A program made the translations under genes and the position numbers. Shown here one piece after another: positions 1 through 64,000 of a stretch of DNA of 64,000 bases. The stretch spans positions 1-64,000 of the forward strand of contig CAMZLP010000011.1 of assembly GCA_947311535.1 (NCBI GenBank). The letters are read 5' to 3'. Source of the stretch: an uncultured Deinococcota bacterium. Lineage in GTDB: Bacteria > Deinococcota > Deinococci > Deinococcales > Trueperaceae. The notes under the pieces are model-generated. The model saw nothing but the letters and a program-made list of their open reading frames with translations, searched no databases and was not told the origin of the DNA. Positions within the stretch are counted from its first letter, which is position 1. Every line of letters begins with the position of its first letter.

Positions 1-1623
1 GGATATTTACTTAGTTTGCTAATACTAGTAACGATAGTTGGCTTCTTAGCATCTCAGATATTTTCTCAAAATGTTCTTGCTCAGGAGTCTGTAGAATTTA
101 AGGCCAAAGCTCTTATTGGTGATTATGAATTTTATTGGTTGTATTTAAATAAATCAGCTAGTTTTAATGATAAGCAAGAGCTAGTTTCTCTACCAGAAGA
201 TGGAGTGCTTAGGCTCGAGCAAAAACTAAGTGAGCCTGAGAGAAAGCTAGAAGTGCGTAATACGGATTCTGGTTTGCTTTATGAATATTTTATAAACAAT
301 GAAAAAGCGGAATATGACGAGCAAGCAAAGGCATGGTTTCTTGACGCTATTAAGTCTAGCCTTTACGACCTTAGAAGTAATAAATATAGGCATGAATTAA
401 AGCCAGAACGTCGTTCAGGCCAAAGCTATGATAAAAATACATCTTATAGCTACAGTTGGTCAACTAGAAATATTGACAAAACCTTTGCTTCTGGCAATAG
501 AATTGGGCATACGATATTTTCATTTAGAGAAGATTTTATACCTTTTAGATTTAGACTTTATAACCCATATCGAAGATTGCCTGAAGAAAGAATATTACTA
601 GCTCAACTAAGTTCTTTGTATTATGGTTTGGATTATCCTGATGCTATGGGTCGGGGTCGCAATGTACCTAGCTTGGCTGATTCGATAAACTCTTTTTTAA
701 AGGCTTATCAAATAACTAATGATATTAAAACTCTTTTGACTAAAATTGCTCATGAAATAGAGCAAGATGATATTAGACAGCAAGTTTTAGTAAATATAAA
801 TGCAAAAACTATTCAAGATAGACCTAGTGCCCTCTATGTTGTGCCATCAAATATGATTTATGCCAGACAAAATCTATTTGTTAGAACATTTGGTAACTAT
901 GCTATTTCAAAAGATGCCAAACTAATAAAACCAACTGAAGCAGGTGCTTATATAATTATTGAAGAAATTGATAGAGTTGATTCCAAAAAGCTAATATTAG
1001 CAAACCACAATGGCCAAATAGATATGCGTTATTTTGTCAATGATCTGGAAAGCCCAATTTCTGATGATGTTTACAAATGGCTACATAAGGTAAATAAGAA
1101 ATTTATTGAAGAAATTCTAAAAGAGCAAGTAACAGATTCAAATGAATTAATAGAAAAAACTATTAACCAAGCCGAAAATGACTCTAATAAATCTGGTGTT
1201 TACAGAGTTAATTATTTTGCTCAAGCTATCACAGATGATTTAGTTTATGAATATTTACAGCTACCTTCTAAAACCCTTAAGGAACTAATAGAGGATGAAA
1301 ATGCCATGTTCTTTTCTCTACTAAATAAGCAGTATCAGATTTTTGGTTTACTAAATAAAGAAGAATATATCCCCTTTGTTGAGCAGACTTTGTATGAGGC
1401 CATAGATTATTATCCTATAAACGAGCGAACTCTTGAAATGATTTTTTCTCACTTAAATGAGAGTGGAAGCGAGGAGATTATAACAAAGGCCTTAGTGGCA
1501 CTAGTTCCTAAACTCCCAAAAGATGACCCAGAAATTATGGCAAAGTTTAATTCTTTGGTGGATACAATCCAAAACCAAACCCTAAGAGAACAAATCCAGA
1601 AGCGTTTGGCGGCAAAACAGTAA
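1..1623 (+). CDS. Secreted protein of unknown function, copy A (5' end outside window)
   Basis: The reading frame is open to the window edge, so the true start lies upstream; an internal TTG at 16 is the first start-like codon. The N-terminus visible here is a hydrophobic stretch ending in a signal-peptidase-like site near NVLAQ, so export is likely. The mature part begins with a domain of about 90 residues containing the pattern DYEFYWL, SLPEDG, RKLEVRN and AWFLDAI. A related module recurs around residues 290-370 (YAISKDAKLI, KKLILANHNG). From memory this resembles a beta-rich domain found beside M56/BlaR1-type proteins, but that is recollection, not a search. The C-terminal third is helical. 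It is a paralogue of the gene at 1989-3683. Function unknown. Confidence 0.75.
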   Translation, partial: GYLLSLLILVTIVGFLASQIFSQNVLAQESVEFKAKALIGDYEFYWLYLNKSASFNDKQELVSLPEDGVLRLEQKLSEPERKLEVRNTDSGLLYEYFINNEKAEYDEQAKAWFLDAIKSSLYDLRSNKYRHELKPERRSGQSYDKNTSYSYSWSTRNIDKTFASGNRIGHTIFSFREDFIPFRFRLYNPYRRLPEERILLAQLSSLYYGLDYPDAMGRGRNVPSLADSINSFLKAYQITNDIKTLLTKIAHEIEQDDIRQQVLVNINAKTIQDRPSALYVVPSNMIYARQNLFVRTFGNYAISKDAKLIKPTEAGAYIIIEEIDRVDSKKLILANHNGQIDMRYFVNDLESPISDDVYKWLHKVNKKFIEEILKEQVTDSNELIEKTINQAENDSNKSGVYRVNYFAQAITDDLVYEYLQLPSKTLKELIEDENAMFFSLLNKQYQIFGLLNKEEYIPFVEQTLYEAIDYYPINERTLEMIFSHLNESGSEEIITKALVALVPKLPKDDPEIMAKFNSLVDTIQNQTLREQIQKRLAAKQ

Positions 1624-1767
1624 TAATGCTTAATATTAGCTAAGTGATATAAAATTTTATTTGAAAAATGCTTGTGATGAATTTGGGTCTGGGCTATTGC
1701 CCTTTATCCACTTTATCGCAGGCATTTTATTGATAGCGTAAACTATATAGGGGTGAGCTTAGAGAAT

Positions 1768-1913
1768 GTCAGATTATTTTAAATTTGTTTAATTACAGCT
1801 ATGGTGATGTTCTGGTAGATATTTTGGATAGGCTCGAGCCTAAGCCCCCCCAAGATAATCTAGAGATAATGCAAAGATACAATGCGTTATTAGCTACTTT
1901 AAAGTCACTATAA
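1768..1913 (+). pseudogene. Remnant of a third paralogue (C-terminal end only)
   Basis: Between the two paralogues, one frame reads ILNLFNYSYGDVLVDILDRL, then EPKPPQDNLEIMQRY, and ends with TAA at 1911-1913. The DNA around 1801-1876 is nearly identical to 3558-3633 at the end of the downstream paralogue, differing at only a handful of positions. No start codon, signal peptide or N-terminal domain precedes it, and the sequence from 1624 to 1767 carries no recognisable gene. The simplest reading is a tandem array of at least three copies in which the middle copy was lost by deletion. Confidence 0.75.
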
Positions 1914-1948
1914 AATAAGATTAGGATACTCTAAAAATCAGCTTTAAA

Positions 1949-1957
1949 TGCTATAAT
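1949..1957 (+). promoter_or_regulatory. Extended -10 promoter for copy B
   Basis: TGCTATAAT combines a consensus -10 hexamer (TATAAT, 1952-1957) with the TG of an extended -10 element. It lies about 30 bases before the ATG at 1989. No good -35 is seen, which fits an extended -10 promoter. Between it and the gene are the inverted repeat TTTCAT/ATGAAA (1964-1981) and a Shine-Dalgarno sequence (AAGGGTG). Confidence 0.55.
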
Positions 1958-1988
1958 GTAGTGTTTCATGGTTGTATGAAAGGGTGAA

Positions 1989-3683
1989 ATGGCTATAGAT
2001 TTATCAAATAAATTCTTAGGGCAAATAATTACATTATTGGTATTTTGGCTGTTTTTAAATCCAATATTTGTTCCAGTGGTTTCACAATCTAGCCCTGAGT
2101 CAATAATTAAAAGCACAAATCTTATAAAAGATTATGAATTTTATTGGTTAACTCTTAATAAAGATGCAAACTATAAAATTAGAAATGGGCTATCAGATAT
2201 TCCGATTGGCGAATCATTAACTATTGAGCAAGTTTTAGCTATGCCCGAGAGAAAAGTAGTAATAAGAAATACCAAGAACGGTTTTGAATATCAATATTTT
2301 GAAGATGGCAAGAAAATTAATAAGCAAGAACTAGCCCAAGATTGGACAAGCAGTATTATGAAAATAATTCTGCCATATCAAGAAGATGAGTTTTTGCCAG
2401 ACCCAGCTGTTTTACATATGCCAACCGTAGGAAGTTGGGGAGATAATCTTTTTGATGAACATACTGGCATTACGCATATTGGTCTAAGCAGATATTTGCA
2501 TAGTGAAAGCGAACATTATGGGCTGCCATTATTAGCTGTAGGAGGGTTTCGACTTCCTGGTGAAAAGTATATGCTCTCAAATATTGCCTATAATTATTAC
2601 TTTGTCAAAAATCTTGATTTTGACGAGACGGAGTATGCAGCAGAATTAAAACAATTTTTTAATAATTATGATATTACTGAACCTGTTAAAGTAATAATTG
2701 CAAAAATCATTGCTGAGTTTAAAAATGATGATTTAAGAGCAGATTTAACTAAACAATTAGAAGCTGAGCCTGATTCAGAAATGGTGTTTTATTATCCACC
2801 AGCTCCAGAAGCTAGAGATTACATTCCTGCTACTGGCGGTTTTTATTATACGGCAATTGGTGAATACGTTCTCGCTAAAGATGCTTCATTTATTAAGCCT
2901 CTTGCAGATGGAAATTACTTTATTATTGAGTCAGCATTTAAAAGTCTAGCCAGAAAACTGATAATTTCTAACCATTCTGATAAAATTACCAGCAGATATT
3001 TAGAAGATGATATAGAAACAAGCTTGCCAGATGATTTTGATGATTGGTATAGGCAGGCGCTCGTTAAGCTAACTGATAATTTCATTAAAAACGGCCTCAC
3101 CACCGATTATGAAAAGGGCTTAAAATCTTGGGTTAGAAATGCGTCACAAAGCTTAAAAGAGCTAATTAATGCTGGTTCTTATGTTAGAGGACCACTATAT
3201 GTTAGAGGATTTGATATAGGCGATTATCCTACACCCTACTCTTTTAGACGAGAAGATGATGCTCATGAAGTGCTTTCTTATGTATATATCCCAGCAAAAG
3301 CTGATGCCCCTTTTTTTACGTATGGTGGAGAGTTTCTTGCTTCTAATAAAGATTTCCATGACTATGTTGAAAATGATAACGCCAAAGTCTATTCGCTTCA
3401 TCATGAACAATGGAGTTTAGGTTTCGGTCGACGTTCATCTAATCCGCTATACAAAGATTTATTGCGTCAGCACTTTTTTGATGCAGTAGATTATTATTCA
3501 GGTTTTGGCAAAGCTGGCTTTGATTACTTGTATTTGTGGCTAAATCAAATGCCATATGATGATGTTCTGGCGGATATTTTGGATAGGCTCGAGCCTAAGC
3601 TCCCCCAAGATAATCTAGAGATAATGCAAAAATTTGCAGCTTTAAAAGAAGCTGTTCAAAAATCCCAGTATCTAAGTAATTGA
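1989..3683 (+). CDS. Secreted protein of unknown function, copy B
   Basis: This 564-residue protein has a hydrophobic signal segment at residues 9-32 and is a paralogue of the gene that precedes it. The N-terminal module (DYEFYWLTLNKDA, RKVVIRNTKNG, near residues 47-110) and a second related module near residues 290-360 (GEYVLAKDASF, RKLIISNHSD) suggest an internal duplication. The C-terminus is helical and ends in the segment shared with the decayed copy upstream. The start at 1989 is supported by the AAGGGTG Shine-Dalgarno and the extended -10 promoter. The stop is TGA. No catalytic motif is visible. A role in envelope signalling or binding is possible from the apparent BlaR1-associated module, but this is a guess. 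Confidence 0.75.
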   Translation: MAIDLSNKFLGQIITLLVFWLFLNPIFVPVVSQSSPESIIKSTNLIKDYEFYWLTLNKDANYKIRNGLSDIPIGESLTIEQVLAMPERKVVIRNTKNGFEYQYFEDGKKINKQELAQDWTSSIMKIILPYQEDEFLPDPAVLHMPTVGSWGDNLFDEHTGITHIGLSRYLHSESEHYGLPLLAVGGFRLPGEKYMLSNIAYNYYFVKNLDFDETEYAAELKQFFNNYDITEPVKVIIAKIIAEFKNDDLRADLTKQLEAEPDSEMVFYYPPAPEARDYIPATGGFYYTAIGEYVLAKDASFIKPLADGNYFIIESAFKSLARKLIISNHSDKITSRYLEDDIETSLPDDFDDWYRQALVKLTDNFIKNGLTTDYEKGLKSWVRNASQSLKELINAGSYVRGPLYVRGFDIGDYPTPYSFRREDDAHEVLSYVYIPAKADAPFFTYGGEFLASNKDFHDYVENDNAKVYSLHHEQWSLGFGRRSSNPLYKDLLRQHFFDAVDYYSGFGKAGFDYLYLWLNQMPYDDVLADILDRLEPKLPQDNLEIMQKFAALKEAVQKSQYLSN

Positions 3684-3802
3684 GAGCATGTTTCGTAAAA
3701 ATGTTAGTAGTATTAGCCTTGACTAGTCTTAGCTAGTTTAGCCAAATATTTCATTTTTAAGGATTTTTTGCTACTTTAAATCATAGTGTTAAAATGATTA
3801 GA

Positions 3803-3820
3803 AATAACTGTTCAGTTATT
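3803..3820. promoter_or_regulatory. Perfect inverted repeat upstream of the winged-helix regulator
   Basis: AATAACTG-TT-CAGTTATT is a perfect 8+8 inverted repeat, about 130 bases before the regulator start. The size and symmetry suit a dimeric regulator. No binding evidence exists; the neighbour at 3953 is the obvious candidate. Confidence 0.4.
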
Positions 3821-3929
3821 CGTAAATTGGGGTTGTTATTAAATTTTTAGGTAGTTCTAGGCTTACTGAAGACTAGGATAGTAAAAAATCTGTGTTTAAC
3901 ACTGTCTAAAACAGCAACCATTATTTGCT

Positions 3930-3948
3930 CATAAGATGTTATCTTATG
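3930..3948. promoter_or_regulatory. Perfect inverted repeat abutting the regulator start
   Basis: CATAAGAT-GTT-ATCTTATG is a perfect 8+8 inverted repeat ending four bases before the ATG at 3953. It occupies the place where a Shine-Dalgarno would sit, and no Shine-Dalgarno is seen. It could be an autoregulatory operator on DNA or a small hairpin controlling ribosome access. Confidence 0.4.
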
Positions 3949-3952
3949 ACAG

Positions 3953-4645
3953 ATGTCTCGATATTTACAATTAGATCGCATTACTCTTTACAATATAAAA
4001 ATCTCAGAAATATTCAGTAATCCAAATGCAATGTATTTTTTGGCTCCGTTTTTGTATCAACCACGCACACTATCTGAGGCTTCTAAAGAACTGGATGTGC
4101 CAATGAATAGCTATTATTATTGGATTAAAAAATTCTTATCACTTGGTGTACTGATAATTGCCTACGAAGAGAAAAGGATTGGAAGTAGCATTAAATACTA
4201 CATAACTCCAGCAAAAGAAATTATGTTAGAAATTGATGATGCCTCGTACGTTATAGATAGCTTTGTAAATAGGGCTTTAGAAGGATATCAGGTAGTTAAT
4301 AAATTTGTTATATCTTCTTTTAAATCATTAGTAGGAAATAAAAATATTGAACTTGAAAATAGTAAACTTGGAATGTTATTAAAGACCGAAGGTAGTGATT
4401 ATTTTGTAAATATTGTTTTATTATCTGATGATAATGAATACTTTATGACAACCGAGGTGCTAAAAAAAGATTTACCATCGGTGGCTTTATTATTACGACA
4501 ATTAGTTTTAAAACCTAAAGATGCTAAGAGCTTACAGCGAAAATTAGCAAAGCTAGTATATGAATATGATAAAAAATATACTGAAAATGGAGAAAAATTC
4601 TTGCTTCAAGTTACTTTGACACCAGGTTCTTTGATTGAAGACTAA
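3953..4645 (+). CDS. Winged-helix transcriptional regulator
   Basis: This 230-residue protein has an N-terminal helix-turn-helix region at about residues 20-75. It includes RTLSEASKELDVPMNSYYYW as the recognition part, followed by a wing (KRIGSSIKYYITP), a layout typical of ArsR/PadR-like domains. The C-terminal 150 residues are mixed helix and strand with no metal-binding cysteine cluster, so a small-molecule or dimerisation role is plausible. The ATG at 3953 is the only good start, but it lacks a clear Shine-Dalgarno and sits directly after a perfect inverted repeat, suggesting autoregulation. Target and signal are unknown. Confidence 0.65.
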   Translation: MSRYLQLDRITLYNIKISEIFSNPNAMYFLAPFLYQPRTLSEASKELDVPMNSYYYWIKKFLSLGVLIIAYEEKRIGSSIKYYITPAKEIMLEIDDASYVIDSFVNRALEGYQVVNKFVISSFKSLVGNKNIELENSKLGMLLKTEGSDYFVNIVLLSDDNEYFMTTEVLKKDLPSVALLLRQLVLKPKDAKSLQRKLAKLVYEYDKKYTENGEKFLLQVTLTPGSLIED

Positions 4646-4682
4646 TATTTATAAATTAGTCTAGACATACCCCGCTATTTTT

Positions 4683-5051
4683 GTGATACGCAAATTTACA
4701 GACTCAAAGAGCTATACTGTAGTAGATATGCAAGAACTTTATGACAATGCTAAAAATTATTTTGAAGAAGGTCAAAAACAAGCTAATAACGGACAGATGC
4801 GAACAAGTTGCGATTATTATCAAAAGTCATTGGATGATTTGAGCGCATTGAAACCATCTAGGATACGAGATAGCCTGATAGCGAGGGTCTATTTAGCTCG
4901 CTACAAGGCCTCAAGAGAATTTCGGGGCCCATTAGCCCAAAAGGATTTGCGTTTTGGTTATAGCTACGCTAAAACCTGCAAAGAGCCGGCTGTACAGGCA
5001 GTTGCCGAAGAGTATTGGCAGGAGTTTTTAGCTAATCGAGATAAAGATTGA
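4683..5051 (+). CDS. Small helical (TPR-like) protein, hypothetical
   Basis: The frame starts at GTG 4683 (122 residues) or at ATG 4728 (107 residues); neither has a strong Shine-Dalgarno. The sequence is rich in helix formers. A segment such as YFEEGQKQANNGQMRTSCDY followed by YQKSLDDLSALKPS looks like a degenerate tetratricopeptide repeat. No signal peptide or membrane segment is present, so it should be cytoplasmic. It is followed by a rho-independent terminator 100 bases downstream. Function unknown; it may be co-transcribed with the regulator 37 bases upstream. Confidence 0.5.
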   Translation: MIRKFTDSKSYTVVDMQELYDNAKNYFEEGQKQANNGQMRTSCDYYQKSLDDLSALKPSRIRDSLIARVYLARYKASREFRGPLAQKDLRFGYSYAKTCKEPAVQAVAEEYWQEFLANRDKD

Positions 5052-5074
5052 CAAAATTTACTTAAAAGCCTAAT

Positions 5075-5167
5075 ATGACCATATGTTTATTAAAGAACTA
5101 CTTCTGGGAGAAAATAGGGAATAAGGCAGTTAGAATATTGTTTTGTTACCCTAACTTTGCTAGTTAG
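5075..5167 (+). other. Possible leader ORF running into a terminator before leuS
   Basis: An ATG at 5075 opens a 30-codon frame that includes TTA-TTA near its start and a TTG later. Its TAG stop (5165-5167) lies inside the 3' arm of the terminator hairpin at 5149-5169. That geometry is what ribosome-coupled attenuation of an aminoacyl-tRNA synthetase gene would need. However, only three leucine codons occur and the Shine-Dalgarno is weak, so chance is quite possible. Confidence 0.2.
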
Positions 5168-5175
5168 GGTTTTTT
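5149..5175 (+). terminator. Rho-independent terminator or attenuator ahead of leuS
   Basis: CCCTAAC (5149-5155), a 7-base loop and GTTAGGG (5163-5169) form a perfect 7-bp stem, followed directly by TTTTTT (5170-5175). It lies 98 bases past the upstream gene and about 70 bases before leuS, so it either ends the upstream transcript or attenuates leuS. Confidence 0.75.
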
Positions 5176-5245
5176 ATTGTAATTTTGCTAGTATATAGCA
5201 GTTTGGAAAATATTTAAAATTGATATGATGTTTCAAGGAGAAAAA

Positions 5246-7729
5246 ATGGCTGAATATAAATCAGAAAAATATAACCCCCATGAGATTGAGAAAAAATGGC
5301 AAAAACAATGGGATGATGATGAGATCTATAAAGTAGATTTAACTAATACTAAAGAAAAATATTATTTTCTAACAATGTATCCATATCCATCAGGAGATTT
5401 GCATGTTGGGCACTGGTATGCCGAAGCTCCAGCTGATGCAGCTGCTCGCTATAAAAGAATGAAAGGCTATAACGTCTTCTTTCCAATTGGCTATGATTCC
5501 TTTGGCTTACCCGCCGAAAATGCAGCGGTAAAAGCTGCACAACGTGGTGAAAATGTCCACCCTGCTACGCTTACTTATAGTCAGATAGATAAAATGGATA
5601 GGCAATTCAAACAAATGGGTGCAATGTTTGATTGGTCTAAAAAGATTGTCACTTGTGACCCTGAATATTACAAGTGGAATCAGTGGTTTTTTATTCAGAT
5701 GTTTAATAAAGGCATAGCCTACAAAAAACATTCCCCAGTTGATTTTTGCCCGAGTTGTAATACAACCTTAGCCAGAGAGCAAGTAGTTGGTGATGATAAA
5801 CTTTGTGAACGCTGTGGCACGCCTGTTATTAAAAAAGAATTGAGCCAGTGGTATTTTAAAATTACTGACTATGCTGATGAATTATTGAGTTTTGAGGGTT
5901 TAGATTGGCCTAAGCGAGTTAAAGAAATGCAAACGAATTGGATTGGCCGTAGTGAAGGGGCTTCAGTCTCTTTTGAAACTGAGGTAGGTAGTTTAGAAGT
6001 CTTTACAACTCGTCCAGATACACTTTGGGGAGCGACATTTATGGTTATAGCTCCAGAGCATCCATATGTATCTAGTTTGACTACCTTAGAACAAAAACAA
6101 GCAGTTGAAAGCTATGTGGAGAGCTCAAAACGTAAAACGGAAATTGAACGCCAAGCTGAAGGAAAAGAAAAAACAGGTATATTTACCGGCTCATATGCTA
6201 AAAATCCAGTTAATGGCAAAGATATTCCTATTTGGATTGCCGACTATGTGTTAATGGGTTATGGCACTGGGGCAATTATGGCAGTACCTGCCCATGATAG
6301 CCGTGATTTTGAATTTGCCAGAAAGTTTGATTTGGATATTGTACCTGTCATTATGCCAGAAGGCCAAAACTTAGTAGGAGAAAGCATGACCGAAGCTTAT
6401 ATCGGTGATGGTATTATGGCTAATAGCGGGCCGTTTGATGGTACTCTGGCAGGCAAAGAAGCCAATGCTAATGGCATTAGCAAGGTGATAGCATATTTAG
6501 AAGAAAAGAATATTGGTAAAAAGCAAATTACTTACCGCTTACGTGATTGGTTAGTTAGTAGGCAGAGATATTGGGGTACGCCAATTCCAATTATTTATTG
6601 TGATGATTGTGGTGCTGTTGCAGCCAATGAAGCTGATTTACCAGTAGAATTACCAACTGATATAGAGTTTATGCCCACTGGTGAATCACCTTTAAAATCT
6701 CATGCTGAGTTTTTAAATACTAGCTGCCCAAAATGCGGCAAGGCTGCTACTAGGGAGACCGACACTTTAGATACTTTTATTGATAGCTCTTGGTATTGGT
6801 TTAGGTATTTAAGCCCCGATAAAGATGATGCACCTATGGATAAGAATATTGTAGCTAATTGGACAGCAGTAGATACTTATACTGGTGGTATTGAACATGC
6901 TATTTTGCATTTGTTATATTCTCGCTTTTTTACCAAAGTAATTCGGGATTTGGGTTTTATAAATTATAGTGAACCTTTTAAACAGTTGCGTAACCAAGGC
7001 ATGATTTTAGGTGAAGACAACCAAAAGATGAGCAAATCACGTGGCAATGTTGTTAACCCTGATGAATTGGTAGCAGAATATGGTGCTGATATTGTGCGCG
7101 CTTATTTAATGTTTTTAGGACCTTGGGATCAGGGAGCACCTTGGAACTATCAAGCTATTGAGGGGGTAGCCAGATTTTTAAATCGCTTGTGGGCTTTATC
7201 TGTAGATCAGGCTAATGAGGGTAGTTTTTCTAATAAAGATATTAAAGAATTAAAATTTGCAGTGCACAATGCTATTAAAGAAGTAACCGAAGATTTTGAA
7301 GGATTTAGATTTAATACCGCTATCTCTGAAATGATGAGTTTAGTTAATATAATGAACAAAATGAAATCAGCTTGTATTGTTGGAACCGATGAATGGCAAG
7401 AAGGTATTACCGCTCTTATGAAAATGATTGCCCCTATTGCTCCACATATTGCTGAGGAATTATGGCATAGGACTGGGCACAGTAGTTCGATTCATTTAGA
7501 ATCTTGGCCGAGCTATGATATGGCAGCTTTGCAAAAAGATAGTATCAATATGGTGGTACAAGTAAATGGTAAAGTCCGAGCGCAGTTAGAAGTAGCTACT
7601 GATGCCAGCAAAGACGATATTTTAGCGGCTGCAAAAGCTGATGAAAAAATTGCTAAGTATTTATCGAATGGTGAGATTATCAGGGAGATTGTTGTGCCGA
7701 AAAAATTAGTTAATTTTGTTGTAAAATAA
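5246..7729 (+). CDS. leuS: Leucyl-tRNA synthetase
   Basis: LeuRS charges tRNA-Leu in the cytoplasm. The class I HIGH motif appears as HVGH at about residue 53 and KMSKS at about residue 594. A zinc-binding pair (CPSC and CERC) lies near residues 168-190, the CP1 editing domain follows with TTRPDTLWG, and the C-terminal anticodon-binding and tail domains are complete. At 827 residues it has the usual bacterial length. I chose ATG 5246 because AAGGAG (5235-5240) is placed ideally in front of it; the upstream in-frame ATGs at 5225 and 5228 would overlap that Shine-Dalgarno. Upstream sits a terminator-like hairpin that may attenuate it. The gene carries no copy of the GCTCGAGC repeat. Confidence 0.97.
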   Translation: MAEYKSEKYNPHEIEKKWQKQWDDDEIYKVDLTNTKEKYYFLTMYPYPSGDLHVGHWYAEAPADAAARYKRMKGYNVFFPIGYDSFGLPAENAAVKAAQRGENVHPATLTYSQIDKMDRQFKQMGAMFDWSKKIVTCDPEYYKWNQWFFIQMFNKGIAYKKHSPVDFCPSCNTTLAREQVVGDDKLCERCGTPVIKKELSQWYFKITDYADELLSFEGLDWPKRVKEMQTNWIGRSEGASVSFETEVGSLEVFTTRPDTLWGATFMVIAPEHPYVSSLTTLEQKQAVESYVESSKRKTEIERQAEGKEKTGIFTGSYAKNPVNGKDIPIWIADYVLMGYGTGAIMAVPAHDSRDFEFARKFDLDIVPVIMPEGQNLVGESMTEAYIGDGIMANSGPFDGTLAGKEANANGISKVIAYLEEKNIGKKQITYRLRDWLVSRQRYWGTPIPIIYCDDCGAVAANEADLPVELPTDIEFMPTGESPLKSHAEFLNTSCPKCGKAATRETDTLDTFIDSSWYWFRYLSPDKDDAPMDKNIVANWTAVDTYTGGIEHAILHLLYSRFFTKVIRDLGFINYSEPFKQLRNQGMILGEDNQKMSKSRGNVVNPDELVAEYGADIVRAYLMFLGPWDQGAPWNYQAIEGVARFLNRLWALSVDQANEGSFSNKDIKELKFAVHNAIKEVTEDFEGFRFNTAISEMMSLVNIMNKMKSACIVGTDEWQEGITALMKMIAPIAPHIAEELWHRTGHSSSIHLESWPSYDMAALQKDSINMVVQVNGKVRAQLEVATDASKDDILAAAKADEKIAKYLSNGEIIREIVVPKKLVNFVVK

Positions 7730-7745
7730 ATTCGGACAGCTAACT

Positions 7746-7786
7746 GTACAGATAAGGTATTGAGACAAGACATGCCTTGTCTGTAC
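7746..7786. terminator. Imperfect inverted repeat between convergent leuS and mreC
   Basis: GTACAGATAAGG (7746-7757) pairs with CCTTGTCTGTAC (7775-7786) at 11 of 12 positions, and AGACAAG/CTTGTCT (7763-7782) forms an alternative hairpin. It lies between two converging genes, the usual place for a transcription end, but has no T-tract on either side. It could also be a small dispersed repeat. Confidence 0.35.
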
Positions 7787-7792
7787 GCTACG

Positions 7793-8575
7793 TTATGGGG
7801 CTTGGATTAATACAACCTTTTCTAATAGCCTAATATTAACGGCTGGCTCTATAACAAATTTTATGTGCAGGTCATTAGGGTCTCGGTTAGGCATTTCTGA
7901 AACTACACCCACAGTAATTCCCTGCGGAAATAAACCACCCAAGCTGTGGGTTTCTACAATGTCACCTAGTTTTACAGGTTTTTCTTCAATAAAGTCGGTG
8001 ACACGTAATTTATTATTGGATACACCAACAAGCAAGCCTTGACCACCTGCTCCACGCACTGTTATACCAATACGAGATTGAGGGTCTGTTATGGCTCTAA
8101 CACTTGCTTTGTGCTTATCTACACCAGTTACTAAACCAACTAAGCCCTTGGGGCTAGTTACGGGCATATCTACTCTTACAGAATCTTTACTGCCCTTGCC
8201 AATTGTGAAGCTGGTTAATATTGAAGATGGTGCAAAGCCTATGATAGGAGCAACTATTTTAGCTCCAGGGGAGATTAATTCGCGGACTTGGAGCAAATCT
8301 GTGAGATCCTTTAGCTCGAGCTCGAGCCTACGATTATCATTTCTAAGTTCTGCCACTTGGGTATTTAATTCTTTATTGAGTTTTTGTAAATCTCTTCTAT
8401 CAGCCAAGCTGATTCCAGCATTGCGGATATTTTTGCCAGCTCGAAAAAATATTTGGGTTGGCATGGCAACATTAGCTGATATTTTATAAGGAATTTTGCC
8501 AATAAAAGCCGAAAGTGCAAAACTAAGTAAACCAAGAGCAATTAAGATGTACCAACTTTTGAGTAAATCAGACAA
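7793..8575 (-). CDS. mreC: Rod shape-determining protein MreC
   Basis: MreC is a bitopic inner-membrane protein that scaffolds the lateral-wall elongation machinery. The 260-residue product has one N-terminal transmembrane helix (residues 9-26). A coiled coil of about residues 62-95 (RRDLQKLNKELNTQVAELRN) comes next, and then the periplasmic double beta-barrel domain with the characteristic SPKGLVGLV and GDIVETHSLGGLFPQGI. It overlaps the end of maf by 8 bases. Unusually, mreD and mrdA are not adjacent but 38 kb away. Two overlapping GCTCGAGC repeats fall in the coiled-coil codons. Confidence 0.92.
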   Translation of the reverse strand: MSDLLKSWYILIALGLLSFALSAFIGKIPYKISANVAMPTQIFFRAGKNIRNAGISLADRRDLQKLNKELNTQVAELRNDNRRLELELKDLTDLLQVRELISPGAKIVAPIIGFAPSSILTSFTIGKGSKDSVRVDMPVTSPKGLVGLVTGVDKHKASVRAITDPQSRIGITVRGAGGQGLLVGVSNNKLRVTDFIEEKPVKLGDIVETHSLGGLFPQGITVGVVSEMPNRDPNDLHIKFVIEPAVNIRLLEKVVLIQAP

Positions 8576-9143
8576 GCTCTACCCCTAATTCTTTGGCCAT
8601 ATTTACAATATTAGCCAGACTTAAACCCATGACATTAAAATAGCAGCCGTTAATCTTTTCAACCAAGACAGAGCCTTTGCCCTGAATGCCATAACCCCCT
8701 GCTTTATCTAGACCTTCTTTGGTACTAGTATACCAAGCAATCTCTTTTTTATTTAAATCCCTAAAATAAACATCTGTTTTAACTGTTTTACTAATGACTT
8801 TATCTTTGTAAATAACGCTATGCCCTGTATAAACCTGATGGGCTTTGTTGGCTAGTTGTTCTATAAATTTGGCATTTTGGCTGCTGTCTTTAGGTTTTTC
8901 TAATATCTTATTATCTAATACCACAACTGTGTCAGCGGCAATAACTAGAGCATTGGGGCTATCTTTTGCTATGGCTCGAGCCTTTAGCTGGCTTAAGCGA
9001 TAAACCAGTTCTGGGCCAGTTTCATTTTTTAAAATTGTTTCATCAACATCAGCAGCAATAACCCGAAAATCAATAGCAATCGCTCTGAGTAATTCGCTTC
9101 TGCGTGGCGAAGCACTAGCTAGTATTATCTCTGGAGCGGTCAT
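8568..9143 (-). CDS. maf: Maf family nucleotide pyrophosphatase
   Basis: Maf proteins hydrolyse non-canonical or modified nucleoside triphosphates in the cytoplasm (dTTP/UTP-type or m7GTP-type). The 191-residue sequence opens with the diagnostic ILASASPRRSELL and contains ALVIAADTVVVLDNKILEKP, DVYFRDLNKKEI and AGGYGIQGKGS, all family signatures. Length is normal. It is upstream of mreC in a two-gene operon, a common linkage. The GGYGIQG segment with Q fits the dTTP/UTP-pyrophosphatase (YhdE) subgroup, though substrate cannot be settled from sequence alone. Confidence 0.93.
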   Translation of the reverse strand: MTAPEIILASASPRRSELLRAIAIDFRVIAADVDETILKNETGPELVYRLSQLKARAIAKDSPNALVIAADTVVVLDNKILEKPKDSSQNAKFIEQLANKAHQVYTGHSVIYKDKVISKTVKTDVYFRDLNKKEIAWYTSTKEGLDKAGGYGIQGKGSVLVEKINGCYFNVMGLSLANIVNMAKELGVELV

Positions 9144-9267
9144 TATTGTATTTTAACAGCTTGCCTATATTTTTATTGAACTAAGTAAACATAGTCACCT
9201 ATTAATTTTAATTTCAATTGATTTTGTACTTACTTCTTATTCTTGCAAATCCAAGTTAAAATAGCTT

Positions 9268-9729
9268 ATGAAAAGACTAGAAATAGGAGATAATGCGCCC
9301 AAGTTCGAGCTTGAAAGCGTTCAAGGAAAACATAAACTCAGTGACTATGCAGGAAAATGGCTGCTGATTTATTTCTATCCCAAAGACAATACCCCAGGTT
9401 GTACCACTGAAGCCTGTGACTTTAGAGACGCTTTAAAAGATTTAGATATTGAGGTTTTAGGTGTTTCGCCAGATAGTTTAAAATCACATCAAAATTTTAG
9501 TAATAAATACAGCTTGCCTTTTACCCTTCTTTCTGACCCAGATAAAGAAATGGCAACTACCTATTATGCCTATGGTGAAAAGAAAAACTACGGTAAAACA
9601 TATATGGGCATTATTCGTTCAACGTTTATAATAAATCCAGATGGCAAAATTGCCGAGGCTATGTACAATGTACGAGCCAAGGGCCATGTTGAGCGAGTTC
9701 GTAAAAACTTGGCTGAATTACGTGGCTAA
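9268..9729 (+). CDS. bcp: Thioredoxin-dependent peroxiredoxin, Bcp/PrxQ type
   Basis: Bcp reduces hydrogen and organic peroxides using thioredoxin. The 153-residue protein has the PrxQ pattern with peroxidatic C45 and resolving C50 in NTPGCTTEAC, and the conserved IRSTFIINPDGKI near the C-terminus. No signal peptide is present, so it is cytoplasmic. The ATG at 9268 gives the normal family length. It is the first gene of a bcp-rpiA-acpS-DUF72 run with overlapping or near-overlapping junctions. Confidence 0.95.
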   Translation: MKRLEIGDNAPKFELESVQGKHKLSDYAGKWLLIYFYPKDNTPGCTTEACDFRDALKDLDIEVLGVSPDSLKSHQNFSNKYSLPFTLLSDPDKEMATTYYAYGEKKNYGKTYMGIIRSTFIINPDGKIAEAMYNVRAKGHVERVRKNLAELRG

Positions 9730-10411
9730 AGAACTCCTCAAAAAGAAAGTTGCGCTGGCAGCTTTAGAGCATATTAAGTCTGATAGTTTAGTTGGTTTGG
9801 GTACTGGCAGTACCGCCAAATATCTAATAGAGGGCCTGGGTGAGAAAATAAAAAGGGGAGAGCTCAGCAATATAACTGCTATTGCCACCTCAAAAGAAAG
9901 CCATGAGTTAGCTATAAAACAAGGCATAACTATGCTTGAATTATCGCAAAAGGAAATTGATATTGCTATTGATGGTATGGATGAAGTTGACCCAGAACTC
10001 AATCTTGTTAAAGGATTAGGCGGTGCGCTAACTAGAGAAAAGTTAGTCGAAGCTCATGCCAAAAAACTAATCTATATGGCTGATGATTCTAAAATTGTTG
10101 ATTATTTGGGTCAAAAAGCACCTATTCCGGTTGAAGTAATTCAATTTGGATTGGCTGTAACAAAGGCTAAATTGACTAGGCTCGAGCTTAAACCAGTACT
10201 ACGCCTCAAAAACAATCAGGCCTTTATAAGCGACAACGGAAATTATATTTTAGATTGTTATCTAAACTCTAAAAGGGACTTAGAAGAGCTGGCAAATCAA
10301 ATTATTAAAATTCCAGGAGTTGTAGAGCATGGGCTATTTTTAAATATGGCAGATATTGTGTATATTGCCAAAGAGGAGCAAATAATAAAAATGACAAGAG
10401 ATGATAAATGA
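9722..10411 (+). CDS. rpiA: Ribose-5-phosphate isomerase A
   Basis: RpiA interconverts ribose-5-phosphate and ribulose-5-phosphate in the pentose phosphate pathway. The product has the phosphate-binding GLGTGSTAKY, the DGMDEVDPELNLVKGLGGAL segment with the catalytic Asp residues, and REKLVEAHAKK. I choose GTG 9722, giving 229 residues and the usual N-terminus (AKELLKKKVALAAL). The frame continues upstream to an ATG at 9641, but that would add 27 unrelated residues inside bcp. The start overlaps the bcp stop by 8 bases, implying translational coupling. A GCTCGAGC repeat lies at 10180. Confidence 0.93.
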   Translation: MAKELLKKKVALAALEHIKSDSLVGLGTGSTAKYLIEGLGEKIKRGELSNITAIATSKESHELAIKQGITMLELSQKEIDIAIDGMDEVDPELNLVKGLGGALTREKLVEAHAKKLIYMADDSKIVDYLGQKAPIPVEVIQFGLAVTKAKLTRLELKPVLRLKNNQAFISDNGNYILDCYLNSKRDLEELANQIIKIPGVVEHGLFLNMADIVYIAKEEQIIKMTRDDK

Positions 10412-10770
10412 TAAGAGCAATTGGTGTTGATATAGCAGATTTGAGCAGGCTAAAAAAGGTTTGGCAAAAACATCCAGAGCGTTTTTTGTATAGACATTTT
10501 ACCCCAGAAGAAATAAAATATTGCCGTGCCAAGGTTGACCCCTTAGAGTCTATAGCAGCTAGGTTTGCTGCCAAAGAAGCTTTTCAAAAATGCTGGCCCG
10601 AAAACCACGGTTGGCAAGATGTCTGGGTAGAAATGGACGGAGTAAAACCCAAATTACGTTTTGCTAAAAAAATTACCAAAAAAATGCAAGAAGATAATTT
10701 AATTGCTCATTTGAGCTTGTCTCATGACAAAGACCATGCAATTGCTATGGTTGTTTTAGAAGAGCTGTAA
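10408..10770 (+). CDS. acpS: Holo-[acyl-carrier-protein] synthase
   Basis: AcpS transfers the 4'-phosphopantetheine arm from CoA to apo-ACP for fatty acid synthesis. The 120-residue protein has the two family signatures: GVDIADLSRL with the Mg-binding Asp, and SIAARFAAKEAFQKC with the catalytic Glu/Lys. Its ATG overlaps the rpiA stop in an ATGA junction, so it is translationally coupled. Length is typical. Confidence 0.94.
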   Translation: MIRAIGVDIADLSRLKKVWQKHPERFLYRHFTPEEIKYCRAKVDPLESIAARFAAKEAFQKCWPENHGWQDVWVEMDGVKPKLRFAKKITKKMQEDNLIAHLSLSHDKDHAIAMVVLEEL

Positions 10771-10779
10771 AATTATAAT

Positions 10780-11580
10780 ATGGAACTCTATATTGGCACA
10801 GGTGGATATTCTAATAAAGATTGGCTGGGGCTTTTGTATCCAGATGGTACAAAGCCAGCGGAGTTTTTAGAAATATATTCTGAAAACTTTAATGCTGTTG
10901 AACTAAACAGTAGCTTTTACGCTATTCCCGGAATCAAAGCTTTTGAGGGAATGGTAAAAAAGTCAAAATCAAAAGTCCGCTTTAGCATTAAGATACCTCA
11001 AGCCATGACTCATAAAAGAGATGCCCAAGCTGAGCTATACCAGCAACTTTTGGAGTCGGTAGAACCACTAAGAAAGGTTGGTATGCTGGGGCCATTTTTA
11101 GCTCAGTTTCCATATTCCTTTCATCGTAATCCTGCTAACCGTAGGTATTTAGCAAATTTAATTAATTATTTTAAAGATGAAAGTTTAGCCATAGAATTTA
11201 GACATTGGACTTGGGACAAGCCAGAACTTAGAGCAGCTTTTACTGCCGCTGATATTAGCTTAGTTGCTGTGGATTTTCCTAGAATGAAGGGCTTGTTTTC
11301 GTCGGGATTTGGGGCAACAAATGATATTGCCTATATCCGTATGCATGGCAGAAATAGTGCTAATTGGTGGTCGGCAAATTCAGCAGCTGCTCGGCATGAT
11401 TATTTGTACTCTAATACTGAACTTGGCTCTTGGGTGGAGGCTATAAAGAACCAAGAAGATAATTTGAGCCAAGTTTATTTGATGATGGAGAATACTACTA
11501 AGGGGCATGCTTTAAAGAATTTAGAAATCCTAAGAGATTTATTTGCTGATGTTGGGATTGAAGCAGAGATTTATTTGTAA
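10780..11580 (+). CDS. DUF72 family protein
   Basis: The 266-residue product is a TIM-barrel-like DUF72 (YecE-type) protein. It opens with IGTGGYSNKDWLGLLYP, continues with FNAVELNSSFYAIP and RFSIKIPQAMTHKRD, and contains LAIEFRHWTW and YIRMHGRN, all hallmarks of the family. Its biochemical role is not established. It follows acpS by 9 bases, ending the operon. The frame ends with TAA at 11578-11580, convergent with a small membrane-protein gene. Confidence 0.88.
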   Translation: MELYIGTGGYSNKDWLGLLYPDGTKPAEFLEIYSENFNAVELNSSFYAIPGIKAFEGMVKKSKSKVRFSIKIPQAMTHKRDAQAELYQQLLESVEPLRKVGMLGPFLAQFPYSFHRNPANRRYLANLINYFKDESLAIEFRHWTWDKPELRAAFTAADISLVAVDFPRMKGLFSSGFGATNDIAYIRMHGRNSANWWSANSAAARHDYLYSNTELGSWVEAIKNQEDNLSQVYLMMENTTKGHALKNLEILRDLFADVGIEAEIYL

Positions 11581-11587
11581 ATTTGAG

Positions 11588-11887
11588 TTATTTGAGTTTC
11601 TTGGTTTTTCTGCTGTTTTGCCCAAAATAGCGATTGTTCAATAAAAAGTTATAAAACCTAGCATTGCTTTTTGCAAAAAAGAATACTGCAATCAAGATGA
11701 AAACAGTTCCAGGTAAAATAGGTAAAATATAACCTAAAAACCCAATTATAGTGAATATTATCCCTAAAAATGTCCAAAGATACTTCAAGAGTGGGTTTTT
11801 TGCTTCCGTTACCTCATGGCTATAATCAATAGCCTGCTCTTGATGTTTCTTAGTTATAACGTTCTCAGAAGATTTAACAAATGCCAT
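11588..11887 (-). CDS. DUF454 (YbaN-like) small membrane protein
   Basis: This 99-residue protein has two predicted membrane helices (about residues 35-54 and 58-72) separated by the hallmark PILPGT turn. A conserved tail (FYNFLLNNRYFG) follows. This matches the inner-membrane DUF454/YbaN family, whose function is unknown. The N-terminal 30 residues are hydrophilic and likely cytoplasmic. It is transcribed on the minus strand, 100 bases beyond the end of moaB, and may be read through from it. Confidence 0.82.
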   Translation of the reverse strand: MAFVKSSENVITKKHQEQAIDYSHEVTEAKNPLLKYLWTFLGIIFTIIGFLGYILPILPGTVFILIAVFFFAKSNARFYNFLLNNRYFGQNSRKTKKLK

Positions 11888-11987
11888 TGACCTATAATCC
11901 TAACACTTTTGAAATAATGAATTGTCATCACAATATTGTAATACTATCGAAATAGCCTTAGTAAATTTTACATTGCAATTAACACAC

Positions 11988-12506
11988 TTAGCGGTATTTT
12001 TGATCATGTTTATTTAATTCAAAAACCAAATGGCTAATCTCATCTTCTAATAGACCCTTCCAAGCAGTTTTGACGGCATTCAATGAACCAGGTAGTGCAA
12101 AAATTAGCCCACCTTTTGCTAAACCTGCTGTTGCTCGTGAGAACATAGCAGCTCCTTTTATTTCTTTATAAGAGAGCATTCTAAAAAGCTCACCAAAGCC
12201 GGGTAATGGTTTTTGAATTAGTGAATTAACAATTGCTATTGTGTTGTCGCGCCCACTTATACCCGTACCGCCAGTGCTAATAATAATTTGGGCTTTAGAA
12301 GCTAGTAGCTTTTGAAAACTAATTTTAATCTCTTCGCTATCATCTTTAATAATTAAGCGTTCTGTAAGCTGGTATTTATTAGCTAGTATTTCTTGTTCTA
12401 AATAGTTACCACTTTTATCGCTTGCTAAAGTTCGGCTGTCAGAGATACTAAGAATAGCAATATTAATATGCTTTGCAGAAATTTGATTTTTATGATTAGT
12501 CGACAT
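11988..12506 (-). CDS. moaB: Molybdopterin adenylyltransferase-like protein MoaB
   Basis: MoaB/MogA proteins adenylylate molybdopterin before molybdenum insertion. The 172-residue protein has the MPT-binding signature IIISTGGTGISGRDNT and the downstream GFGELFRMLSYKEI and ALPGSLNAVKTAW motifs. Length is that of MoaB. It overlaps the upstream Rrf2 regulator by 11 bases, so the two are translated together. A user of the cofactor, xanthine dehydrogenase, is encoded at the right end of the window. Confidence 0.92.
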   Translation of the reverse strand: MSTNHKNQISAKHINIAILSISDSRTLASDKSGNYLEQEILANKYQLTERLIIKDDSEEIKISFQKLLASKAQIIISTGGTGISGRDNTIAIVNSLIQKPLPGFGELFRMLSYKEIKGAAMFSRATAGLAKGGLIFALPGSLNAVKTAWKGLLEDEISHLVFELNKHDQKYR

Positions 12507-12909
12507 TTTCCATGATCTGCTCGAGCATAATTGATGCTAAGACTTTACGTATTTTAACACTTGCCTCTGTATAATTTTCATTAAGAACACAACGTCCTTT
12601 TTTTGTTTTAGTAATACAGTCTGTATGGGATTCACAATCATCTAAAATTACATAACCTGACATAGCCTGAATAATATCAAGGACAGAAGTCTTACTAGGC
12701 TTACAATTTAACCAAGTGCCGCCATTGCGCCCCATTTTACTAGTGATTAATTCAGCTACTGTTAATTTACGGAGCACTTTGGCCATAAATGCAGCAGGCA
12801 TTTCAAAGTGAGCAGCTATTTCGGCAGCATTTGTGCCAGGATTATTAGCTATCGATACCAAAGCATGGATTGCGTAACTTTCTTCTTTTTTTAATAATGA
12901 TCTATACAA
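12496..12909 (-). CDS. Rrf2 family transcriptional regulator with Fe-S-type cysteines
   Basis: Rrf2 proteins (IscR, NsrR, RsrR) are winged-helix dimers, many sensing redox, NO or Fe-S status through a cluster. The 137-residue product starts at TTG 12909 and has the family start YAIHALVSIA, the helix-turn-helix at residues 27-50 (NAAEIAAHFEMPAAFMAKVL) and the wing RNGGTWL. It also carries three cysteines, C92, C98 and C107, in the dimerisation-helix region where cluster ligands sit; the C-x5-C-x8-C spacing is slightly longer than in IscR. A degenerate copy of the palindrome upstream of both respiratory operons lies 26 bases before its start, suggesting autoregulation. It is likely the regulator of those operons (inference). 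Confidence 0.9.
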   Translation of the reverse strand: MYRSLLKKEESYAIHALVSIANNPGTNAAEIAAHFEMPAAFMAKVLRKLTVAELITSKMGRNGGTWLNCKPSKTSVLDIIQAMSGYVILDDCESHTDCITKTKKGRCVLNENYTEASVKIRKVLASIMLEQIMENVD

Positions 12910-12934
12910 AACTTATCAACCTTAATATATAGTT

Positions 12935-12951
12935 TAGGACATTTTTCCCTA
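12935..12951. promoter_or_regulatory. Degenerate Rrf2-type operator ahead of the regulator gene
   Basis: TAGGACATTTTTCCCTA matches the left half of the palindrome TAGGACAATTGTCCTA and a degenerate right half. It is 26 bases upstream of the regulator's TTG start, where autorepression would act. Confidence 0.45.
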
Positions 12952-13245
12952 TAGCTGCCTATAATATACAAATAATAGGGCGTTTAGTAGTTGCTATCTT
13001 ACGGCTGTATTTTGCATTAAAGGTTTTAATTACAAATATATAGATACAAATCACAGACTATTAAAAAATGTTGTTTAGTCAAATGAGCACGATACTTGGG
13101 CTTTTTTAGCAGCTTGGTTTTAAAAGTAAGTTCTGTTTTTCTTTCTTTTACAGGCTGATGCTTAGTTTAAGTCCCAATATAATATTTATTTTTATTATAA
13201 AAAATGCTGATTGGTTTATAACAAAAAGTAATAATCGGCCTAAAC

Positions 13246-13263
13246 TTAGGACAATTGTCCTAA
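13246..13263. promoter_or_regulatory. Perfect 18-bp palindromic operator of the ba3 oxidase operon
   Basis: TTAGGACAATTGTCCTAA is a perfect palindrome. Its 14-base core, AGGACAATTGTCCT, recurs exactly at 38817-38830 upstream of the alternative complex III operon. Rrf2-family sites are commonly palindromes of this size, and an Rrf2 gene is the nearest regulator. The assignment to that regulator is an inference. Confidence 0.7.
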
Positions 13264-13283
13264 AAATATCAGAATCTTAAATA
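13255..13283 (+). promoter_or_regulatory. Candidate promoter overlapped by the operator
   Basis: TTGTCC (13255-13260) could serve as the -35 element, with TAAATA (13278-13283) as -10 at 17-base spacing. The -35 lies in the right half of the palindrome, so a bound regulator would block RNA polymerase. Nearby AATAAT is an alternative -10. Confidence 0.4.
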
Positions 13284-13469
13284 ATAAAGTAGAAACAACT
13301 GTAACTGTTGGCAGTTTTTCTATCAAAGACTAGCAGCTAATAAATTTCAATATATTTATTAGCTTTAAGTACATTTTCTATGGTAGGCTTAGTAGCAATA
13401 TTTATGGATTAGTTTATCTGAATTTAACAGGATATCCATAACTAATAAATCTTCATGAAGGGGTTAAGT

Positions 13470-13616
13470 ATGCAGAAAAATAATTCTGATAAAGATTCAG
13501 TTAATTCTGGATCAGATTATAAGCCTGTGGGTGCTTTGGCTATCTCGGTGATAATGGTAGCAACCGTATTAGTTTTTTGGTTTGGTATATATTTACTTAA
13601 CTATGTTAGGGGCTAA
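13470..13616 (+). CDS. cbaD: ba3-type cytochrome c oxidase subunit IIa
   Basis: This short gene encodes 48 residues: a hydrophilic N-terminus of about 18 residues, then KPVGALAISVIMVATVLVFW and FGIYLLNYVRG forming one membrane helix. The pattern is closely like the 34-residue subunit IIa of the Thermus thermophilus ba3 oxidase (KPKGALA, VFWLGVY, ARG end). In ba3 enzymes this helix replaces one missing from subunit II. A good Shine-Dalgarno (AAGGGG, 13457-13463) precedes ATG 13470. The stop is 3 bases before the subunit II start. It is the first gene of the operon, downstream of the palindromic operator. Confidence 0.85.
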   Translation: MQKNNSDKDSVNSGSDYKPVGALAISVIMVATVLVFWFGIYLLNYVRG

Positions 13617-13619
13617 GCT

Positions 13620-14537
13620 ATGAATGAAAAACAGCATAGCATAATAGAACGTTGGGAAAGACGATGGCTAGGTCTAGCATCGGCGATGTCATTGGTTTTT
13701 GTTATATTAATTGCAGCTAATCTAGCTTTTGATAGCAATAATGTCGTGCAGCTTAAACAAAGAGCTAATCCAGCTGAGATTTTAGCTACTGATATATTTT
13801 CTAATCCAGGAGTTATAGAAACATCGGCCAATAAATACAGGGTGGCAATGGTTGCACAAACTTTTTCTTTTAATCCAAGTGAAGTAAGATTGCCTGTTGA
13901 CTCAGAAATTGAATTTTATGTGACTAGCAAAGACGTCTTACATGGTTTTCAAATTAAGAGTACTAATACTAATATGGAAATAATACCAGGTGAGGTTTCT
14001 TATTCAAGCTATACCTTTAAAAAACCAGGTGAGTACTGGGTTATTTGTAATGAGTATTGTGGTATTGGTCATCAAAATATGTTGGGGAAAATTGTAGTTT
14101 TGCCAAAAGCTGTTTATGCTCAAGAACAAGCTAACCCGGTAGCCGAAGAAGCTTCATTGGGTCAGAGCGTATTTGAGACCAACTGTGCCAGTTGCCACCA
14201 AGCAAGCGGTGCAGGTTTAGCAGGGGTATTCCCACCTCTTAAAGGCAATCTGGCAGCTACTTCTAAACTAGACGGTGGCAAAGATTATTTAGTAAATACT
14301 GCACTATTTGGTTTGTCTGGTTCTATAAAAGTTGATGGAGGCTCTTATAACGGAGTAATGCCTGCATGGACGCAGCTTTCTGATGAAGAGATTTCAGCTG
14401 TACTAAATTATGCAATTAGTGGCTGGGGTGATGACGGTGTTGCTGATATAACAGAAGCAGATGTAGCAGCAGCAAGAACTAATTCTTATAGTTCAGAAGA
14501 TGTTCATGGCTTAAGACAAGCCTTGGGCTTAGAATAG
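13620..14537 (+). CDS. cbaB: ba3-type cytochrome c oxidase subunit II fused to a cytochrome c domain
   Basis: The 305-residue protein has one N-terminal membrane helix (residues 17-35) and a periplasmic cupredoxin domain. The CuA ligands are visible: H108 (VLHGF) and C143-N-E145-Y-C147-G-I-G-H151 with M154. After a linker, residues 180-280 form a mono-haem cytochrome c domain with C189-A-S-C192-H193 and a probable axial Met in VMPAW. A fused cytochrome c would feed electrons directly into CuA; it is not part of the Thermus ba3 subunit II. The domain closely resembles the three cytochrome domains encoded next to alternative complex III at 29570-31303. Confidence 0.92.
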   Translation: MNEKQHSIIERWERRWLGLASAMSLVFVILIAANLAFDSNNVVQLKQRANPAEILATDIFSNPGVIETSANKYRVAMVAQTFSFNPSEVRLPVDSEIEFYVTSKDVLHGFQIKSTNTNMEIIPGEVSYSSYTFKKPGEYWVICNEYCGIGHQNMLGKIVVLPKAVYAQEQANPVAEEASLGQSVFETNCASCHQASGAGLAGVFPPLKGNLAATSKLDGGKDYLVNTALFGLSGSIKVDGGSYNGVMPAWTQLSDEEISAVLNYAISGWGDDGVADITEADVAAARTNSYSSEDVHGLRQALGLE

Positions 14538-14549
14538 GAGGACTGAATA

Positions 14550-16217
14550 ATGTCTAGAAAATCAAAGGTGTTTACAGGCCTACCTGAAAAAAAGCTGGCT
14601 TTAGCATTTATTCTAACAGCTTTTGCTGCATTATTTTTGGGCAGTAACTTAGGCCCATTTCAAGCTTTTAACTATGCTGGCTTGAATATATACCATCTAA
14701 AATTTATGCCATTTGTAAATTCGTATTATCAAGGTTTAACATTACACGGTGTGCTTAACGCACTTGTTTTCACAACTTTTTTCATCAGTGGGCTTCTTTG
14801 GTATTTGCCTGCTAAAGAAATGAATATTAGACCTAATATGACTTTTTCTTGGATTTCTTATTTTGTTATGTTGCTTGGTCTAGTAATGGCTGCAGTAGCT
14901 ATATTAGCCAATACTTCAAATGTGATGTACACATTTTATGCGCCATTGAAAGGGCATTGGGGGTTTTATCTCGGATTAGCTTTAGTGGTAGTTGCATCAC
15001 TGATGGTTGCTTTTGAAGTTGTGCGCATGCGCCAAGTTTGGAAAAAAGAGAACCCTGGTAAAGTAACACCAATTGTTACTTTTATGAGTGTAATGCTTTG
15101 GCTAATGTGGGCTATTGCTTCTGTGGGTATTGTTGTAGAAGTTGTTGTTTTCTTAATTCCTTGGTCATTTGGTTTATTAGATGGTGTAGATCCACAAATT
15201 ACTAAAAGTTTGTTTTGGTGGACTGGCCACCCTATAGTATATTTTTGGTTGTTACCTGCTTATGTATCTTGGTACGGTTTAATGCCAAAACAGGTAAAAG
15301 GTGAGCTAGCCTCAGACTCTTTAACACGCTTAGTTTTTGTTCTCTTCTTACTATTTTCTACCCCAGTTGGTTTTCATCACCAATTTACAGATCCTGGCAT
15401 TCCTGCAGGTTGGAAAATGCTCCATTCTATGATGACTATGTTTGTTGGTGTACCTAGTTTGATTACTGCATTCACAATAGGTGCATCATTGGAGCTAGGT
15501 GGTCGGGCACTTGGGGGTAAAGGAGTTTTAGGTTGGATTAAAAAATTACCTTGGAATGACCCAAGTGTGGCGGGTCAGCTAATGGCTATGCTTTTATTTA
15601 TACCTGCTGGTGCTGGTGGTATTGTTTTAGGTAGTTTTAATCTAAACATTATGCTTCATAATACTGCTTGGATTCCTGGGCACTTTCATATTACTGTGGG
15701 TGGCGCTGTTACCCTAACCTTTATTGCTATGACATTTTGGCTTTTACCTCATTTAACCAACAGAAAGCTTTTTTCTAAGCGTTTAGCACTAGGCACTGTC
15801 TGGTCTTGGTTTATTGGTATGATTTTCTTTTCAACTGGTATGCACTGGGAAGGTTTATTATTGATTCCAAGACGTGCTCACATATCGAATATGGCTGAAA
15901 ATCTACAAGGTGTTTATGCTGGTGCTGAATTCCCGATGATGCTAACAGGTATTGGTGGCGGAATTCTTTGGCTCTCTATAGCTTTATTCTTTACAGTTAT
16001 TTTGGGTACAATCTTTTTAGGTAAAAAAGATGTAGATGTACCTGAGGTACCATTTGTTGATAATAAATGGGCTAGTGATACTGGTCTTGCCGCAGCGATG
16101 GATAAAATATGGGCATGGTTTGCAGTGGCTGCTTTGCTTGTAGCCGTAGTTTATGCACCAACCTTATACGAACTTTTCTCTACCTATGTTTCTATACCCG
16201 GCCAAACTCCGTGGTAA
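14550..16217 (+). CDS. cbaA: ba3-type cytochrome c oxidase subunit I
   Basis: The catalytic subunit reduces oxygen at a haem a3-CuB centre and pumps protons. The 555-residue protein has about 13 membrane helices. Visible ligands are H66 (low-spin haem), H227 with Y231 in GHPIVYFWLLPAY (CuB and the cross-linked Tyr), H276-H277 (CuB) and H378/H380 in WIPGHFHITVGG (haems a3 and b). The divergent sequence and lack of the usual D-channel motif support the B-type (ba3) class. A Shine-Dalgarno (AGGAGG) lies before ATG 14550. It is the third gene of the operon, 12 bases after subunit II. Confidence 0.94.
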   Translation: MSRKSKVFTGLPEKKLALAFILTAFAALFLGSNLGPFQAFNYAGLNIYHLKFMPFVNSYYQGLTLHGVLNALVFTTFFISGLLWYLPAKEMNIRPNMTFSWISYFVMLLGLVMAAVAILANTSNVMYTFYAPLKGHWGFYLGLALVVVASLMVAFEVVRMRQVWKKENPGKVTPIVTFMSVMLWLMWAIASVGIVVEVVVFLIPWSFGLLDGVDPQITKSLFWWTGHPIVYFWLLPAYVSWYGLMPKQVKGELASDSLTRLVFVLFLLFSTPVGFHHQFTDPGIPAGWKMLHSMMTMFVGVPSLITAFTIGASLELGGRALGGKGVLGWIKKLPWNDPSVAGQLMAMLLFIPAGAGGIVLGSFNLNIMLHNTAWIPGHFHITVGGAVTLTFIAMTFWLLPHLTNRKLFSKRLALGTVWSWFIGMIFFSTGMHWEGLLLIPRRAHISNMAENLQGVYAGAEFPMMLTGIGGGILWLSIALFFTVILGTIFLGKKDVDVPEVPFVDNKWASDTGLAAAMDKIWAWFAVAALLVAVVYAPTLYELFSTYVSIPGQTPW

Positions 16218-16235
16218 ATGTTTAAGAGTTAAATC

Positions 16236-16742
16236 GTGATTTTAAGATACATCTTATCTTCGATAGTGGCTGGTCTAGTAGGCACAACTGTTATGTTGGC
16301 TGCACTGAATATTTCTAACATCTGGGGAATAGAACCCCTAGATGTTAGAAATATGTTTGGTTCATTTATTACTAGAAAAATAGATAAAAATTCTAAGCTT
16401 TTAGGCACTATTATTTTGCTAATAGGCGGGCAATTATTTGCCTTTTTGTATGGTGCAATTATAGTTGCATTTATAACAGGTCGTTTTGGTGGTAGTTTTG
16501 GTCTACCTGAGTATATTTGGATTCCTGGAGTCAATTTCTTTTATTTATACTTAGGTTTTTTGGGTGGTTTTGGGCATGGTACTTTTATGGCTCTAATCGG
16601 TGGTGCTATAATTTATGAGCTGCACCCATTAGATGAGTTTAGGAAATCAATGCCATATATTGTTTCTGCACTAATTGGCCATGCTGTATTTGGTTTTACT
16701 GTAATGCTGGTTCATAATTTTATTTTGGCACGTGGGGCGTAA
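16236..16742 (+). CDS. Unknown membrane protein downstream of the oxidase
   Basis: The 168-residue protein starts at GTG 16236, 18 bases after subunit I, so it is probably in the same operon. Four hydrophobic helices are seen (about residues 5-24, 57-82, 98-125 and 140-163). Glycine- and histidine-bearing stretches (GHGTFMALIGGAIIYELHP, ALIGHAVFGF) could bind a metal or haem edge, but no known motif is present. I do not recognise the family. Position suggests an accessory subunit or assembly factor for the ba3 oxidase. Confidence 0.6.
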   Translation: MILRYILSSIVAGLVGTTVMLAALNISNIWGIEPLDVRNMFGSFITRKIDKNSKLLGTIILLIGGQLFAFLYGAIIVAFITGRFGGSFGLPEYIWIPGVNFFYLYLGFLGGFGHGTFMALIGGAIIYELHPLDEFRKSMPYIVSALIGHAVFGFTVMLVHNFILARGA

Positions 16743-16794
16743 AAGTATAATAGTAAATACCAGCTTTAGTTTTATGCAAATACTAGCCTAAAGC

Positions 16795-17292
16795 TTAGCT
16801 CTGATTTATAGGGCATAAAACTTTATATTCCTTATAGCTAATGAAATTTAGCAGTGAAAAATATTTTTCTAAATTGCCTTCTAAGGTCATAACGGCTGCT
16901 TTTTTAAATTTGATATTTACCTGAAATTCTCGACCATTTAACAAATATGATGCCAGACCAGACATTAGAGGCTCATGGCCAATAAGGGCAATATTACTGG
17001 ATTTTGGGTAGCTTTTTAACTCTTCAATTAGTGATGCATAGTCAGAAGTTAGTAGGTTTTTAGTCAAAACCATTTCTGTTTTGGAAATATTTTGCAACGC
17101 AAGAGCAGTTTGAGTGGCTCGGAGGTAGGGGCTCGAGCATAATTTATCAAAACTAATTCCAGTTGTGTTCAAAAAATTTCTTAGTGTCTCAGCTTGTAAA
17201 AAACCTTTTTCAATTAAGGGTCGTTTAGAATCATCTGGATATTGGATTCCTCGTGTATCAGCGCTTGCATGACGAATAAGATATAACTTCAT
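16795..17292 (-). CDS. sixA: SixA-like phosphohistidine phosphatase
   Basis: This belongs to the histidine phosphatase superfamily, removing phosphate from histidine or other substrates. The 165-residue protein has the N-terminal RHG-type motif as LIRHASADTRG (R7-H8) and SSPYLRATQTA (second Arg). The second catalytic histidine lies in LIGHEP. Small size and the LIRHASA start point to the SixA branch. Its start overlaps the end of the CYTH gene by 4 bases, so they form a coupled pair. A GCTCGAGC repeat lies at 17131. Confidence 0.87.
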   Translation of the reverse strand: MKLYLIRHASADTRGIQYPDDSKRPLIEKGFLQAETLRNFLNTTGISFDKLCSSPYLRATQTALALQNISKTEMVLTKNLLTSDYASLIEELKSYPKSSNIALIGHEPLMSGLASYLLNGREFQVNIKFKKAAVMTLEGNLEKYFSLLNFISYKEYKVLCPINQS

Positions 17293-17903
17293 AATAACTC
17301 TCCTAAATTTAAAACTGCTTTGGCTCGAGCCAATTTGTTGCTAGTATTGACTGAGAGATTGATAATCTTCTCTAAGTTATTAGCTATTATAAGCAATTCA
17401 TCTCTTTTTGTTTCAGCCAAGGCTTCAATTTCAATTTCAAAAAAGCTCGTTTTTCTTTGAGTGTTTGCAAGTTTGGCGCTTACTTTGTCAAAAGAAATAA
17501 TAGCAATCTCCTTTTCTTGAGAGATTACATAAGTCACTCTTTCGGTATTAAATTCTACAATTCTTCGCAATGATGAGATATTACAAATACCTTCTAATTC
17601 TGTGGCTATGGCATCTGGCCATTTGGAGCCTTTTAGCTCTAATTCTAATTCATGGCGTTCAAAATATCCCTGATTATTTTCTGATTTTGATTTTAGGGTG
17701 GCATAGCGTTTAGAATTTATTTTACGTTTACGCAAGCTGTAGCCAGCTTTTTCTAAAGAATTTGTGGCATCATCATAATACCTGTCATGGATTATATATA
17801 ATTTGGCAGGGCTTAAGTTATAGTTTGGTAAGATAGGCTCAAGCTCAGTCCAAGTAGGTATATTATCGTCTGGGCTCGAGTATTTTAATTCTCTTTCAAG
17901 CAT
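17289..17903 (-). CDS. CYTH domain triphosphate-binding protein
   Basis: CYTH proteins form a beta tunnel binding triphosphates (adenylyl cyclase CyaB, thiamine triphosphatase, tripolyphosphatase). The 204-residue protein starts with the signature E3-R-E5-L-K7 and continues with HDRYYDDATNSLEKAGYSLR, a characteristic strand pair, and an acidic pattern FFEIEIEAL near residue 150. No CHAD domain is attached. It is cotranscribed with sixA and sits right after nhaP. Tripolyphosphatase activity is a reasonable guess; the substrate is unproven. Confidence 0.85.
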   Translation of the reverse strand: MLERELKYSSPDDNIPTWTELEPILPNYNLSPAKLYIIHDRYYDDATNSLEKAGYSLRKRKINSKRYATLKSKSENNQGYFERHELELELKGSKWPDAIATELEGICNISSLRRIVEFNTERVTYVISQEKEIAIISFDKVSAKLANTQRKTSFFEIEIEALAETKRDELLIIANNLEKIINLSVNTSNKLARAKAVLNLGELL

Positions 17904-19169
17904 TTATTCAATTCTCTCAGTTGGTATTTTGGCAGCAACTTTGCCTATTGTTAAACCTTGAATCATTATAGAAAATACTACCACAGCATAAGTTAGTTTT
18001 ATTATTAAATCTCGCTCTTCACCTGCTGGTAAAGATAAAGCCAGGGCAATAGATATACCACCTCGTAAACCACCCCAGACCATCATACGAATGGTATAAG
18101 GTAAAAAAGTTTTTCGTAAACGCATAAGGCTAATAGGTAGCGAAACACTGATAAAGCGACCGAGCAAAACTAATGGAATAGCAAGAATTGATATAAATAG
18201 ACTTTTGGCATCAAAGTGAACAATTATTACTTCCAAACCAATCAATACAAATAAAATCATGTTTAAGATTTCGTCAATTACTTCCCAAAAGGTGTCAATG
18301 TGCTCTCGGGTACGCTCACTCATGGCAAAAAGCCTGCCCTGATTGCCAATAAAAATACCAGCTACCACCATAGCCAAAGGCCCAGAGGTATGCCAATGAA
18401 TTGCTAAAGCGTAGCCACCTGTTACTAATGCTAAGGTGATTAAGATTTCTACAGAATATTCATCAATGCTTTTTAATAAGTAATAAGCAATTAGACCAAT
18501 TGCCATCCCAAAGAAGATACCGCCAATGGCTTCTTGAGCAAAGAGAGTTGCAATAGCCATAGCTCCACCACTACTACTAGCAGCCTCTTGGCCACTGCCG
18601 TGCCCTGCACCTAGCAGGCTTAAAATCACACTAAATACGACAACACCCACGCCATCATTAAATAGAGATTCGCCAGTAATTAGGGTTTCTATACCTTTAG
18701 GTACCCCAACTTTTCGTAAAATGCTCAATACTGCGATTGGGTCAGTGGGGGAGATTAACGCGCCAAATAGTAAGGCATAAAGATAAGGGAGATGAATACC
18801 AGCAAGTTTAAGAGAATAAAATGTGAGCGTGCCAACAATAAATGTTGACATAAGCACCCCAAGGGTTGCCAAAGTCAAAATCGGCCATTTTTGCTTGTTG
18901 ATATTATCCAGATTAACGGTTAAGGAGCCGGCAAATAATAAAAAACTAAGCATGCCGCCCATTACAATTTCGTTAAAGTTTAGACTGGCTAAAAATCCCT
19001 CAGCCCAAAGGCCCAAAAACTCATTTTTGAAAATAACTAGGCCCAAAGAAATAATAAGCCCAACTAAAGTAACCCCAATAGGAGTTGGTAGTTTTATAAA
19101 ACGCTCATTGATATAAGCAAAAATTGCGGTAATAGTTAAAATAATAGCTAAAATTTCGAATACATTCAC
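17904..19169 (-). CDS. nhaP: Na+/H+ antiporter, CPA1 (NhaP) family
   Basis: This 421-residue membrane protein has about 12-13 helices and exchanges Na+ (or K+) for H+ across the inner membrane. The CPA1 core is visible: FGALISPTDPIAVLSILRK, then GESLFNDGVGVVVF (the ND pair of the ion-binding site) and MMVWGGLRGGISIALALSLP. No long cytoplasmic tail follows, unlike many NhaP proteins. It abuts the CYTH gene directly. A perfect inverted repeat lies about 120 bases upstream of its start. Confidence 0.92.
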   Translation of the reverse strand: MNVFEILAIILTITAIFAYINERFIKLPTPIGVTLVGLIISLGLVIFKNEFLGLWAEGFLASLNFNEIVMGGMLSFLLFAGSLTVNLDNINKQKWPILTLATLGVLMSTFIVGTLTFYSLKLAGIHLPYLYALLFGALISPTDPIAVLSILRKVGVPKGIETLITGESLFNDGVGVVVFSVILSLLGAGHGSGQEAASSSGGAMAIATLFAQEAIGGIFFGMAIGLIAYYLLKSIDEYSVEILITLALVTGGYALAIHWHTSGPLAMVVAGIFIGNQGRLFAMSERTREHIDTFWEVIDEILNMILFVLIGLEVIIVHFDAKSLFISILAIPLVLLGRFISVSLPISLMRLRKTFLPYTIRMMVWGGLRGGISIALALSLPAGEERDLIIKLTYAVVVFSIMIQGLTIGKVAAKIPTERIE

Positions 19170-19673
19170 GCTAATCAGTTTATAGTGAATTTGGCCAGTT
19201 TGTTTGATAATTTATTACAAGCATTGTGGATTTACTCTTTGTATCAATATTTGAGAGTTAGGGAAAAGTCGTATGAGTTCTACATTAGCTATTTTGAAAG
19301 ATTTCAAAATTCCTGCTTTAGCACAGATGAAAGCAACGGTATAGACAGATTTTAACGTCAATTGTAACAATACTATTGCTGAGAATTCTTATAGTTTTCA
19401 AGATAGTCATACAAATTTTCCAGTCGTCTCCAATATTTTGACTAGCTTTTAAAGATGATAAAATTAGTTTTCTATAATTCAGCTTTTGATTAGCCAAAGA
19501 TAGTAATTAAGAGTTGAGCTACAGCCTCTCTGCTTATCAGTTCTATTTTTAAATTTCATGCCTTATGAGAGCTATTAAATTAACCGCATTTTTGTGAAAA
19601 CAGACAACCTCTAATAATTTTAAAACTGGCCATTTCTGTCAGTTTATAGCGGTTTAGATATATAATTAAAACC
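19170..19673. other. Intergenic region between nhaP and rnhB
   Basis: About 500 AT-rich bases between divergent genes. It holds a perfect inverted repeat at 19291-19310 and presumably promoters for both sides. I found no tRNA or convincing ORF; a 23-codon frame at 19273 is not credible on its own. Confidence 0.5.
19291..19310. promoter_or_regulatory. Perfect 9+9 inverted repeat upstream of nhaP
   Basis: ATTTTGAAA-GA-TTTCAAAAT is a perfect inverted repeat, 122 bases upstream of the nhaP start. It has the look of a dimer-binding site, though AT-richness makes chance palindromes more likely. Confidence 0.35.
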
Positions 19674-20285
19674 GTGAAACCTGATTGGTCTTTAGAGGAT
19701 ATTTTAATTCAACAAGGCTATAAAAGTATTGCCGGTATCGACGAAGCCGGCCGCGGAGCTTTGGCTGGTTCTGTTGTTGTTGGAGTAGTGAGTTTGCCAA
19801 GGGCAGACTATGCTTTTAGAGATTCAAAGACTTTGTCATTTTTACAACGCCAAAAGATGGCCAAAGAAATTAAAGAAGTTGCAATTAATTGGGCAATTGG
19901 CTGTGCCAGTGCCAAAGAAGTTGATAAATTAAATGTTTTAGCTGCAACTCATTTGGCTGCTAAGCGAGCCTTGAAAGAGTTTAGCCAAAGTATTTGCTTG
20001 GATGCAGTTGTTACGGATTATTTAAAACTAATTAGCCCGCTTGAGGTTTTAGCACCAGCAAGGGCTGATAGCCAAAGCTTTCAGGTTGCAGCAGCTAGTA
20101 TATTAGCCAAGGATTTTCGTGACAATGAAATGATTAGTTTAGCTAAAGACTATCCTGAATATGGCTTTGAAAAAAATAAAGGCTATGGCTCTTTGGAGCA
20201 CAGGCAAGCTTTGGCCAAATATGGCCCAACCAAGATTCATCGCTACAGCTTTAAACCAGTTAGCCAAGTAGCATTGTTTTTGTAA
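19674..20285 (+). CDS. rnhB: Ribonuclease HII
   Basis: RNase HII removes RNA from RNA:DNA hybrids and excises misincorporated ribonucleotides. The 203-residue protein starts at GTG 19674 and has the hallmark GIDEAGRGALAGSVV with catalytic D23 and E24. The segments DSKTLSFLQRQKM and AAASILAKDFRD complete the active site, and the C-terminal KNKGYGSLEHRQAL is conserved. It is 93 bases upstream of the PSP1 gene on the same strand. Confidence 0.95.
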   Translation: MKPDWSLEDILIQQGYKSIAGIDEAGRGALAGSVVVGVVSLPRADYAFRDSKTLSFLQRQKMAKEIKEVAINWAIGCASAKEVDKLNVLAATHLAAKRALKEFSQSICLDAVVTDYLKLISPLEVLAPARADSQSFQVAAASILAKDFRDNEMISLAKDYPEYGFEKNKGYGSLEHRQALAKYGPTKIHRYSFKPVSQVALFL

Positions 20286-20378
20286 ACGAGAAATCTACTA
20301 AGCAAGCCAAAATAATTATTCATGATAGGCTTTTAATTGATGTTGAACTATATAACCTTGATATTTATGGAGTAAAGA

Positions 20379-21203
20379 ATGAATGAAGCGATAGCTGTAA
20401 AATTTGATAATGGACCAAGCCTACACTATATAGAAATCTCAGGAGAATTGCCTGTAGTTGGAAGTAAAATAATAGTTGATAATCGTCGCGGCTTAGAATT
20501 GGCAATTGTACGAGCAAGAGTCACAGAATATGGGGATATTGATGGTAGCTTTGTACGTTTGGCAACAAATGAAGATATTGAAGCTTATGAAGAAAACAAA
20601 AAACTTGCTGAAGATTTAAAATGGTATCTAAAGGCTAAGGCTCGAGGCTATAGTGAAGCAATTAAAATAGTCAGCTTAGAATTTAATTTAGACCAGTCTT
20701 TATTAACTGTCAATTATACTAGTAAAGGCCGTGTTCCTTATGGTGCTTATGCTAAAGAGTTAAAGCGTTTTACGGATACCAGAATTGATTTTGTACATAT
20801 TGGCCCACGTGATCAAACCAGAATATTAGGAACCTTAGGAGTTTGTGGGTCAGGAGCTTGTAGCAATACTTGGATGCAAGGCTTTAATGCAGTGAGTATT
20901 AGGCTAGCTCGTGATCAACAGTTGCCCCTTAACCTAGAAAAAATTACTGGTAACTGTGGTCGTTTGATGTGCTGCTTACAATTTGAGCACCCCATGTACG
21001 AGGAGCTTTTAAAAGATATGCCTCGTAAAGGCAGCTCTGTTTGCCACAGTGATGGTAATTGCGGAGTAGTTAGTAAATTATTCCCATTAAAACAAACTGT
21101 AGAAATGCGTTCAAAAGGCAAGAGCTTTGAGTACCCAGTTGATGAATTGAAAAGGGTTAGTAATAGACCTAGCCAAGGAAATAACGAGCCTGAAAATAAC
21201 TAG
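20379..21203 (+). CDS. PSP1 domain protein (RicT/YaaT-like)
   Basis: The 274-residue protein carries the PSP1 C-terminal domain: ELKRFTDTRIDFVHIGPRDQ, GTLGVCGSGACSNTWMQGF and GNCGRLMCCLQFEHPMYEEL. The conserved cysteines are those that bind Fe-S clusters in the Bacillus RicT-containing complex. In Bacillus the complex affects RNA processing, biofilm and sporulation. The gene is convergent with holB, sharing 4 bases, a linkage also common elsewhere. Confidence 0.9.
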   Translation: MNEAIAVKFDNGPSLHYIEISGELPVVGSKIIVDNRRGLELAIVRARVTEYGDIDGSFVRLATNEDIEAYEENKKLAEDLKWYLKAKARGYSEAIKIVSLEFNLDQSLLTVNYTSKGRVPYGAYAKELKRFTDTRIDFVHIGPRDQTRILGTLGVCGSGACSNTWMQGFNAVSIRLARDQQLPLNLEKITGNCGRLMCCLQFEHPMYEELLKDMPRKGSSVCHSDGNCGVVSKLFPLKQTVEMRSKGKSFEYPVDELKRVSNRPSQGNNEPENN

Positions 21204-22081
21204 CTTGCCTTAAAAATTTGCCTTAAATTTAAACTTAAGAGTTGTATAGAGATACGGCTCGAGCCGTATCGAGCCAAAGATTCTTCAAAACGTTCTAAAG
21301 CTAAGTTTGCTCTTTGGTAGTATTGGGGGTAGTCTTTAGCGAGCTTTGCCAAAAATAATTCTGATAAATCAAAATCGCTTTCTTCTAACCAGTGCTTTTC
21401 TAAAACATCAGCATTTTCTAAAGCTATTTCTAAAGAATTATTTATATTCTCTAAATAGTTATCAATTAATTGATAAGCTTGCTTAAACTCTTCGGGCTTA
21501 GCTTGGCTTAAATTATAATCACCAATTCTTGCCAAACGCGCCAAAGGGTGGTTGCTATCAGGAAATGAATTAGTGCCAAAGCGAATAACACTAGTCCGTG
21601 ATGCAATTGTAGCCAAAAGGGCTTGGGCAGAAGGGGCTATTAAGATAATCTTGGTTTTTAATGGTGGCTCTTCTAAAAATTTTAAAAAAGCATTTGCGGC
21701 AGAAACAGTCATTTGTTCGGCAGAAACGATAACGGCAACTCGATAATTATAAACAGGGCTAGTTTCTAGCCATTGGCTAAGAGCTTGCTCATCGGAATCT
21801 CTTTTAACTAATTGAGAAATCTTTATTTCAGGTTTGCGGCTTGTTTTGCCAGTGGATGTTTTTATATTTGGCTTAATTACAAAATAGTCGGGGTGGGTAT
21901 TAGCATCTATTTGTTTGCAGCTTGAGCAATTATTACATGTGTCAGTTGATCTATTTTGGCAATTTAGCCACTTGGCATACCACTTGGCAGTAGCTTGTCT
22001 ACCAACCCGATTTGGACCGGTAAAAACCAAGCTTTGTTTGTCAAGAGATTTTAAAAGCTCTTTTTGTTCTTTAGCGACCAT
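21200..22081 (-). CDS. holB: DNA polymerase III delta' subunit
   Basis: The delta' subunit is a non-ATPase clamp-loader component. The 293-residue product has a remnant Walker region (FTGPNRVGRQATAKWYA, lacking the lysine of an active P-loop) and a zinc-binding set CNNCSSC. It also carries the AAA+ features VIVSAEQMTVSAANAFLKFL and EEPPLKTKIILIA. The C-terminal collar region is short. It overlaps the downstream end of PSP1 by 4 bases and the phosphoesterase gene by 11 bases. Its 3' end contains a 20-bp palindrome centred on GCTCGAGC. Confidence 0.88.
   Translation of the reverse strand: MVAKEQKELLKSLDKQSLVFTGPNRVGRQATAKWYAKWLNCQNRSTDTCNNCSSCKQIDANTHPDYFVIKPNIKTSTGKTSRKPEIKISQLVKRDSDEQALSQWLETSPVYNYRVAVIVSAEQMTVSAANAFLKFLEEPPLKTKIILIAPSAQALLATIASRTSVIRFGTNSFPDSNHPLARLARIGDYNLSQAKPEEFKQAYQLIDNYLENINNSLEIALENADVLEKHWLEESDFDLSELFLAKLAKDYPQYYQRANLALERFEESLARYGSSRISIQLLSLNLRQIFKAS
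21251..21270. repeat. 20-bp perfect palindrome built on the GCTCGAGC repeat
   Basis: GATACGGCTCGAGCCGTATC is fully self-complementary and lies in the last codons of holB, near where the two convergent genes meet. It is the longest perfect extension of the repeat seen here, and could form a hairpin in either transcript. Confidence 0.8.
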
Positions 22082-22835
22082 TACTCAATCTTCTGGCTAA
22101 CTGCTCAGGATAATCCAATTCATAAATGTATCTTTGTTGAGCCAATAAATCATATTCTACTCGGTACTGTTCTATAACTCTTTTATCTTCATCTAAAATA
22201 GCGTAGCTAGCTAATGGTATGCCGTCACGCGGTTGCCCAACTGAGCCAGGATTAAATATCACTGTCGCATTTGGGGGCACACGGTAGATGCTTTTATGAG
22301 CTTTTAAGCTCATGGTTCGCCAAATATTCCCCCGAGCAGTTTTAATTGACATATAAACCTTGGGAATATGAGTGTGTCCAATTAGCAAAAGGTTTTTTTC
22401 CATCAGAGGTGCGTTTTCTTTGGCAATTTTTAAGCTGTCTATATATTCCCATTTTCTTTGCAAGGAGGCATGGGTAACTTGCCAATAAGAGTCTTTTTCT
22501 ATATAGCTATTTTTGAAAGTTTTTAAGTAGGCTAAATTTTCTGTCGAAATTTGCTCAAAATGCCGTTTAGCTACATCAACTGCAATGCTGCTTGATTTTA
22601 TATTTGAAAGTTTGTTTTGCTCAGCTTTAAAAACTAAGTCCTCGTGGTTTCCTACAACACAAACTCGCGGATTCATTTCTTTAATGGTATTTATTATTAC
22701 CTCGGGATGAGTATTGTAACCAACTAGGTCGCCAAGTGATATTAAACTATCAAAACGTTTGGCACTGGCGTGCTTTAATACTGCCTCTAGGGCTAGGTAG
22801 TTGGCATGAATATCACTAAGAATTAAATAACGCAT
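22071..22835 (-). CDS. Metallophosphoesterase, YfcE/MJ0936-like
   Basis: This calcineurin-like phosphoesterase has the metal-binding motifs ILSDIHANYLALEAVL (D, H), SLGDLVGYNTHP (GD), VVGNHEDLV (GNHE) and LLIGHTHIP (GHTH), plus VIFNPGSVGQPRDG. I choose ATG 22835 (254 residues), which puts the DxH motif a few residues from the start as in the family. The frame extends upstream to 22895 with sequence unlike the family. Substrate unknown; homologues hydrolyse phosphodiesters or act as serine/threonine phosphatases. It overlaps holB by 11 bases. Confidence 0.85.
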   Translation of the reverse strand: MRYLILSDIHANYLALEAVLKHASAKRFDSLISLGDLVGYNTHPEVIINTIKEMNPRVCVVGNHEDLVFKAEQNKLSNIKSSSIAVDVAKRHFEQISTENLAYLKTFKNSYIEKDSYWQVTHASLQRKWEYIDSLKIAKENAPLMEKNLLLIGHTHIPKVYMSIKTARGNIWRTMSLKAHKSIYRVPPNATVIFNPGSVGQPRDGIPLASYAILDEDKRVIEQYRVEYDLLAQQRYIYELDYPEQLARRLSNGR

Positions 22836-22873
22836 TATACAATAGCTATAATAACCTGTTTTTTGCATATACT

Positions 22874-23977
22874 GTGGTTGTGTGCTTGAAGTCAATTCTA
22901 ACTAGCTTTATTATTTTATTGTTTAGTTTTTCGTTTGCTCAAATTGTTATCCCGGATTTTGCAAAAAGAGGAGATATCCCAGAACCCCTATATCAGGAAT
23001 TTATGAGTAATTTTAGGCTGGCAGTTGCACAAAAGACAAGAACTGCTGTGACTGTAGGAGAATTTGTTAGTGCTGGTATGGCCTCGAGCTTGGACCCAAA
23101 ATTTACCAAAATAATTGCTAAAAATGAAGGTGCTCAGTATGCACTATCCGGAGAGATAAGACAAATTTATGGTGACCCCTATTCTATTTCGATGCTGATA
23201 GCCGAGGTAGATTCAAATAGGCATTCTGATATTATCACTAGGCAATTTGTTGCTGACAGCATAAATCTTTTGGTGGATCTATTAGCCAACGAAATTTCTC
23301 AATTTGTAGATCCTATTAATGCTCTGGCTGCTGGCAATGCTGGTATTTATATTTCTAGTGAACCTGTTGGGGCAAAAGTTTATATTGATGGTGTAGAAAT
23401 AGGTCTTAGCCCACTGGTAGATGTGCTTATGCTCGAGCCTAAAACTTATATTATAGAGCTGCGTAAACAGGGCTATTTAGCTGAAAAAAGGCAAGTAGAT
23501 TTAAAAAATGGAATTACAGAATTATTAAATTTGGAACTCACGGCCATAAATGGTGGCACAATTCAAGTAGATAGCCAGCCTAGCGCTAAAATAGTTTTAG
23601 ATGGCCATGATATTGGTTTTAGCCCCTATAGCTTTCAGGCTTTGCCAGGAGAACACAGCTTAGAGCTAGTTAGGCTTGGTTTTGAATTTGTAGCCTTGCC
23701 TGTTTCTGTACGAGAATTTAGAGTGACAATTATTGAGCAGAAGCTAAAGCCAATTAGTAAATTTATGATATTTTGGGATTTGCTTGATAAGCAGTTAGTT
23801 TACTTTGATGGTAAATTGCAGATTAAACCGTTTTTGCTCGAGCCTAGCGTGGGTATACACCAAATAGAGATTAGGCGCGAGGGGAAATCTAGCACGTTTG
23901 AGATTGATTTAGCGGTAGCAGGAGTTTATTATTTAGACTTTGCCAAGCAAACTGCATCAATTTATAATTTTGATTAA
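22874..23977 (+). CDS. Secreted PEGA-domain protein
   Basis: The product (up to 367 residues) has a signal peptide ending near SFSFAQ. Possible starts are GTG 22874, GTG 22880 and TTG 22886; I cannot choose. Residues 20-150 resemble a curli CsgG/FlgO-type domain (PDFAKRG, AQYALSGEIRQIYGDPY). Two PEGA repeats follow: SSEPVGAKVYIDGVEIGLSP near residue 156 and SQPSAKIVLDGHDIGFSPYS near residue 236. PEGA domains are associated with the envelope. The gene has three repeat-like sites (23431, 23836 and the variant CCTCGAGC near 23083). It diverges from the phosphoesterase. Confidence 0.8.
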   Translation: MVVCLKSILTSFIILLFSFSFAQIVIPDFAKRGDIPEPLYQEFMSNFRLAVAQKTRTAVTVGEFVSAGMASSLDPKFTKIIAKNEGAQYALSGEIRQIYGDPYSISMLIAEVDSNRHSDIITRQFVADSINLLVDLLANEISQFVDPINALAAGNAGIYISSEPVGAKVYIDGVEIGLSPLVDVLMLEPKTYIIELRKQGYLAEKRQVDLKNGITELLNLELTAINGGTIQVDSQPSAKIVLDGHDIGFSPYSFQALPGEHSLELVRLGFEFVALPVSVREFRVTIIEQKLKPISKFMIFWDLLDKQLVYFDGKLQIKPFLLEPSVGIHQIEIRREGKSSTFEIDLAVAGVYYLDFAKQTASIYNFD

Positions 23978-23996
23978 TACCTGAGTCATAATATTT

Positions 23997-24590
23997 TTAG
24001 CTTGTAGTTTTTTTACTAAGTTCTTGCATTAAACCAGGAATATGTTTATAAAAAACTACTACAAACATAATAGTAGTACTAATAAAAAGCTTGAGAAATA
24101 TAGGCTCTTGTTTTATTAAAAATAAGCTTAAGACCATTATTGGATAGCTAGACATTGCAATTACAGCAGCCAAATTAGGTTTTTTCTTAATGATTAAGCT
24201 AAAAAATATTACGGCAGATAAAACTAGCAAAGCACCTTTAGGGTCTAAGGCTAATAAAACCCCAAAAGAGCTAGATAAAGCTTTACCACCTCTAAAGCCA
24301 ACATAGACAGAGAAAGCATGACCTAAGGTTACGGCAATTGCAGCCAGATAGACGGTATCACCCTCTGCTATTAAGGCTGCTAGCTTTACAGCCAAATAGC
24401 CTTTGGCTATGTCAATTACTAGTACAGCAATTCCGCTTGCAATGCCAAGATTTCTAAAAGTATTCATTGCTCCCATGTTGCCAGAGCCTAATTCAAAGAT
24501 GTTTTTACCTTGCAGCTTGGCAAGTATATAAGCGCTTGGTAATGCCGAGATTAAATAGGCTAGTAAAATTGCCAAGCTATTATCCAGCAT
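23997..24590 (-). CDS. plsY: Glycerol-3-phosphate acyltransferase PlsY
   Basis: PlsY acylates glycerol-3-phosphate from acyl-phosphate, the first step in membrane phospholipid synthesis. The 197-residue protein has about five membrane helices and the three family motifs: SALPSAYILAK, GSGNMGAMNTFRNLG and GFRGGKALSSSFGVLLAL. The last two show unusual residues (GAMN for GATN, GGKALSSS for GGKGVAT). It is the last gene of the topA-cupin-recO-plsY operon and overlaps recO by one base. Confidence 0.92.
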   Translation of the reverse strand: MLDNSLAILLAYLISALPSAYILAKLQGKNIFELGSGNMGAMNTFRNLGIASGIAVLVIDIAKGYLAVKLAALIAEGDTVYLAAIAVTLGHAFSVYVGFRGGKALSSSFGVLLALDPKGALLVLSAVIFFSLIIKKKPNLAAVIAMSSYPIMVLSLFLIKQEPIFLKLFISTTIMFVVVFYKHIPGLMQELSKKTTS

Positions 24591-25309
24591 TAAATCATTG
24601 TTTCTAAGCTTGCTAAGCTTTTTATTTCATTGATGTGATAGCTGCTATAATTTTTTAATAATTTCCAATGTTCTTTTGAGTTTAATAGCTTATGCTCGAG
24701 CATAGCCCTAATAGTTGTTTTATGAATTGTTTGCAAATATTCTAAGACCTCATTTGAAATATAAACTCCAGAATTGCAACTAGTACAAGTAATTCCACCA
24801 GTATTTAGGTTAAACCTATTGCTAAGCTCATTTTTATTACAAATCGAGCAGTGTTCTAATCTTGGTGCAAGCCCAGCTTGTTGAATTATTTTCCAAGCAT
24901 AGATTATAGTTATTTTCTCAGCATCTGCAAATTCACTCAAACCCTTTAAACCGCTCGCTAAATAGCTATAAATCTTAGGCTCGCTTAAATCGTTTTGGCT
25001 TAGCTTATCAACCATTTCAGCCAGTATATGGGCATAAGGATATATCTCTGGCAAAGTCAATTTCTCTAGCGAGCCATTTAATTGCACTTGGGTGAGTACT
25101 GCTAAAGAATTAGCATCTTTTTGATAGTATTGCACGGTAATATCATTAAACAAACTCATTCTGGCAATATTACCACCTAGCTTTTTACCTTTTTTTGCTA
25201 TGGCCCGCAACTTTCCAGTTTGGTTAAAGAGGCTTATTAACAAGTCACCATTAGGCAGTGAATTTCTATGAATAATTATCCCACTAGCAAGTTTATATCT
25301 TTCAGCCAT
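24590..25309 (-). CDS. recO: DNA repair protein RecO
   Basis: RecO helps load RecA onto SSB-coated DNA in the RecFOR pathway. The 239-residue protein has the N-terminal OB-fold (SGIIIHRNSLPNGDLLISLF, TGKLRAIAKKGKKLG). Its C-terminal helical domain has a zinc site formed by CSIC and CTSC. Length is standard. It sits between the cupin gene (15-base gap) and plsY (1-base overlap). Confidence 0.92.
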   Translation of the reverse strand: MAERYKLASGIIIHRNSLPNGDLLISLFNQTGKLRAIAKKGKKLGGNIARMSLFNDITVQYYQKDANSLAVLTQVQLNGSLEKLTLPEIYPYAHILAEMVDKLSQNDLSEPKIYSYLASGLKGLSEFADAEKITIIYAWKIIQQAGLAPRLEHCSICNKNELSNRFNLNTGGITCTSCNSGVYISNEVLEYLQTIHKTTIRAMLEHKLLNSKEHWKLLKNYSSYHINEIKSLASLETMI

Positions 25310-25324
25310 AGCTTATTTTAACTC

Positions 25325-25606
25325 TTAGCTTAAGCTTGTGCTTAAAACAACAGTTTCTTGCAAAGGTTGGTAGCTAATACGCATATCGGTTTTGAGCTCT
25401 ATACTATCTCCAAGTTTCAATATTTTAAAATCACCAGATTCAAAATCTATTATTAACTCTCCCTCTATTACTAAAAGCCAAATACTTTCTTTTAGCTTTC
25501 TTAAGGGGCTAGGCTCGAGCTTAGTCACAGTTATATTAGTATTAGCGATGTTAGTACTTTTTACAGATTTGGCTAAACTGAGTACGTTAATAGTTGAGAT
25601 AGGCAT
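25325..25606 (-). CDS. Small cupin-like protein
   Basis: The 93-residue product has a beta-rich pattern consistent with a single cupin-like barrel. ESIWLLVIEGELIIDFESGD looks like cupin motif 1 and the strand ISYQPLQETVVLS like the end of motif 2. The metal-binding histidines of active cupins are absent. It follows topA by 6 bases and precedes recO by 15 bases, so it belongs to the operon. Function unknown. A GCTCGAGC repeat lies at 25513. Confidence 0.6.
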   Translation of the reverse strand: MPISTINVLSLAKSVKSTNIANTNITVTKLEPSPLRKLKESIWLLVIEGELIIDFESGDFKILKLGDSIELKTDMRISYQPLQETVVLSTSLS

Positions 25607-25612
25607 AATCGA

Positions 25613-28273
25613 CTAGTTTTTGGTAGCTTTCTTTTTAACGGCTTTTTTAGTGCTTTTCTTGGCAGTTGCCTTCTTTGCCGTAGCTTTTCTTTTTGTAGTT
25701 TTTCGTTTAGTGGCTCTTTTCTTTGGCTTTTTAGTTCCTTTAGCCTCTTCACGCTCGGCTATAAGTATTAGGGCTTGTTCCAAGCTAATATCTTCAATCG
25801 TTTGGTCTTTTTTCAAGCTAGCATTAGTTTTTTGATGCTTTACATAAGGCCCATAACGCCCATCACGGACATCAACCTCTTCATTAGTGTCAGGGTGCAA
25901 ACCCAATACCCTTAAGGGTTTATTTTTATTTTTCTTTTGATTTATTAATTCAAGTGCTCGTTCTAAGCTTATAGTCAACAAATCTTCATCTTTAGGAATA
26001 GATGCAAAAATACGTTTTTCTTGCACATAAGGCCCAAAGCGGCCGATATGAGCTTTTATAGTTTCTGAGTTTTCTGGGTTTTCACCTAAGATTCTTGGCA
26101 ATGAAATTAGCTCAATTGCTTTTTTTGCATCAACATCTTCAGGCTCTAAACCCTGAGGCAATGAAATCCTTTTTGGTTTTTTAGTCTCATCTTCGCCAAG
26201 TTGTAAATAATGACCATAAGGACCTTTACGCAAAAGAATAGGCTCATCAGTTTCTGGGAATTTTGCTACTACTTCTGATAATCTACCCTCTACAATTAAT
26301 TTTGCCAAATACTCTTGGTCAATTTCTGATGGTGCTATTTTATCAGGCATACTAGCGGTTTTAATTTCACCATCTATTTCACCCTCAACATATGGACCAT
26401 AGCGTCCAACCCGAATTACAAAGTCGCCCCATTTTTTAAAGCTTATTTCCGAGGTAGCCCGCGCATCAATTGCATCTAAACCACCTTCGACTCGAGCTTT
26501 TAAACCATTTTTACCAAAATAGAAATCTTTTAAATAAGGTACAGCCTTTAAGCTGCCGTCAGCAATATCATCTAATTTTTGCTCCATCAGAGCTGTAAAA
26601 TTAGTATCAACTAGTCGGTCAAATTGGTTTTCCATTAGCTTAGTTACAGCAAAAGACATAAAGGTAGGCACTAACTGATTGCCAGATTTATAGCTATAAT
26701 TTCGGCGTAAAATTGTGTCAATAATGCTGGCATAAGTACTAGGTCTACCGATACCTTCTTTTTCTAATAGCTTAATTAAACTAGCCTCTGTAAATCTAGC
26801 AGGTGGTTTTGTCTCATGGCCAGAAGCAGCAATATCTTTGCATTTTAAATTTTCATTTTCTTGCAGTTTTGGTAATGGCTGTTCTTGGTTGTCAAGTGCT
26901 TGGTTGGGGTCATCACTGCCTTCAACATAGGCTCTAAAAAAGCCTGGGAAAATTGTGCTTCTTCCGCTAGCTCTAAATCGTGCATCTCCTACCAAAATTG
27001 TGGCGGTAGTAAATTTCAATTTTGCATTTTGCATCTGCGAAGCTACTGTACGCTTCCATATTAAATCATAAAGCTTTGCTTCTATAGCAACTAAGTTTAA
27101 TTCTTCGGTAGTTTTCATATCCTTGCCTGCGGGCCTTATTGCTTCGTGGGCTTCTTGGGCATTTCTAGATTTTTTACTATATACTCTTGGTTTTTCGGGT
27201 AGGTAATCTTTACCATAGCGATTTAAAATAGCCTTGCGGCTAGCTTCTATAGCTTCTTGTGATAAATTTGTAGAATCTGTACGCATATAAGTAATAAGCC
27301 CATTTTCATAAAGGTTTTGAGCCGTACGCATAGTATCTCGAGCTGATAGATTTAATTTCCTACTAGCTTCTTGTTGCAAGGTAGAAGTTGTAAAAGGTGC
27401 ACTTGGTGAACGGCTGTTAATTTTTTCTTCGATTTTTGTTATTTGCCAAGTCTTATTAGGTAATTCTTGGGCAAGTTTTCTAGCATCATTTTGTTCTAAA
27501 ATTAAAACGTCTTTGCCATTTTTTAAATTAGTTTTTAGTTTACCTGTGTCAGGGTCAAAATCTCGCCCACTTGCTAGCCTTATATCGTTTAAATGAGTCA
27601 TAACGGCTTCAAAGGTTTCTGAGTTTTTTTCAAGCTGGGCTTTTAAATCCCAATAGCCAGCAGGTAAAAAAGCTAGGCGTTCTTTTTCACGGTTTACCAT
27701 AAGCCTAACCGCAACACTCTGCACTCTGCCGGCAGAAAGCCTAGGTGCAATTTTGCGCCATAATAATGGGCTTATACTATAACCCACTAATCTATCTAAT
27801 ATTCGCCTAGCTTCCTGAGCATCTACTAAATCTTTGTCAATCTCTCGGGTATTTTCTAATGCATTTTCTATAGCCTCTTTGGTAATCTCATGAAAAACCA
27901 TGCGTTTTACAGGTACTTTGGGCTTTAGCAGTTCTAGTAAATGCCAACCGATAGATTCACCTTCACGATCTTCGTCAGTTGCTATATACAGTTCATCAGC
28001 ATTTTTTAGGGCAGATTTTAAATTATTTACAGTTCTTTTTTTACCGCTAGATATGATATAGATAGGTTTAAAGCCATTTTCGACATCTACACCAAGTTGC
28101 GACCACTTATGTTCTTTATATTTTTTAGGGATTTCGGCAGCCTTGGCAGGTAAATCTCTAACATGTCCCATGCTTGCTTCAATTCTGAAGTCTTTAGCTG
28201 GTAAGAATTTTCTAATAGTTTTTGCTTTTGTTGGTGATTCTACAATAACCAATCTTTTTAAGTTTTTTGGCAC
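25613..28273 (-). CDS. topA: DNA topoisomerase I
   Basis: TopA relaxes negative supercoils. The 886-residue protein starts at GTG 28273 with a GGGAGAT Shine-Dalgarno. It has the Toprim domain (IVESPTKAKTIRKFL; DEDREGESIGWHLL), the catalytic tyrosine in GLITYMRTDSTNLS, and PTFMSFAVTKLME. The C-terminus has no four-cysteine zinc fingers; instead come several repeated GRFGPYVQ-type (topoisomerase C-terminal repeat) segments. After these comes a tail of about 40 residues that is mostly Lys, Ala, Thr and Arg, like histone H1 C-termini. Such a tail would bind DNA nonspecifically. Confidence 0.96.
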   Translation of the reverse strand: MPKNLKRLVIVESPTKAKTIRKFLPAKDFRIEASMGHVRDLPAKAAEIPKKYKEHKWSQLGVDVENGFKPIYIISSGKKRTVNNLKSALKNADELYIATDEDREGESIGWHLLELLKPKVPVKRMVFHEITKEAIENALENTREIDKDLVDAQEARRILDRLVGYSISPLLWRKIAPRLSAGRVQSVAVRLMVNREKERLAFLPAGYWDLKAQLEKNSETFEAVMTHLNDIRLASGRDFDPDTGKLKTNLKNGKDVLILEQNDARKLAQELPNKTWQITKIEEKINSRSPSAPFTTSTLQQEASRKLNLSARDTMRTAQNLYENGLITYMRTDSTNLSQEAIEASRKAILNRYGKDYLPEKPRVYSKKSRNAQEAHEAIRPAGKDMKTTEELNLVAIEAKLYDLIWKRTVASQMQNAKLKFTTATILVGDARFRASGRSTIFPGFFRAYVEGSDDPNQALDNQEQPLPKLQENENLKCKDIAASGHETKPPARFTEASLIKLLEKEGIGRPSTYASIIDTILRRNYSYKSGNQLVPTFMSFAVTKLMENQFDRLVDTNFTALMEQKLDDIADGSLKAVPYLKDFYFGKNGLKARVEGGLDAIDARATSEISFKKWGDFVIRVGRYGPYVEGEIDGEIKTASMPDKIAPSEIDQEYLAKLIVEGRLSEVVAKFPETDEPILLRKGPYGHYLQLGEDETKKPKRISLPQGLEPEDVDAKKAIELISLPRILGENPENSETIKAHIGRFGPYVQEKRIFASIPKDEDLLTISLERALELINQKKNKNKPLRVLGLHPDTNEEVDVRDGRYGPYVKHQKTNASLKKDQTIEDISLEQALILIAEREEAKGTKKPKKRATKRKTTKRKATAKKATAKKSTKKAVKKKATKN

Positions 28274-28470
28274 GTTTATAATCTCCCTATCGAGGGTTTA
28301 TTATAAAGAATGATTTGCTTATGTCAAGCTTTCTAGCTTGCTTATTAAGTTATTTTAGTCTGTTTTGCTATTTTTATTTACTTCTCTAAAAGACTAAAAT
28401 AACTTAGCATGGTTAATAAATCTAATTAACTTGTGGTCAATTATTAGTAAGATGAAATATTGGAGGAGAT

Positions 28471-29505
28471 ATGAAACGAATATTCAGCTTATTGATAATA
28501 ATGTTTTTGCTAAGTTCTTGACCAGGGGCGCCGCTGAGTTGGCATGTAAACTTATTAGATAAAATAGACAAGAAGACTGGTAGTTTTGATATAGATTTGC
28601 CTTTTAGTGGCGGTGAGTTTGATATTTTACCTTTTGTTGGTACTAATAAAACTGGTGCATATAAATTTAATGCCCCACTAGGAGTTATTCCATTTCTGAC
28701 CTTGTCTGCTATTGCCATTCCGGTGGATTACTCTGATCAAACAATATCTGCAAAGTTAACAGCAGCTACTATTAGTTATCAATTAAAACTGGCTCGAATT
28801 GGTGACATCAGTGGTCAATTAAAAATCCAAGCCTTTTTGATAACTACCGATGGTGATATTACTGCAACTAGCAGCAAACTAGGTGATGAGCTTGTTTATG
28901 ATTTGTCAAAGACCCAAGAGGTATTTGACCGAGATGTAGTTTTAAGCTCTGAGCAATTAACGGCTATAAATGAAAAACAATTGAAGATTGCCTTTAAAGT
29001 GAGTGGCAGCTTAAGAGTACTAACTGCTGGTGAAGTTGGGCTTAGTTATGAATTGCAAAAGCTTTCTCTTAAAAATATCAAGCTTGCCATAGATGAAAAA
29101 CTACCTAACAAAAACGGTGAAATTGCTGACTTTAGTGATGCAGATAAAATTACACCACAGGTTGTTGGACTAAGGCTAGACTATCTGCTCGAGCTAATAC
29201 ACAATGGGGATTTTGCTGGTAAGGTTTCTGTGCAGATATTCTTAGCTCCAGTTGATGAAACAGACGTTTTTCAAGAAAAATATAAATTTGGTTCTGCCCA
29301 AGATATTGATTTATCTAAAAATGCTCAAGATATAAAGGCTAATGCAAGTATTAATCAGTTGCAGCTTGCAGCTGCCAGAAAAGACCAGAAATTAAAATAT
29401 GCTATGCAAATAATTGGCGATGTTGGTATAAATAAGGGTGGTAAAATAAGATTTGATTATAAAATTAAAAAACTAGACTTAACTGCATATTTTACAATTT
29501 TATAA
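28471..29505 (+). CDS. Putative lipoprotein with in-frame TGA at the lipobox position
   Basis: A strong Shine-Dalgarno (GGAGGAG) precedes ATG 28471, which opens MKRIFSLLIIMFLLSS, then TGA (28519-28521), then PGAPLSW and the remaining open frame to 29505. The first 16 residues are a lipoprotein signal, and the stop sits exactly where the lipobox cysteine should be; the LEA-like lipoprotein at 50514 has MKRLF...LLSSC. Without the stop the protein would be 344 residues. The body is beta-rich with two similar halves (LDYLLELIHNGDFAGKVSVQ parallels SYQLKLARIGDISGQLKIQ), perhaps related to LEA-type domains. If translation can start only after the stop, the first ATG in frame is at 28675 and earlier GTG/TTG codons are few. 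Function unknown. Confidence 0.55.
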
Positions 29506-29520
29506 AATTAAAAATAAATA

Positions 29521-29550
29521 AAAAAGCCCTTTCAATAAAAGGGCTTTTTT
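29521..29550. terminator. Bidirectional rho-independent terminator
   Basis: GCCCTTT (29526-29532) and AAAGGGC (29538-29544) form a 7-bp stem flanked by A-runs on the left and T-runs on the right, so it works in both directions. It separates the lipoprotein gene and the end of the complex III operon, which converge here. Confidence 0.9.
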
Positions 29551-29569
29551 ATTAAGCTTAAGTAAAATA

Positions 29570-31303
29570 CTAGGGTCTTAAGCTTAGCACCTCTTCGGAG
29601 CTTAAACCTAGCTCACGATAGGCTTTTATTTCTTCAGGGCTATAAGCTTTAAAATCTTTGGCTATGCTTGGGTTATCCCAAGAGCTTAAAACATGGTTTA
29701 ATACGCCAGCAATTTGCTCATCGCTTAGATGGGCCCAAGCAGGCATTGCACCATTATAGCTTTGACCATCAACTTCTATTGCACCGCTTATCCCTGTTAT
29801 GACAGTAAGAGCCAAATAGTCTCTATTGGTATTATAAAGATTGGCAGCATTCTTATTTAAGGCAGGAAAAGCCCCTGGAATACCGTTGCCATTTGCTTGA
29901 TGACAGGCACTGCAATTGTTATAAGCAGATTCGCCGATTTCTTGCCAATCAAAAGCTGCAGCTGCTACGGTTGTTTCCGTTGCAGTAGATAGAGCAGCTT
30001 CTGTCGTTGTTTGGTCAGTTGCTGATGCTGTAGCAGATATTGATCTTAGCTTTAAAACATCATCAAAACTGAGGTCTTTTGAACGTATTGCAGCTACTTC
30101 ATCAGCGATATATGGCTCTATGCCTGTGGCGTTATCCCAATTGCTGATAATATGGTTTATGACATCAGCAATATCATTATCTGATAAATGTTTCCAAGCA
30201 GGCATTGCCCCATTATAAGTTTGGCCATTTACATCAATTTCACCCATTAAGCCAAATAAAACGGCAGAAGGTAGGTAATCACGATTATTTTTAGCATAGT
30301 TTACAACATTGCCGGCCAAAGGCGGAAATGCACCAGCTATGCCTTTACCAGTTGCTTGGTGACATGAGGCACAATTGCCATCATAAACAGCCTGACCATT
30401 AGCTGATAGCTCTGCTGTTGTAGTTGTAGCTACGGTTTCAGTGGCAGTTTCGGTAGAAGTAGATAAAGCTGTTTCGGTATTAGTTTCTTCTACAACTGCT
30501 TCCTCAACAACTGCTTCAGTAGCAGTTTCGGTAGAAGTGGATAAAGTTGTTTCGGGATTGGTTTCTTCAACAACGGCTTCAGTTGTTACTGATTCAGCAG
30601 CTTTTTTAGATCTTAAATCTAAGATATCGCTATTGCCAAGATTTTTGGCACGGATAACGGCAATTTCGTCAGGAGTATATTTTTCAATACCTGTTGAGTC
30701 ATCCCATGCACTGATAACATAATTTATCACCGCAGAGATTTCATTATCTGATAAATGTTTCCAAGCAGGCATTGCCCCATTATAAGTTTGGCCATTTACA
30801 TCAATTTCACCCATTAAGCCAAATAAAACGGCAGAAGGTAGGTAGTCACGATTGTTTTTGGCATGGTTAATAGCGCTAGCTGCTAAAGGTGGAAATGCTC
30901 CTGGAATGCCAGCACCTGTGGCTTGGTGACAAGAAGCACAATTAGACTTGTAAACATCTTCGCCACTGACCTCAGTATTGCTATCTGTTGTGGATGGGCT
31001 CGAGCCTAGATTAGCATTAGCCAAAACTTCATCAAAACCACGTTCCGATACAATATCCATTGCTAAATCAATTGGTATTGCAACCGTACCATCTTCATTA
31101 TTATGATAGTTATTAAGCTGCTCTTTTGCTGCTTCAACTAATTGCTCTTGTAAGCTTGTATCTAAACTAACAAATTTACCCTGAGGCCTTGCTGAGGCTA
31201 GTAATAATATGCCAATAAGAGCAGCTATCATACCTATAGCACTTAATATAAACATAAGACGGGTGGTTTTTGAGCTTATTAAATAGTCTTTAGTTTTAGC
31301 CAT
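29570..31303 (-). CDS. Membrane-anchored tri-haem cytochrome c
   Basis: The 577-residue protein has one N-terminal membrane helix (residues 15-38) and three class I cytochrome c domains with CASCH, CASCH and CSACH haem sites. Each has a probable axial Met in GAMPAW. Thr/Glu/Ser/Ala-rich linkers join the domains. Domains 1 and 2 are nearly identical over a stretch that is exact at the DNA level, and all three resemble the cytochrome domain fused to oxidase subunit II. It overlaps actF by 8 bases at the end of the alternative complex III operon, so it is probably the electron carrier between that complex and the ba3 oxidase. Confidence 0.9.
   Translation of the reverse strand: MAKTKDYLISSKTTRLMFILSAIGMIAALIGILLLASARPQGKFVSLDTSLQEQLVEAAKEQLNNYHNNEDGTVAIPIDLAMDIVSERGFDEVLANANLGSSPSTTDSNTEVSGEDVYKSNCASCHQATGAGIPGAFPPLAASAINHAKNNRDYLPSAVLFGLMGEIDVNGQTYNGAMPAWKHLSDNEISAVINYVISAWDDSTGIEKYTPDEIAVIRAKNLGNSDILDLRSKKAAESVTTEAVVEETNPETTLSTSTETATEAVVEEAVVEETNTETALSTSTETATETVATTTTAELSANGQAVYDGNCASCHQATGKGIAGAFPPLAGNVVNYAKNNRDYLPSAVLFGLMGEIDVNGQTYNGAMPAWKHLSDNDIADVINHIISNWDNATGIEPYIADEVAAIRSKDLSFDDVLKLRSISATASATDQTTTEAALSTATETTVAAAAFDWQEIGESAYNNCSACHQANGNGIPGAFPALNKNAANLYNTNRDYLALTVITGISGAIEVDGQSYNGAMPAWAHLSDEQIAGVLNHVLSSWDNPSIAKDFKAYSPEEIKAYRELGLSSEEVLSLRP
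30174..30277 (-). repeat. 104-nt exact repeat, copy in cytochrome domain 2
   Basis: This segment is identical, by eye, to 30741-30844, with similarity continuing on both sides. The period is 567 bases (189 codons), one cytochrome domain plus linker. Confidence 0.85.
30741..30844 (-). repeat. 104-nt exact repeat, copy in cytochrome domain 1
   Basis: Partner of the segment at 30174-30277. The Thr/Glu-rich linker DNA (about 30421-30610) also contains similar units, so the region is a plausible site of unequal recombination. Confidence 0.85.
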
Positions 31304-32480
31304 GGTTTTCTACCTCGATTATACCTTCTAGTCGCGGGTCGTTTATAGGAACTATAGGACGAGACTTTAATTGAAAGATATAGCTAGCAACCCAAATTCC
31401 ACCTATTCCTAGAAATAGAGCTAAATCTAGCCAGTGAAAAACAAAACCAATTCTTTCAAATGCTGGAATTATGACATAGAAAGTAAATAGTAGTTGAACA
31501 AAAAATGCCCAGATAGATACAATTCCTAAAGCACTGCGTTTGCGTTTTACCCAACGAGATATTAATATGGCAAGGGTTGCAAAAAAGCCGAAGAATAATA
31601 AGAATAAAGAGACAGATCTCCAAGGCTCTTCAAAACGAACTAAATACCAAGTATTGGTCTCGGTAATATTATTTGACCAAATGATTATTAACTGAGCAAA
31701 GTTTACATAAGCCCAAAAAATAATATAAGCCATTAAAAAGTTACCTAAATCTTGCAAGCGTTTTGTTGTTAATAGTTTATCAATAAGCCCTTCTGTTTTG
31801 GCAATATATATCAGGCTAATAATTACCAGACTTAAGGTCGAAATTGTTTGAATAGTAATAAACATAGTGCCATAAATACCGCTATACCAGACTGGTGTAA
31901 TAGACATACCCCAATCAACAGAAGCTAGGGTCATAGTTACAAAGTAAATTATAAACCAAGGTACAGAACTTTTACCCATTCGCAACTGTAGTTTTTTGGC
32001 ATTCTTTTTATCACTGTCTTGTTGGCTACCTGTTTTAACAAAAAACCAAGCACCCAAAATCCACAAGACAAAATAGATGATAGCCCGAATAATAAACCAA
32101 GTCTGGTTTAAATACTCTGCTTTAGCTGCTACCGTAGGATGAATTGCTAAATAATCTGAGCTGAGCCAAGGATAAAGATGGCTCATACCTAATACGATAG
32201 GCACAAATAGCAAAGCCATGACTGGTAAAACCATCATTGCAGCCTCTAAAGGGCGACGGATGGTAGCTCCCCAAGAGCCACCAGCTATATGCTGAGTTAG
32301 TAAAAGTGGAAAGCCACCAAGTGACAAACCAATCCAAAATAAGTAAGCCAGTAAGTAAGCCTGCATAAAGCTTGTTGTATCATTAAAAGCTCCTAGTGCA
32401 GCGGCTAAAAGACCAACTATGCCTATAATTAGAGCTATTAGTTGAATACGGTTAATACTTGAGATAGAAGCACTATTCAT
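31296..32480 (-). CDS. actF: Alternative complex III subunit ActF
   Basis: ActF is an NrfD-like integral membrane subunit of alternative complex III, which oxidises quinol and reduces cytochrome c or passes electrons to an oxidase. The 394-residue protein has about ten helices, including the typical start LLAYLFWIGLSLGGFPLLL and AGGSWGATIRRPLEAA. It is about as long as other ActF proteins. Start overlaps the actE end by 4 bases. Confidence 0.9.
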   Translation of the reverse strand: MNSASISSINRIQLIALIIGIVGLLAAALGAFNDTTSFMQAYLLAYLFWIGLSLGGFPLLLTQHIAGGSWGATIRRPLEAAMMVLPVMALLFVPIVLGMSHLYPWLSSDYLAIHPTVAAKAEYLNQTWFIIRAIIYFVLWILGAWFFVKTGSQQDSDKKNAKKLQLRMGKSSVPWFIIYFVTMTLASVDWGMSITPVWYSGIYGTMFITIQTISTLSLVIISLIYIAKTEGLIDKLLTTKRLQDLGNFLMAYIIFWAYVNFAQLIIIWSNNITETNTWYLVRFEEPWRSVSLFLLFFGFFATLAILISRWVKRKRSALGIVSIWAFFVQLLFTFYVIIPAFERIGFVFHWLDLALFLGIGGIWVASYIFQLKSRPIVPINDPRLEGIIEVENHG

Positions 32481-33070
32481 TCGCTTGCTCCTTTAAAATT
32501 TGATCTAAACTCAGCAGGAATATCTTCCAAATTGGCACGTTGGCTAAATTGGAGGGCCTTAATATATGCTGATATTGCCCAACGGTCTTCTGGTTGAATT
32601 CGCGATGCATAGCTAAACATACGCCCAAAACCATTGGTCATTGCTCCATAATAATAGCCAACAGGGGCAGCAACTAAGCGCGGCTCTAAGAAAGATGTTG
32701 GTTGGGGCATGCCTTTTTGAACAATTATACCGTCACCAGTGGCTGTGTAGTTATGGCAAGGTGCGCAGTAAATATTAAAACGTTCCTGCCCTCTTAGTAA
32801 TAACTCTTTAGTTAGGGTGACAGGTAGCTCACTGAGCATGCCGTTATCATCTTGGCCTGTTAGAAATGAGCTATCTAAAGCCCCTCTTTCTCTGGACACA
32901 GTACCAGCAATTAATTCACGGTTAGAAGATTGATTAGCAAAATATGGGCTTGCTTCATTGACTTGAAATTTTGGCTGGTCAAACATATTTGCACCGCAAG
33001 CACTAATAAAAAAACTAAGAGCTATTAGTAAACCTATTAAGCTTGATTTTTTGATGAAGACTAAGTTCAT
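32477..33070 (-). CDS. actE: Alternative complex III subunit ActE (lipoprotein cytochrome c)
   Basis: The 197-residue protein has a lipoprotein signal with FISAC as the lipobox. Its mono-haem cytochrome c domain has the CXXCH site in IYCAPCHNYTATGDG, and a likely Met ligand in QKGMPQP. ActE is the mono-haem periplasmic subunit of the complex. It overlaps actD and actF by 4 bases each. Confidence 0.92.
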   Translation of the reverse strand: MNLVFIKKSSLIGLLIALSFFISACGANMFDQPKFQVNEASPYFANQSSNRELIAGTVSRERGALDSSFLTGQDDNGMLSELPVTLTKELLLRGQERFNIYCAPCHNYTATGDGIIVQKGMPQPTSFLEPRLVAAPVGYYYGAMTNGFGRMFSYASRIQPEDRWAISAYIKALQFSQRANLEDIPAEFRSNFKGASE

Positions 33071-33600
33071 AGCTCCACCTCTTCAACATAATTAGGATTT
33101 AGCGATGCCAAAAAATCTTTAGTTTTATTTAAATTGAATTTCTTGTCTTTTGATTCAATGCATAATACAAACTTGTCACCAGTAATATTTTGAGCTTTTT
33201 CCATATTAAATATTGGGTGATAGGGTCTTGGTAGGCCATTGCGACCTAACATAAAAAGCCCAGCTGTAAACGCAGAAAATAAAATCGTAAACTCAAAGGT
33301 GATAATCACAAAGTTAGGCCAACTATTCATCGGCTTACCACCTGCATTTAACGGATAGAAGTAAGTGTTTGCATAATACTGCATAAAAAAGCCAGTAAGT
33401 GCGCCTATAATAGCCATTCCTAAAACTACCCAGCCAAGGCGTGTTTCTTTTTGTCCCAAGGCATTTGGTAAATCTTCGATAGGGAAGGGCACATAGGCAT
33501 CCATATTTTTGTATCCAGCAGAATTAGCTTTTTTTGCAGCTTCAATGATTTCTTCTGGAGAATTGAACTCGGCAGCTAATCCAAAAAGCTCTTTGCTCAT
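33067..33600 (-). CDS. actD: Alternative complex III subunit ActD
   Basis: The 177-residue protein matches the DUF3341 ActD subunit. It has a soluble N-terminus (FGLAAEFNSPEEIIEAAKKA, DAYVPFPIEDLPNALG), then two membrane helices around residues 57-72 and 97-117, and a periplasmic or cytoplasmic tail with NGLPRPYHPIFN. It is a small membrane subunit with no cofactor motif. Overlaps actC by 4 bases. Confidence 0.9.
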   Translation of the reverse strand: MSKELFGLAAEFNSPEEIIEAAKKANSAGYKNMDAYVPFPIEDLPNALGQKETRLGWVVLGMAIIGALTGFFMQYYANTYFYPLNAGGKPMNSWPNFVIITFEFTILFSAFTAGLFMLGRNGLPRPYHPIFNMEKAQNITGDKFVLCIESKDKKFNLNKTKDFLASLNPNYVEEVEL

Positions 33601-34976
33601 GAGTGTACCTCGCTATGTCCATGGCTATTATCATGATGAACAAGTTCTTTCATTTCACTACTTGCTATTGCTGGGAACAAGCGAATAAATAGTAGCCATA
33701 AGGTAAAGAAAACACCAAAGGTTCCAAAATATAATGACCTATCCCAGAAGGTAGCGTGGAAGTCACCCCAAGATGATGGCATAAAGTCAGTGGTTAAACT
33801 TACAATAACGATTACAAAGCGTTCTAACCACATACCAATTGAAACCATTACTGCTATAAAGAACAACCATTTGGTATTTGTACGCACGCTTTTAAACCAA
33901 AGTGGTTGAATCATCAAACCATTGAAGAAAATTAGCAACCAAAATGCCCAGCCATGGTCGCCAAAGACTCTACTCCAATAGGTATAACGTTCAAATTCGA
34001 CACCTGAATACCAACCCATGAAAAGCTCGAGCGCATAGCCATAAAGCACAATCATACCGGTGGCTAGCATCATCTTAGCCGAGTTTTCTAAATGATTCAT
34101 GGTGATTACATGTTTTAAACCATAAGCTTTGCGCAGTGGTATCATTAAAATAAGCACAAAGGCAAAACCTGCAAAGACCGCACCAGCTACAAAGTATGGT
34201 GGTAAAATAGTATTGTTCCACCCAGGTAATTGAGCTACCGAGAAATCAAGGGCAATAGTACTGTGTACAGAAAGTACTAATGGGAATGAAACTGCACCTA
34301 ATATTAGATAAGCACGGCCATAGCGTTGCCAAGCTTTGGCACTGCCAGTCCAACCTAGGCTTAATAAGCCATAAAACCATTGCATAAAACTACCTTTAGC
34401 ACGATCACGTAAGCTTGCAAAGTCAGGAATTAAACCAATGTACCAAAATAGTGCAGAAACACTTGCATAGGTACCAATCGCAAATAAATCCCAATCTAAT
34501 GGGCTTCTAAATTGCGGCCAGAGTCCTTGGGTATTAGGGTATGGGAAAAGCCAATAAAAGACCCAAGGGCGGCCTAGGTGTAAAATCGGGTAAAGACCAG
34601 CATTTACTACCGCAAATAGGGTCATAGCTTCTGCCGCACGGTTAATTGAGGTTCGCCATTGTTGCCTAAAGAGCAATAAGACAGCCGAGATAAGAGTACC
34701 AGCATGGCCGATACCAATCCACCAAACAAAGTTCACAATTGGATATGCCCAAGCGACAGGTTGGTTATTGCCAAATATGCCAATGCCATGGGTGATTAGC
34801 CAGAATACTGAAAATACCCAAAGACCAGCGATTGGCAAGGCGATTGAAAGAGCTATCCACCACCATCTAGGAGTTTTAAACAAGTCTCTTTCTATTGGCT
34901 CAGCTATAACATCATCAATACCAGCATAAGTTTGCCCAGGAACAATGACACGAGTTGTTTCTTTAAATTTTGCCAT
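33597..34976 (-). CDS. actC: Alternative complex III subunit ActC
   Basis: ActC is a ten-helix NrfD-like membrane subunit, believed to carry the quinol-binding site. The 459-residue protein starts with a cytoplasmic segment and contains WWIGIGHAGTLISAVLLLFR, RPWVFYWLFPYPNTQ and SVHSTIALDFSVAQLPGWN, all conserved in this subunit. It overlaps actB by one base and actD by 4. Confidence 0.93.
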   Translation of the reverse strand: MAKFKETTRVIVPGQTYAGIDDVIAEPIERDLFKTPRWWWIALSIALPIAGLWVFSVFWLITHGIGIFGNNQPVAWAYPIVNFVWWIGIGHAGTLISAVLLLFRQQWRTSINRAAEAMTLFAVVNAGLYPILHLGRPWVFYWLFPYPNTQGLWPQFRSPLDWDLFAIGTYASVSALFWYIGLIPDFASLRDRAKGSFMQWFYGLLSLGWTGSAKAWQRYGRAYLILGAVSFPLVLSVHSTIALDFSVAQLPGWNNTILPPYFVAGAVFAGFAFVLILMIPLRKAYGLKHVITMNHLENSAKMMLATGMIVLYGYALELFMGWYSGVEFERYTYWSRVFGDHGWAFWLLIFFNGLMIQPLWFKSVRTNTKWLFFIAVMVSIGMWLERFVIVIVSLTTDFMPSSWGDFHATFWDRSLYFGTFGVFFTLWLLFIRLFPAIASSEMKELVHHDNSHGHSEVHS

Positions 34977-37969
34977 TAGCTATGTTCTCCGGTTTCTTTG
35001 GTTAAATTAGGATTAGGGTTAATTAGCTTGGCAATATAAGTAGTACGAGGTTTCAGGTTTAATTCTGGAATTAAACCATAATTTAGAGTACTTGCTTTTG
35101 CTAGGCTGACTTGGCTATTTTTATCATTTATATCACCAAAGACAATAGCTTCAGTTGGGCAAGCTGCTTGACAGGCTGTAACTATCTCACCATCATTTAT
35201 TTTACGAGCTTGGTTTTCAGCGGTGATATAAGCTTCTTGAATACGTTGAGTACAGTAAGTGCATTTTTCCATAACCCCACGGCTACGTACAGTTACATCT
35301 GGATTTTGGGCAAGTGACAATTCGGTTTGAGTAGTTGTTAGTTCAGCATATTGTAGATAATTGTAACGACGTACTTTAAATGGGCAGTTATTTGAGCAAT
35401 AGCGGGTACCAACACAGCGATTATAAACCATGACATTTAGACCTTCGCTATCATGATAAGTAGCCCCGACTGGGCAAACTGGCTCACAAGGAGCGCTTTC
35501 GCATTGCATACAATTGATTGGTTGAGTGTAGAACCTAGGATTGTCAATATCGCCACCATAATAGGTATCAACACGTATCCAATGAAGTTCACGACCGGTT
35601 TCTACCTCTTTTTTGCCAACGATAGGAATATTATTTTCAGCCTGACAAGCAGCTACACAGGCATTGCAACCAGTACAGACATTCATGTCTATGACCATGC
35701 CCCAAGCATAGCTATCATATTCCCAAGCACCCTCATAAATATCACTTTCCTCATGAGGGAATGGATGAATAAAATGCGGATGCTCTGGATTGTGTTTAAA
35801 GTCAGCTAGGGTAGAATTTTTAATAATTTCACGGCGCTCGGTTGTACCATCAAATTCAAAGTGCATTTGGGCCGATACTAATTTATGACGGCCTGATGTT
35901 TTACTTACAGTAGCATTACTAATATTAAAATCAGATTCACTAGAAAGTAATTTATAAGCGTTTACACCAACACCGTTTGCAATGCGTCCAAGATTTTCAC
36001 GGCCAAAACCTAAGTTTATAGTGATAGTGTTTTCGGCTTGACCAGGTAAAACCCAAACTGGAGCGGTGATTTCATTAGAATTTGCAGAAATACTGATTAG
36101 GTCATGAGTACTTAAATCTAGTTTTTCGGCCATTTTAGGGCTAATATAGGCTGCATTATCCCAAGTGATTTTGGTAATTGGTTTTGGTAATTCTTGCATC
36201 CAACCATTGTTAGAATAGCTACCATCTTGTACACTTGGATCTAAACGCAGTGCAATTTCTATGCCTTCTGATTTTAGACTTGATTCTGACGGTAGGCTCG
36301 AGCCTAAATTAGGACTAATTGTTTTAGAAGCACTAGCAGAAACTATCCCTTTATAGACAGTATGTTTCCAAAAAGCACTAAAGTCGCTTTCAACTTTATC
36401 TTTCCAAGATTTACGGATAATGTCATAAGAGCTAGATTCGCTATCGGCCATAAGAGCTGCTAATACTTCATGGCTAGATTTACCACCATAGAACGGTGAA
36501 ATAAGTGGCTGCATAATACTAATAGTACCGTCATAGGCTCGAGCATCACTCCAGGTTTCTAAGAAGTGAGCTTCGGGTATATGCCAGTTAACTAGCTTAG
36601 AGGTTTCATTACTATATTGACTTAGTTGCAACGATAATGGAACCTTAGCTAAAGCCTCAGCAAATTTAAGATTTGCTGGAGCATTATAGACCGGGTTTGC
36701 ACCTAATATTAAAAGAGTTTTTACTTTAGAATCATTGATTGCAGTAGTTAATTCAGTAATACTATCAAGTTGATTAACTGGATTTACTTCGACAGATTCT
36801 GTATAAATTACTGTTTTGCCAATATTGCCAAGAGCATTATTAATGGCATGAACAATTGCATGTACTTGGGCAGATTGCTCTGGGCCAGCTGTGACAATAC
36901 TCGCACCTTTATTAGCTTTTAAATCTTCTAAAATACTATTTAATATCTCTTCGCTGCCATGTGGAGCTTCGGTACTTGTATTAAGACCTAAAGCAGCCGC
37001 TAATGCAAATGCAAATTTGGCAATTTTTGATGGGTCTAAAGGTAAAATGTGATCAGCAACGGCTGTGGTGATAGTTGGGCTAGACTCGAGCATATACAAA
37101 CGGTTCATATCATCATTACCGTCACGTACTCGGCGCTTAGCTGAAAAATCTTTGCTATAGCGTAGTTTGGCTATACCAGTACCTAAGAAATCATCATCTA
37201 AGGAAACAATTACATTTGCTTTGGAATAATCAAAATAAGTATTTACAATTTCTCCAAAAGCTAATTTAGAACCCTCAAGTGCATTGTCATTGTGCATGAC
37301 ATCATATTGATGCCAGCTTAGCTTAGGATATTTGGCAAATATTTCATTTAACTGGCTAGCTAAGGTAGGTGATGTGACTGTTTGAGTCAAAATATAAAAA
37401 CCTTCACCATCAGTACCAGCTAGTTCTTCTTCAAGGGCATTGCTAAGGTCTTGCCAGTTTTGAGACTTGCCATTAAATCTTAAATCTTGAGCACGGTCTG
37501 GGTCATAAAGGCCCAAAACCTCTGCTTGAGTTGTAGCATCTGTTGCACCTAAGCTTGCCGGATGATCGGGGTTACCCTCTAATTTAGTAGGGCGGCCCTG
37601 ATGGCTTTCTGCCAAAACGCCTATTGCATAACCACCATGAGTCGCAGCAGTGGCAAAGTACAGTGGTTTACCCGGAATAATTTCTTCTGGTGCTTTTACA
37701 TAAGGCACTATTTTTTCAGCGGGTTTGACAGGTCTGGCACAAGAGCTAAGACCAGCTAGGGCCAATGATGCTCCTAAAAGCTTAACAAAACCCCGTCTAT
37801 CAAATTTACTTTCAAGAGGGCTTGCAAAACTAGGAAACTCAGCTGACATAAATTGATTAAATTCATCAGTTTCAGCAACGGCTTCTAGGCTTTTCCAATA
37901 GCTTTTACCTTGCTTGCTCTCGAGCTTTTTGCGAATTTCTGATATTTTTAGCTTATCTATCTGTGACAT
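34976..37969 (-). CDS. actB: Alternative complex III iron-sulfur subunit ActB
   Basis: ActB is the large peripheral subunit: an N-terminal molybdopterin-oxidoreductase-like domain that in this family lacks the molybdenum cofactor, followed by ferredoxin-like domains. The 997-residue protein has a Tat motif (DRRGFVKLLGASLALAG) near residue 62, with a cysteine just after (SSC). Near the C-terminus are four cysteine clusters: CTGCNACVAAC, CMQCESAPCEPVCP, CVGTRYCSNNCPF and CTYC...CQAACP. I choose ATG 37969 rather than GTG 37978; both overlap actA. Several GCTCGAGC copies occur in it (36296, 36537). Confidence 0.93.
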   Translation of the reverse strand: MSQIDKLKISEIRKKLESKQGKSYWKSLEAVAETDEFNQFMSAEFPSFASPLESKFDRRGFVKLLGASLALAGLSSCARPVKPAEKIVPYVKAPEEIIPGKPLYFATAATHGGYAIGVLAESHQGRPTKLEGNPDHPASLGATDATTQAEVLGLYDPDRAQDLRFNGKSQNWQDLSNALEEELAGTDGEGFYILTQTVTSPTLASQLNEIFAKYPKLSWHQYDVMHNDNALEGSKLAFGEIVNTYFDYSKANVIVSLDDDFLGTGIAKLRYSKDFSAKRRVRDGNDDMNRLYMLESSPTITTAVADHILPLDPSKIAKFAFALAAALGLNTSTEAPHGSEEILNSILEDLKANKGASIVTAGPEQSAQVHAIVHAINNALGNIGKTVIYTESVEVNPVNQLDSITELTTAINDSKVKTLLILGANPVYNAPANLKFAEALAKVPLSLQLSQYSNETSKLVNWHIPEAHFLETWSDARAYDGTISIMQPLISPFYGGKSSHEVLAALMADSESSSYDIIRKSWKDKVESDFSAFWKHTVYKGIVSASASKTISPNLGSSLPSESSLKSEGIEIALRLDPSVQDGSYSNNGWMQELPKPITKITWDNAAYISPKMAEKLDLSTHDLISISANSNEITAPVWVLPGQAENTITINLGFGRENLGRIANGVGVNAYKLLSSESDFNISNATVSKTSGRHKLVSAQMHFEFDGTTERREIIKNSTLADFKHNPEHPHFIHPFPHEESDIYEGAWEYDSYAWGMVIDMNVCTGCNACVAACQAENNIPIVGKKEVETGRELHWIRVDTYYGGDIDNPRFYTQPINCMQCESAPCEPVCPVGATYHDSEGLNVMVYNRCVGTRYCSNNCPFKVRRYNYLQYAELTTTQTELSLAQNPDVTVRSRGVMEKCTYCTQRIQEAYITAENQARKINDGEIVTACQAACPTEAIVFGDINDKNSQVSLAKASTLNYGLIPELNLKPRTTYIAKLINPNPNLTKETGEHS

Positions 37970-38619
37970 GTTGAGCACTGCGGCAATCTTTCCTCGTTAA
38001 TATTATATGCCTCTACTAATTCTTTGCCTAACTCATGTTGATTAGTAGGCATTTCGTAAGACATATTAAATACTTCCGATTTTGGACGTACAAATTTTTC
38101 TGGACTACGGTGACATTCTAAGCACCAACCCATGCTCATTGGTTCATTTTTCCAAATACCTTCCATTTTATCTATTGCACCGTGGCAGGTGCTGCAACCA
38201 ATGCCTTTGTTAATATGGGCACTGTGGTCGTAATAGACAAAATCTGGCATGTCATGAACACGCTTCCATTGCAAAGGTAGACCATCACCATTATTGCCCC
38301 AGCTTTCAAACAAAGGTTCTAATTGAGGAGCATCCACTCTTATTTGTGAATGGCAGGTCATGCATGTTTCGGTGGGTGGAATATTAGGAGTGCTTGAAAC
38401 TTCTACTGAAGTATGGCAGTAGCGGCAATCAAGCCCTAATTGACTAGTATGTAATGCATGAGAATAATCAATGGGTTGTTTAATAGGTACTCCTACCATA
38501 TTATTATTGACTCTAGCAAAATAAGTTAAAGCACTAACGAAGAGAGTCATAAAAACAATCCCTCCCCAGATTAACCATTTAGCAAATGCATTGGAGTTTG
38601 GTGGAAAATAATTCGCCAT
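37957..38619 (-). CDS. actA: Alternative complex III pentahaem cytochrome ActA
   Basis: ActA is the membrane-anchored pentahaem subunit. The 220-residue protein has one N-terminal membrane helix (residues 14-33) and five CXXCH sites: CRYCH, CMTCH, CSTCH, CLECH and CSTCH. That number is diagnostic for ActA. It heads the actABCDEF-cytochrome operon. The palindromic operator AGGACAATTGTCCT is about 200 bases upstream. Confidence 0.94.
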   Translation of the reverse strand: MANYFPPNSNAFAKWLIWGGIVFMTLFVSALTYFARVNNNMVGVPIKQPIDYSHALHTSQLGLDCRYCHTSVEVSSTPNIPPTETCMTCHSQIRVDAPQLEPLFESWGNNGDGLPLQWKRVHDMPDFVYYDHSAHINKGIGCSTCHGAIDKMEGIWKNEPMSMGWCLECHRSPEKFVRPKSEVFNMSYEMPTNQHELGKELVEAYNINEERLPQCSTCHR

Positions 38620-38996
38620 TAAGTTTTAACCAACTTCCCTTTGTGAATTATTAATGAATTATTTGGGCAACAAAAAATTTGTAGCCTAACCAATAAATTG
38701 ATTATGACCACCTCCTAGGTCGTATTTAATTTATCTCAAACATATGGACATTTTCTATAAAAAACGTCAGCATAATAAACCTTACCAATTTATCACGAAA
38801 CTTTCACCCCCCCATGAGGACAATTGTCCTATTAAATCGCTCACAATTAGCAGGTTTATGTAAGATGCGCTCAGATTTAATTAGGAGTTAGAAAGAATTT
38901 GCAGAAAAATAGAAACCTAGCTTGGTAATATTTATTTATGGGTCATGCAAGCACCCGAGAATTTTTAAAATAAATTTTTAATTTTTTTTACGTTAA
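38620..38996. other. Regulatory region upstream of the alternative complex III operon
   Basis: About 377 bases between the actA start and the end of the M48 protease gene. It contains the palindromic operator at 38817-38830 and an AGGAGG sequence on the minus strand (38711-38716) that fits no start codon. The segment 38831-38996 shows nothing recognisable. Confidence 0.55.
38817..38830. promoter_or_regulatory. Palindromic operator of the alternative complex III operon
   Basis: AGGACAATTGTCCT is a perfect 14-bp palindrome, identical to the core of the site at 13246-13263. It lies 198 bases before the actA start; no convincing -10 hexamer was found, so where the promoter lies is open. Confidence 0.65.
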
Positions 38997-39824
38997 TTAG
39001 TCAAAGTTGATAATTAAGGCAGGCAACAGTTTTTCTTTACGAAGCCAATTGTGTTTGTCTGCATAATCCATCATTTCTTGAATTCTGATTTTAGATATTG
39101 GATGTGAGCGAGTATAACGCTCTAGCAAAGTACTATTTTCATTTTCAGCTAGTTTTTTAAATAGCTCGGTAGAACCAGATACATTGCCATATTGAGCTTG
39201 GACAAGCTCGAGCCCAAACCTATCAGCCCGTGCTTCATCTCGGCGACTATAGCTACTAACTGATAAGGTAGAAACAACACTATTTAATGCTTTGCTACTT
39301 TGTCCACCCACAATTCCTAATACTAAGCTGCTTAGTAATCCTCTTCCTAAACCTTTTAAATGATCACGATTATGAAAATGTCCAATTTCATGAGCCAAAA
39401 CAAACGCAAGTTCATTTTCACTGTCAACAATATCTAATAGCCCCGAGCTAACAATTATTGTGCCACCTGGCAAAGCCATGGCGTTGATTTCATTGGAATC
39501 TAAAATACCAACAGAAAAATCATAAGGATTTTGAGGCCAATGCTTGGCAAGCTTATCAACCAAAGCTTTTAATTCACTACTTGGGCTTACTTTACCTAAA
39601 CCAAAAAAGTTTTCATTAGTAGAATCGGGTTTTAAGCCAGAAAAAATACGCTTTTCAGTTTTTAAAGGTACAAGCGGAGCAACAATATTTGCAAAGCTAG
39701 ATGCCAAAATAAGCAAAACTGCTAAGAAAATACTAAAACCTATTATTAAAGTTGTAAATTCTTTTAAGGGGTGAACTTTGGATACGTTGACAGTTTCATC
39801 TGCTAGTTTTGCTTTAAACTTCAT
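38997..39824 (-). CDS. M48 family metalloprotease
   Basis: The 275-residue protein has one hydrophobic segment (about residues 27-48), then a periplasmic zinc-protease domain. The HEXXH motif is in LAHEIGHFHNRDH, and the third ligand is in RRDEARADRFGLEL. It is smaller than HtpX, closest to the BepA/LoiP-like or Oma1-like branch. Likely a membrane-anchored housekeeping protease. Its upstream region (39825-39914) has no other feature. Confidence 0.87.
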   Translation of the reverse strand: MKFKAKLADETVNVSKVHPLKEFTTLIIGFSIFLAVLLILASSFANIVAPLVPLKTEKRIFSGLKPDSTNENFFGLGKVSPSSELKALVDKLAKHWPQNPYDFSVGILDSNEINAMALPGGTIIVSSGLLDIVDSENELAFVLAHEIGHFHNRDHLKGLGRGLLSSLVLGIVGGQSSKALNSVVSTLSVSSYSRRDEARADRFGLELVQAQYGNVSGSTELFKKLAENENSTLLERYTRSHPISKIRIQEMMDYADKHNWLRKEKLLPALIINFD

Positions 39825-39914
39825 TTTAATCTCCTAACAGTTGGTTTTGCAAATTAAAGGTTTTATAAATTCAGAAATAAAATCTTAGAGAAATGATTTC
39901 TATTATATTAAGGA

Positions 39915-40418
39915 CTATTGAATTAAGGGCTCTGGAATAGGTATTTTTACATCAGTATTGTCATTGTTTAAATTTATTTTAATTGCTGTGCCATAAGCAA
40001 GTATTTCTACCCCAGCGGTTTGCTTTGGAGTTAGGCTATTAGCTATTTGGCTAGTCTCGAGCCTAAGGTTAATTATAGCATTGTAACCCCTAGCTCTGGC
40101 CTTTTCTTTTAAACGTAGAATTGCTTCGCGGCGAGCTCTATCTAATAAAGGCTCATAAGTAACAATATTACCCCCAAATACTTTGCGTAAATTAGCTACA
40201 AAACGTTTAAAGTAATCTAAAGAAATAACAACATTAGATGTGACTAAGCGAGCCTCAGAAGCATTCCAATCGTAAGGGATATTCTCAAAATTAGTTGTTA
40301 ACATATCTTTAAACTTTGTTTCCCGCATTTTGATTTTTTTATAATGCCTTCGCTCAATTAAGTTACCTGTTACAAAGGTAAGTAGTAACATAATTAGTGT
40401 GGCAATTAATTGAGCCAT
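39915..40418 (-). CDS. YbjQ family protein with membrane anchor
   Basis: The 167-residue protein begins with a hydrophobic segment (residues 4-20). A YbjQ-like domain follows, with FVANLRKVFGGNIVTYEPLL and REAILRLKEKARARGYNAII, then a short conserved GVEILAYGTA. YbjQ proteins form pentameric rings of unknown function; they were once called heavy-metal-binding, without strong proof. A soluble paralogue (40423-40746) lies directly upstream in the same operon. Confidence 0.78.
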   Translation of the reverse strand: MAQLIATLIMLLLTFVTGNLIERRHYKKIKMRETKFKDMLTTNFENIPYDWNASEARLVTSNVVISLDYFKRFVANLRKVFGGNIVTYEPLLDRARREAILRLKEKARARGYNAIINLRLETSQIANSLTPKQTAGVEILAYGTAIKINLNNDNTDVKIPIPEPLIQ

Positions 40419-40422
40419 TTAT

Positions 40423-40746
40423 TTACTCAACTCTTACAGCAGTGCCATAAGCAAATAGTTCAGCGGCACCTTGAGCTATGCTACTGGTAGAAAACCTGAC
40501 ATTAATAACTCCATTGGCACCCATGCCTTTTGCCTGAGACAGCATACGGCTAATTGCTTCTTGGCGGGCTTCTTGCAATAATTCAGTATAGTTTTTTAGC
40601 TCTCCACCAACTATATTTTTAAAACTGGCTAAAATATCTTTACCAACGTGCTTGGCCCGAACGGTGCTACCTGTAACTACTCCATAAAACTCTACAATTG
40701 TTTTTCCTGGGATTGATTCTGTGTTACTTACTAAAAATTCATTCAT
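40423..40746 (-). CDS. YbjQ family protein
   Basis: The 107-residue protein matches the typical YbjQ family throughout: IVEFYGVVTGSTVRAKHVGK, then IVGGELKNYTELLQEARQEA, ANGVINVRF and ELFAYGTAVRV. It is cytoplasmic with no signal peptide. It precedes the membrane-anchored paralogue by 4 bases, so they form a pair. Function unknown. Confidence 0.87.
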   Translation of the reverse strand: MNEFLVSNTESIPGKTIVEFYGVVTGSTVRAKHVGKDILASFKNIVGGELKNYTELLQEARQEAISRMLSQAKGMGANGVINVRFSTSSIAQGAAELFAYGTAVRVE

Positions 40747-40856
40747 AATATTCTCCTATTTTTATATAGTAATAGATAACGTTTGAATTTATATTAGCAC
40801 TATTGCTTATAACTTTTATAAGAAATTTATCAGGCTCGAGCTATTTTTAAATTTGA

Positions 40857-41780
40857 TTAGTGGATTGGCTCGAGCTTAACCAAATCATATATCTCAGAAA
40901 CAACCTCTTGCTGGCAAAGCGATGTTCCGGGGCTAGTAGCGGTAGCAGTGCCACAAGCAACTGCAAGTTTTAATACATCATCTAAAGTTTTATTTTCTGC
41001 AATTGCTACCAAAGCCCCAGCTAATAATGAGTCACCAGCACCAACGGCAGAGTCAACTGCTACTTTTGGTGCTTTAGCCAACCAAGATTGTTCTTTAGAA
41101 ATTAAAATTGCACCCTTTGATCCAAGGCTACATAAAACTATTTCTACTTTTTCTAAGAGTTCTTGAGAGGCGTTAATAGCATCAGAAAAGTTTTTGATAG
41201 TTGTATTTGTAAGACGTTCTAGCTCATGCTGATTAGGTTTTATCAAATAGACTTTATCTTCTACCGCTTTTCTTAAGCTTTCGTTGTCAGCATCAACCAC
41301 AACTTTTATGCCCTCAGCTACTGCACGCTTAGTAATTTGGCTATAAAACTTAGAATCCATACCCTTTAACAAACTACCACCCAAAGCTAAAAAATCTGGA
41401 GCTTTTAAATTAAATATATTATTTCTTAGTGCCTCTATCTCAGCTTTATTAACTCTAGAACCAGGAGCAGATATTCTTATTTGTTTATTGGCACTGTCTT
41501 GAATTATAGTATTAGTCCTTGTGCTTGAGCCTAACTTATTAAACCAAGTTCTAACTCCCTCTGCTTTTAGAATATCCTCAATTTCATCACCTGAACGGCC
41601 TCCTATAAAGCCCATTGCAACCGTTGGGTGATTTAATCTTGCTGCTACTCGTGACAGATTTATACCTTTGCCACCGGCATCACGCATGACTTTGGTTGCT
41701 CTTACAGAATCATCAAATTTAATCTTGTCAACTAAATAGCTTAAGTCTAAAGCTGGATTAGGAGTAATTGTATGTATCAT
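40857..41780 (-). CDS. fruK: PfkB-family 1-phosphofructokinase
   Basis: The 307-residue protein is a PfkB-family sugar kinase. Its start, TITPNPALDLSYLVD, and the segment DAGGKGINLSRVAARL match the phosphofructokinase/tagatose-6-phosphate kinase branch (FruK/LacC). The catalytic signature is VDSAVGAGDSLLAGALVA, with D as the base in GAGDS. A PTS fructose system is not seen nearby, so 1-phosphofructokinase is the likeliest but not the only substrate. Two GCTCGAGC repeats lie at its 3' end (40834 and 40868). Confidence 0.8.
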   Translation of the reverse strand: MIHTITPNPALDLSYLVDKIKFDDSVRATKVMRDAGGKGINLSRVAARLNHPTVAMGFIGGRSGDEIEDILKAEGVRTWFNKLGSSTRTNTIIQDSANKQIRISAPGSRVNKAEIEALRNNIFNLKAPDFLALGGSLLKGMDSKFYSQITKRAVAEGIKVVVDADNESLRKAVEDKVYLIKPNQHELERLTNTTIKNFSDAINASQELLEKVEIVLCSLGSKGAILISKEQSWLAKAPKVAVDSAVGAGDSLLAGALVAIAENKTLDDVLKLAVACGTATATSPGTSLCQQEVVSEIYDLVKLEPIH

Positions 41781-41799
41781 AGCTAATATTCTATTGCTA

Positions 41800-43212
41800 T
41801 TAGCTAGATTTGTCTATTGCTTCTCTTTTCATTTCACCCCATTTGCCCTTTTTTTGCCATACTTGAAAGCTGCCTTTTAAGCGCTCAAAAGAAATTAATT
41901 GCCTATAACCAAAATTTTCTAAAAGACTTGTAAACATTAATACTAATCTAGATCTTAAGTCGGCGTAGCGATTTGGCATAAATACCTCTATTGTAAAAGC
42001 AGTTAATGATGACAAGCTGCCACCAAAAATTGCTAAAGCAATAAATAACAGGGCAAATTCTTTGTTTAAAGTGCCAGTTAGCCAGAAAAATACGGTTAAA
42101 AAATAGCCTAAAATTTCGATTATTGGGGTTAATGCCTCAAAAAACCAAAAATACGGCATAGCAATTAAACCAATACGACCATATTTAGGATTTAAAAACA
42201 TTTTATGATGATTTATCAAGGTTTCTATTAATCCACGCTGCCAACGATTGCGCTGCTTTAAAAGAGTTTTCCAGTCATTGGGTACCTGCGTCCAACAAAC
42301 AGAATCCATAGAATATCTAATGCTATAGGGGGTATTTGTTTCATATGCCCAACGATGCAAGCGAACAACTAGCTCCATATCTTCACCAACTGTATCGTTG
42401 CGATAACCGCCCATCTCTATTACAGGATTGCGTTTAAAGATACCAAAAGCTCCTGAGATAATAAGCTGCATATTGAAATGGCTAAGCGAGGCACGTCCTA
42501 TATAAAACGCCCGTATGTATTCAATAACTTGAAATCGTTCTATCCATCTTTTGGGGTTCTTTAACGATACAACTTTGCTATTTTCCAACTTAGCATTATT
42601 CAAAACACGTATTGTGCCACCAATTGCAATCATCTCATCTTCTTCCTTAAATCTTCTAGTCATTCGCAAAAGTGCATCTGCATCTAATAAGCTATCAGCA
42701 TCTACGGCGGTAAAAATAGATTTTCTGGCATATGCCAGCCCAACATTTAAGGCATATGCTTTACCACCATTTTCTTTATCTATTACAGTTAAGTTAGGGT
42801 AACGTAGCGAGCGGTATACTTCTATAACTTTTGCCGTTTTTGTAAAGCTGCGTCCATAGTGGGTTGTTGGTACTAAGTCAAACTCTTCTTTTATAATTTC
42901 AATAGTTTTATCTGAGCTGCCATCATTAATGACAACTATCTCAAAATCTGGATAATGCAGGCTTAAAAATGAGCGCAAAGAGGTAACGATGGTGGCCTCT
43001 TCATTGTAAGCAGGAACTAAAATTGAAATTGGAATTACAAAATTGTACTTTAGTTGATATTCTAAAGTTTGTTTGCCACCTTGGCGTAACATTCTTCTTA
43101 GGTACTGTACTGCAATTAAGCCAGAATAAGCAAAAGAAAGTTGCAAAACACTAAAATACAGCAAAAATAATATTTGTGCTAATAGGCCGAGGTTTTTTAT
43201 AATATCTTGCAT
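41800..43212 (-). CDS. Family 2 membrane glycosyltransferase
   Basis: The 470-residue protein resembles processive GT2 enzymes (PgaC/hyaluronan-synthase-like). Visible motifs are PAYNEE, VINDGSSDKTIEI, the DxD-type AVDADSLLDADAL, GEDMELVVR (catalytic ED) and QRNRWQRG. One helix precedes the domain and about four follow it. No PilZ domain is present. It is cotranscribed with the HEAT-repeat membrane protein 2 bases upstream, so both may make or export a surface polysaccharide. The product is unknown. Confidence 0.86.
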   Translation of the reverse strand: MQDIIKNLGLLAQILFLLYFSVLQLSFAYSGLIAVQYLRRMLRQGGKQTLEYQLKYNFVIPISILVPAYNEEATIVTSLRSFLSLHYPDFEIVVINDGSSDKTIEIIKEEFDLVPTTHYGRSFTKTAKVIEVYRSLRYPNLTVIDKENGGKAYALNVGLAYARKSIFTAVDADSLLDADALLRMTRRFKEEDEMIAIGGTIRVLNNAKLENSKVVSLKNPKRWIERFQVIEYIRAFYIGRASLSHFNMQLIISGAFGIFKRNPVIEMGGYRNDTVGEDMELVVRLHRWAYETNTPYSIRYSMDSVCWTQVPNDWKTLLKQRNRWQRGLIETLINHHKMFLNPKYGRIGLIAMPYFWFFEALTPIIEILGYFLTVFFWLTGTLNKEFALLFIALAIFGGSLSSLTAFTIEVFMPNRYADLRSRLVLMFTSLLENFGYRQLISFERLKGSFQVWQKKGKWGEMKREAIDKSS

Positions 43213-43214
43213 AA

Positions 43215-44384
43215 TTAATTAAAAAAATGTGAAGCGATATCTCTAGCATAAGAGTCACTGTGGTTGCTGGCTACTTCTTTTAGCAAGCTTTGACCATGAT
43301 GACCTTTTTGAGCTAATATTGAAGCAGCATTAAATCTTACCCACCAAGCATCATCAGAGATTGCTTCTACTAAATAACCATCAATTTGCTTACTTAATAC
43401 GCCAATTGATGCCTTAACGGCCTGATTTCTAACAAACCAGTTAGGGCTTTTTAAGGCTTTATATACTTCACTGTAAGCATGTGCAGGTACATAGCGCATA
43501 TTTGCTAATGCTTTTAGGGCAGTGGCTGTTATTTCTGGATTATAGGTGCTTAGCTAGGGGATACACCAGTCTGCCCATTGTAAATTAGCAAAATGACCGA
43601 TTGCACTAAGACTAGCTTGTATTTGCTTTTGTCTGACATTTGGCCTACTCAAATAATAAAGAGGTCCTTCTGCATTATTACCCAATAGTACTAATGCTTC
43701 TTCTATAATTCCCATTGAAAACCTATCTGAATCAATTATAGGGATAAAAATTTCAATTATTTTTTCTTTATCTAGGTCTACTTTTGAATATGTTTTTGCA
43801 AGAGCAAAAAATGCTAAAATCGAGATTTCACGTACGGAGCTTTTTATCTCTTTTTGAAGTATTGCAGTGTTGCTAATATCGGATATCGTTGCTAAATGCT
43901 CGAGTACTTGAGCTTTGGATTCAGAGAGATTGGATCGCCTTAATATTTTTAAGTCATTTTTCCATAAACCACTGACAAGGTAGATTTCTTTAAACTTGTC
44001 TTGATAATCTAAAGAAATATTTTCAGCCATTTCAACAAGAGCGTCAACGGCAATAGTATCTTTTGTTAGAGGTATAGCAGCAGAATTCCATAATACATCA
44101 TTCCAGATTTCCAACCACTTATCTTTGTTGCTTTGATACCTTAGACGTTGCTTATCCGTACCAAGATAGTGCAATATTTGAAAAAAGACCAAATTAAATA
44201 AAAATATTGAAATTGAAATCACTGCAATTAAAATAATTGAAATGATTTTGCCGTTTTTAATATCCACGAATAGATTTAGGGCTAAAGTAGTAGTTACTAC
44301 TAGCAATGAAAGGCTGAGGACCAGGAAGCCAATAAAGCTCAGAAGGCTGATTGTTCTAACTGCTATCCGTTGCCACACAGGCAT
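43215..44384 (-). pseudogene. HEAT-repeat membrane protein interrupted by TAG
   Basis: A single frame runs from 44384 to 43215 (389 codons), broken once by TAG at 43554-43556 (codon 277). Downstream, LSTYNPEITATALKALANMR then YVPAHAYSEVYKAL continues the same HEAT-repeat pattern without a break. The N-terminus has two membrane helices (about residues 10-35 and 45-68), then about six helical repeats. Next to a GT2 gene this resembles known pairs in which a HEAT protein assists a polysaccharide synthase. If the stop is real, translation could restart only at the ATG at 43499, without the membrane helices. A CAG-to-TAG change is the simplest origin. As two separate genes it would be 43554-44384 and 43215-43499. 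Confidence 0.75.
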
Positions 44385-44522
44385 AAGATAACCTAGATTT
44401 TTGCTGCTTTACTGTAAATCTTTCCCATTAGTAAATATTTATATTTTTCTCTACCTATTATTTATAATTGTTAATTAAAACTGCTAAAGGTTAAATATTT
44501 AATTATCAGATTCCAAATTATT

Positions 44523-44939
44523 TTATTTCTCGCTCTTAATTAGTCTTTCGATGCGCACAATTAGTTCTTTTGGGTCAAAAGGTTTAGTTATATAGTCAGA
44601 AGCACCTGATTCTAGACCTCTTACAACATTGTGGCTTTGGGAAAGCGCTGAAATAATAATAATTGGTATGTCATTTTCTTCTGGTAAAGCATTTAATATA
44701 TCAAAACCAGAGCCACCAGGTAGATTTAAATCTAACAAGATTAAATCAAAACTTTTTAATTCTAGAGCAATAATTTTCTGGGCATTTTGAATGGTTTCGG
44801 CTATTTTAATGCTATAACCATAGCCCGAGAGTACATATTTTAAAAGAGTGTTTATAGCATGGTTATCTTCTACTAATAAAATGGATTTTGTTTTTTCTTT
44901 AGTTGCTTGAATTTTTTCACTAGCTAAGCTAGAAACCAT
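44523..44939 (-). CDS. Single-domain response regulator
   Basis: This CheY-like receiver has the acidic pair (VEDN), the phosphorylated Asp in LILLDLNLPGGSGFD, the Thr/Ser in IIIISALS and the Lys in DYITKPFDPKEL. ATG 44939 follows an AAAGGG Shine-Dalgarno and gives 138 residues; the frame extends upstream to 44990 without such support. No output domain is present, so it acts through another protein. It lies upstream of the HEAT/GT2 genes on the same strand; no sensor kinase is in the window. Confidence 0.85.
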   Translation of the reverse strand: MVSSLASEKIQATKEKTKSILLVEDNHAINTLLKYVLSGYGYSIKIAETIQNAQKIIALELKSFDLILLDLNLPGGSGFDILNALPEENDIPIIIISALSQSHNVVRGLESGASDYITKPFDPKELIVRIERLIKSEK

Positions 44940-45050
44940 AGTAACCCTTTGAAAAGACAACGCTTCAGAAATAATAACTTGCTCAAACAAAATGAGCCTT
45001 TTAGGCTATAGAGTATAGGCTTAGCCCTCTTACATTTTTATTACAGGAAC

Positions 45051-45926
45051 TTAATCTATAATCATAATTTGAGCTTTAGAGCTTACTTTGGCATAATTAG
45101 CATTAGGTTTTTTCCAGGCGATAGCCATTTGGGCAGTATTAAAAGCCACTATTATTTGTTTTTGATACAGGCAAATAATTCCACCTTCACCATTAAATCG
45201 TTTTACATCATTTAAGACTTTGGTCATGGCTTCTTTAGGTTTTTGAAATTCTAGCCGAATTGAGAGCTCTTTGGCAGTTACTGCAGTTATAAATGCTTCA
45301 CCCTCACCAGTACAGGATATTGCCATTTCTGTTGTGGCATAAGTACCAGCACCAATTATTGGTGTATCACCAACTCGACCAGGCATTTTTCCTAGTCTTC
45401 CACCCGTACTTGTTGCTGCTGCAAAATTTCCATCTTTGTCTAGGGCTACGGCTCCTACTGTATTTGAGCCAGTCTCATTAGTTTTTTTCCAACGTTCAAG
45501 TGCCTTTAAAGTTCTAGGAGTAAGAAGTTCGGAGTTTTCTATTGGTTTATCAACCAAGGCCTCTGCTCCAGCAGCAACTAATAAGATGGTTTCGGTTTCA
45601 GCCATTACTTTTTGGGCAATTAGAATTGGATTTAGGGTATTTTTTATTGCTGCGACTGCACCACAAGAACCGTTACCAAGCATAATAGCTGCGTCAGATT
45701 CTACAACTCCGTCACGATTTATTGCGCCGCCCTTTCCTGCATTAAAAGCATGCTTATTATTTTCCATATTTACTACCGCCGCCAAGACCGCTTGCTGGGC
45801 AGATTGATTAGACTCGAGCCTGTCGTAAGCAATATCTCTAGCTTTTATTAAACCTTTAAGATAAGCTTCCCTATCTTCAAGACGTATATTCCCTGCACCG
45901 CCATGTAATACAATTATTGGCTCCAT
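45051..45926 (-). CDS. iaaA: Isoaspartyl peptidase/L-asparaginase
   Basis: This plant-type asparaginase is an N-terminal nucleophile hydrolase that cleaves itself into two subunits, acting on isoaspartyl dipeptides or asparagine. The 291-residue precursor has the start IVLHGGAGNIRLEDRE and the autocleavage site just before T in GSNTVGAVALDKDG (catalytic Thr). The substrate-binding GGRLGKMPGRVGDTPIIGAG follows. A Shine-Dalgarno (AGGAGG) precedes the ATG at 45926. It lacks a signal peptide. Confidence 0.92.
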   Translation of the reverse strand: MEPIIVLHGGAGNIRLEDREAYLKGLIKARDIAYDRLESNQSAQQAVLAAVVNMENNKHAFNAGKGGAINRDGVVESDAAIMLGNGSCGAVAAIKNTLNPILIAQKVMAETETILLVAAGAEALVDKPIENSELLTPRTLKALERWKKTNETGSNTVGAVALDKDGNFAAATSTGGRLGKMPGRVGDTPIIGAGTYATTEMAISCTGEGEAFITAVTAKELSIRLEFQKPKEAMTKVLNDVKRFNGEGGIICLYQKQIIVAFNTAQMAIAWKKPNANYAKVSSKAQIMIID

Positions 45927-46051
45927 TTTTTCCTCCTAGATATAAGCAAATTATAAAGCTAATATTTAAAATGAATTGTTTCTGGGTTTAAAATTTTTTG
46001 CTGCATTTCTGCTTACTTTAGCTCTCATCACTGCAAGTTAGTATGTTGTAA

Positions 46052-46534
46052 ATGCGTTTGCTGTTATTTTATTTAATTCTATTATCTTTTCAAGGTTTTG
46101 TAGGAGCGTTATTAGCTCCGTTGCCTGGGGTGGATTTTTTTCTACTAATTGCGCTGACCTTAATAAGGCGTTTAAAGGCATGGCAGTTAATCTTGGTTGG
46201 GTATTCAATTGGCTTGCTTCAAGATTTAATTGGGCATGGGATTTTTGGTTTGCATGCTTTTGCTTTGGCAGTTGCTATTTTTATGGCTCTGCTTATAAAA
46301 GGGCAATTTAGTCAAGGGTTTTTATCTCAGCTAATATTAATAATAACGGCATTATTTGGTAAATGGCTAGCAATTTTGGCAATAGTCTATTGGTTAAATC
46401 CGGGTCTTGAATCTCTGCAAGGTATTCAAAGAGTTGTGCCTTATGAACTAATATTTACACTACTGCTTGGGATTTTGATACTTCCTTGGTCAGAATCATT
46501 AATGCAAAAAGCTCTTTTAGCAAAGGAGCGATAA
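46052..46534 (+). CDS. mreD: Rod shape-determining protein MreD
   Basis: The 160-residue protein is hydrophobic with about five helices and the MreD-like pattern LILVGYSIGLLQDLIGHGIFGLHAF. MreD is a membrane component of the elongasome. It is followed by mrdA, whose start is one base past its stop, so they form an operon. The partner mreC is 37 kb away on the other strand. Confidence 0.83.
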   Translation: MRLLLFYLILLSFQGFVGALLAPLPGVDFFLLIALTLIRRLKAWQLILVGYSIGLLQDLIGHGIFGLHAFALAVAIFMALLIKGQFSQGFLSQLILIITALFGKWLAILAIVYWLNPGLESLQGIQRVVPYELIFTLLLGILILPWSESLMQKALLAKER

Positions 46535-46535
46535 A

Positions 46536-48314
46536 GTGCTTTCACGCTTGAGGTTGGTACTGGCTTTTATTTTTGCTTTATTTACAATTTTTATAGGGCG
46601 ACTTATATTTTTACAAATTGTATCTGCTGAGGATTTGCTCGAGCAATCTCGAGAGAATATAAAAGTAGAGCGTAGGATTTCACCATTGCGTGGACGAATA
46701 TTAGCTCAAGACGGTACAATTTTAGCTGATAATAGAATCGCATCTGATTTAATGTACTTTGGTGGTGAGATTGGACACTGGGAAAAAATAAGCTATCTTC
46801 TAAATCTGGATTCTGAACCAAAACAGCCCGACTTTTCTGACCCAATTCAAAGAAAACAAGGCCTTGCTCTTGCCGAAAATATTCCTGATAATTTAGTGCC
46901 AGCTATTGAAGAGTTAGTTGCTGGGCAAAACAATTTATATTTGCGCCGCCGTTTAGAGCGGGTTTATCCAACTAGTTTGGCGGCCCATGTGGTTGGTTAC
47001 ACCAAAGAATCATTAGGGAGATATGCCAACTATGCCCTTGATGAGTTAGTTGGTGAATCTGGTATTGAGTCTAGCTTTCAGAGAATATTATTTGGTCAAC
47101 CAGGAACTAAGGATGTAAAAGTAGATAATAGAGGAGTTGTTTTAGATACCGTACAATTTAGCCCAGCTAAACCAGGTAAAGATATTGTTTTGACCATAGA
47201 TCCCAAAATCCAAAAACTTGCTGAAGATGTTTTGAAAAAGGGATTAGCTTATGTTAATGATAGAAGGCTAGAAACAGAGCTGGATTTTGAAGCTGTATTG
47301 CGTGGTGCAGTTATTGTTTTGGACCCCAATAGCGGAGAAGTATTAGCAATGGCTAGTAACCCAAGTTATGATCAAAATATCTTTACCAAAAGACCAAGTG
47401 ATATAGAAAAAGTCTCTGAACTGCTGAGTGACACCCAGTATATGCCTTTGCAAAATAGGGCAGTACAGTCTTATCCGCCTGCTTCAACTTTTAAATTAAT
47501 TACAAGTTCAACTCTCTTAGAGAGTGGCTATGTTAGCCCAAGTAAAAAGTATTTTTGCTCTGCATCTTTGAAATTTGGTGGCATAACCTGGCAAAATTGG
47601 TCTTATCCATATTCACGTGGTAACTATGATGTAACAGAAGCAATTGGTGACAGTTGCAATACGTTTTTTTGGTATGCAGCTATTGACACTCCAGATTTTA
47701 AACAAGGTTGGGCGCCATACATTCAAGATTTAACTGACCGCGCCTTTGAATTTGGCTATGGCAAAAGGCTTGGTATTGGTTTAGGAGAAGAAAAATCTGG
47801 CCGAATTCCCACTGAAGCTTGGAAAGCTGATTATTTTAGTGAACCTTGGTACCCTGGTGATAGTTTAAATACCTCAATAGGTCAAGGTAATGTTTTAGCA
47901 ACGCCTATTCAAGTGGCGCAACTTATTGAAACAATTGCAATGGACGGGCAGCAATTCAAACCTCATCTAGTAAAGTCGATTGGTGATGAAATTAATCCAA
48001 TTGAATCTAAACAAATACCTGGTAGCCATTGGTCAACGCTAAAAATAGGCATGCGCAAAATGATTACTGATCACGGCTCGAGCATATTGCTAGGACCTGC
48101 AGCTAAGTTTCCTATCGAAATTGCTGGTAAAACGGGAACTGCTCAAAACCCTCGTGGTGATGGCTATGACCATGCTTGGTTTGCCGGCTTTGCTCCATTG
48201 GTAAATCCAGAGATTGTTTTTGTTGTTTTTATAGAATATGGTGATAATAGTTCAAAGGTAGCAGTACCTATGGCAAGAGATTTTTTTAAAGCCTATTTTG
48301 GAGTTGAGGAATGA
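46536..48314 (+). CDS. mrdA: Penicillin-binding protein 2
   Basis: PBP2 is the transpeptidase of lateral-wall elongation. The 592-residue protein starts at GTG 46536 after AAGGAG (46523-46528). It has one N-terminal membrane helix (residues 5-25), the PBP dimerisation region (RGRILAQDGTILADNRI) and the transpeptidase domain. The active site is S-T-F-K near residue 317 (PPASTFKLI), SCN near 372 and KTG near 531. It overlaps minC by 4 bases. Two repeats lie at 46637 and 48076. Confidence 0.94.
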   Translation: MLSRLRLVLAFIFALFTIFIGRLIFLQIVSAEDLLEQSRENIKVERRISPLRGRILAQDGTILADNRIASDLMYFGGEIGHWEKISYLLNLDSEPKQPDFSDPIQRKQGLALAENIPDNLVPAIEELVAGQNNLYLRRRLERVYPTSLAAHVVGYTKESLGRYANYALDELVGESGIESSFQRILFGQPGTKDVKVDNRGVVLDTVQFSPAKPGKDIVLTIDPKIQKLAEDVLKKGLAYVNDRRLETELDFEAVLRGAVIVLDPNSGEVLAMASNPSYDQNIFTKRPSDIEKVSELLSDTQYMPLQNRAVQSYPPASTFKLITSSTLLESGYVSPSKKYFCSASLKFGGITWQNWSYPYSRGNYDVTEAIGDSCNTFFWYAAIDTPDFKQGWAPYIQDLTDRAFEFGYGKRLGIGLGEEKSGRIPTEAWKADYFSEPWYPGDSLNTSIGQGNVLATPIQVAQLIETIAMDGQQFKPHLVKSIGDEINPIESKQIPGSHWSTLKIGMRKMITDHGSSILLGPAAKFPIEIAGKTGTAQNPRGDGYDHAWFAGFAPLVNPEIVFVVFIEYGDNSSKVAVPMARDFFKAYFGVEE

Positions 48315-48868
48315 AAATAAAAGGAATTCGTAATGGCATGATGCTTAGTTTAGAAGCTGCTGATACTGTAGAAGTTATAGAGAATATTTCTGAAATCAAT
48401 GATGAAGTCTTTGCTTCTAAGGTAAGCATAGAGTTGTTAGACAAAATATCTTGGCCTATTATTGAAAAACTAATTTCTTGTATTAAAGAAGCCAATGGAG
48501 AGCTAGTAGAAATTAAACCTTCTAAAATAGCAACTAAGCCGCGGGGAGAAACAATTGTATTGGAGCGTACTATTAGGAGTGGGGCAATAATTGAATCAAC
48601 AGGTAGTATTATTATTTTAGGTGATGTTAATTCTGGAGCAGAGCTAATAGCGGAAGATGATATTTTTGTGATTGGTACCTTAAGAGGCTTAGCTCATGCG
48701 GGAGTTAACGGAAATACTAAGGCTACAGTTTGGTCTAAGCAAATTCTTTCACCACAGTTACGTATTGCTGATGCTGTAGCACAAGCCGACGGTAGCCAGG
48801 GAGATACTAGTCAGGCAGAAATTGCTTTTTTACATGAGGGGCAAATAGCTATAAAAGCGTGGAAGTGA
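48311..48868 (+). CDS. minC: Septum site-determining protein MinC
   Basis: MinC inhibits FtsZ assembly away from midcell. The 185-residue protein has a divergent N-terminal half and a well-conserved C-terminal beta-helix: RSGAIIESTGSIIILGDVNS, GAELIAEDDIFVIGTLRGLA and HAGVNGN. Its start overlaps mrdA (ATGA junction). No minD or minE is in the window. Confidence 0.87.
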   Translation: MKIKGIRNGMMLSLEAADTVEVIENISEINDEVFASKVSIELLDKISWPIIEKLISCIKEANGELVEIKPSKIATKPRGETIVLERTIRSGAIIESTGSIIILGDVNSGAELIAEDDIFVIGTLRGLAHAGVNGNTKATVWSKQILSPQLRIADAVAQADGSQGDTSQAEIAFLHEGQIAIKAWK

Positions 48869-49058
48869 TTGATGCTGTAGGTTTTGTTTGTTAACAAATA
48901 AAGTTTAAACCTATTTTATTTTTATATACTGCTTTCTTGTCCTTAAACCTATTTGGTTTTTGATTTGCTGCATTGTGATATTGATTATCAACCACTAGGC
49001 TTGACCCATGAAAGTGCAATAATTTGCGAATAAAATTTAGCAATTAAATTAATAAACC

Positions 49059-49078
49059 AAGATGCATTAAGATGCATT
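49059..49078. repeat. Tandem 10-bp repeat upstream of the thiolase gene
   Basis: AAGATGCATT occurs twice head-to-tail, 57 bases before the thiolase ATG. A possible -10 element (TATAGT, 49097-49102) lies just downstream. The placement suits an activator or repressor site; each unit contains the palindrome ATGCAT. Confidence 0.45.
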
Positions 49079-49134
49079 TAAGTGCTTTGCTGATGGTATA
49101 GTATGTTAATTCATTAGCTTAAACGGAGGTAAAA

Positions 49135-50307
49135 ATGAAAGAAGCTGTAATAGTAACTGCAATTAGAACAGCTGTTGCCAGAGCCCATAAAGGCATGCTA
49201 AAAGATACTCGCCCTGATGATTTGGCAGCTATTGTATTAAAAGAGGCAGTAGCTAGAACCACTGGACTAGATGCAAATAAAATTGATGATGTCTTATTAG
49301 GCAATGCTCACCCAGAGGCTGAAGCTGGTTACAATGTTGCCCGTTTGGCAGTGCAATTGGCTGATTTACCAGATTCTATAGCTGGGGCAACCATTAATCG
49401 TTTTTGTGCTAGTGGCTTGCAAACTATTGTGCAGGCATCGCACAGTATTAGCTTAGCTATGAATGATATTGTCTTGGCTGGTGGAACCGATTGTACTAGC
49501 CGTGTTCCAATGGGTGGTTTTTCTATTAAAAAAACCTTTAATCCTAGGCTTGCTAAAACTGCTGCTTATATTGGTATGGGTGATACTGCTGAGAATGTTG
49601 CTCGTAAATATGGTATTAGCCGCGAGCAGCAAGATCAATTTGCCTATAATTCACATCAAAAAGCCCTAAAAGCATGGGATGATGGTAAATTTGACAATCA
49701 TGTAATACCAGTTAATACCAAAGTCCAAGATGAAGAAGAAAACTGGCATGAGGTAGTTTTTGCTAAAGATGAAGGCCCACGTAGAGGAACAAGCGTAGAA
49801 AAATTAGCCCAATTAAGAACTGTCTTTGCAGAGGATGAGGCTGCTACGGTTACAGCAGGAAACTCGAGTCCACTCAATGATGGCGCTGCAGTAACCGTAC
49901 TAATGGAAGCAGAGCAGGCTAAAGAATTAGGCTTAAAACCACTAGCCAAGCTAGTGCAAGCAGTAGTAATTGGCGTGGACCCCGCTTATATGGGTATAGG
50001 CCCTGTTCCTGCAATTAGAAAGTTACTTGATAAAGTTTCTATGACAGTAGATGATATAGATCTTTTTGAAATTAATGAAGCCTTTGCTTCGCAAGCTTAT
50101 TATTCTCAGCATGAACTAGGCATTCCTGACAATAAATTAAATGTCAATGGTGGTGCTATAGCCATTGGCCATCCATTGGGTGCAACAGGTGCAAGAATAG
50201 CTGCTGATTTATTTGCAGAGATGAACCGTGAGCAAAAAGAATATGGGATTATTTCTATGTGTGTTGGTGGTGGTCAAGGAATGGCAGCATTATTTAAATT
50301 GCCCTAA
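49135..50307 (+). CDS. fadA: Acetyl-CoA C-acyltransferase (thiolase)
   Basis: Thiolases cleave 3-ketoacyl-CoA in beta-oxidation or condense acetyl-CoA. The 390-residue protein has the active-site Cys in NRFCASGLQTI (about residue 88), the His in GGAIAIGHPLGATGAR and the second Cys in MCVGGGQG. It follows an AACGGAGG Shine-Dalgarno. It has its own promoter region and terminator. A degradative role is likelier, but no other fatty-acid gene is nearby. Confidence 0.93.
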   Translation: MKEAVIVTAIRTAVARAHKGMLKDTRPDDLAAIVLKEAVARTTGLDANKIDDVLLGNAHPEAEAGYNVARLAVQLADLPDSIAGATINRFCASGLQTIVQASHSISLAMNDIVLAGGTDCTSRVPMGGFSIKKTFNPRLAKTAAYIGMGDTAENVARKYGISREQQDQFAYNSHQKALKAWDDGKFDNHVIPVNTKVQDEEENWHEVVFAKDEGPRRGTSVEKLAQLRTVFAEDEAATVTAGNSSPLNDGAAVTVLMEAEQAKELGLKPLAKLVQAVVIGVDPAYMGIGPVPAIRKLLDKVSMTVDDIDLFEINEAFASQAYYSQHELGIPDNKLNVNGGAIAIGHPLGATGARIAADLFAEMNREQKEYGIISMCVGGGQGMAALFKLP

Positions 50308-50425
50308 TTTTTGCAAATTATATTTTTGCTAGTAATTTAAAAAATATCAAGAACACAGCATTTACAAAAAGGATGCTGGCCCAATAAAAATACTAGCAGG
50401 CCCGTGCAAATAGAGCCTAAGAGTT

Positions 50426-50472
50426 TTAGAGTCTTTTTATATTTTAGAACAATAAGAAGACTCTAATTTTTT
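50426..50472 (+). terminator. Rho-independent terminator after thiolase
   Basis: TTAGAGTCTT (50426-50435) and AAGACTCTAA (50457-50466) form a perfect 10-bp stem with a 21-base loop, followed by TTTTTT (50467-50472). Confidence 0.7.
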
Positions 50473-50513
50473 AATTACTCTTTATTAGTTTTCTCTCTGT
50501 TAAACTAAATAGC

Positions 50514-51440
50514 GTGAAGCGTTTGTTTTTATTATTGTTTGTTAGCTCTTTGCTCAGCTCTTGCTTGCCAAGAACTGAGCAATTACGGGTAGAACCCAAA
50601 GTCGATATAATTCCATTAGTATTTAGCCTGCAACCTGAAGCTACAATAATCGAGAGTTTTGACCCACCTGGGGCTGGTTCTCAGCTTGATTTAAAGCTTG
50701 GTATATTAATTAAAAACCCTAATTCTTTTGCTATTAATTTAAGAAAGCTCAATTATCAATTAGCATTAGCTGGTACAAGAATAGAGACAAATGAGCTCGA
50801 GCCTAACTACTACATACGTGCTTATGGTGAAGTGCCTATTAGTATCCAAGTTAAAGCATCAGTAGAGGGTAAGTCTAAGTTAATAAAAGCTATTGCTCGA
50901 GCCTTTACGGGTGTAAATATAGACTTTAGCTTAGATGGCCAGACTGTTTTTGAATCATTAACTCATGAGTTTAAATCTAGCCCAGAGACCTTAGTTAGTG
51001 GGAAAATTGCCGTAAGAAATGAAGTTTTATTACCGCTAATGAGCGTGAATACTGTTGAAACAAGTATTTATTTGTTAAGGGCAGATGCGCCAGTTATAAA
51101 GGTAAATATCTGGGCTCAAAACCCAGGTGAAGTTGGCTACTTTATTTATGGCCAAGAGGTCAACTTAAACCTAGATGGTGAAATTTTAATGTCTCAAGAT
51201 ATAGCTCTTAACGCCTTGCCTGCTAATCAAGTGACTAATATCGAAATATTCTTTTATCCTGATATGGACTATGTTTCAGAAAGCTTAAAAGAAAAAATAA
51301 ATGCCGCTTTGGCAGGCACAGACATGGCATTTTCTTTAACAGGCGATATTTTAATTGATGTTTTAGGTATTGATACCTATAGAGCTGCTGACGGGTGGAA
51401 TGTTTATGGTACTGTTTCTAAGTCTAGCTCGAGCCCGTAG
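50514..51440 (+). CDS. LEA type 2-like lipoprotein
   Basis: The 308-residue product starts at GTG 50514 with a lipoprotein signal ending in LLSSC (lipobox Cys about residue 17). Two beta-rich halves follow, each of the kind seen in water-stress/hypersensitive-response (LEA14-like) domains. The first half has LDLKLGILIKNPNSFAINLR and LNYQLALAGTRIETNEL; the second has INIWAQNPGEVGYF-like sequence and LNLDGEI. Likely outer- or inner-membrane lipoprotein. Three GCTCGAGC repeats lie in or at the end of the gene (50795, 50895, 51427). Confidence 0.75.
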   Translation: MKRLFLLLFVSSLLSSCLPRTEQLRVEPKVDIIPLVFSLQPEATIIESFDPPGAGSQLDLKLGILIKNPNSFAINLRKLNYQLALAGTRIETNELEPNYYIRAYGEVPISIQVKASVEGKSKLIKAIARAFTGVNIDFSLDGQTVFESLTHEFKSSPETLVSGKIAVRNEVLLPLMSVNTVETSIYLLRADAPVIKVNIWAQNPGEVGYFIYGQEVNLNLDGEILMSQDIALNALPANQVTNIEIFFYPDMDYVSESLKEKINAALAGTDMAFSLTGDILIDVLGIDTYRAADGWNVYGTVSKSSSSP

Positions 51441-51495
51441 TTAATATAGCCAAATTGTTTAAGCTTGGCTGACTACATGTTATAGTTTTGCCCAT

Positions 51496-53067
51496 ATGGC
51501 AAAAATTCTTATTACAGATAATATTCAATTAGGTGATTATGATTTCCCAGATATGGAAATTGATAATCGGGCAGGTATCGAACGAGAAGAATTGTTAGAT
51601 ATTGCAAAAAACTACGATGCACTAATTACTCGTAGCAGAACTACAGTTGATTCAAATTTGATATTGGCAGCAAAGAATATGCGCATTTTGGGCAGGGCTG
51701 GGGTTGGTGTTGATAATATTGATATCGATACAGCCAGTAGGCAAGGTGTTGTTATATTAAACGCTCCAGAGGCTAATAATATTTCAGCAGCAGAATTGGC
51801 AATTGGTTTAATGTTAAGCGCCGCTAGGGGTATTTCACGCTCAGATAGCCAAGTTAGAGCAGGGATTTGGGATAGAAAATATTTAGGACAAGAACTTAAT
51901 GGAGCCAGAATAGGCATAATTGGTTTAGGTCGAATTGGCTCTTTGGTAGCTAAAAGAGCCAATGGTTTGGGTATGAAAGTTATGGCCTATGACCCATATA
52001 TTTCACGCCATAGGGCTGATAGTTTAAAAGTTGAGTTATTTGACGATTTATTAGCAATGCTAAAAAAATCTCAATTTTTAACGGTTCATACACCGCTTAC
52101 TGACGAAACTAAAGGCATGATTGATTTGAATGAGCTCGAGCATCTCCCTATGAATGCAATAGTAGTTAATGCTGCAAGAGGTGGGATAATAGTAGAAAAT
52201 GCTTTACTAGAAGTACTTAAAAGCAAAAAGATATTTGCGGCAGGGCTTGATGTGTTTGTGCTCGAGCCTCCTAGCATAGAGCACCCATTACTACAACTAG
52301 ACAATATTGTTTTTACGGCTCACTTAGGGGCAAATACCGCCCAAGCTCAGGCCAGAGTTGGCTCAGAGATACTCGAGCGAACTGTCATGGCTCTAAGGGG
52401 TGACTTTTCTCGGGGGGCAGTCAATGCTCCAGCCTTGGACCCAGCAGTGGTAGAGGCCTTGGGTGAGTATTTAAATTTGGGTGAAATCTTGGGTAAAATT
52501 GTTTCTCAGCTTGCAAAAGGGAGAGTACGTGAATTAAAAATAGAATTTGCCGGTGAATTTGATATAGACCCAGAGCCAATAGTTACAGCAGTAGCCAAAG
52601 GCTATTTGGACCCTATTTTAGATGAAAAGGCAAATTATATAAATGCCACTGCAATTCTTAAAGATCGTGATGTCCGTGTTTCTAAAATTATCGCATCACG
52701 TTCAAAGGATTATATTAGCCATATTTTAGTAAAAGCTTCGGGTAAAGATTTTGAAACTACTGTAGCTGGTACGGTAATGGTTAATAAACCAAGAATTGTT
52801 AGTATTAATAATTTGCCCATAGAAATTATTCCAGAAGGCACAATGTTAGTATGCTCAAATTATGATAGACCAGGGGCTATCGGTAAAATTGGTAGCTATC
52901 TGGGTAAAGCTAATATAAATATTTCTAGTATGCAACTTGCGAGAGTAAGTGCAGATGATTTAGCAATGTTTGTATTAACTTTGGATAAAGTTCCAAATGA
53001 GCAAACAATTAACGATTTAAGAGCAATGCAAGATGTGATTCATAGCTTAGACGTGGTTAAGTTATGA
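51496..53067 (+). CDS. serA: D-3-phosphoglycerate dehydrogenase
   Basis: SerA catalyses the first step of serine synthesis, oxidising 3-phosphoglycerate with NAD+. The 523-residue protein is the long type: catalytic and NAD-binding domains (GLGRIGSLVAKRANGLGMKV; VNAARGGIIVENALLEVLKS), then the allosteric substrate-binding domain and a C-terminal ACT domain (YDRPGAIGKIGSYLG). It is followed 28 bases later by a serine-type aminotransferase. Three or four copies of the repeat fall in it (52134, 52260 and variants). Confidence 0.95.
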   Translation: MAKILITDNIQLGDYDFPDMEIDNRAGIEREELLDIAKNYDALITRSRTTVDSNLILAAKNMRILGRAGVGVDNIDIDTASRQGVVILNAPEANNISAAELAIGLMLSAARGISRSDSQVRAGIWDRKYLGQELNGARIGIIGLGRIGSLVAKRANGLGMKVMAYDPYISRHRADSLKVELFDDLLAMLKKSQFLTVHTPLTDETKGMIDLNELEHLPMNAIVVNAARGGIIVENALLEVLKSKKIFAAGLDVFVLEPPSIEHPLLQLDNIVFTAHLGANTAQAQARVGSEILERTVMALRGDFSRGAVNAPALDPAVVEALGEYLNLGEILGKIVSQLAKGRVRELKIEFAGEFDIDPEPIVTAVAKGYLDPILDEKANYINATAILKDRDVRVSKIIASRSKDYISHILVKASGKDFETTVAGTVMVNKPRIVSINNLPIEIIPEGTMLVCSNYDRPGAIGKIGSYLGKANINISSMQLARVSADDLAMFVLTLDKVPNEQTINDLRAMQDVIHSLDVVKL

Positions 53068-53095
53068 ACATTTTATTGCAAAGAATATTATAGCC

Positions 53096-54226
53096 GTGAA
53101 TAAAAAACGCCTTTTTGCCCCAGGGCCTGTAGAAGTGCCAGCAGCCGTATTAAAAGCAATGGCTGAGCCTGTAATTCATCATCGTACTGATGAATTTAAA
53201 GAGCTATTTGCTAAAACTAAAGTAAAATTAGCTAAGGTTTTTTGTGTTGATGATGAGGTAATTATTTTGTCGGCATCTGGTAGTGCGGCTTTTGAAGCTG
53301 GTTTTTTGGCAACAGTTCCAAAAAATTCTAAAGTATTGGCCATTAATGCTGGTAAATTTGGAGAACGCTGGGCTGAGCTTGCTCGCAAATATGGCTATAA
53401 GCTTATAGAAATGAAAATAACTTGGGGCAAAACGCTGAACTTTGAAGAATTAAGAAATATTCTAAAACTACACCCAGATATTAAAGCAGTAATGACAACC
53501 CACTCAGAAACCTCTACAGGGGTTTTGCACGATGTTAAAACTATCGCTCAAATCACAAGGCAAGAAATACCAACAGCACTTTTGATAGTTGATGCAGTGA
53601 GCAGCCTAGCAGCAGCCGAGTTACGCCCACAAGAATGGGCTTTGGATGTTGTCTCGGCTGGTTCACAAAAGGGTCTAATGTTGCCCCCAGGGCTGGCTTT
53701 TGTTTGGTTATCAGAACGGGCTTGGGCAAGTGATATAAATTTAAATCCAAGTTTCTATTTAGATATTCGAAAAGAAAGAATTGCTCAGCAAAAGAATTCT
53801 ACTGCCTATACTAGCCCAGTAAATTTAATTTATGCTCTAAATGCTAGTTTAGATATTATTTTAGAACAAGGTTTAGAAAAAATTTGGCAAAATAGAGCAA
53901 GCTATACCGAGGCAATTTTACAATCTGCTGAAGCTATGGGCTGTACAAGATTTGCCCAAAGAGTATCGCCAGCCGTAGCAGCTTTGCGTACCCCAAGTGG
54001 GATTTTGGCAGCTGATCTTGTGGCAGCTTTTGCTAAACGAGGCTTGCGAATAGCAGGTGGACAAGACCATGTCAAAGAATTTTTGTTTCGACCTGCTGTG
54101 CTTGGTTTTGGTGATAAATATGATGTTATCATTGTTGTAGCCGTACTAGAAGAGGTCTTGCGTGAATTGGGTCAAGACATTCCTTATGCTAAAGCGGTTG
54201 CTATTGCAATGGAAATTTTAGAATAA
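53096..54226 (+). CDS. Class V aminotransferase (serine/alanine-glyoxylate type)
   Basis: This 376-residue PLP enzyme belongs to the alanine-glyoxylate/serine-pyruvate aminotransferase group. It starts at GTG 53096 with RLFAPGPVEVPAAVLKAM, has HHRTDEFKELF, VDAVSSLAAAEL and the PLP lysine in VVSAGSQKGLMLPPGLAFVW. Next to serA it is likely to act as phosphoserine aminotransferase (as in several thermophiles) or in serine-glyoxylate exchange. Confidence 0.9.
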   Translation: MNKKRLFAPGPVEVPAAVLKAMAEPVIHHRTDEFKELFAKTKVKLAKVFCVDDEVIILSASGSAAFEAGFLATVPKNSKVLAINAGKFGERWAELARKYGYKLIEMKITWGKTLNFEELRNILKLHPDIKAVMTTHSETSTGVLHDVKTIAQITRQEIPTALLIVDAVSSLAAAELRPQEWALDVVSAGSQKGLMLPPGLAFVWLSERAWASDINLNPSFYLDIRKERIAQQKNSTAYTSPVNLIYALNASLDIILEQGLEKIWQNRASYTEAILQSAEAMGCTRFAQRVSPAVAALRTPSGILAADLVAAFAKRGLRIAGGQDHVKEFLFRPAVLGFGDKYDVIIVVAVLEEVLRELGQDIPYAKAVAIAMEILE

Positions 54227-54256
54227 TATTTATAATTCTTTTAAAATATTCTACTC

Positions 54257-55849
54257 ATGCTACAATCTTTGCCAATGATTAATAAAAATACAGGTTCAGA
54301 AACTGATAATATGGAAGAGAGCATACCAAAGATATTGATTGTAGACCTTGGTTCTCAATATACCCAAGTAATTGCCAGAAGCTTGCGAGAGCTTGGCTAC
54401 CGTAGTGCCATACTTACGGATAAACGAGCAGAGCAATGGCTGACTTTGCATAGACCAGAAGCAATTATTCTTTCTGGTGGCCATGCTAGCGTTAGTGACT
54501 TTGAGGCTCCCAAACCACCTACTAATGTTTGGGAGCAAGATCTACCAGTTTTGGGTATTTGTTATGGCATGCAATATATGGTGCAACATTTTGGGGGTCT
54601 AGTTAAACATAAGCGTGGCCATGCTGAGTATGGACCTGCAAGTATCAATGTTGATGATAGTGACGGGCTTTTTATTAGTTTAGATAAGAGGGAAAAAGTT
54701 TGGGCAAGCCATGGCGATACGGTACAAGAATTACCTGAGGGTTTTAAGGCAATAGCTGGTTCAGATGCTTACCAAAATGCTGCGATTTCTAATGAGGAGC
54801 GTAAGCTATGGGGTGTGCAATTTCATCCGGAGGTTAGCCACACGCCTAACGGCAAAAAAATATTGAAGAATTTCATTGCTTCTATTGCCAATATAAAAGA
54901 AGATTGGGAGCCCGTAGATATTATTGAACAGATACAAAGAGAAACCAGAGAGGGCTTTTCTGATAAGAAAACTATAATTGGTTTTAGTGGCGGGGTAGAT
55001 TCTACAACACTTACGGCCATTTTAGCACCTGTACTAGCTAAAAATTTATTGGCAGTATGTATTGATGCTGGGCAATTTAGATTGAATGAGCTCGAGCAAA
55101 TCCAAAATACTATCAATGCTATCGGGGTGCAGTTAAAAATAATTGATGCAGAAGAAGAGCTATTAGAAAAGCTAAAAGGCATAACAGATGCCCAGAAAAA
55201 GCGGTCTGTATTCAGAGAAGTTTATAAAGCAGCTTTTGATAAATCTATAGCTGAATTTGGGGCAGAGATAATTGCTCAAGGCTCGCTGGCTACCGACTTT
55301 ATAGAATCGGGTGCAATAGGCGGAGGTGAAGTAATAAAAACCCACCATAATATCGGCTTAGACTTTGTCAGCGAAGAGAGGCATCCATTTAGGAATTTAT
55401 TTAAGTACGAAGTGCGGGCTTTAGCCAAAGAAATCGGCCTACCTGATTATCTTGTAAGCCGAGAACCATTTCCTGGTCCAGGCTTGATTTTACGAGTTGT
55501 TGGGGCTGATGTTAGCAAAGAACGTTTAGATATTGTGCGTTTTGCAGACAAAACGGTTAGAGATATTTTGGAAAAACATGATTTATTAAATGCAGAGACC
55601 CTATCGCAATTAGTTGTTTATATGTTGGCTGGTTCGCCAGTGGTGGGGGTAAAAGGTGATGCCAGAGTTTATGATGCACCAATTGTAGTACGTGCCTTAA
55701 AAACTGTAGATTTTATGACTGGTGATGGTGTGCAATTTCCGGCTGAGTTGCGTCTAGAAATGACTTTGACGCTTACAAAACACCCACATATTTCACGGGT
55801 ATTATTTGATGAAACGCCTAAACCACCTGCTACAACTGAGCCTGAGTAG
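54257..55849 (+). CDS. guaA: GMP synthase (glutamine-hydrolysing)
   Basis: GuaA converts XMP to GMP using glutamine and ATP. The N-terminal glutamine amidotransferase domain has the nucleophile in GICYGMQYM and the His-Glu pair in FHPEVSHTPNG; the ATP-PPase P-loop is IGFSGGVDSTTL. The C-terminal dimerisation domain ends EMTLTLTKHPHISRVLFDE. The start is uncertain: ATG 54257, 54275 or 54311 are in frame and none has a good Shine-Dalgarno; the conserved domain begins near residue 24, so 54311 is plausible. Length otherwise normal. Confidence 0.95.
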   Translation: MLQSLPMINKNTGSETDNMEESIPKILIVDLGSQYTQVIARSLRELGYRSAILTDKRAEQWLTLHRPEAIILSGGHASVSDFEAPKPPTNVWEQDLPVLGICYGMQYMVQHFGGLVKHKRGHAEYGPASINVDDSDGLFISLDKREKVWASHGDTVQELPEGFKAIAGSDAYQNAAISNEERKLWGVQFHPEVSHTPNGKKILKNFIASIANIKEDWEPVDIIEQIQRETREGFSDKKTIIGFSGGVDSTTLTAILAPVLAKNLLAVCIDAGQFRLNELEQIQNTINAIGVQLKIIDAEEELLEKLKGITDAQKKRSVFREVYKAAFDKSIAEFGAEIIAQGSLATDFIESGAIGGGEVIKTHHNIGLDFVSEERHPFRNLFKYEVRALAKEIGLPDYLVSREPFPGPGLILRVVGADVSKERLDIVRFADKTVRDILEKHDLLNAETLSQLVVYMLAGSPVVGVKGDARVYDAPIVVRALKTVDFMTGDGVQFPAELRLEMTLTLTKHPHISRVLFDETPKPPATTEPE

Positions 55850-55882
55850 AGATTTGAAATTTTGAACGCCTAGATTAAATAG

Positions 55883-56680
55883 CTATCGGATTTGCTCGAG
55901 CTTATTCTCCAGAACCACTTTGGAAATCTGGCCAAATGTTGAAGATACTAAGTCACCTTGCTTATTAAAAAATAGGGTTGTAGGAAGTCCGCGTGATTTA
56001 AAATAGTCCGCAACTTGTCCTTGAGGGTCTAATAGGACATGCTCGAGCAGAATTTCATTTTCTTCCAAATAAGCTTCTACATTGCGAGCATTTTCACCCT
56101 GATTAATAAAAATAAATTGAACATCTTGGTTTTTCTTGGCAACATCAGCCAACATTGGCATTTCACGGCGACAAGGTCCACACCATGTTGCCCAAAGGTT
56201 TAAAACTATTGGCCTGCTTGTCAGCTCTGCTAAATTCATAGAATCTGCCGAGAGTTCAGCTAGTTGAATATTTGGTAAGCTTAAAACTCCCGTTTGTTTA
56301 TTGTTGTTTGCAAAGTTCAGGCCAGACCATAAAAGCAAGGCAATTAAGCTAGGAATCACTGCCCACTTAGCGGCATCTTGATCTTTTCTAAAGTACCAAA
56401 CACTATATAATATGGCTGCACCAATACCCCACCACGGTGAAAAACCGCCTTCCCAAAATCTTAGGGCACTAGCTGCTTCTTTGGCAAAACTGCTTATATT
56501 TTCTATTACAAAACCAATACGAGAAAATACTAAGGCAATAATCATGCTATTGCTGGCCCAATTAGAAAGCTTATCGCTTTTTAATTTATTTAATATTTCG
56601 GCAATTATTATAAAAACTAGCAGAGCAGCTAATACATAAAACCGCTCAAGGGAAAGTGAGGCAGGACCAATTTGAATCAT
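55883..56680 (-). CDS. Membrane-anchored TlpA-like thioredoxin
   Basis: The 265-residue protein joins an N-terminal membrane part of about 4 helices (residues 10-125) to a thioredoxin-fold domain with W-C-G-P-C in NLWATWCGPCRREMPMLADV and cis-Pro in SRGLPTTLFF. The membrane part resembles the early helices of prolipoprotein diacylglyceryl transferase, though the His/Arg catalytic set is not seen. The active-site CGPC suits a periplasmic reductant, perhaps for cytochrome c maturation given the many haem proteins here. Two repeats lie in it (55894, 56041). Confidence 0.85.
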   Translation of the reverse strand: MIQIGPASLSLERFYVLAALLVFIIIAEILNKLKSDKLSNWASNSMIIALVFSRIGFVIENISSFAKEAASALRFWEGGFSPWWGIGAAILYSVWYFRKDQDAAKWAVIPSLIALLLWSGLNFANNNKQTGVLSLPNIQLAELSADSMNLAELTSRPIVLNLWATWCGPCRREMPMLADVAKKNQDVQFIFINQGENARNVEAYLEENEILLEHVLLDPQGQVADYFKSRGLPTTLFFNKQGDLVSSTFGQISKVVLENKLEQIR

Positions 56681-56763
56681 GCTTCAATTATACGTCTTTG
56701 CTACTAAATTAATAGTTGAGATTGTACTGAATTATTATTTGCTCTAAATATTAAGCTGCCTGC

Positions 56764-57204
56764 TCAAAACTTATAAACAGGAGCTTTCCAATAATTCATT
56801 CCTTCTAAAGCTGAACCAGCTAATCTACGTAAGATAGCAAGTTGCCCAACATGAGTCATAACATCAGCTAAAGGGCCTTGCCAAAGATTTTCAGCTTGCA
56901 TTAGCTTATTGCTAAATTCAGCCCCGGTTGCCAAAGATTGGTCAAAATCTTTTAGCTTTTGTAAAAACCGTGCTGATTCTCCTTGTCAATCTAGTTCTTT
57001 TGGCTTAGCTTCTTCAATATTTTCAAATTGCTTGTAGGCAAAATTTAATACTGCTGTCATATGCCTTAGTATTTCTAGCGGTGTTCTAAGACCTTGCCCT
57101 GCCTCAAAGTTAGCAAAATTACTAGGTAAATCTTTGGCCAAATATGTAAACCTAAAAGCAATTGCCGATAAGTAGACCTGAACTGAATCATTATCAATTT
57201 TCAT
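56764..57204 (-). pseudogene. DinB-like family gene interrupted by TGA
   Basis: The frame from ATG 57204 reads to KPKELD, then TGA (56986-56988), then continues unbroken as QGESARFLQKLKDFDQSLAT and on to PLADVMTHVGQLAILRRLAG before a second TGA at 56764-56766. The two parts together form a 146-residue DinB-type four-helix protein with both halves of the conserved domain. By memory of relatives, the residue at the stop is usually Trp, so TGG-to-TGA is the simplest origin. Histidines typical of the metal site remain (RHMTAVLNF, THVGQLAI). It may be a recent nonsense mutation, a sequencing error or recoding. Confidence 0.75.
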
Positions 57205-57279
57205 AAATTAAGTCTAACATTTGGAGTTTTTATTTTTCTAAGTACTTACGGTATAGTAGCCTGTGGAGGGTTTTTAATA

Positions 57280-59661
57280 ATGAAATGGATTAAAGGAATA
57301 CTTATTTTATTAGTTATTCTATTTTTGGCTGCTTTAGGCGGTTTTATGTATTTGCGCCAATCTTTACCCAAGGCTTCGGGTAATTTAGAAATTAAAGGTA
57401 TCAGTGATAGTATAGAAATAATACGTGATAAAAATGCTGTACCGCATATTTATGCTAAAAATCAGAAAGATGCATTTTTTGCAGTAGGTTATGTGCATGC
57501 CCAAGACAGGCTTTGGCAAATGGAATTTCAACGCCGAGTAGGGCAGGGGCGCTTAAGTGAGTTTGCGGGTAAAAGCACTATTGCTAAGGATAAATTCTTG
57601 CGTACTATTAGTGTTTATCACTATGCTAAAGAAGCTCTAAAAAACCTCGAGCCTGAAACAATAGCAGTTTTAGATGCTTATATTGCAGGAGTGAACAGCT
57701 ATATAGAGAGCAGAAAAGGACCACTACCTCCAGAATTTTTATTCTTTAAAATCAAACCAGAACCTTGGAAAAAAGAAGATGTATTGGTTTGGGCTAAAAT
57801 GATGGCTTGGGATTTGGGTGCAAATTGGTCTACTGAAATATTGCGAGCAAGGTTGTCTTCACAACTTTCCACTGAACAAATAGAAGAATTATACCCAGCT
57901 TATCCTAATGATGCTCCGGTAGCTTTACCTGATTTGCAAGTACTATATAAAGACATTGATATGGATAATTTAACAGCTGGGCTTTATCAACCAAAACCAC
58001 CTGGGCTAGGTTCTAATAACTGGGTTTTAAGCGGTGATAAAACGGTTACTGGTAAACCTATCTTAGCTAATGACCCACATCTTGCTCTAAATGCTCCAGC
58101 ACTTTGGTATTTTGTGCATATTACTGCGCCTGGGCTCGAGACTATCGGGGGTTCACTACCAGGAACACCTGCTGTCTTACTTGGTCGTAATGAAAATATT
58201 GCTTGGGGTTTTACTAATACAGGCCCCGATGTACAAGATTTGTTTATTGAAAAAATAAATCCAGATAATCCAAATGAATACCTAAGCCCAAATGGTTATC
58301 AAGAATTTATAACTAGGCAAGAACTTATTAAAGTAAAAGGCGCTGATGATATTACTATTACCGTTCGTGAAAGCCGCCATGGTCCAATAATTTCTGATGT
58401 AAGTGGCAATGCCCAAGCTGTAGCTGATATGCAAGCTGGTGAACATGTTTTAGCCTTTTCTTGGACTGCTTTAAGTGAAGAAGATATTACAATACAAGGA
58501 TTACTAAAACTAAATACAGCCAAAAACTGGCAAGACTTTACAACTGCTTTAAAAGATTTTAAAGCTCCTCAACAAAATATAGTTTATGCTGATACTGAGG
58601 GCAATATTGGTTACTATGCACCTGCTAATGTGCCAATTCGTAAAAATGGTGAAGGTTTAGTGCCAGTACCAGGTTGGACCGGAGAATATGATTGGACGGG
58701 CTTTATTCCTTTTGAAGACTTGCCCCACGAATATAACCCAGCAGATGGTCAAATAATGACTGCTAATCATAAAATTGTGCCTGATGATTATCCATATTTC
58801 ATTACCCATGATTGGACATATCCATATAGGGCAGAGCGTATTGAAGAGCTTTTGGCTAAAATTAGCAAACACTCTTTAGAGAGTTTTGCTCAGATACAAA
58901 GTGACCAAAAATCACTTTTGGCCGCAGATTTTTTACCATATGTTCTAAATATTAGCCCAGAAACAGATATTGAGCGAGCAGCCCACAGTCAATTATTTGC
59001 TTGGGATGGCGATATGGCTAAAGATAAAGCTGCTCCGTTGATATTTTCAGCTTGGTATAGTGAGCTAAATAAGCTGATTTATAATGATGAGCTAGGCCAA
59101 TATGCTGATGATTTCTTTGGCTTTAGACCAAATTTAATGAATCACATTTTAACGGGTGATACCACTACAAATTGGTGTGATGATATTAAAACTCCAAAAC
59201 AAGAAGATTGTGCAGAAATATCTAAAAATGCCTTTAGCAAGGCTGTAGCAGCTCTTGTTAAAGCACATGGTAGCGATGTCTCTAAGTGGTCTTGGGGTAA
59301 GGTTCATTATGCAAAATCTGCCCACAGCACTTTTACCGGTACGCCATTAGCTCGCTTTTTTGACATTACTATTCCTAATGGTGGAGGTAAATTTACAGTA
59401 AACGTAGCTAGTTTTAAAAATACTGGTGATGCTTATCATCAATATTGGGGACCAAGTTTTAGAGCACTTTATGATTTAAGTGATTTAAATAATTCTCGCT
59501 TTATTCATTCAACTGGTCAATCTGGTAATCCTTTATCGCGGCACTACAAAGACTTTGCCGAGACTTGGCGAGATGTTGACTATATTTCTATGACTACTGA
59601 CCGAGCTGAAATTGAAAAAGGCAAGATGGCTAAGCTTACTTTATCGCCGGTTAGTCCTTAG
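57280..59661 (+). CDS. Penicillin acylase family protein
   Basis: This Ntn hydrolase cleaves amide bonds of acylated substrates such as beta-lactams or acyl-homoserine lactones. The 793-residue precursor has one membrane helix (residues 5-27). The alpha chain ends with GLGSNNWVLSGDKT, where Ser (about residue 245) becomes the N-terminal nucleophile after self-cleavage, and Asn sits in RSHPLSRHYKDFAE-like sequence near the end. The natural substrate is unknown; quorum-signal degradation is one option. It ends 10 bases before the NurA gene. Confidence 0.9.
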   Translation: MKWIKGILILLVILFLAALGGFMYLRQSLPKASGNLEIKGISDSIEIIRDKNAVPHIYAKNQKDAFFAVGYVHAQDRLWQMEFQRRVGQGRLSEFAGKSTIAKDKFLRTISVYHYAKEALKNLEPETIAVLDAYIAGVNSYIESRKGPLPPEFLFFKIKPEPWKKEDVLVWAKMMAWDLGANWSTEILRARLSSQLSTEQIEELYPAYPNDAPVALPDLQVLYKDIDMDNLTAGLYQPKPPGLGSNNWVLSGDKTVTGKPILANDPHLALNAPALWYFVHITAPGLETIGGSLPGTPAVLLGRNENIAWGFTNTGPDVQDLFIEKINPDNPNEYLSPNGYQEFITRQELIKVKGADDITITVRESRHGPIISDVSGNAQAVADMQAGEHVLAFSWTALSEEDITIQGLLKLNTAKNWQDFTTALKDFKAPQQNIVYADTEGNIGYYAPANVPIRKNGEGLVPVPGWTGEYDWTGFIPFEDLPHEYNPADGQIMTANHKIVPDDYPYFITHDWTYPYRAERIEELLAKISKHSLESFAQIQSDQKSLLAADFLPYVLNISPETDIERAAHSQLFAWDGDMAKDKAAPLIFSAWYSELNKLIYNDELGQYADDFFGFRPNLMNHILTGDTTTNWCDDIKTPKQEDCAEISKNAFSKAVAALVKAHGSDVSKWSWGKVHYAKSAHSTFTGTPLARFFDITIPNGGGKFTVNVASFKNTGDAYHQYWGPSFRALYDLSDLNNSRFIHSTGQSGNPLSRHYKDFAETWRDVDYISMTTDRAEIEKGKMAKLTLSPVSP

Positions 59662-59671
59662 GTTTAGTGTT

Positions 59672-60703
59672 TTGGCATTAAAACTGCGACTAGATCCTTG
59701 GGCTACAGAATATAATACTTCTTATTTTGTAGAGCAGAATAATGAAAGCACTGCTGAGAATGTTGATACAGCTATTGAGATGGCAGATTGGCAAGCTATT
59801 GTAGCTAATTTGGACATAAAGAATTTCCCATATGAGAGGCTATTATTTATTGATGGCAGTAGACGAATAGAGGCTCGAGTCTTACTTGAAGATGAAGAAC
59901 AACAAGTTGCTTTTGGGGCTTTAGCTAGTTATGGGATAGGGGCAGTTGATTGCTGCCCTCATCAATCCAGAGTTGCCAAGTTTGTAGATTTGCAAGCAAT
60001 AGGCTTAAACGCTACCGAGAGAGTTTGTGTAGTGGGTAGAGGGCAGAAATATGAAGATTTTGATATTTTACCCAGATTGACAAGCCAATTAGGCAATTTA
60101 AAATATAAAACTGTTTCAACAGCCGAACAAGATGTAGATGCGGTTGTGAGAGAGTTACAAGACATTATGCTTAAGGCCGAGCACAATTTAGCCGCTAACT
60201 TAGAATCCAATTTTAAGAATGCCCTGATAATTAGTGATGGCCCTAGGCCATATATGGGAAAGACACCAGTTAAGTCGGTGGTGGGCTATGTTAAGACAAT
60301 TCATAAAATGTCGATATCGAAAAAAGAACTGACAGTTGTAAGAGAGCTAGAACAAGGCGAGCGTTCACCAATCTATTTAATAGGTGGAGATGATAAATCA
60401 AAGCAAATTTTTGAGTGGTTTTTGCGTTTACGTGATCCTAATCCGTGGTTGTTTACTCTGGCTGGTATGGTTCGTTTGCAAGCTTATGCAGGCTCAAGGC
60501 CAGAAGAAAAATTAGAAGAAGTAAAAGCTTTAGCTGATTATTTGTCTTTACTACTTCCAAAATTTGCAAGCCAACAACATCAAGACCCACGTGCACCACA
60601 GCAGTTATTGCCAGTAAGGGGTTTAGAAGCTGAGCTAAGAAGAAATATGGGTAATCCACAAATTATACGTAGGCGTATTACCGAGCATCTATCGTTCTTG
60701 TAG
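59672..60703 (+). CDS. nurA: NurA-domain DNA nuclease
   Basis: NurA is a Mn-dependent 5' to 3' nuclease, usually partnered by the HerA helicase for DNA end processing. I choose TTG 59672 (343 residues), which starts ALKLRLDPWATEY and avoids overlap with the upstream gene; an ATG at 59612 in the same frame would overlap it by 50 bases. The catalytic region FIDGSRRIEARVLLEDE and a distal acidic part (IISDGPRPYMGK) match NurA proteins. From memory, relatives in Deinococcota look alike, one of the taxonomic hints. No herA is seen here. Confidence 0.8.
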   Translation: MALKLRLDPWATEYNTSYFVEQNNESTAENVDTAIEMADWQAIVANLDIKNFPYERLLFIDGSRRIEARVLLEDEEQQVAFGALASYGIGAVDCCPHQSRVAKFVDLQAIGLNATERVCVVGRGQKYEDFDILPRLTSQLGNLKYKTVSTAEQDVDAVVRELQDIMLKAEHNLAANLESNFKNALIISDGPRPYMGKTPVKSVVGYVKTIHKMSISKKELTVVRELEQGERSPIYLIGGDDKSKQIFEWFLRLRDPNPWLFTLAGMVRLQAYAGSRPEEKLEEVKALADYLSLLLPKFASQQHQDPRAPQQLLPVRGLEAELRRNMGNPQIIRRRITEHLSFL

Positions 60704-60715
60704 GTTTTTGATAAT

Positions 60716-60751
60716 AAAAAAAGTCACGTTAGCAATAGTGTGACTTTTTTT
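60716..60751. terminator. Bidirectional terminator between convergent genes
   Basis: AGTCAC (60722-60727) and GTGACT (60740-60745) form the stem, with an A-run to the left and T-run (60745-60751) to the right, so it serves the nurA gene and the minus-strand gene beyond. Confidence 0.85.
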
Positions 60752-60762
60752 ATTAATTTATA

Positions 60763-61140
60763 CTAGTGAGATCCAATAGGAATATTTAATTCCAAACTTT
60801 CACCAAATGCAAATGCAGAAAATATAAAAGTTAATAAGCCGGGAAGCATCGTTAAAAAAGCTATTGGATAGCTAGAACCGAGCTTAAATAGAAATGGGCT
60901 GACTGCTAATAATAGCCCTAGCACCAAAGTGACAGCAAAAACAGCAGCTGTTGCTTTTGGGGCACGTAGACCCATGAGTGAAAAAATAAAAATTAATGCA
61001 CCCAGCAAGCCTATTAATAGAGCTTTGTTGCCTTCACCAAAATCTAAAACTAATGAATTAAAAATTGCTAAAGCCCCCATAGCCATAGATAGAGCTGCAC
61101 CTAGCTTGGCTCCTGTTGAAAAACTAAAATCCTGATTCAT
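60763..61140 (-). CDS. Small hydrophobic protein of unknown function
   Basis: The 125-residue protein has four predicted helices (about residues 11-31, 38-58, 63-87 and 92-113) with small residues in each. Its ATG follows a Shine-Dalgarno (GGAGG). I do not recognise the family. It lies 69 bases after the xanthine dehydrogenase large subunit gene on the same strand, so it may be in that operon, although there is no sequence link to molybdoenzymes. Confidence 0.55.
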   Translation of the reverse strand: MNQDFSFSTGAKLGAALSMAMGALAIFNSLVLDFGEGNKALLIGLLGALIFIFSLMGLRAPKATAAVFAVTLVLGLLLAVSPFLFKLGSSYPIAFLTMLPGLLTFIFSAFAFGESLELNIPIGSH

Positions 61141-61209
61141 AAAATCCTCCGTAATAAACTAAATAAATTTTAACAGATTCTGGCTGTCATGATGTAAACT
61201 AGTTTGTAT

Positions 61210-63516
61210 TTAGCTGGTCTTAATCTCGTCAATGGCTTTTACTTTTTCAATGGCTGCCAAAGTTGCCTCTGGGGTTGCCGGTAGTGCTAGATTGACTGTT
61301 TGATTTTTATCAGAAAAACTAGCTATGGCATCTTTTAGAGCTTCTCTAACAGAGATTGCGATCATAAAGGGTGGTTCACCAATTGCTTTACTACCGTAAA
61401 TTACCCCAGCTTGAGGAGATTTTTCTAAAAGCTCTATTTCAAAATGTTCGGGTATTTCAGCAATAGTAGGTATTTTGTAAGTACTAGGTGCAAAGGTAGC
61501 GACGTGGCCGTTGTCAGCCCAAATAAAATCTTCCATAGTTAGCCAGCCCAAGCCCTGCACAAAGCCGCCTTCAATTTGACCTTTGTCAATATGGGGGTTT
61601 AGGCTTTTGCCTACATCATGGACAATATCAACTTGCCTTAGTTTAAACATGCCGGTAAAAGCATCTATTTCAACTTCGCTAACGGCTGCTGCATAGCTAA
61701 AATAATAAAAAGGCACACCCTTGCCTGATTCATTGTCAAAATAAATATTGGGAGTACGATAATAGCCCGTTGCTGATAAACTGACTTGCTCAAAATAGGC
61801 TCGAGCCACCACATCATTAAAGGAAACTTTATTTTTAGGGTTGTTTTTTGCAGAAACAAAGTCATTTTCAAAACTTAAATCTTCTGGGGCATTGAGCTCG
61901 AGCATATTTGCAGCAACATTTGCTAAGCGAGATTTTAGTGTTTCACAAGCGGCCTTGACAGCTTGGCCATTTAAATCACTACCCGAAGAAGCAGCGGTAG
62001 CACTTGTGTTGGGTACTTTATCAGTTGCTGTGGGCATTAGTCTAAAGCGCTCATAGCTTACCCCAAGGCTGCTAGCAGCCACCTGTAGCATTTTAGTATG
62101 CAAGCCTTGGCCCATCTCGGTACCACCGTGGTTTAGCTGAATGCTAGCATCGGTATAAATTAGGATAAATGCCCCAGCTTGATTCAAAATAGTAAAGGTA
62201 AATGAAATCCCAAATTTTAATGGGGTAATTGCCAAGCCACGTTTTTTATATTTATTGGCAGCATTAAACTTTTTAATTGCAGCTTTTCGACGACTAAAGT
62301 TGGAATTAGCTTTGGCAAGTTTCCAAACCTTTTCCAAACGAACATCATTTAGTACTTGGCCATAATGAGTCTCTTGACCCTCTTTATAGAAGTTGGTTTC
62401 ACGTATTTTGTCAGCAGCTATATCAAGAGTTCTGGCTATATCATCGATGATATTTTCTATTATCACAATGCTTTGCGGGCCGCCAAATCCCCGAAAGGCT
62501 GTTTGCGAAGTCTTGTTGGTTTTGCAAGCGTAGCCAGTTATTGAAATATTAGGAATAAAATAACTGTTGTCAATATGAAACAAGCTGCGTTGCATAATTG
62601 CATGTGATAGGTCGGTGCTCCAACCTGCATCGCTATAAAGATTAATATCCAGTGCTTCTATTTTGCCAGTATTGCTAAAACCGAGCTTGTATTTAGCTAG
62701 TAAGGGATGACGTTTGCCAGTTAGCTTCATATCCAGTTCTCGATTTAAACGCACTCGAGCCGCTCTGCCAGTTTTGCTTGCCGCTAAGGCAGCAATAGCT
62801 GCAAAAGGATTGGCTTGGCTTTCTTTACCACCAAAGCCCCCTCCCATACGCGGACTTATGCAAACAACCCTATTGCTAGCAATGCCCAAAACATGAGCAA
62901 CTGTTGATTGGGTTTCGCTTGGGTGCTGAGTAGAGGAATAAACCGTATAATTTCCCTCATTATCAGGTATAACCCAAGAGGCATGAGTTTCTAAATAAAA
63001 ATGATCTTGGCCAGACATTTCAAACTCATTTGTCATAGTATTTTCAGCATTTTTCAAGGCTTGCTTTGCTTTGCCTCGAGCCATTTTTTGTGGCTCACCA
63101 TGATAGCTTTTTTGCTTTATAGCGTCTTTAATCGTCAAGATAGGCTTTAGTTCTTTGAGTTCAAGCTCTACTTTTCTAGCTGCTTTTCTAGCTATATCTT
63201 CATTTTCGGCAACTACCCAAGCTACGGCTTGGTTGGCATATGAGATATTAGTTTCTGCTAATAAAACTTCATCACTGACTATTGCCCCAGTATTATTTTT
63301 ACCCTCTATATCTTTGGCAGTTATTACTGTTAATACGCCGTCCATTGCTAGAGCGGGTTTTGTATTGATTGAGATGACTTTGGCTCGAGCATATTTTGCT
63401 AATACAGGCCAACAAGTCAGCATTCCCTCAATTTTTACTCTATCGTCTACATAAACAGCCGAACCAGTCACGTGCTGGATAGCACTTTCATGCTTTATTG
63501 CTTTACCTACAGTCAT
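61210..63516 (-). CDS. xdhB: Xanthine dehydrogenase molybdenum-binding subunit
   Basis: The large subunit holds the molybdopterin cofactor and hydroxylates hypoxanthine/xanthine. The 768-residue protein has GGGFGGKESQANPFAAIAAL (Moco binding), FRGFGGPQSIVII (the Arg used for purine binding), TEMGQGLHTKMLQVAA and GEPPFMIAISVREAL with the catalytic Glu. It overlaps the upstream FAD/Fe-S subunit by 4 bases. MoaB in the same window may supply cofactor. Confidence 0.93.
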   Translation of the reverse strand: MTVGKAIKHESAIQHVTGSAVYVDDRVKIEGMLTCWPVLAKYARAKVISINTKPALAMDGVLTVITAKDIEGKNNTGAIVSDEVLLAETNISYANQAVAWVVAENEDIARKAARKVELELKELKPILTIKDAIKQKSYHGEPQKMARGKAKQALKNAENTMTNEFEMSGQDHFYLETHASWVIPDNEGNYTVYSSTQHPSETQSTVAHVLGIASNRVVCISPRMGGGFGGKESQANPFAAIAALAASKTGRAARVRLNRELDMKLTGKRHPLLAKYKLGFSNTGKIEALDINLYSDAGWSTDLSHAIMQRSLFHIDNSYFIPNISITGYACKTNKTSQTAFRGFGGPQSIVIIENIIDDIARTLDIAADKIRETNFYKEGQETHYGQVLNDVRLEKVWKLAKANSNFSRRKAAIKKFNAANKYKKRGLAITPLKFGISFTFTILNQAGAFILIYTDASIQLNHGGTEMGQGLHTKMLQVAASSLGVSYERFRLMPTATDKVPNTSATAASSGSDLNGQAVKAACETLKSRLANVAANMLELNAPEDLSFENDFVSAKNNPKNKVSFNDVVARAYFEQVSLSATGYYRTPNIYFDNESGKGVPFYYFSYAAAVSEVEIDAFTGMFKLRQVDIVHDVGKSLNPHIDKGQIEGGFVQGLGWLTMEDFIWADNGHVATFAPSTYKIPTIAEIPEHFEIELLEKSPQAGVIYGSKAIGEPPFMIAISVREALKDAIASFSDKNQTVNLALPATPEATLAAIEKVKAIDEIKTS

Positions 63517-64000
63517 AATTTAACCTCTACAAAAAACTTTTCAAACAAGTTTGCAACAATGCTATTGCGATAGCTTGCACTAGCTCGCAGGTCATCTAAA
63601 GGCGTAAATTCATTTAATAAGATTTCTTTGGCTTTTAAAATCGTTTTTTTGCTCCAAGATTTATTAAGTAAATACTTTTCTGCTGCTATTGCCCTAATAG
63701 GAATTGCCGCAACCCCACCATATGCAAGCCGAGCATGAGTTATTTTGTTTTCTTTATTTAAATCAATTACAAAAGATGCCGCCACAATTGAAATATCATC
63801 TGTGCCACGTTTGGCAATTTTGTATGAATGGCTTAGGCGTTTTAGGCCAGCTTCTTTTTTAGGAATAGTAACTGAGATAATTACCTCATCAGCTTCTTTT
63901 TTAGTTTGGCGATAGCCTGTAAAATATTCAGCTAATAATACAGCCCGTTTTTGATTTGCATTTTGTAAATTCACAGCAGCATCTAAAGCTAAGAAAACAG
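63513..64000 (-). CDS. xdhA: Xanthine dehydrogenase FAD subunit (partial, 5' end outside window)
   Basis: The frame is open to the right edge; an internal GTG at 63974 is not the true start, since sequence upstream reads VFLALDAAVNLQNAN in frame. The visible part matches the end of the FAD-binding and CO dehydrogenase flavoprotein C-terminal domains, with LLAEYFTGYRQTKKEADEVI, AKRGTDDISIVAASF, ARLAYGGVAAIPIRA and LRASASYRNSIVANL. The missing N-terminus may also carry the 2Fe-2S domains if this is an XdhA-type fusion. It overlaps xdhB by 4 bases. Confidence 0.88.
   Translation of the reverse strand, partial: VFLALDAAVNLQNANQKRAVLLAEYFTGYRQTKKEADEVIISVTIPKKEAGLKRLSHSYKIAKRGTDDISIVAASFVIDLNKENKITHARLAYGGVAAIPIRAIAAEKYLLNKSWSKKTILKAKEILLNEFTPLDDLRASASYRNSIVANLFEKFFVEVKL

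Follow-up and report, generated by a model that had tools for sequence, protein, structure and literature searches.

The palindromic octamer GCTCGAGC is strongly over-represented in the genome of an uncultured bacterium of Deinococcota, placed in Trueperaceae by its named relatives. The system is HIP-like but is not HIP1, since its sequence differs and its host belongs to Trueperaceae. It seems to represent an independent second instance of the HIP1 type, and the first found outside cyanobacteria within the open-access literature searched. We consider it probable that the octamer is a methylated palindrome of the HIP type, with the inner hexamer CTCGAG being the target of a partnerless N6-adenine methyltransferase and a process that depends on this mark keeping the sites.

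The window (the whole 64-kb stretch of DNA analyzed) contains 36 exact copies, spanning positions 213 to 63390, at a GC content of 37.0% (dinucleotide-shuffled sequences hold 0.27 copies on average and 3 at most). An earlier sequence-only reading had given at least 36 copies and a composition near 37% GC, and both values were reproduced by the recount. The first copy (213–220) is coding, in the Leu-Glu frame. The copy at 1832–1839 lies outside open reading frames, within a near-perfect 20-bp extended palindrome, GgaTAGGCTCGAGCCTAagC (1823–1848), and the same extended palindrome surrounds the coding copy at 3587–3594 (3578–3603). Two copies, starting at 8314 and 8320, overlap (8314–8327), and the one starting at 36296 is found inside TAGGCTCGAGCCTA (36293–36306). 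Intergenic copies are present at 25513–25520 and 40834–40841. The other copies are located at 8974–8981, 10180–10187, 12519–12526, 17131–17138, 17323–17330, 21257–21264, 23431–23438, 23836–23843, 24694–24701, 29187–29194, 30998–31005, 34025–34032, 36537–36544, 39206–39213, 40868–40875, 46637–46644, 48076–48083, 50795–50802, 50895–50902, 51427–51434, 52134–52141, 52260–52267, 55090–55097, 55894–55901, 56041–56048, 61799–61806, 61896–61903 and 63383–63390.

Counted against a third-order Markov model, the check that the sequence-only reading had proposed, the octamer is the top outlier among the 8-mers of the window and also the most extreme 8-mer in 547 kb of the genome (316 seen, 20 expected, or 7.4 expected with the motif masked out of the model). 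About 0.79 Mb of this genome was examined as sequence stretches; genome-wide, 1,592 copies occur in 2.72 Mb, in comparison to 41 for the reversed word (~40-fold). The enrichment of more than a hundredfold claimed earlier holds against simple composition, whereas against context-aware models the excess is 16- to 43-fold. Across six genomes with a GC content of 37–62%, the density is 578–837 per Mb, or about one site per 1.2–1.7 kb.

A by-product of codon usage or of a dipeptide preference (Leu-Glu, CTC GAG) might be suspected, given that Leu-Glu is the commonest frame in the window (20 copies, with 7 in the Ser-Ser frame, 6 in the Ala-Arg frame and 3 outside open reading frames) and that CTCGAG is generally frequent in the order. 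With proteins and codon usage preserved in a synonymous-codon shuffle, the observed-to-shuffled ratio in the window's genome (G000) is nevertheless 33, and the excess is present in all three frames and in noncoding DNA. The absence of a protein-level cause, as claimed from the letters alone, is thereby confirmed; for this genome the codon-usage explanation is already refuted, and we give it hardly any weight. In the case of Meiothermus, a 3.4-fold excess of CTCGAG is left after the codon shuffle. A transposable unit was rejected as the source of the copies, their flanks being unrelated except for a degenerate symmetric extension. Markov-level counts, codon usage and a transposable unit, the outcomes named beforehand as speaking against the motif, were thus all examined, and none of them was found. 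One pair of sites, 1832 and 3587, has a longer flank in common; the former is just downstream of one open reading frame and the latter within the 3' end of another, and the two frames look paralogous.

The symmetric extension in G000 (G, T, A and G at positions −6, −3, −2 and −1, respectively) is seen at noncoding sites and in the coding frames alike, and the resulting 20-bp palindrome, GnnTAGGCTCGAGCCTAnnC, is found only in the window's species, between genes as well. It is longer than the usual reading range of a type II methyltransferase, which counts against the methyltransferase reading. In the relatives G001, G023, G024 and G027 the extension is missing or faint, and in G025 it is weak, with the octamer being equally frequent there. 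Deviations from the octamer cluster at the outer G/C in G000, G024 and G025; this pattern is weak in G027, and G001 and G023 show little or none of it. Conservation of sites between G024 and G025 could be followed over 3.6 kb of alignable sequence, which does not contain the octamer.

An abundant DNA-binding protein (a nucleoid or chromosome-organizing factor, or a global regulator) might read GnnTAGGCTCGAGCCTAnnC as a dimer, with the correlation to methyltransferases being secondary. This would fit the extension at noncoding and coding sites alike, and also the outcome of the methyltransferase search in the window's own assembly (92% complete), where neither MTase-A nor MTase-B (the methyltransferases described below) was found. 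There, the place near the V-ATPase genes is occupied by other genes and dnaG is followed by unrelated ones, with no MTase-A at either location; some methyltransferase genes of this assembly are cut by contig ends. We nonetheless regard such a protein as an improbable cause, as most of the sites lie inside genes and in every frame, the five relatives have an equally frequent octamer with a missing, faint or weak extension, and the correlation with MTase-A and MTase-B would be left without explanation. Candidates for the orphan CTCGAG methyltransferase suggested in the sequence-only reading were found in relatives and not in the 92%-complete assembly of the window's organism, which is the chief weakness of the methylation reading.

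The methylated-palindrome reading is supported by these relatives. MTase-A is an orphan, putative adenine methyltransferase of ~558 residues, adjoining dnaG and the V-ATPase operon in syntenic position in most carriers, and is present in 9 of 39 Trueperaceae genomes. Octamer enrichment is patchy within the family and recurs in several genera, and all nine carriers exceed most of their non-carrier relatives. In whole-genome counts, the ratio of the octamer to control words is 1.3–51 in carriers of MTase-A or MTase-B and 0.64–2.5 in other Trueperaceae, G000 excepted; the one-sided Mann-Whitney p for carriers against non-carriers is ~1.6e-5, with G000 counted against the association and kinship uncorrected. 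On a V-ATPase tree, the presence or absence of MTase-A has to switch five times, and well-supported branches force at least four of these switches, so the absence of the gene recurs independently. Enrichment tracks MTase-A, and the link to a methyltransferase, which had been proposed together with the HIP1 analogy, is supported by the relatives. MTase-A is not sufficient: its presence in G026 and G036 goes with hardly any enrichment (ratio 1.3–1.4, lower than in three relatives without the gene), and carriers from other phyla show no enrichment. A further point against the methyltransferase reading is that two other families of the order, which have no MTase-A, also contain CTCGAG at extremely high frequency.

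The specificity of the enzymes is suggested by Meiothermus, in which CTCGAG shows an 8-fold excess with nearly every flanking sequence; the motif is thus no lone curiosity, with the octamer in several Trueperaceae genera and the hexamer in this genus. MTase-A is present in 14 of the 18 Meiothermus genomes and MTase-B in the remaining 4 (the chance of such complementarity is 1/3060). MTase-B is homologous to M.PaeR7I, with an identity of 61–69% in Meiothermus, 52% in G036 and 40% in G001 (truncated), and the partner nuclease of M.PaeR7I matches Pfam XhoI at 1e-106 (XhoI family, CTCGAG). As the four genomes lacking MTase-A carry this M.PaeR7I-like enzyme, the two appear to be interchangeable and CTCGAG-specific, even though MTase-A is only distantly related to M.PaeR7I. 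By homology, a putative CTCGAG methyltransferase is encoded in the 18 Meiothermus genomes and in 10 relatives with octamer enrichment, which is mild in some; the specificity of MTase-A itself is inferred from the exchange and the correlation. Methylation of adenine is predicted from the NPPF/NPPY motif and from the modeled fold of MTase-A, which resembles CamA, M.BseCI and M.TaqI, all N6-adenine enzymes.

No partner nuclease is found beside MTase-A at any of 15 Deinococcota loci, while an A-type nuclease gene is present at 36 of 65 other loci. A Pfam XhoI search of nuclease-like neighbors of MTase-A gave no match, and the specificity of MTase-A therefore rests on the A/B exchange. Avoidance of CTCGAG at loci with a nuclease neighbor is not significant (observed/expected 0.87) and is not evidence of specificity; a site-avoidance rank of 1 of 64 for CTCGAG was discarded as circular, the loci with near-zero CTCGAG having been picked by eye. 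Beside MTase-B, a PaeR7I-like nuclease gene is present in G036 only, and none was found in the short Meiothermus loci examined. Viral contigs contain only relatives of MTase-A at ≤34% identity.

The octamer resembles HIP1 (GCGATCGC) and the alternate HIPs of cyanobacteria in being a GC-rich palindrome that is very frequent in all frames, at about one per kb, with palindromic extensions that differ between species and, here in G000, G024 and G025, with deviations at the outer positions. A probable link to orphan methyltransferases for the inner hexamer, seen here in the relatives, is a further resemblance. Its density falls within the HIP range of 500–2500 per Mb (PMC4390886), and the deviations of HIP1 likewise cluster at the outer positions (Elhai 2015, PMC4390886), a paper in which the word CTCGAG is absent. 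The differences are the phylum, the core (CTCGAG instead of GATC/CGATCG), an extension of up to 20 bp in G000, and a methyltransferase of the adenine class, whereas the HIP1 CGATCG enzymes are m5C or m4C. Elhai's G-methyl-C repair ratchet is consequently not transferable as written. If the assignment to the adenine class is correct, adenine methylation can accompany HIP formation, which argues against a model requiring G-methyl-C. The open-access PMC literature yielded no description of GCTCGAGC, of a Meiothermus methylome or of non-cyanobacterial HIPs. The function of HIP1 has been unsolved since 1995, and the cases in the literature searched are all cyanobacterial; an independent HIP, with a new core, in another phylum, with predicted adenine chemistry and with cultured Meiothermus species that swap two only distantly related enzymes, makes the question testable.

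In the proposed mechanism, CTCGAG would be methylated by MTase-A or MTase-B, retained by the lineage without its former restriction partner. A genome-wide process depending on the methyl mark, with a reach of ~1 kb, would then act on the sites, most likely repair or recombination favoring the marked strand or allele, and new sites would be kept wherever they appeared, whatever the frame, up to a density of one per ~1.2–1.7 kb. The driving process could also be natural transformation, with DNA carrying the (methylated) palindrome being preferentially taken up or recombined and site alleles spreading by drive. Known uptake sequences have a similar density, the spacing of sites is slightly more even than random (variance/mean 0.75 in 5-kb bins), foreign-looking restriction islands (C40 and the start of C152) have no sites, and the species-specific flanks recall uptake-sequence dialects. 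On the other hand, the octamer is a perfect palindrome, and we know of no uptake sequence that is one; Thermus, the classic competent genus, shows no excess. A motif search for competence genes in a sampled quarter of the genome found none and is too weak to count. We hold such an uptake or self-recognition signal to be a minor possibility. Equally tentative is a broader version, in which adenine-methylated CTCGAG is a palindromic self-DNA signal of Deinococcota steering repair, recombination or uptake, and the window's species has lengthened it into a 20-bp palindrome that a dimeric protein reads directly, the methyltransferase having possibly been lost beforehand.

Among other known systems, the Neisseria DUS and Haemophilus USS are likewise short genome-wide motifs of similar density, the one described here being a palindromic octamer. 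In Campylobacter jejuni, which imports only RAATTY-methylated DNA, the adenine methyltransferase CtsM marks self DNA for uptake (PMC10046745), a precedent for the transformation reading. In the PaeR7I/XhoI restriction-modification systems CTCGAG is also the target, but here it is over-represented and not avoided. The CCGG site of Helicobacter pylori is an over-represented methyltransferase site as well (observed/expected ~1.4–1.5, PMC4687349); there the enzymes belong to restriction-modification systems, whereas here they are orphans and the excess is tens of fold.

The palindromic octamer GCTCGAGC, with CTCGAG as its inner hexamer, is the most over-represented 8-mer of the window (36 copies, versus 0.27 in shuffles). 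The whole genome (G000; 2,717,585 bases in 191 contigs, 92% complete) contains 1,592 copies, compared with 41 of the reversed word CGAGCTCG. The Markov excess, calculated for 547 kb, is 16-fold, or 43-fold with the motif masked from the model. The octamer is enriched in each reading frame and in noncoding DNA, and a 33-fold excess remains in coding DNA after a synonymous-codon shuffle, which preserves the proteins and the codon usage. A sample of 786 kb has 593 octamers per Mb; its counts per contig fit a uniform rate (chi-square 51, 59 df) and the spacing is a little evener than random (variance/mean 0.75 in bins). The 7.8 kb of contig C40, where a restriction gene lies, are free of the octamer. 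A type IIG-like restriction-methyltransferase frame of this contig (L018, 194-2308, minus strand; Eco57I and MmeI domains) has an internal IS200-like Y1 transposase domain (Pfam Y1_Tnp, 7e-11).

Symmetrisation of the octamer flanks in G000 gives the extended palindrome GnnTAGGCTCGAGCCTAnnC. At noncoding sites T occupies position -3 in 72% and A position -2 in 62%, while G is present at -6 and at -1 in about half. The extension also appears, in modulated form, in the coding frames, and is thus a DNA-level feature. The Trueperaceae genomes G001, G023, G024 and G027 lack it or show it faintly, and G025 shows it weakly. Two large ORFs of the window without a Pfam match, adjacent and paralogous-looking, have identical 20-bp palindrome sites: at 1832, downstream of ORF 16-1623, and at 3587, inside ORF 1989-3683 near its end. 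Among one-letter variants of the octamer in G000, G024 and G025, changes of the outer G/C are enriched 5-7 fold and those of the CTCGAG interior are not, except position 2 in G025 (~2-fold, from 9 counts). In G001, G023 and G027 the excess is nearly confined to the full octamer. The octamer density is 578-837 per Mb across GC contents of 37%-62%.

Relatives with names place the window's genome in the Trueperaceae. Within 39 genomes of this family the enrichment is patchy: strong in G000, G001, G023, G024, G025, G027 and G037, mild in G010, G011, G026, G028 and G036, and near background in the rest, mostly GC-rich. MTase-A, a predicted adenine methyltransferase (558 aa; Pfam M_Eco57I_C, N6_Mtase, Eco57I; NPPF motif), is found only in G010, G011, G023-G027, G036 and G037. 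Its predicted structure (pLDDT 84) matches those of CamA, M.BseCI and M.TaqI, all of them adenine methyltransferases. In several genera the gene is flanked by dnaG on one side and the V-ATPase operon on the other, and its distribution on the V-ATPase tree requires 5 changes, at least 4 of them forced by supported branches. The octamer/control ratio is higher in carriers of MTase-A or the M.PaeR7I-like MTase-B than in the other genomes (p 1.6e-5 in a one-sided Mann-Whitney test that counts G000 as contrary and is uncorrected for kinship). It is 1.5-2.5 in G028, G033 and G038, which have neither. Some MTase-A carriers are weakly enriched, so the enzyme is not sufficient.

In nine Thermaceae MTase-A loci CTCGAG is the most over-represented of all 64 palindromic hexamers (387 observed versus 47-73 expected), nearly independently of the flanks. 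The class-wide search found MTase-A in 14 of 18 genomes of a genus read as Meiothermus, from named MTase-A loci, and MTase-B in each of the other four (G065, G069, G078, G082). CTCGAG is no rarer in these four (2,185-2,442 per Mb) than in the MTase-A genomes (1,387-3,072), and it stands at 689-999 in the genus read as Thermus. In the Meiothermus loci L253-L278, GTCGAC (2 versus ~21-26), CGATCG and GGATCC are strongly under-represented beside the CTCGAG excess. The MTase-B proteins of Meiothermus share 61-69% identity with M.PaeR7I (plasmid pRSB105), which is partnered by an XhoI-family gene. MTase-B also occurs in G036 (52%), adjoined by a PaeR7I-like nuclease gene, and in G001 (40%, interrupted by a contig end).

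A nuclease-like gene of ~250 aa neighbours MTase-A homologs at 36 of 65 loci outside Deinococcota and at none of the 15 within, where MTase-A looks like an orphan enzyme. These neighbours have no Pfam XhoI match, so the probable specificity of MTase-A for CTCGAG is drawn from the exchange with MTase-B and the site pattern. At more distant homologs (L284, L287, L297, L300, L303, L309, L327) a conserved ~1,020-aa neighbour, perhaps a combined restriction-methyltransferase, replaces the 250-aa one.

Neither MTase-A nor MTase-B was found in the 92% complete G000 assembly, where other genes occupy the V-ATPase and dnaG neighbourhoods; its sisters G024 and G025 possess MTase-A. Its other methyltransferase genes are two type IIG-like ones, and an Eco57I-type and a cytosine-5 fragment interrupted by contig ends. 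Either the gene lies in the missing 8%, or another enzyme acts, or something else now keeps the sites, an option raised by the unique 20-bp extension and worth testing.

By the sequence features tested, the GCTCGAGC system is HIP-like (highly iterated palindrome). Judged by homology, the expected enzyme would be present in the relatives; for the window's species it is hypothetical. The counts are observed, and from them we infer that the sites are methylated and that some force accumulates them. In Elhai's model of the cyanobacterial HIP1, a repair system is steered by G-methyl-C (PMC4390886). An adenine enzyme cannot make this mark, so a repair ratchet at CTCGAG would require a reader of methyl-adenine. 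The chief rival, by analogy with C. jejuni, is that methylation-dependent DNA uptake may drive the sites.

No MTase-A was found in f2 and f3, two other families of the order to which the Trueperaceae belong (G039-G041, G043-G046). CTCGAG has 21,000-28,000 copies in 3.5-4.6 Mb in G041 and G043-G046, and 14,690 in 1.9 Mb in G040; the reversed GAGCTC is almost missing from these six (2-25 copies). G039 is less extreme (13,552 versus 1,196). In the window, 13620-16217 and 29570-38619 contain genes for cytochrome oxidase (COX1, and a COX2 fused to cytochrome c) and an apparent alternative complex III operon whose products include several cytochrome c-like proteins.

Follow-up and report, generated by a model that had tools for sequence, protein, structure and literature searches.

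A TGA at the lipobox cysteine position of a Deinococcota lipoprotein gene is best explained as a lone nonsense lesion

Results

An in-frame TGA in an otherwise intact lipoprotein gene

The window analysed here is the whole stretch of 64,000 nucleotides taken from one contig of an uncultured Deinococcota bacterium. On its forward strand, a Shine-Dalgarno sequence, GGAGGAG (28462–28468), lies just upstream of an ATG codon at 28471, which opens a lipoprotein signal peptide, MKRIFSLLIIMFLLSS (28471–28518). This translated peptide aligns with the signal peptides of homologues and ends with the lipobox residues L-S-S; the place of the cysteine is taken by an in-frame TGA (28519–28521), in a column that is invariantly Cys in the homologues. 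The first-pass annotation had described the same arrangement, a strong Shine-Dalgarno sequence and a lipoprotein signal running into a TGA at the cysteine. It had also reported that the frame stays open for 328 codons; the frame is open, but we count 327 sense codons (28522–29502) before the TAA at 29503–29505. Homologues, codon usage and a structure model indicate that this remaining frame (28522–29505, forward strand) encodes two tandem domains. A terminator-like hairpin followed by a T-run (29517–29553, no strand assigned) lies after the gene. No second lesion is present: the Shine-Dalgarno sequence, the signal, the full frame and the terminator are all intact. Of the parts of a bacterial lipoprotein signal (positive n-region, hydrophobic core and lipobox [LVI][ASTVI][GAS]C), the window gene has the n-region, the core and L-S-S, the TGA replacing the Cys, and the homologues have all of them. 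When the TGA was read as Cys, LPAM_1 (PF08139) gave a weak match below its cut-off.

The open stretch downstream of the TGA is not due to chance: (i) at its own base composition, the probability of 327 open codons is ∼4e-11, (ii) in codon usage it scores 0.30 bits per codon, inside the range of the long genes of the genome (median 0.26), and (iii) homologues cover the entire frame. Two simple ways around the stop were considered and rejected. Internal restart would use, as first in-frame start past the TGA, a TTG at 28597, which lies within the homologous region, and the signal peptide would be lost; a frameshift at the TGA is discounted since the frame is the same on either side of the stop. 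Across 329 kb sampled from the genome, a lipobox-like signal ending in TGA was seen only at 28519; the other stop-at-Cys match is a TAA without Shine-Dalgarno sequence, and the Cys-bearing lipoproteins found in this sample use TGC or TGT.

A patchily distributed lipoprotein family with an invariant cysteine

The interrupted gene belongs, as a two-domain form, to a lipoprotein family of the Deinococcota. This family is patchily distributed, whole-genome searches having found relatives in 33 of the 111 genomes of the order; a scan of genome contigs with the protein found no relative. Most homologues have one domain and about 180–230 residues, and two tandem domains were seen in the window gene and in genome G009. 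The lipobox residue is Cys, encoded by TGC or TGT, in 27/27 homologues with a placeable lipobox, a count that omits L218, in which the pattern found no lipobox, and L211, in which the match fell in a neighbouring gene. The TGA thus strikes an invariant residue. It is shared by no homologue and, among the 33 matching genomes of the order, occurs only in that of the window (G000).

A Pfam search with the part downstream of the TGA matched no family. The structure model comprises two beta-rich domains (mean pLDDT 74), and fold comparison gave a weak full-length match to the Parabacteroides secreted protein 4h3w (TM 0.46, 12% identity), the lower-ranked matches being generic beta-sandwich proteins and uninformative. 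One distant homologue, in genome G091 (L217:1501-1908, G091:C42), has kept its lipobox Cys but is interrupted mid-gene by an in-frame TAG of its own. This homologue, in another family, shows that single nonsense lesions also arise elsewhere among these lipoproteins, and it partly bears out the random damage in relatives' copies that the first-pass annotation had named as refuting its observation, the lesion being unrelated to the TGA studied here.

The host is a Truepera-like member of the Deinococcota, as the taxonomic marker in the window, the membrane subunit of alternative complex III, is 69% identical to that of a Truepera MAG and 70% to that of a Deinococcales MAG. The genome is low in GC (37% in the window). 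It carries lspA, so normal lipoproteins can be processed.

UGA is an ordinary stop codon in this genome

The RF2 gene, prfB, was found above cut-off with its classic UGA +1 frameshift autoregulation, and TGA terminates 65 of the 368 confident genes of a 533-kb sample. UGA is therefore an ordinary stop in this genome. In the window, 12 of the 57 open reading frames end with TGA, some of these stops lying within ATGA overlaps (33067-33600 with 32477-33070 on the reverse strand; 9641-10411 with 10408-10770 on the forward strand). The programmed frameshift of prfB, present in the genome at L025, resembles the lipoprotein case in that an in-frame UGA, functional in prfB, stands early in the gene; however, the lipoprotein frame is unchanged after the TGA and no frameshift is involved. 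A single tRNA-Trp(CCA) was found; it has G24, A9 and an anticodon stem of 5 bp, and a suppressor tRNA-Trp was rejected on this ground. None of the features named for UGA-reading tRNA-Trp variants is seen in it (PMC13092985).

The machinery for selenocysteine insertion was sought in the assembly, which is 92% complete, and the absences reported here hold as far as that allows. Neither selA nor selD had a match, the selB matches were GTPase paralogues below the family cut-off, and the weak matches to tRNA-Sec were ordinary Leu, Ser, Cys, Trp, Gly and Glu tRNAs; the genome search for selA, selB and selC suggested by the first-pass annotation thus yielded no true gene. No UCA anticodon occurs among the 34 tRNAs found, an absence that is not absolute since the assembly is incomplete and a few expected tRNAs are missing from it (none was seen for Asn). 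No stable SECIS-like hairpin follows the UGA: folding across four stretches was weaker than that of shuffled sequence (z about +1). The Rfam matches near the gene are low-scoring, centred on the AT-rich terminator, and include no SECIS family.

Other interrupted genes in the assembly

A codon-usage survey for stops inside coding frames, covering about 533 kb of genome stretches, returned a handful of interrupted frames. It recovered prfB (L040:5329), an internal positive control; the "1 TAG, 1 TAA" flagged inside this gene merely reflects the zero frame that precedes the normal +1 frameshift. Two further genes of the window, both on the reverse strand, contain a single stop. A DinB-like gene (56770–57204; PF12867 match sub-threshold) has one TGA at 56986–56984, a codon that encodes Trp in 8 of the 11 homologues, and a membrane/HEAT-repeat gene (43218–44384) has one TAG at 43556–43554, where the three closest homologues, all uninterrupted, have Trp. 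Elsewhere in the assembly, a single TAG interrupts a frame at L107:4197 (G000:C186) that looks coding both before and after it. In rho (L032:6387-6420, G000:C120), the Shine-Dalgarno sequence and ATG are out of frame with the body of the gene, with a one-base break in an A8 run that is either an assembly indel or RNA polymerase slippage. With TAG-broken genes and the rho frame break beside the TGA cases, the lesions in this assembly are not limited to TGA or to Cys.

Discussion

We consider, with a probability of about 0.9, that the TGA of the lipoprotein gene is a lone nonsense lesion that arose by recent mutation or through an error in the assembly. This reading is supported by the fact that (i) 27 homologues keep the Cys without a stop and none shares the TGA, (ii) no selenocysteine machinery was found and TGA is a normal stop with its RF2, (iii) two more genes of the window have single stops, one of them a TAG, in addition to the L107 TAG and the rho break, and (iv) the family is patchy. 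A single substitution, TGC or TGT to TGA, would have hit the lipobox cysteine of an outer-surface lipoprotein gene. Ribosomes starting at 28471 would then be released by RF2 after 16 residues, and termination at the TGA probably dominates; as such release leaves neither mature domain nor lipid anchor, the gene as assembled would be null. A real mutation is, on balance, the probable source, and the gene would then be dispensable as well as patchily distributed, and either a young pseudogene or polymorphic between strains; a consensus error of the metagenome assembly, at somewhat below even odds, is a serious alternative. Among the options listed by the first-pass annotation, a point mutation or read error from TGC or TGT is accordingly the best supported.

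Bacterial genes that are intact but for one in-frame nonsense substitution are known: according to Belinky et al. 2021 (PMC7918605), stops of this kind occur widely among bacteria and are usually short-lived, and the lipoprotein TGA thus appears to be another instance of this phenomenon. As in those cases, one stop lies in a conserved frame, without further decay, and is not shared by relatives; in contrast to them, it falls exactly on the lipid-anchor cysteine, where even ordinary Trp readthrough would restore no lipoprotein. For this genome, we computed that about 3–4% of random single-step mutations to TGA originate from Cys codons and 11–29% from Trp codons, so the Cys position is a somewhat unusual target, though the finding was selected for that. 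The occurrence of two near-cognate TGA sites is mildly unusual, but one was preselected and the sample is tiny. The intact gene parts are also expected of a functional recoded gene, and this counts against the reading as a lone lesion. The first-pass annotation took the lack of any other stop downstream as a sign of selection. The lack of a stop stands, but the inference is weak: a further stop becomes 95% likely only after about 7–9% neutral substitutions per site, so a recent lesion would look the same and the lack of further stops is no proof of selection.

Functional readthrough, in which a near-cognate tRNA would decode the UGA at a low level and give little full-length protein, is improbable. 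UGA followed by C is a leaky context, and the UGA at 28519–28521 is followed by C; the frame past it is intact, and the second TGA of the window takes the place of a conserved Trp, the residue that near-cognate decoding usually inserts. However, Lgt and LspA require cysteine, so the ordinary insertion of Trp would allow neither Lgt lipidation nor LspA cleavage and would yield no lipoprotein, which could arise only from Cys insertion. Although TGA is considered a leaky stop in bacteria (PMC7918605), the third interrupted gene of the window is broken by a TAG, no homologue shares the lipoprotein TGA, and the tRNA-Trp(CCA) shows no feature that PMC13092985 names for UGA reading. Readthrough, which the first-pass annotation had put forward, gained no positive support. 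A variant, very unlikely in our view, is that a leaky UGA is naturally kept at the lipobox as a switch, rare Cys insertion giving traces of lipidated protein and Trp insertion an unlipidated, membrane-tethered form; one gene would then give two differently anchored products.

Selenocysteine insertion at the lipobox, giving a selenolipoprotein, was another suggestion of the first-pass annotation. Textbook searches for selenoproteins look for a TGA at a Cys position, and bacterial selenoproteins (SelA/SelB/SelC/SelD, SECIS) likewise have TGA where homologues carry Cys; yet in the 92%-complete assembly selA, selD, tRNA-Sec, a UCA anticodon and a SECIS-like hairpin were all missing, selB stayed below cut-off, the Cys concerned serves lipidation rather than redox chemistry, and a literature search on lipobox and selenocysteine gave no such case by title and abstract, which leaves this explanation next to no chance. 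Equally negligible is the possibility that UGA has been reassigned, throughout the genome or in part, to Cys or Trp: the two in-frame TGAs of the window do stand at Cys and Trp positions, but TGA ends genes in the window and the sample alike, including within ATGA overlaps, prfB is intact and itself UGA-autoregulated, no UCA tRNA was among those found, and other lipoproteins encode their cysteine by TGC or TGT.

As it stands, the lipoprotein TGA matters little, since it would mark a null or mis-assembled gene. It serves as a warning for annotation that a TGA at a conserved Cys is insufficient to call recoding, and, given several single-base frame lesions in this assembly, annotators should handle its broken genes with care. 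The locus also adds a lineage-specific Deinococcota lipoprotein family, including a two-domain form, for which no Pfam family matched.

Two features were observed upstream of the gene. A 19-nt inverted repeat (28346–28406; 95% complementary, 23-nt spacer) lies between the lipoprotein gene and the divergent topA, and a perfect consensus sigma-70-type promoter (28327–28300, reverse strand; 12 of 12 positions, 16-nt spacer) is directed towards topA.
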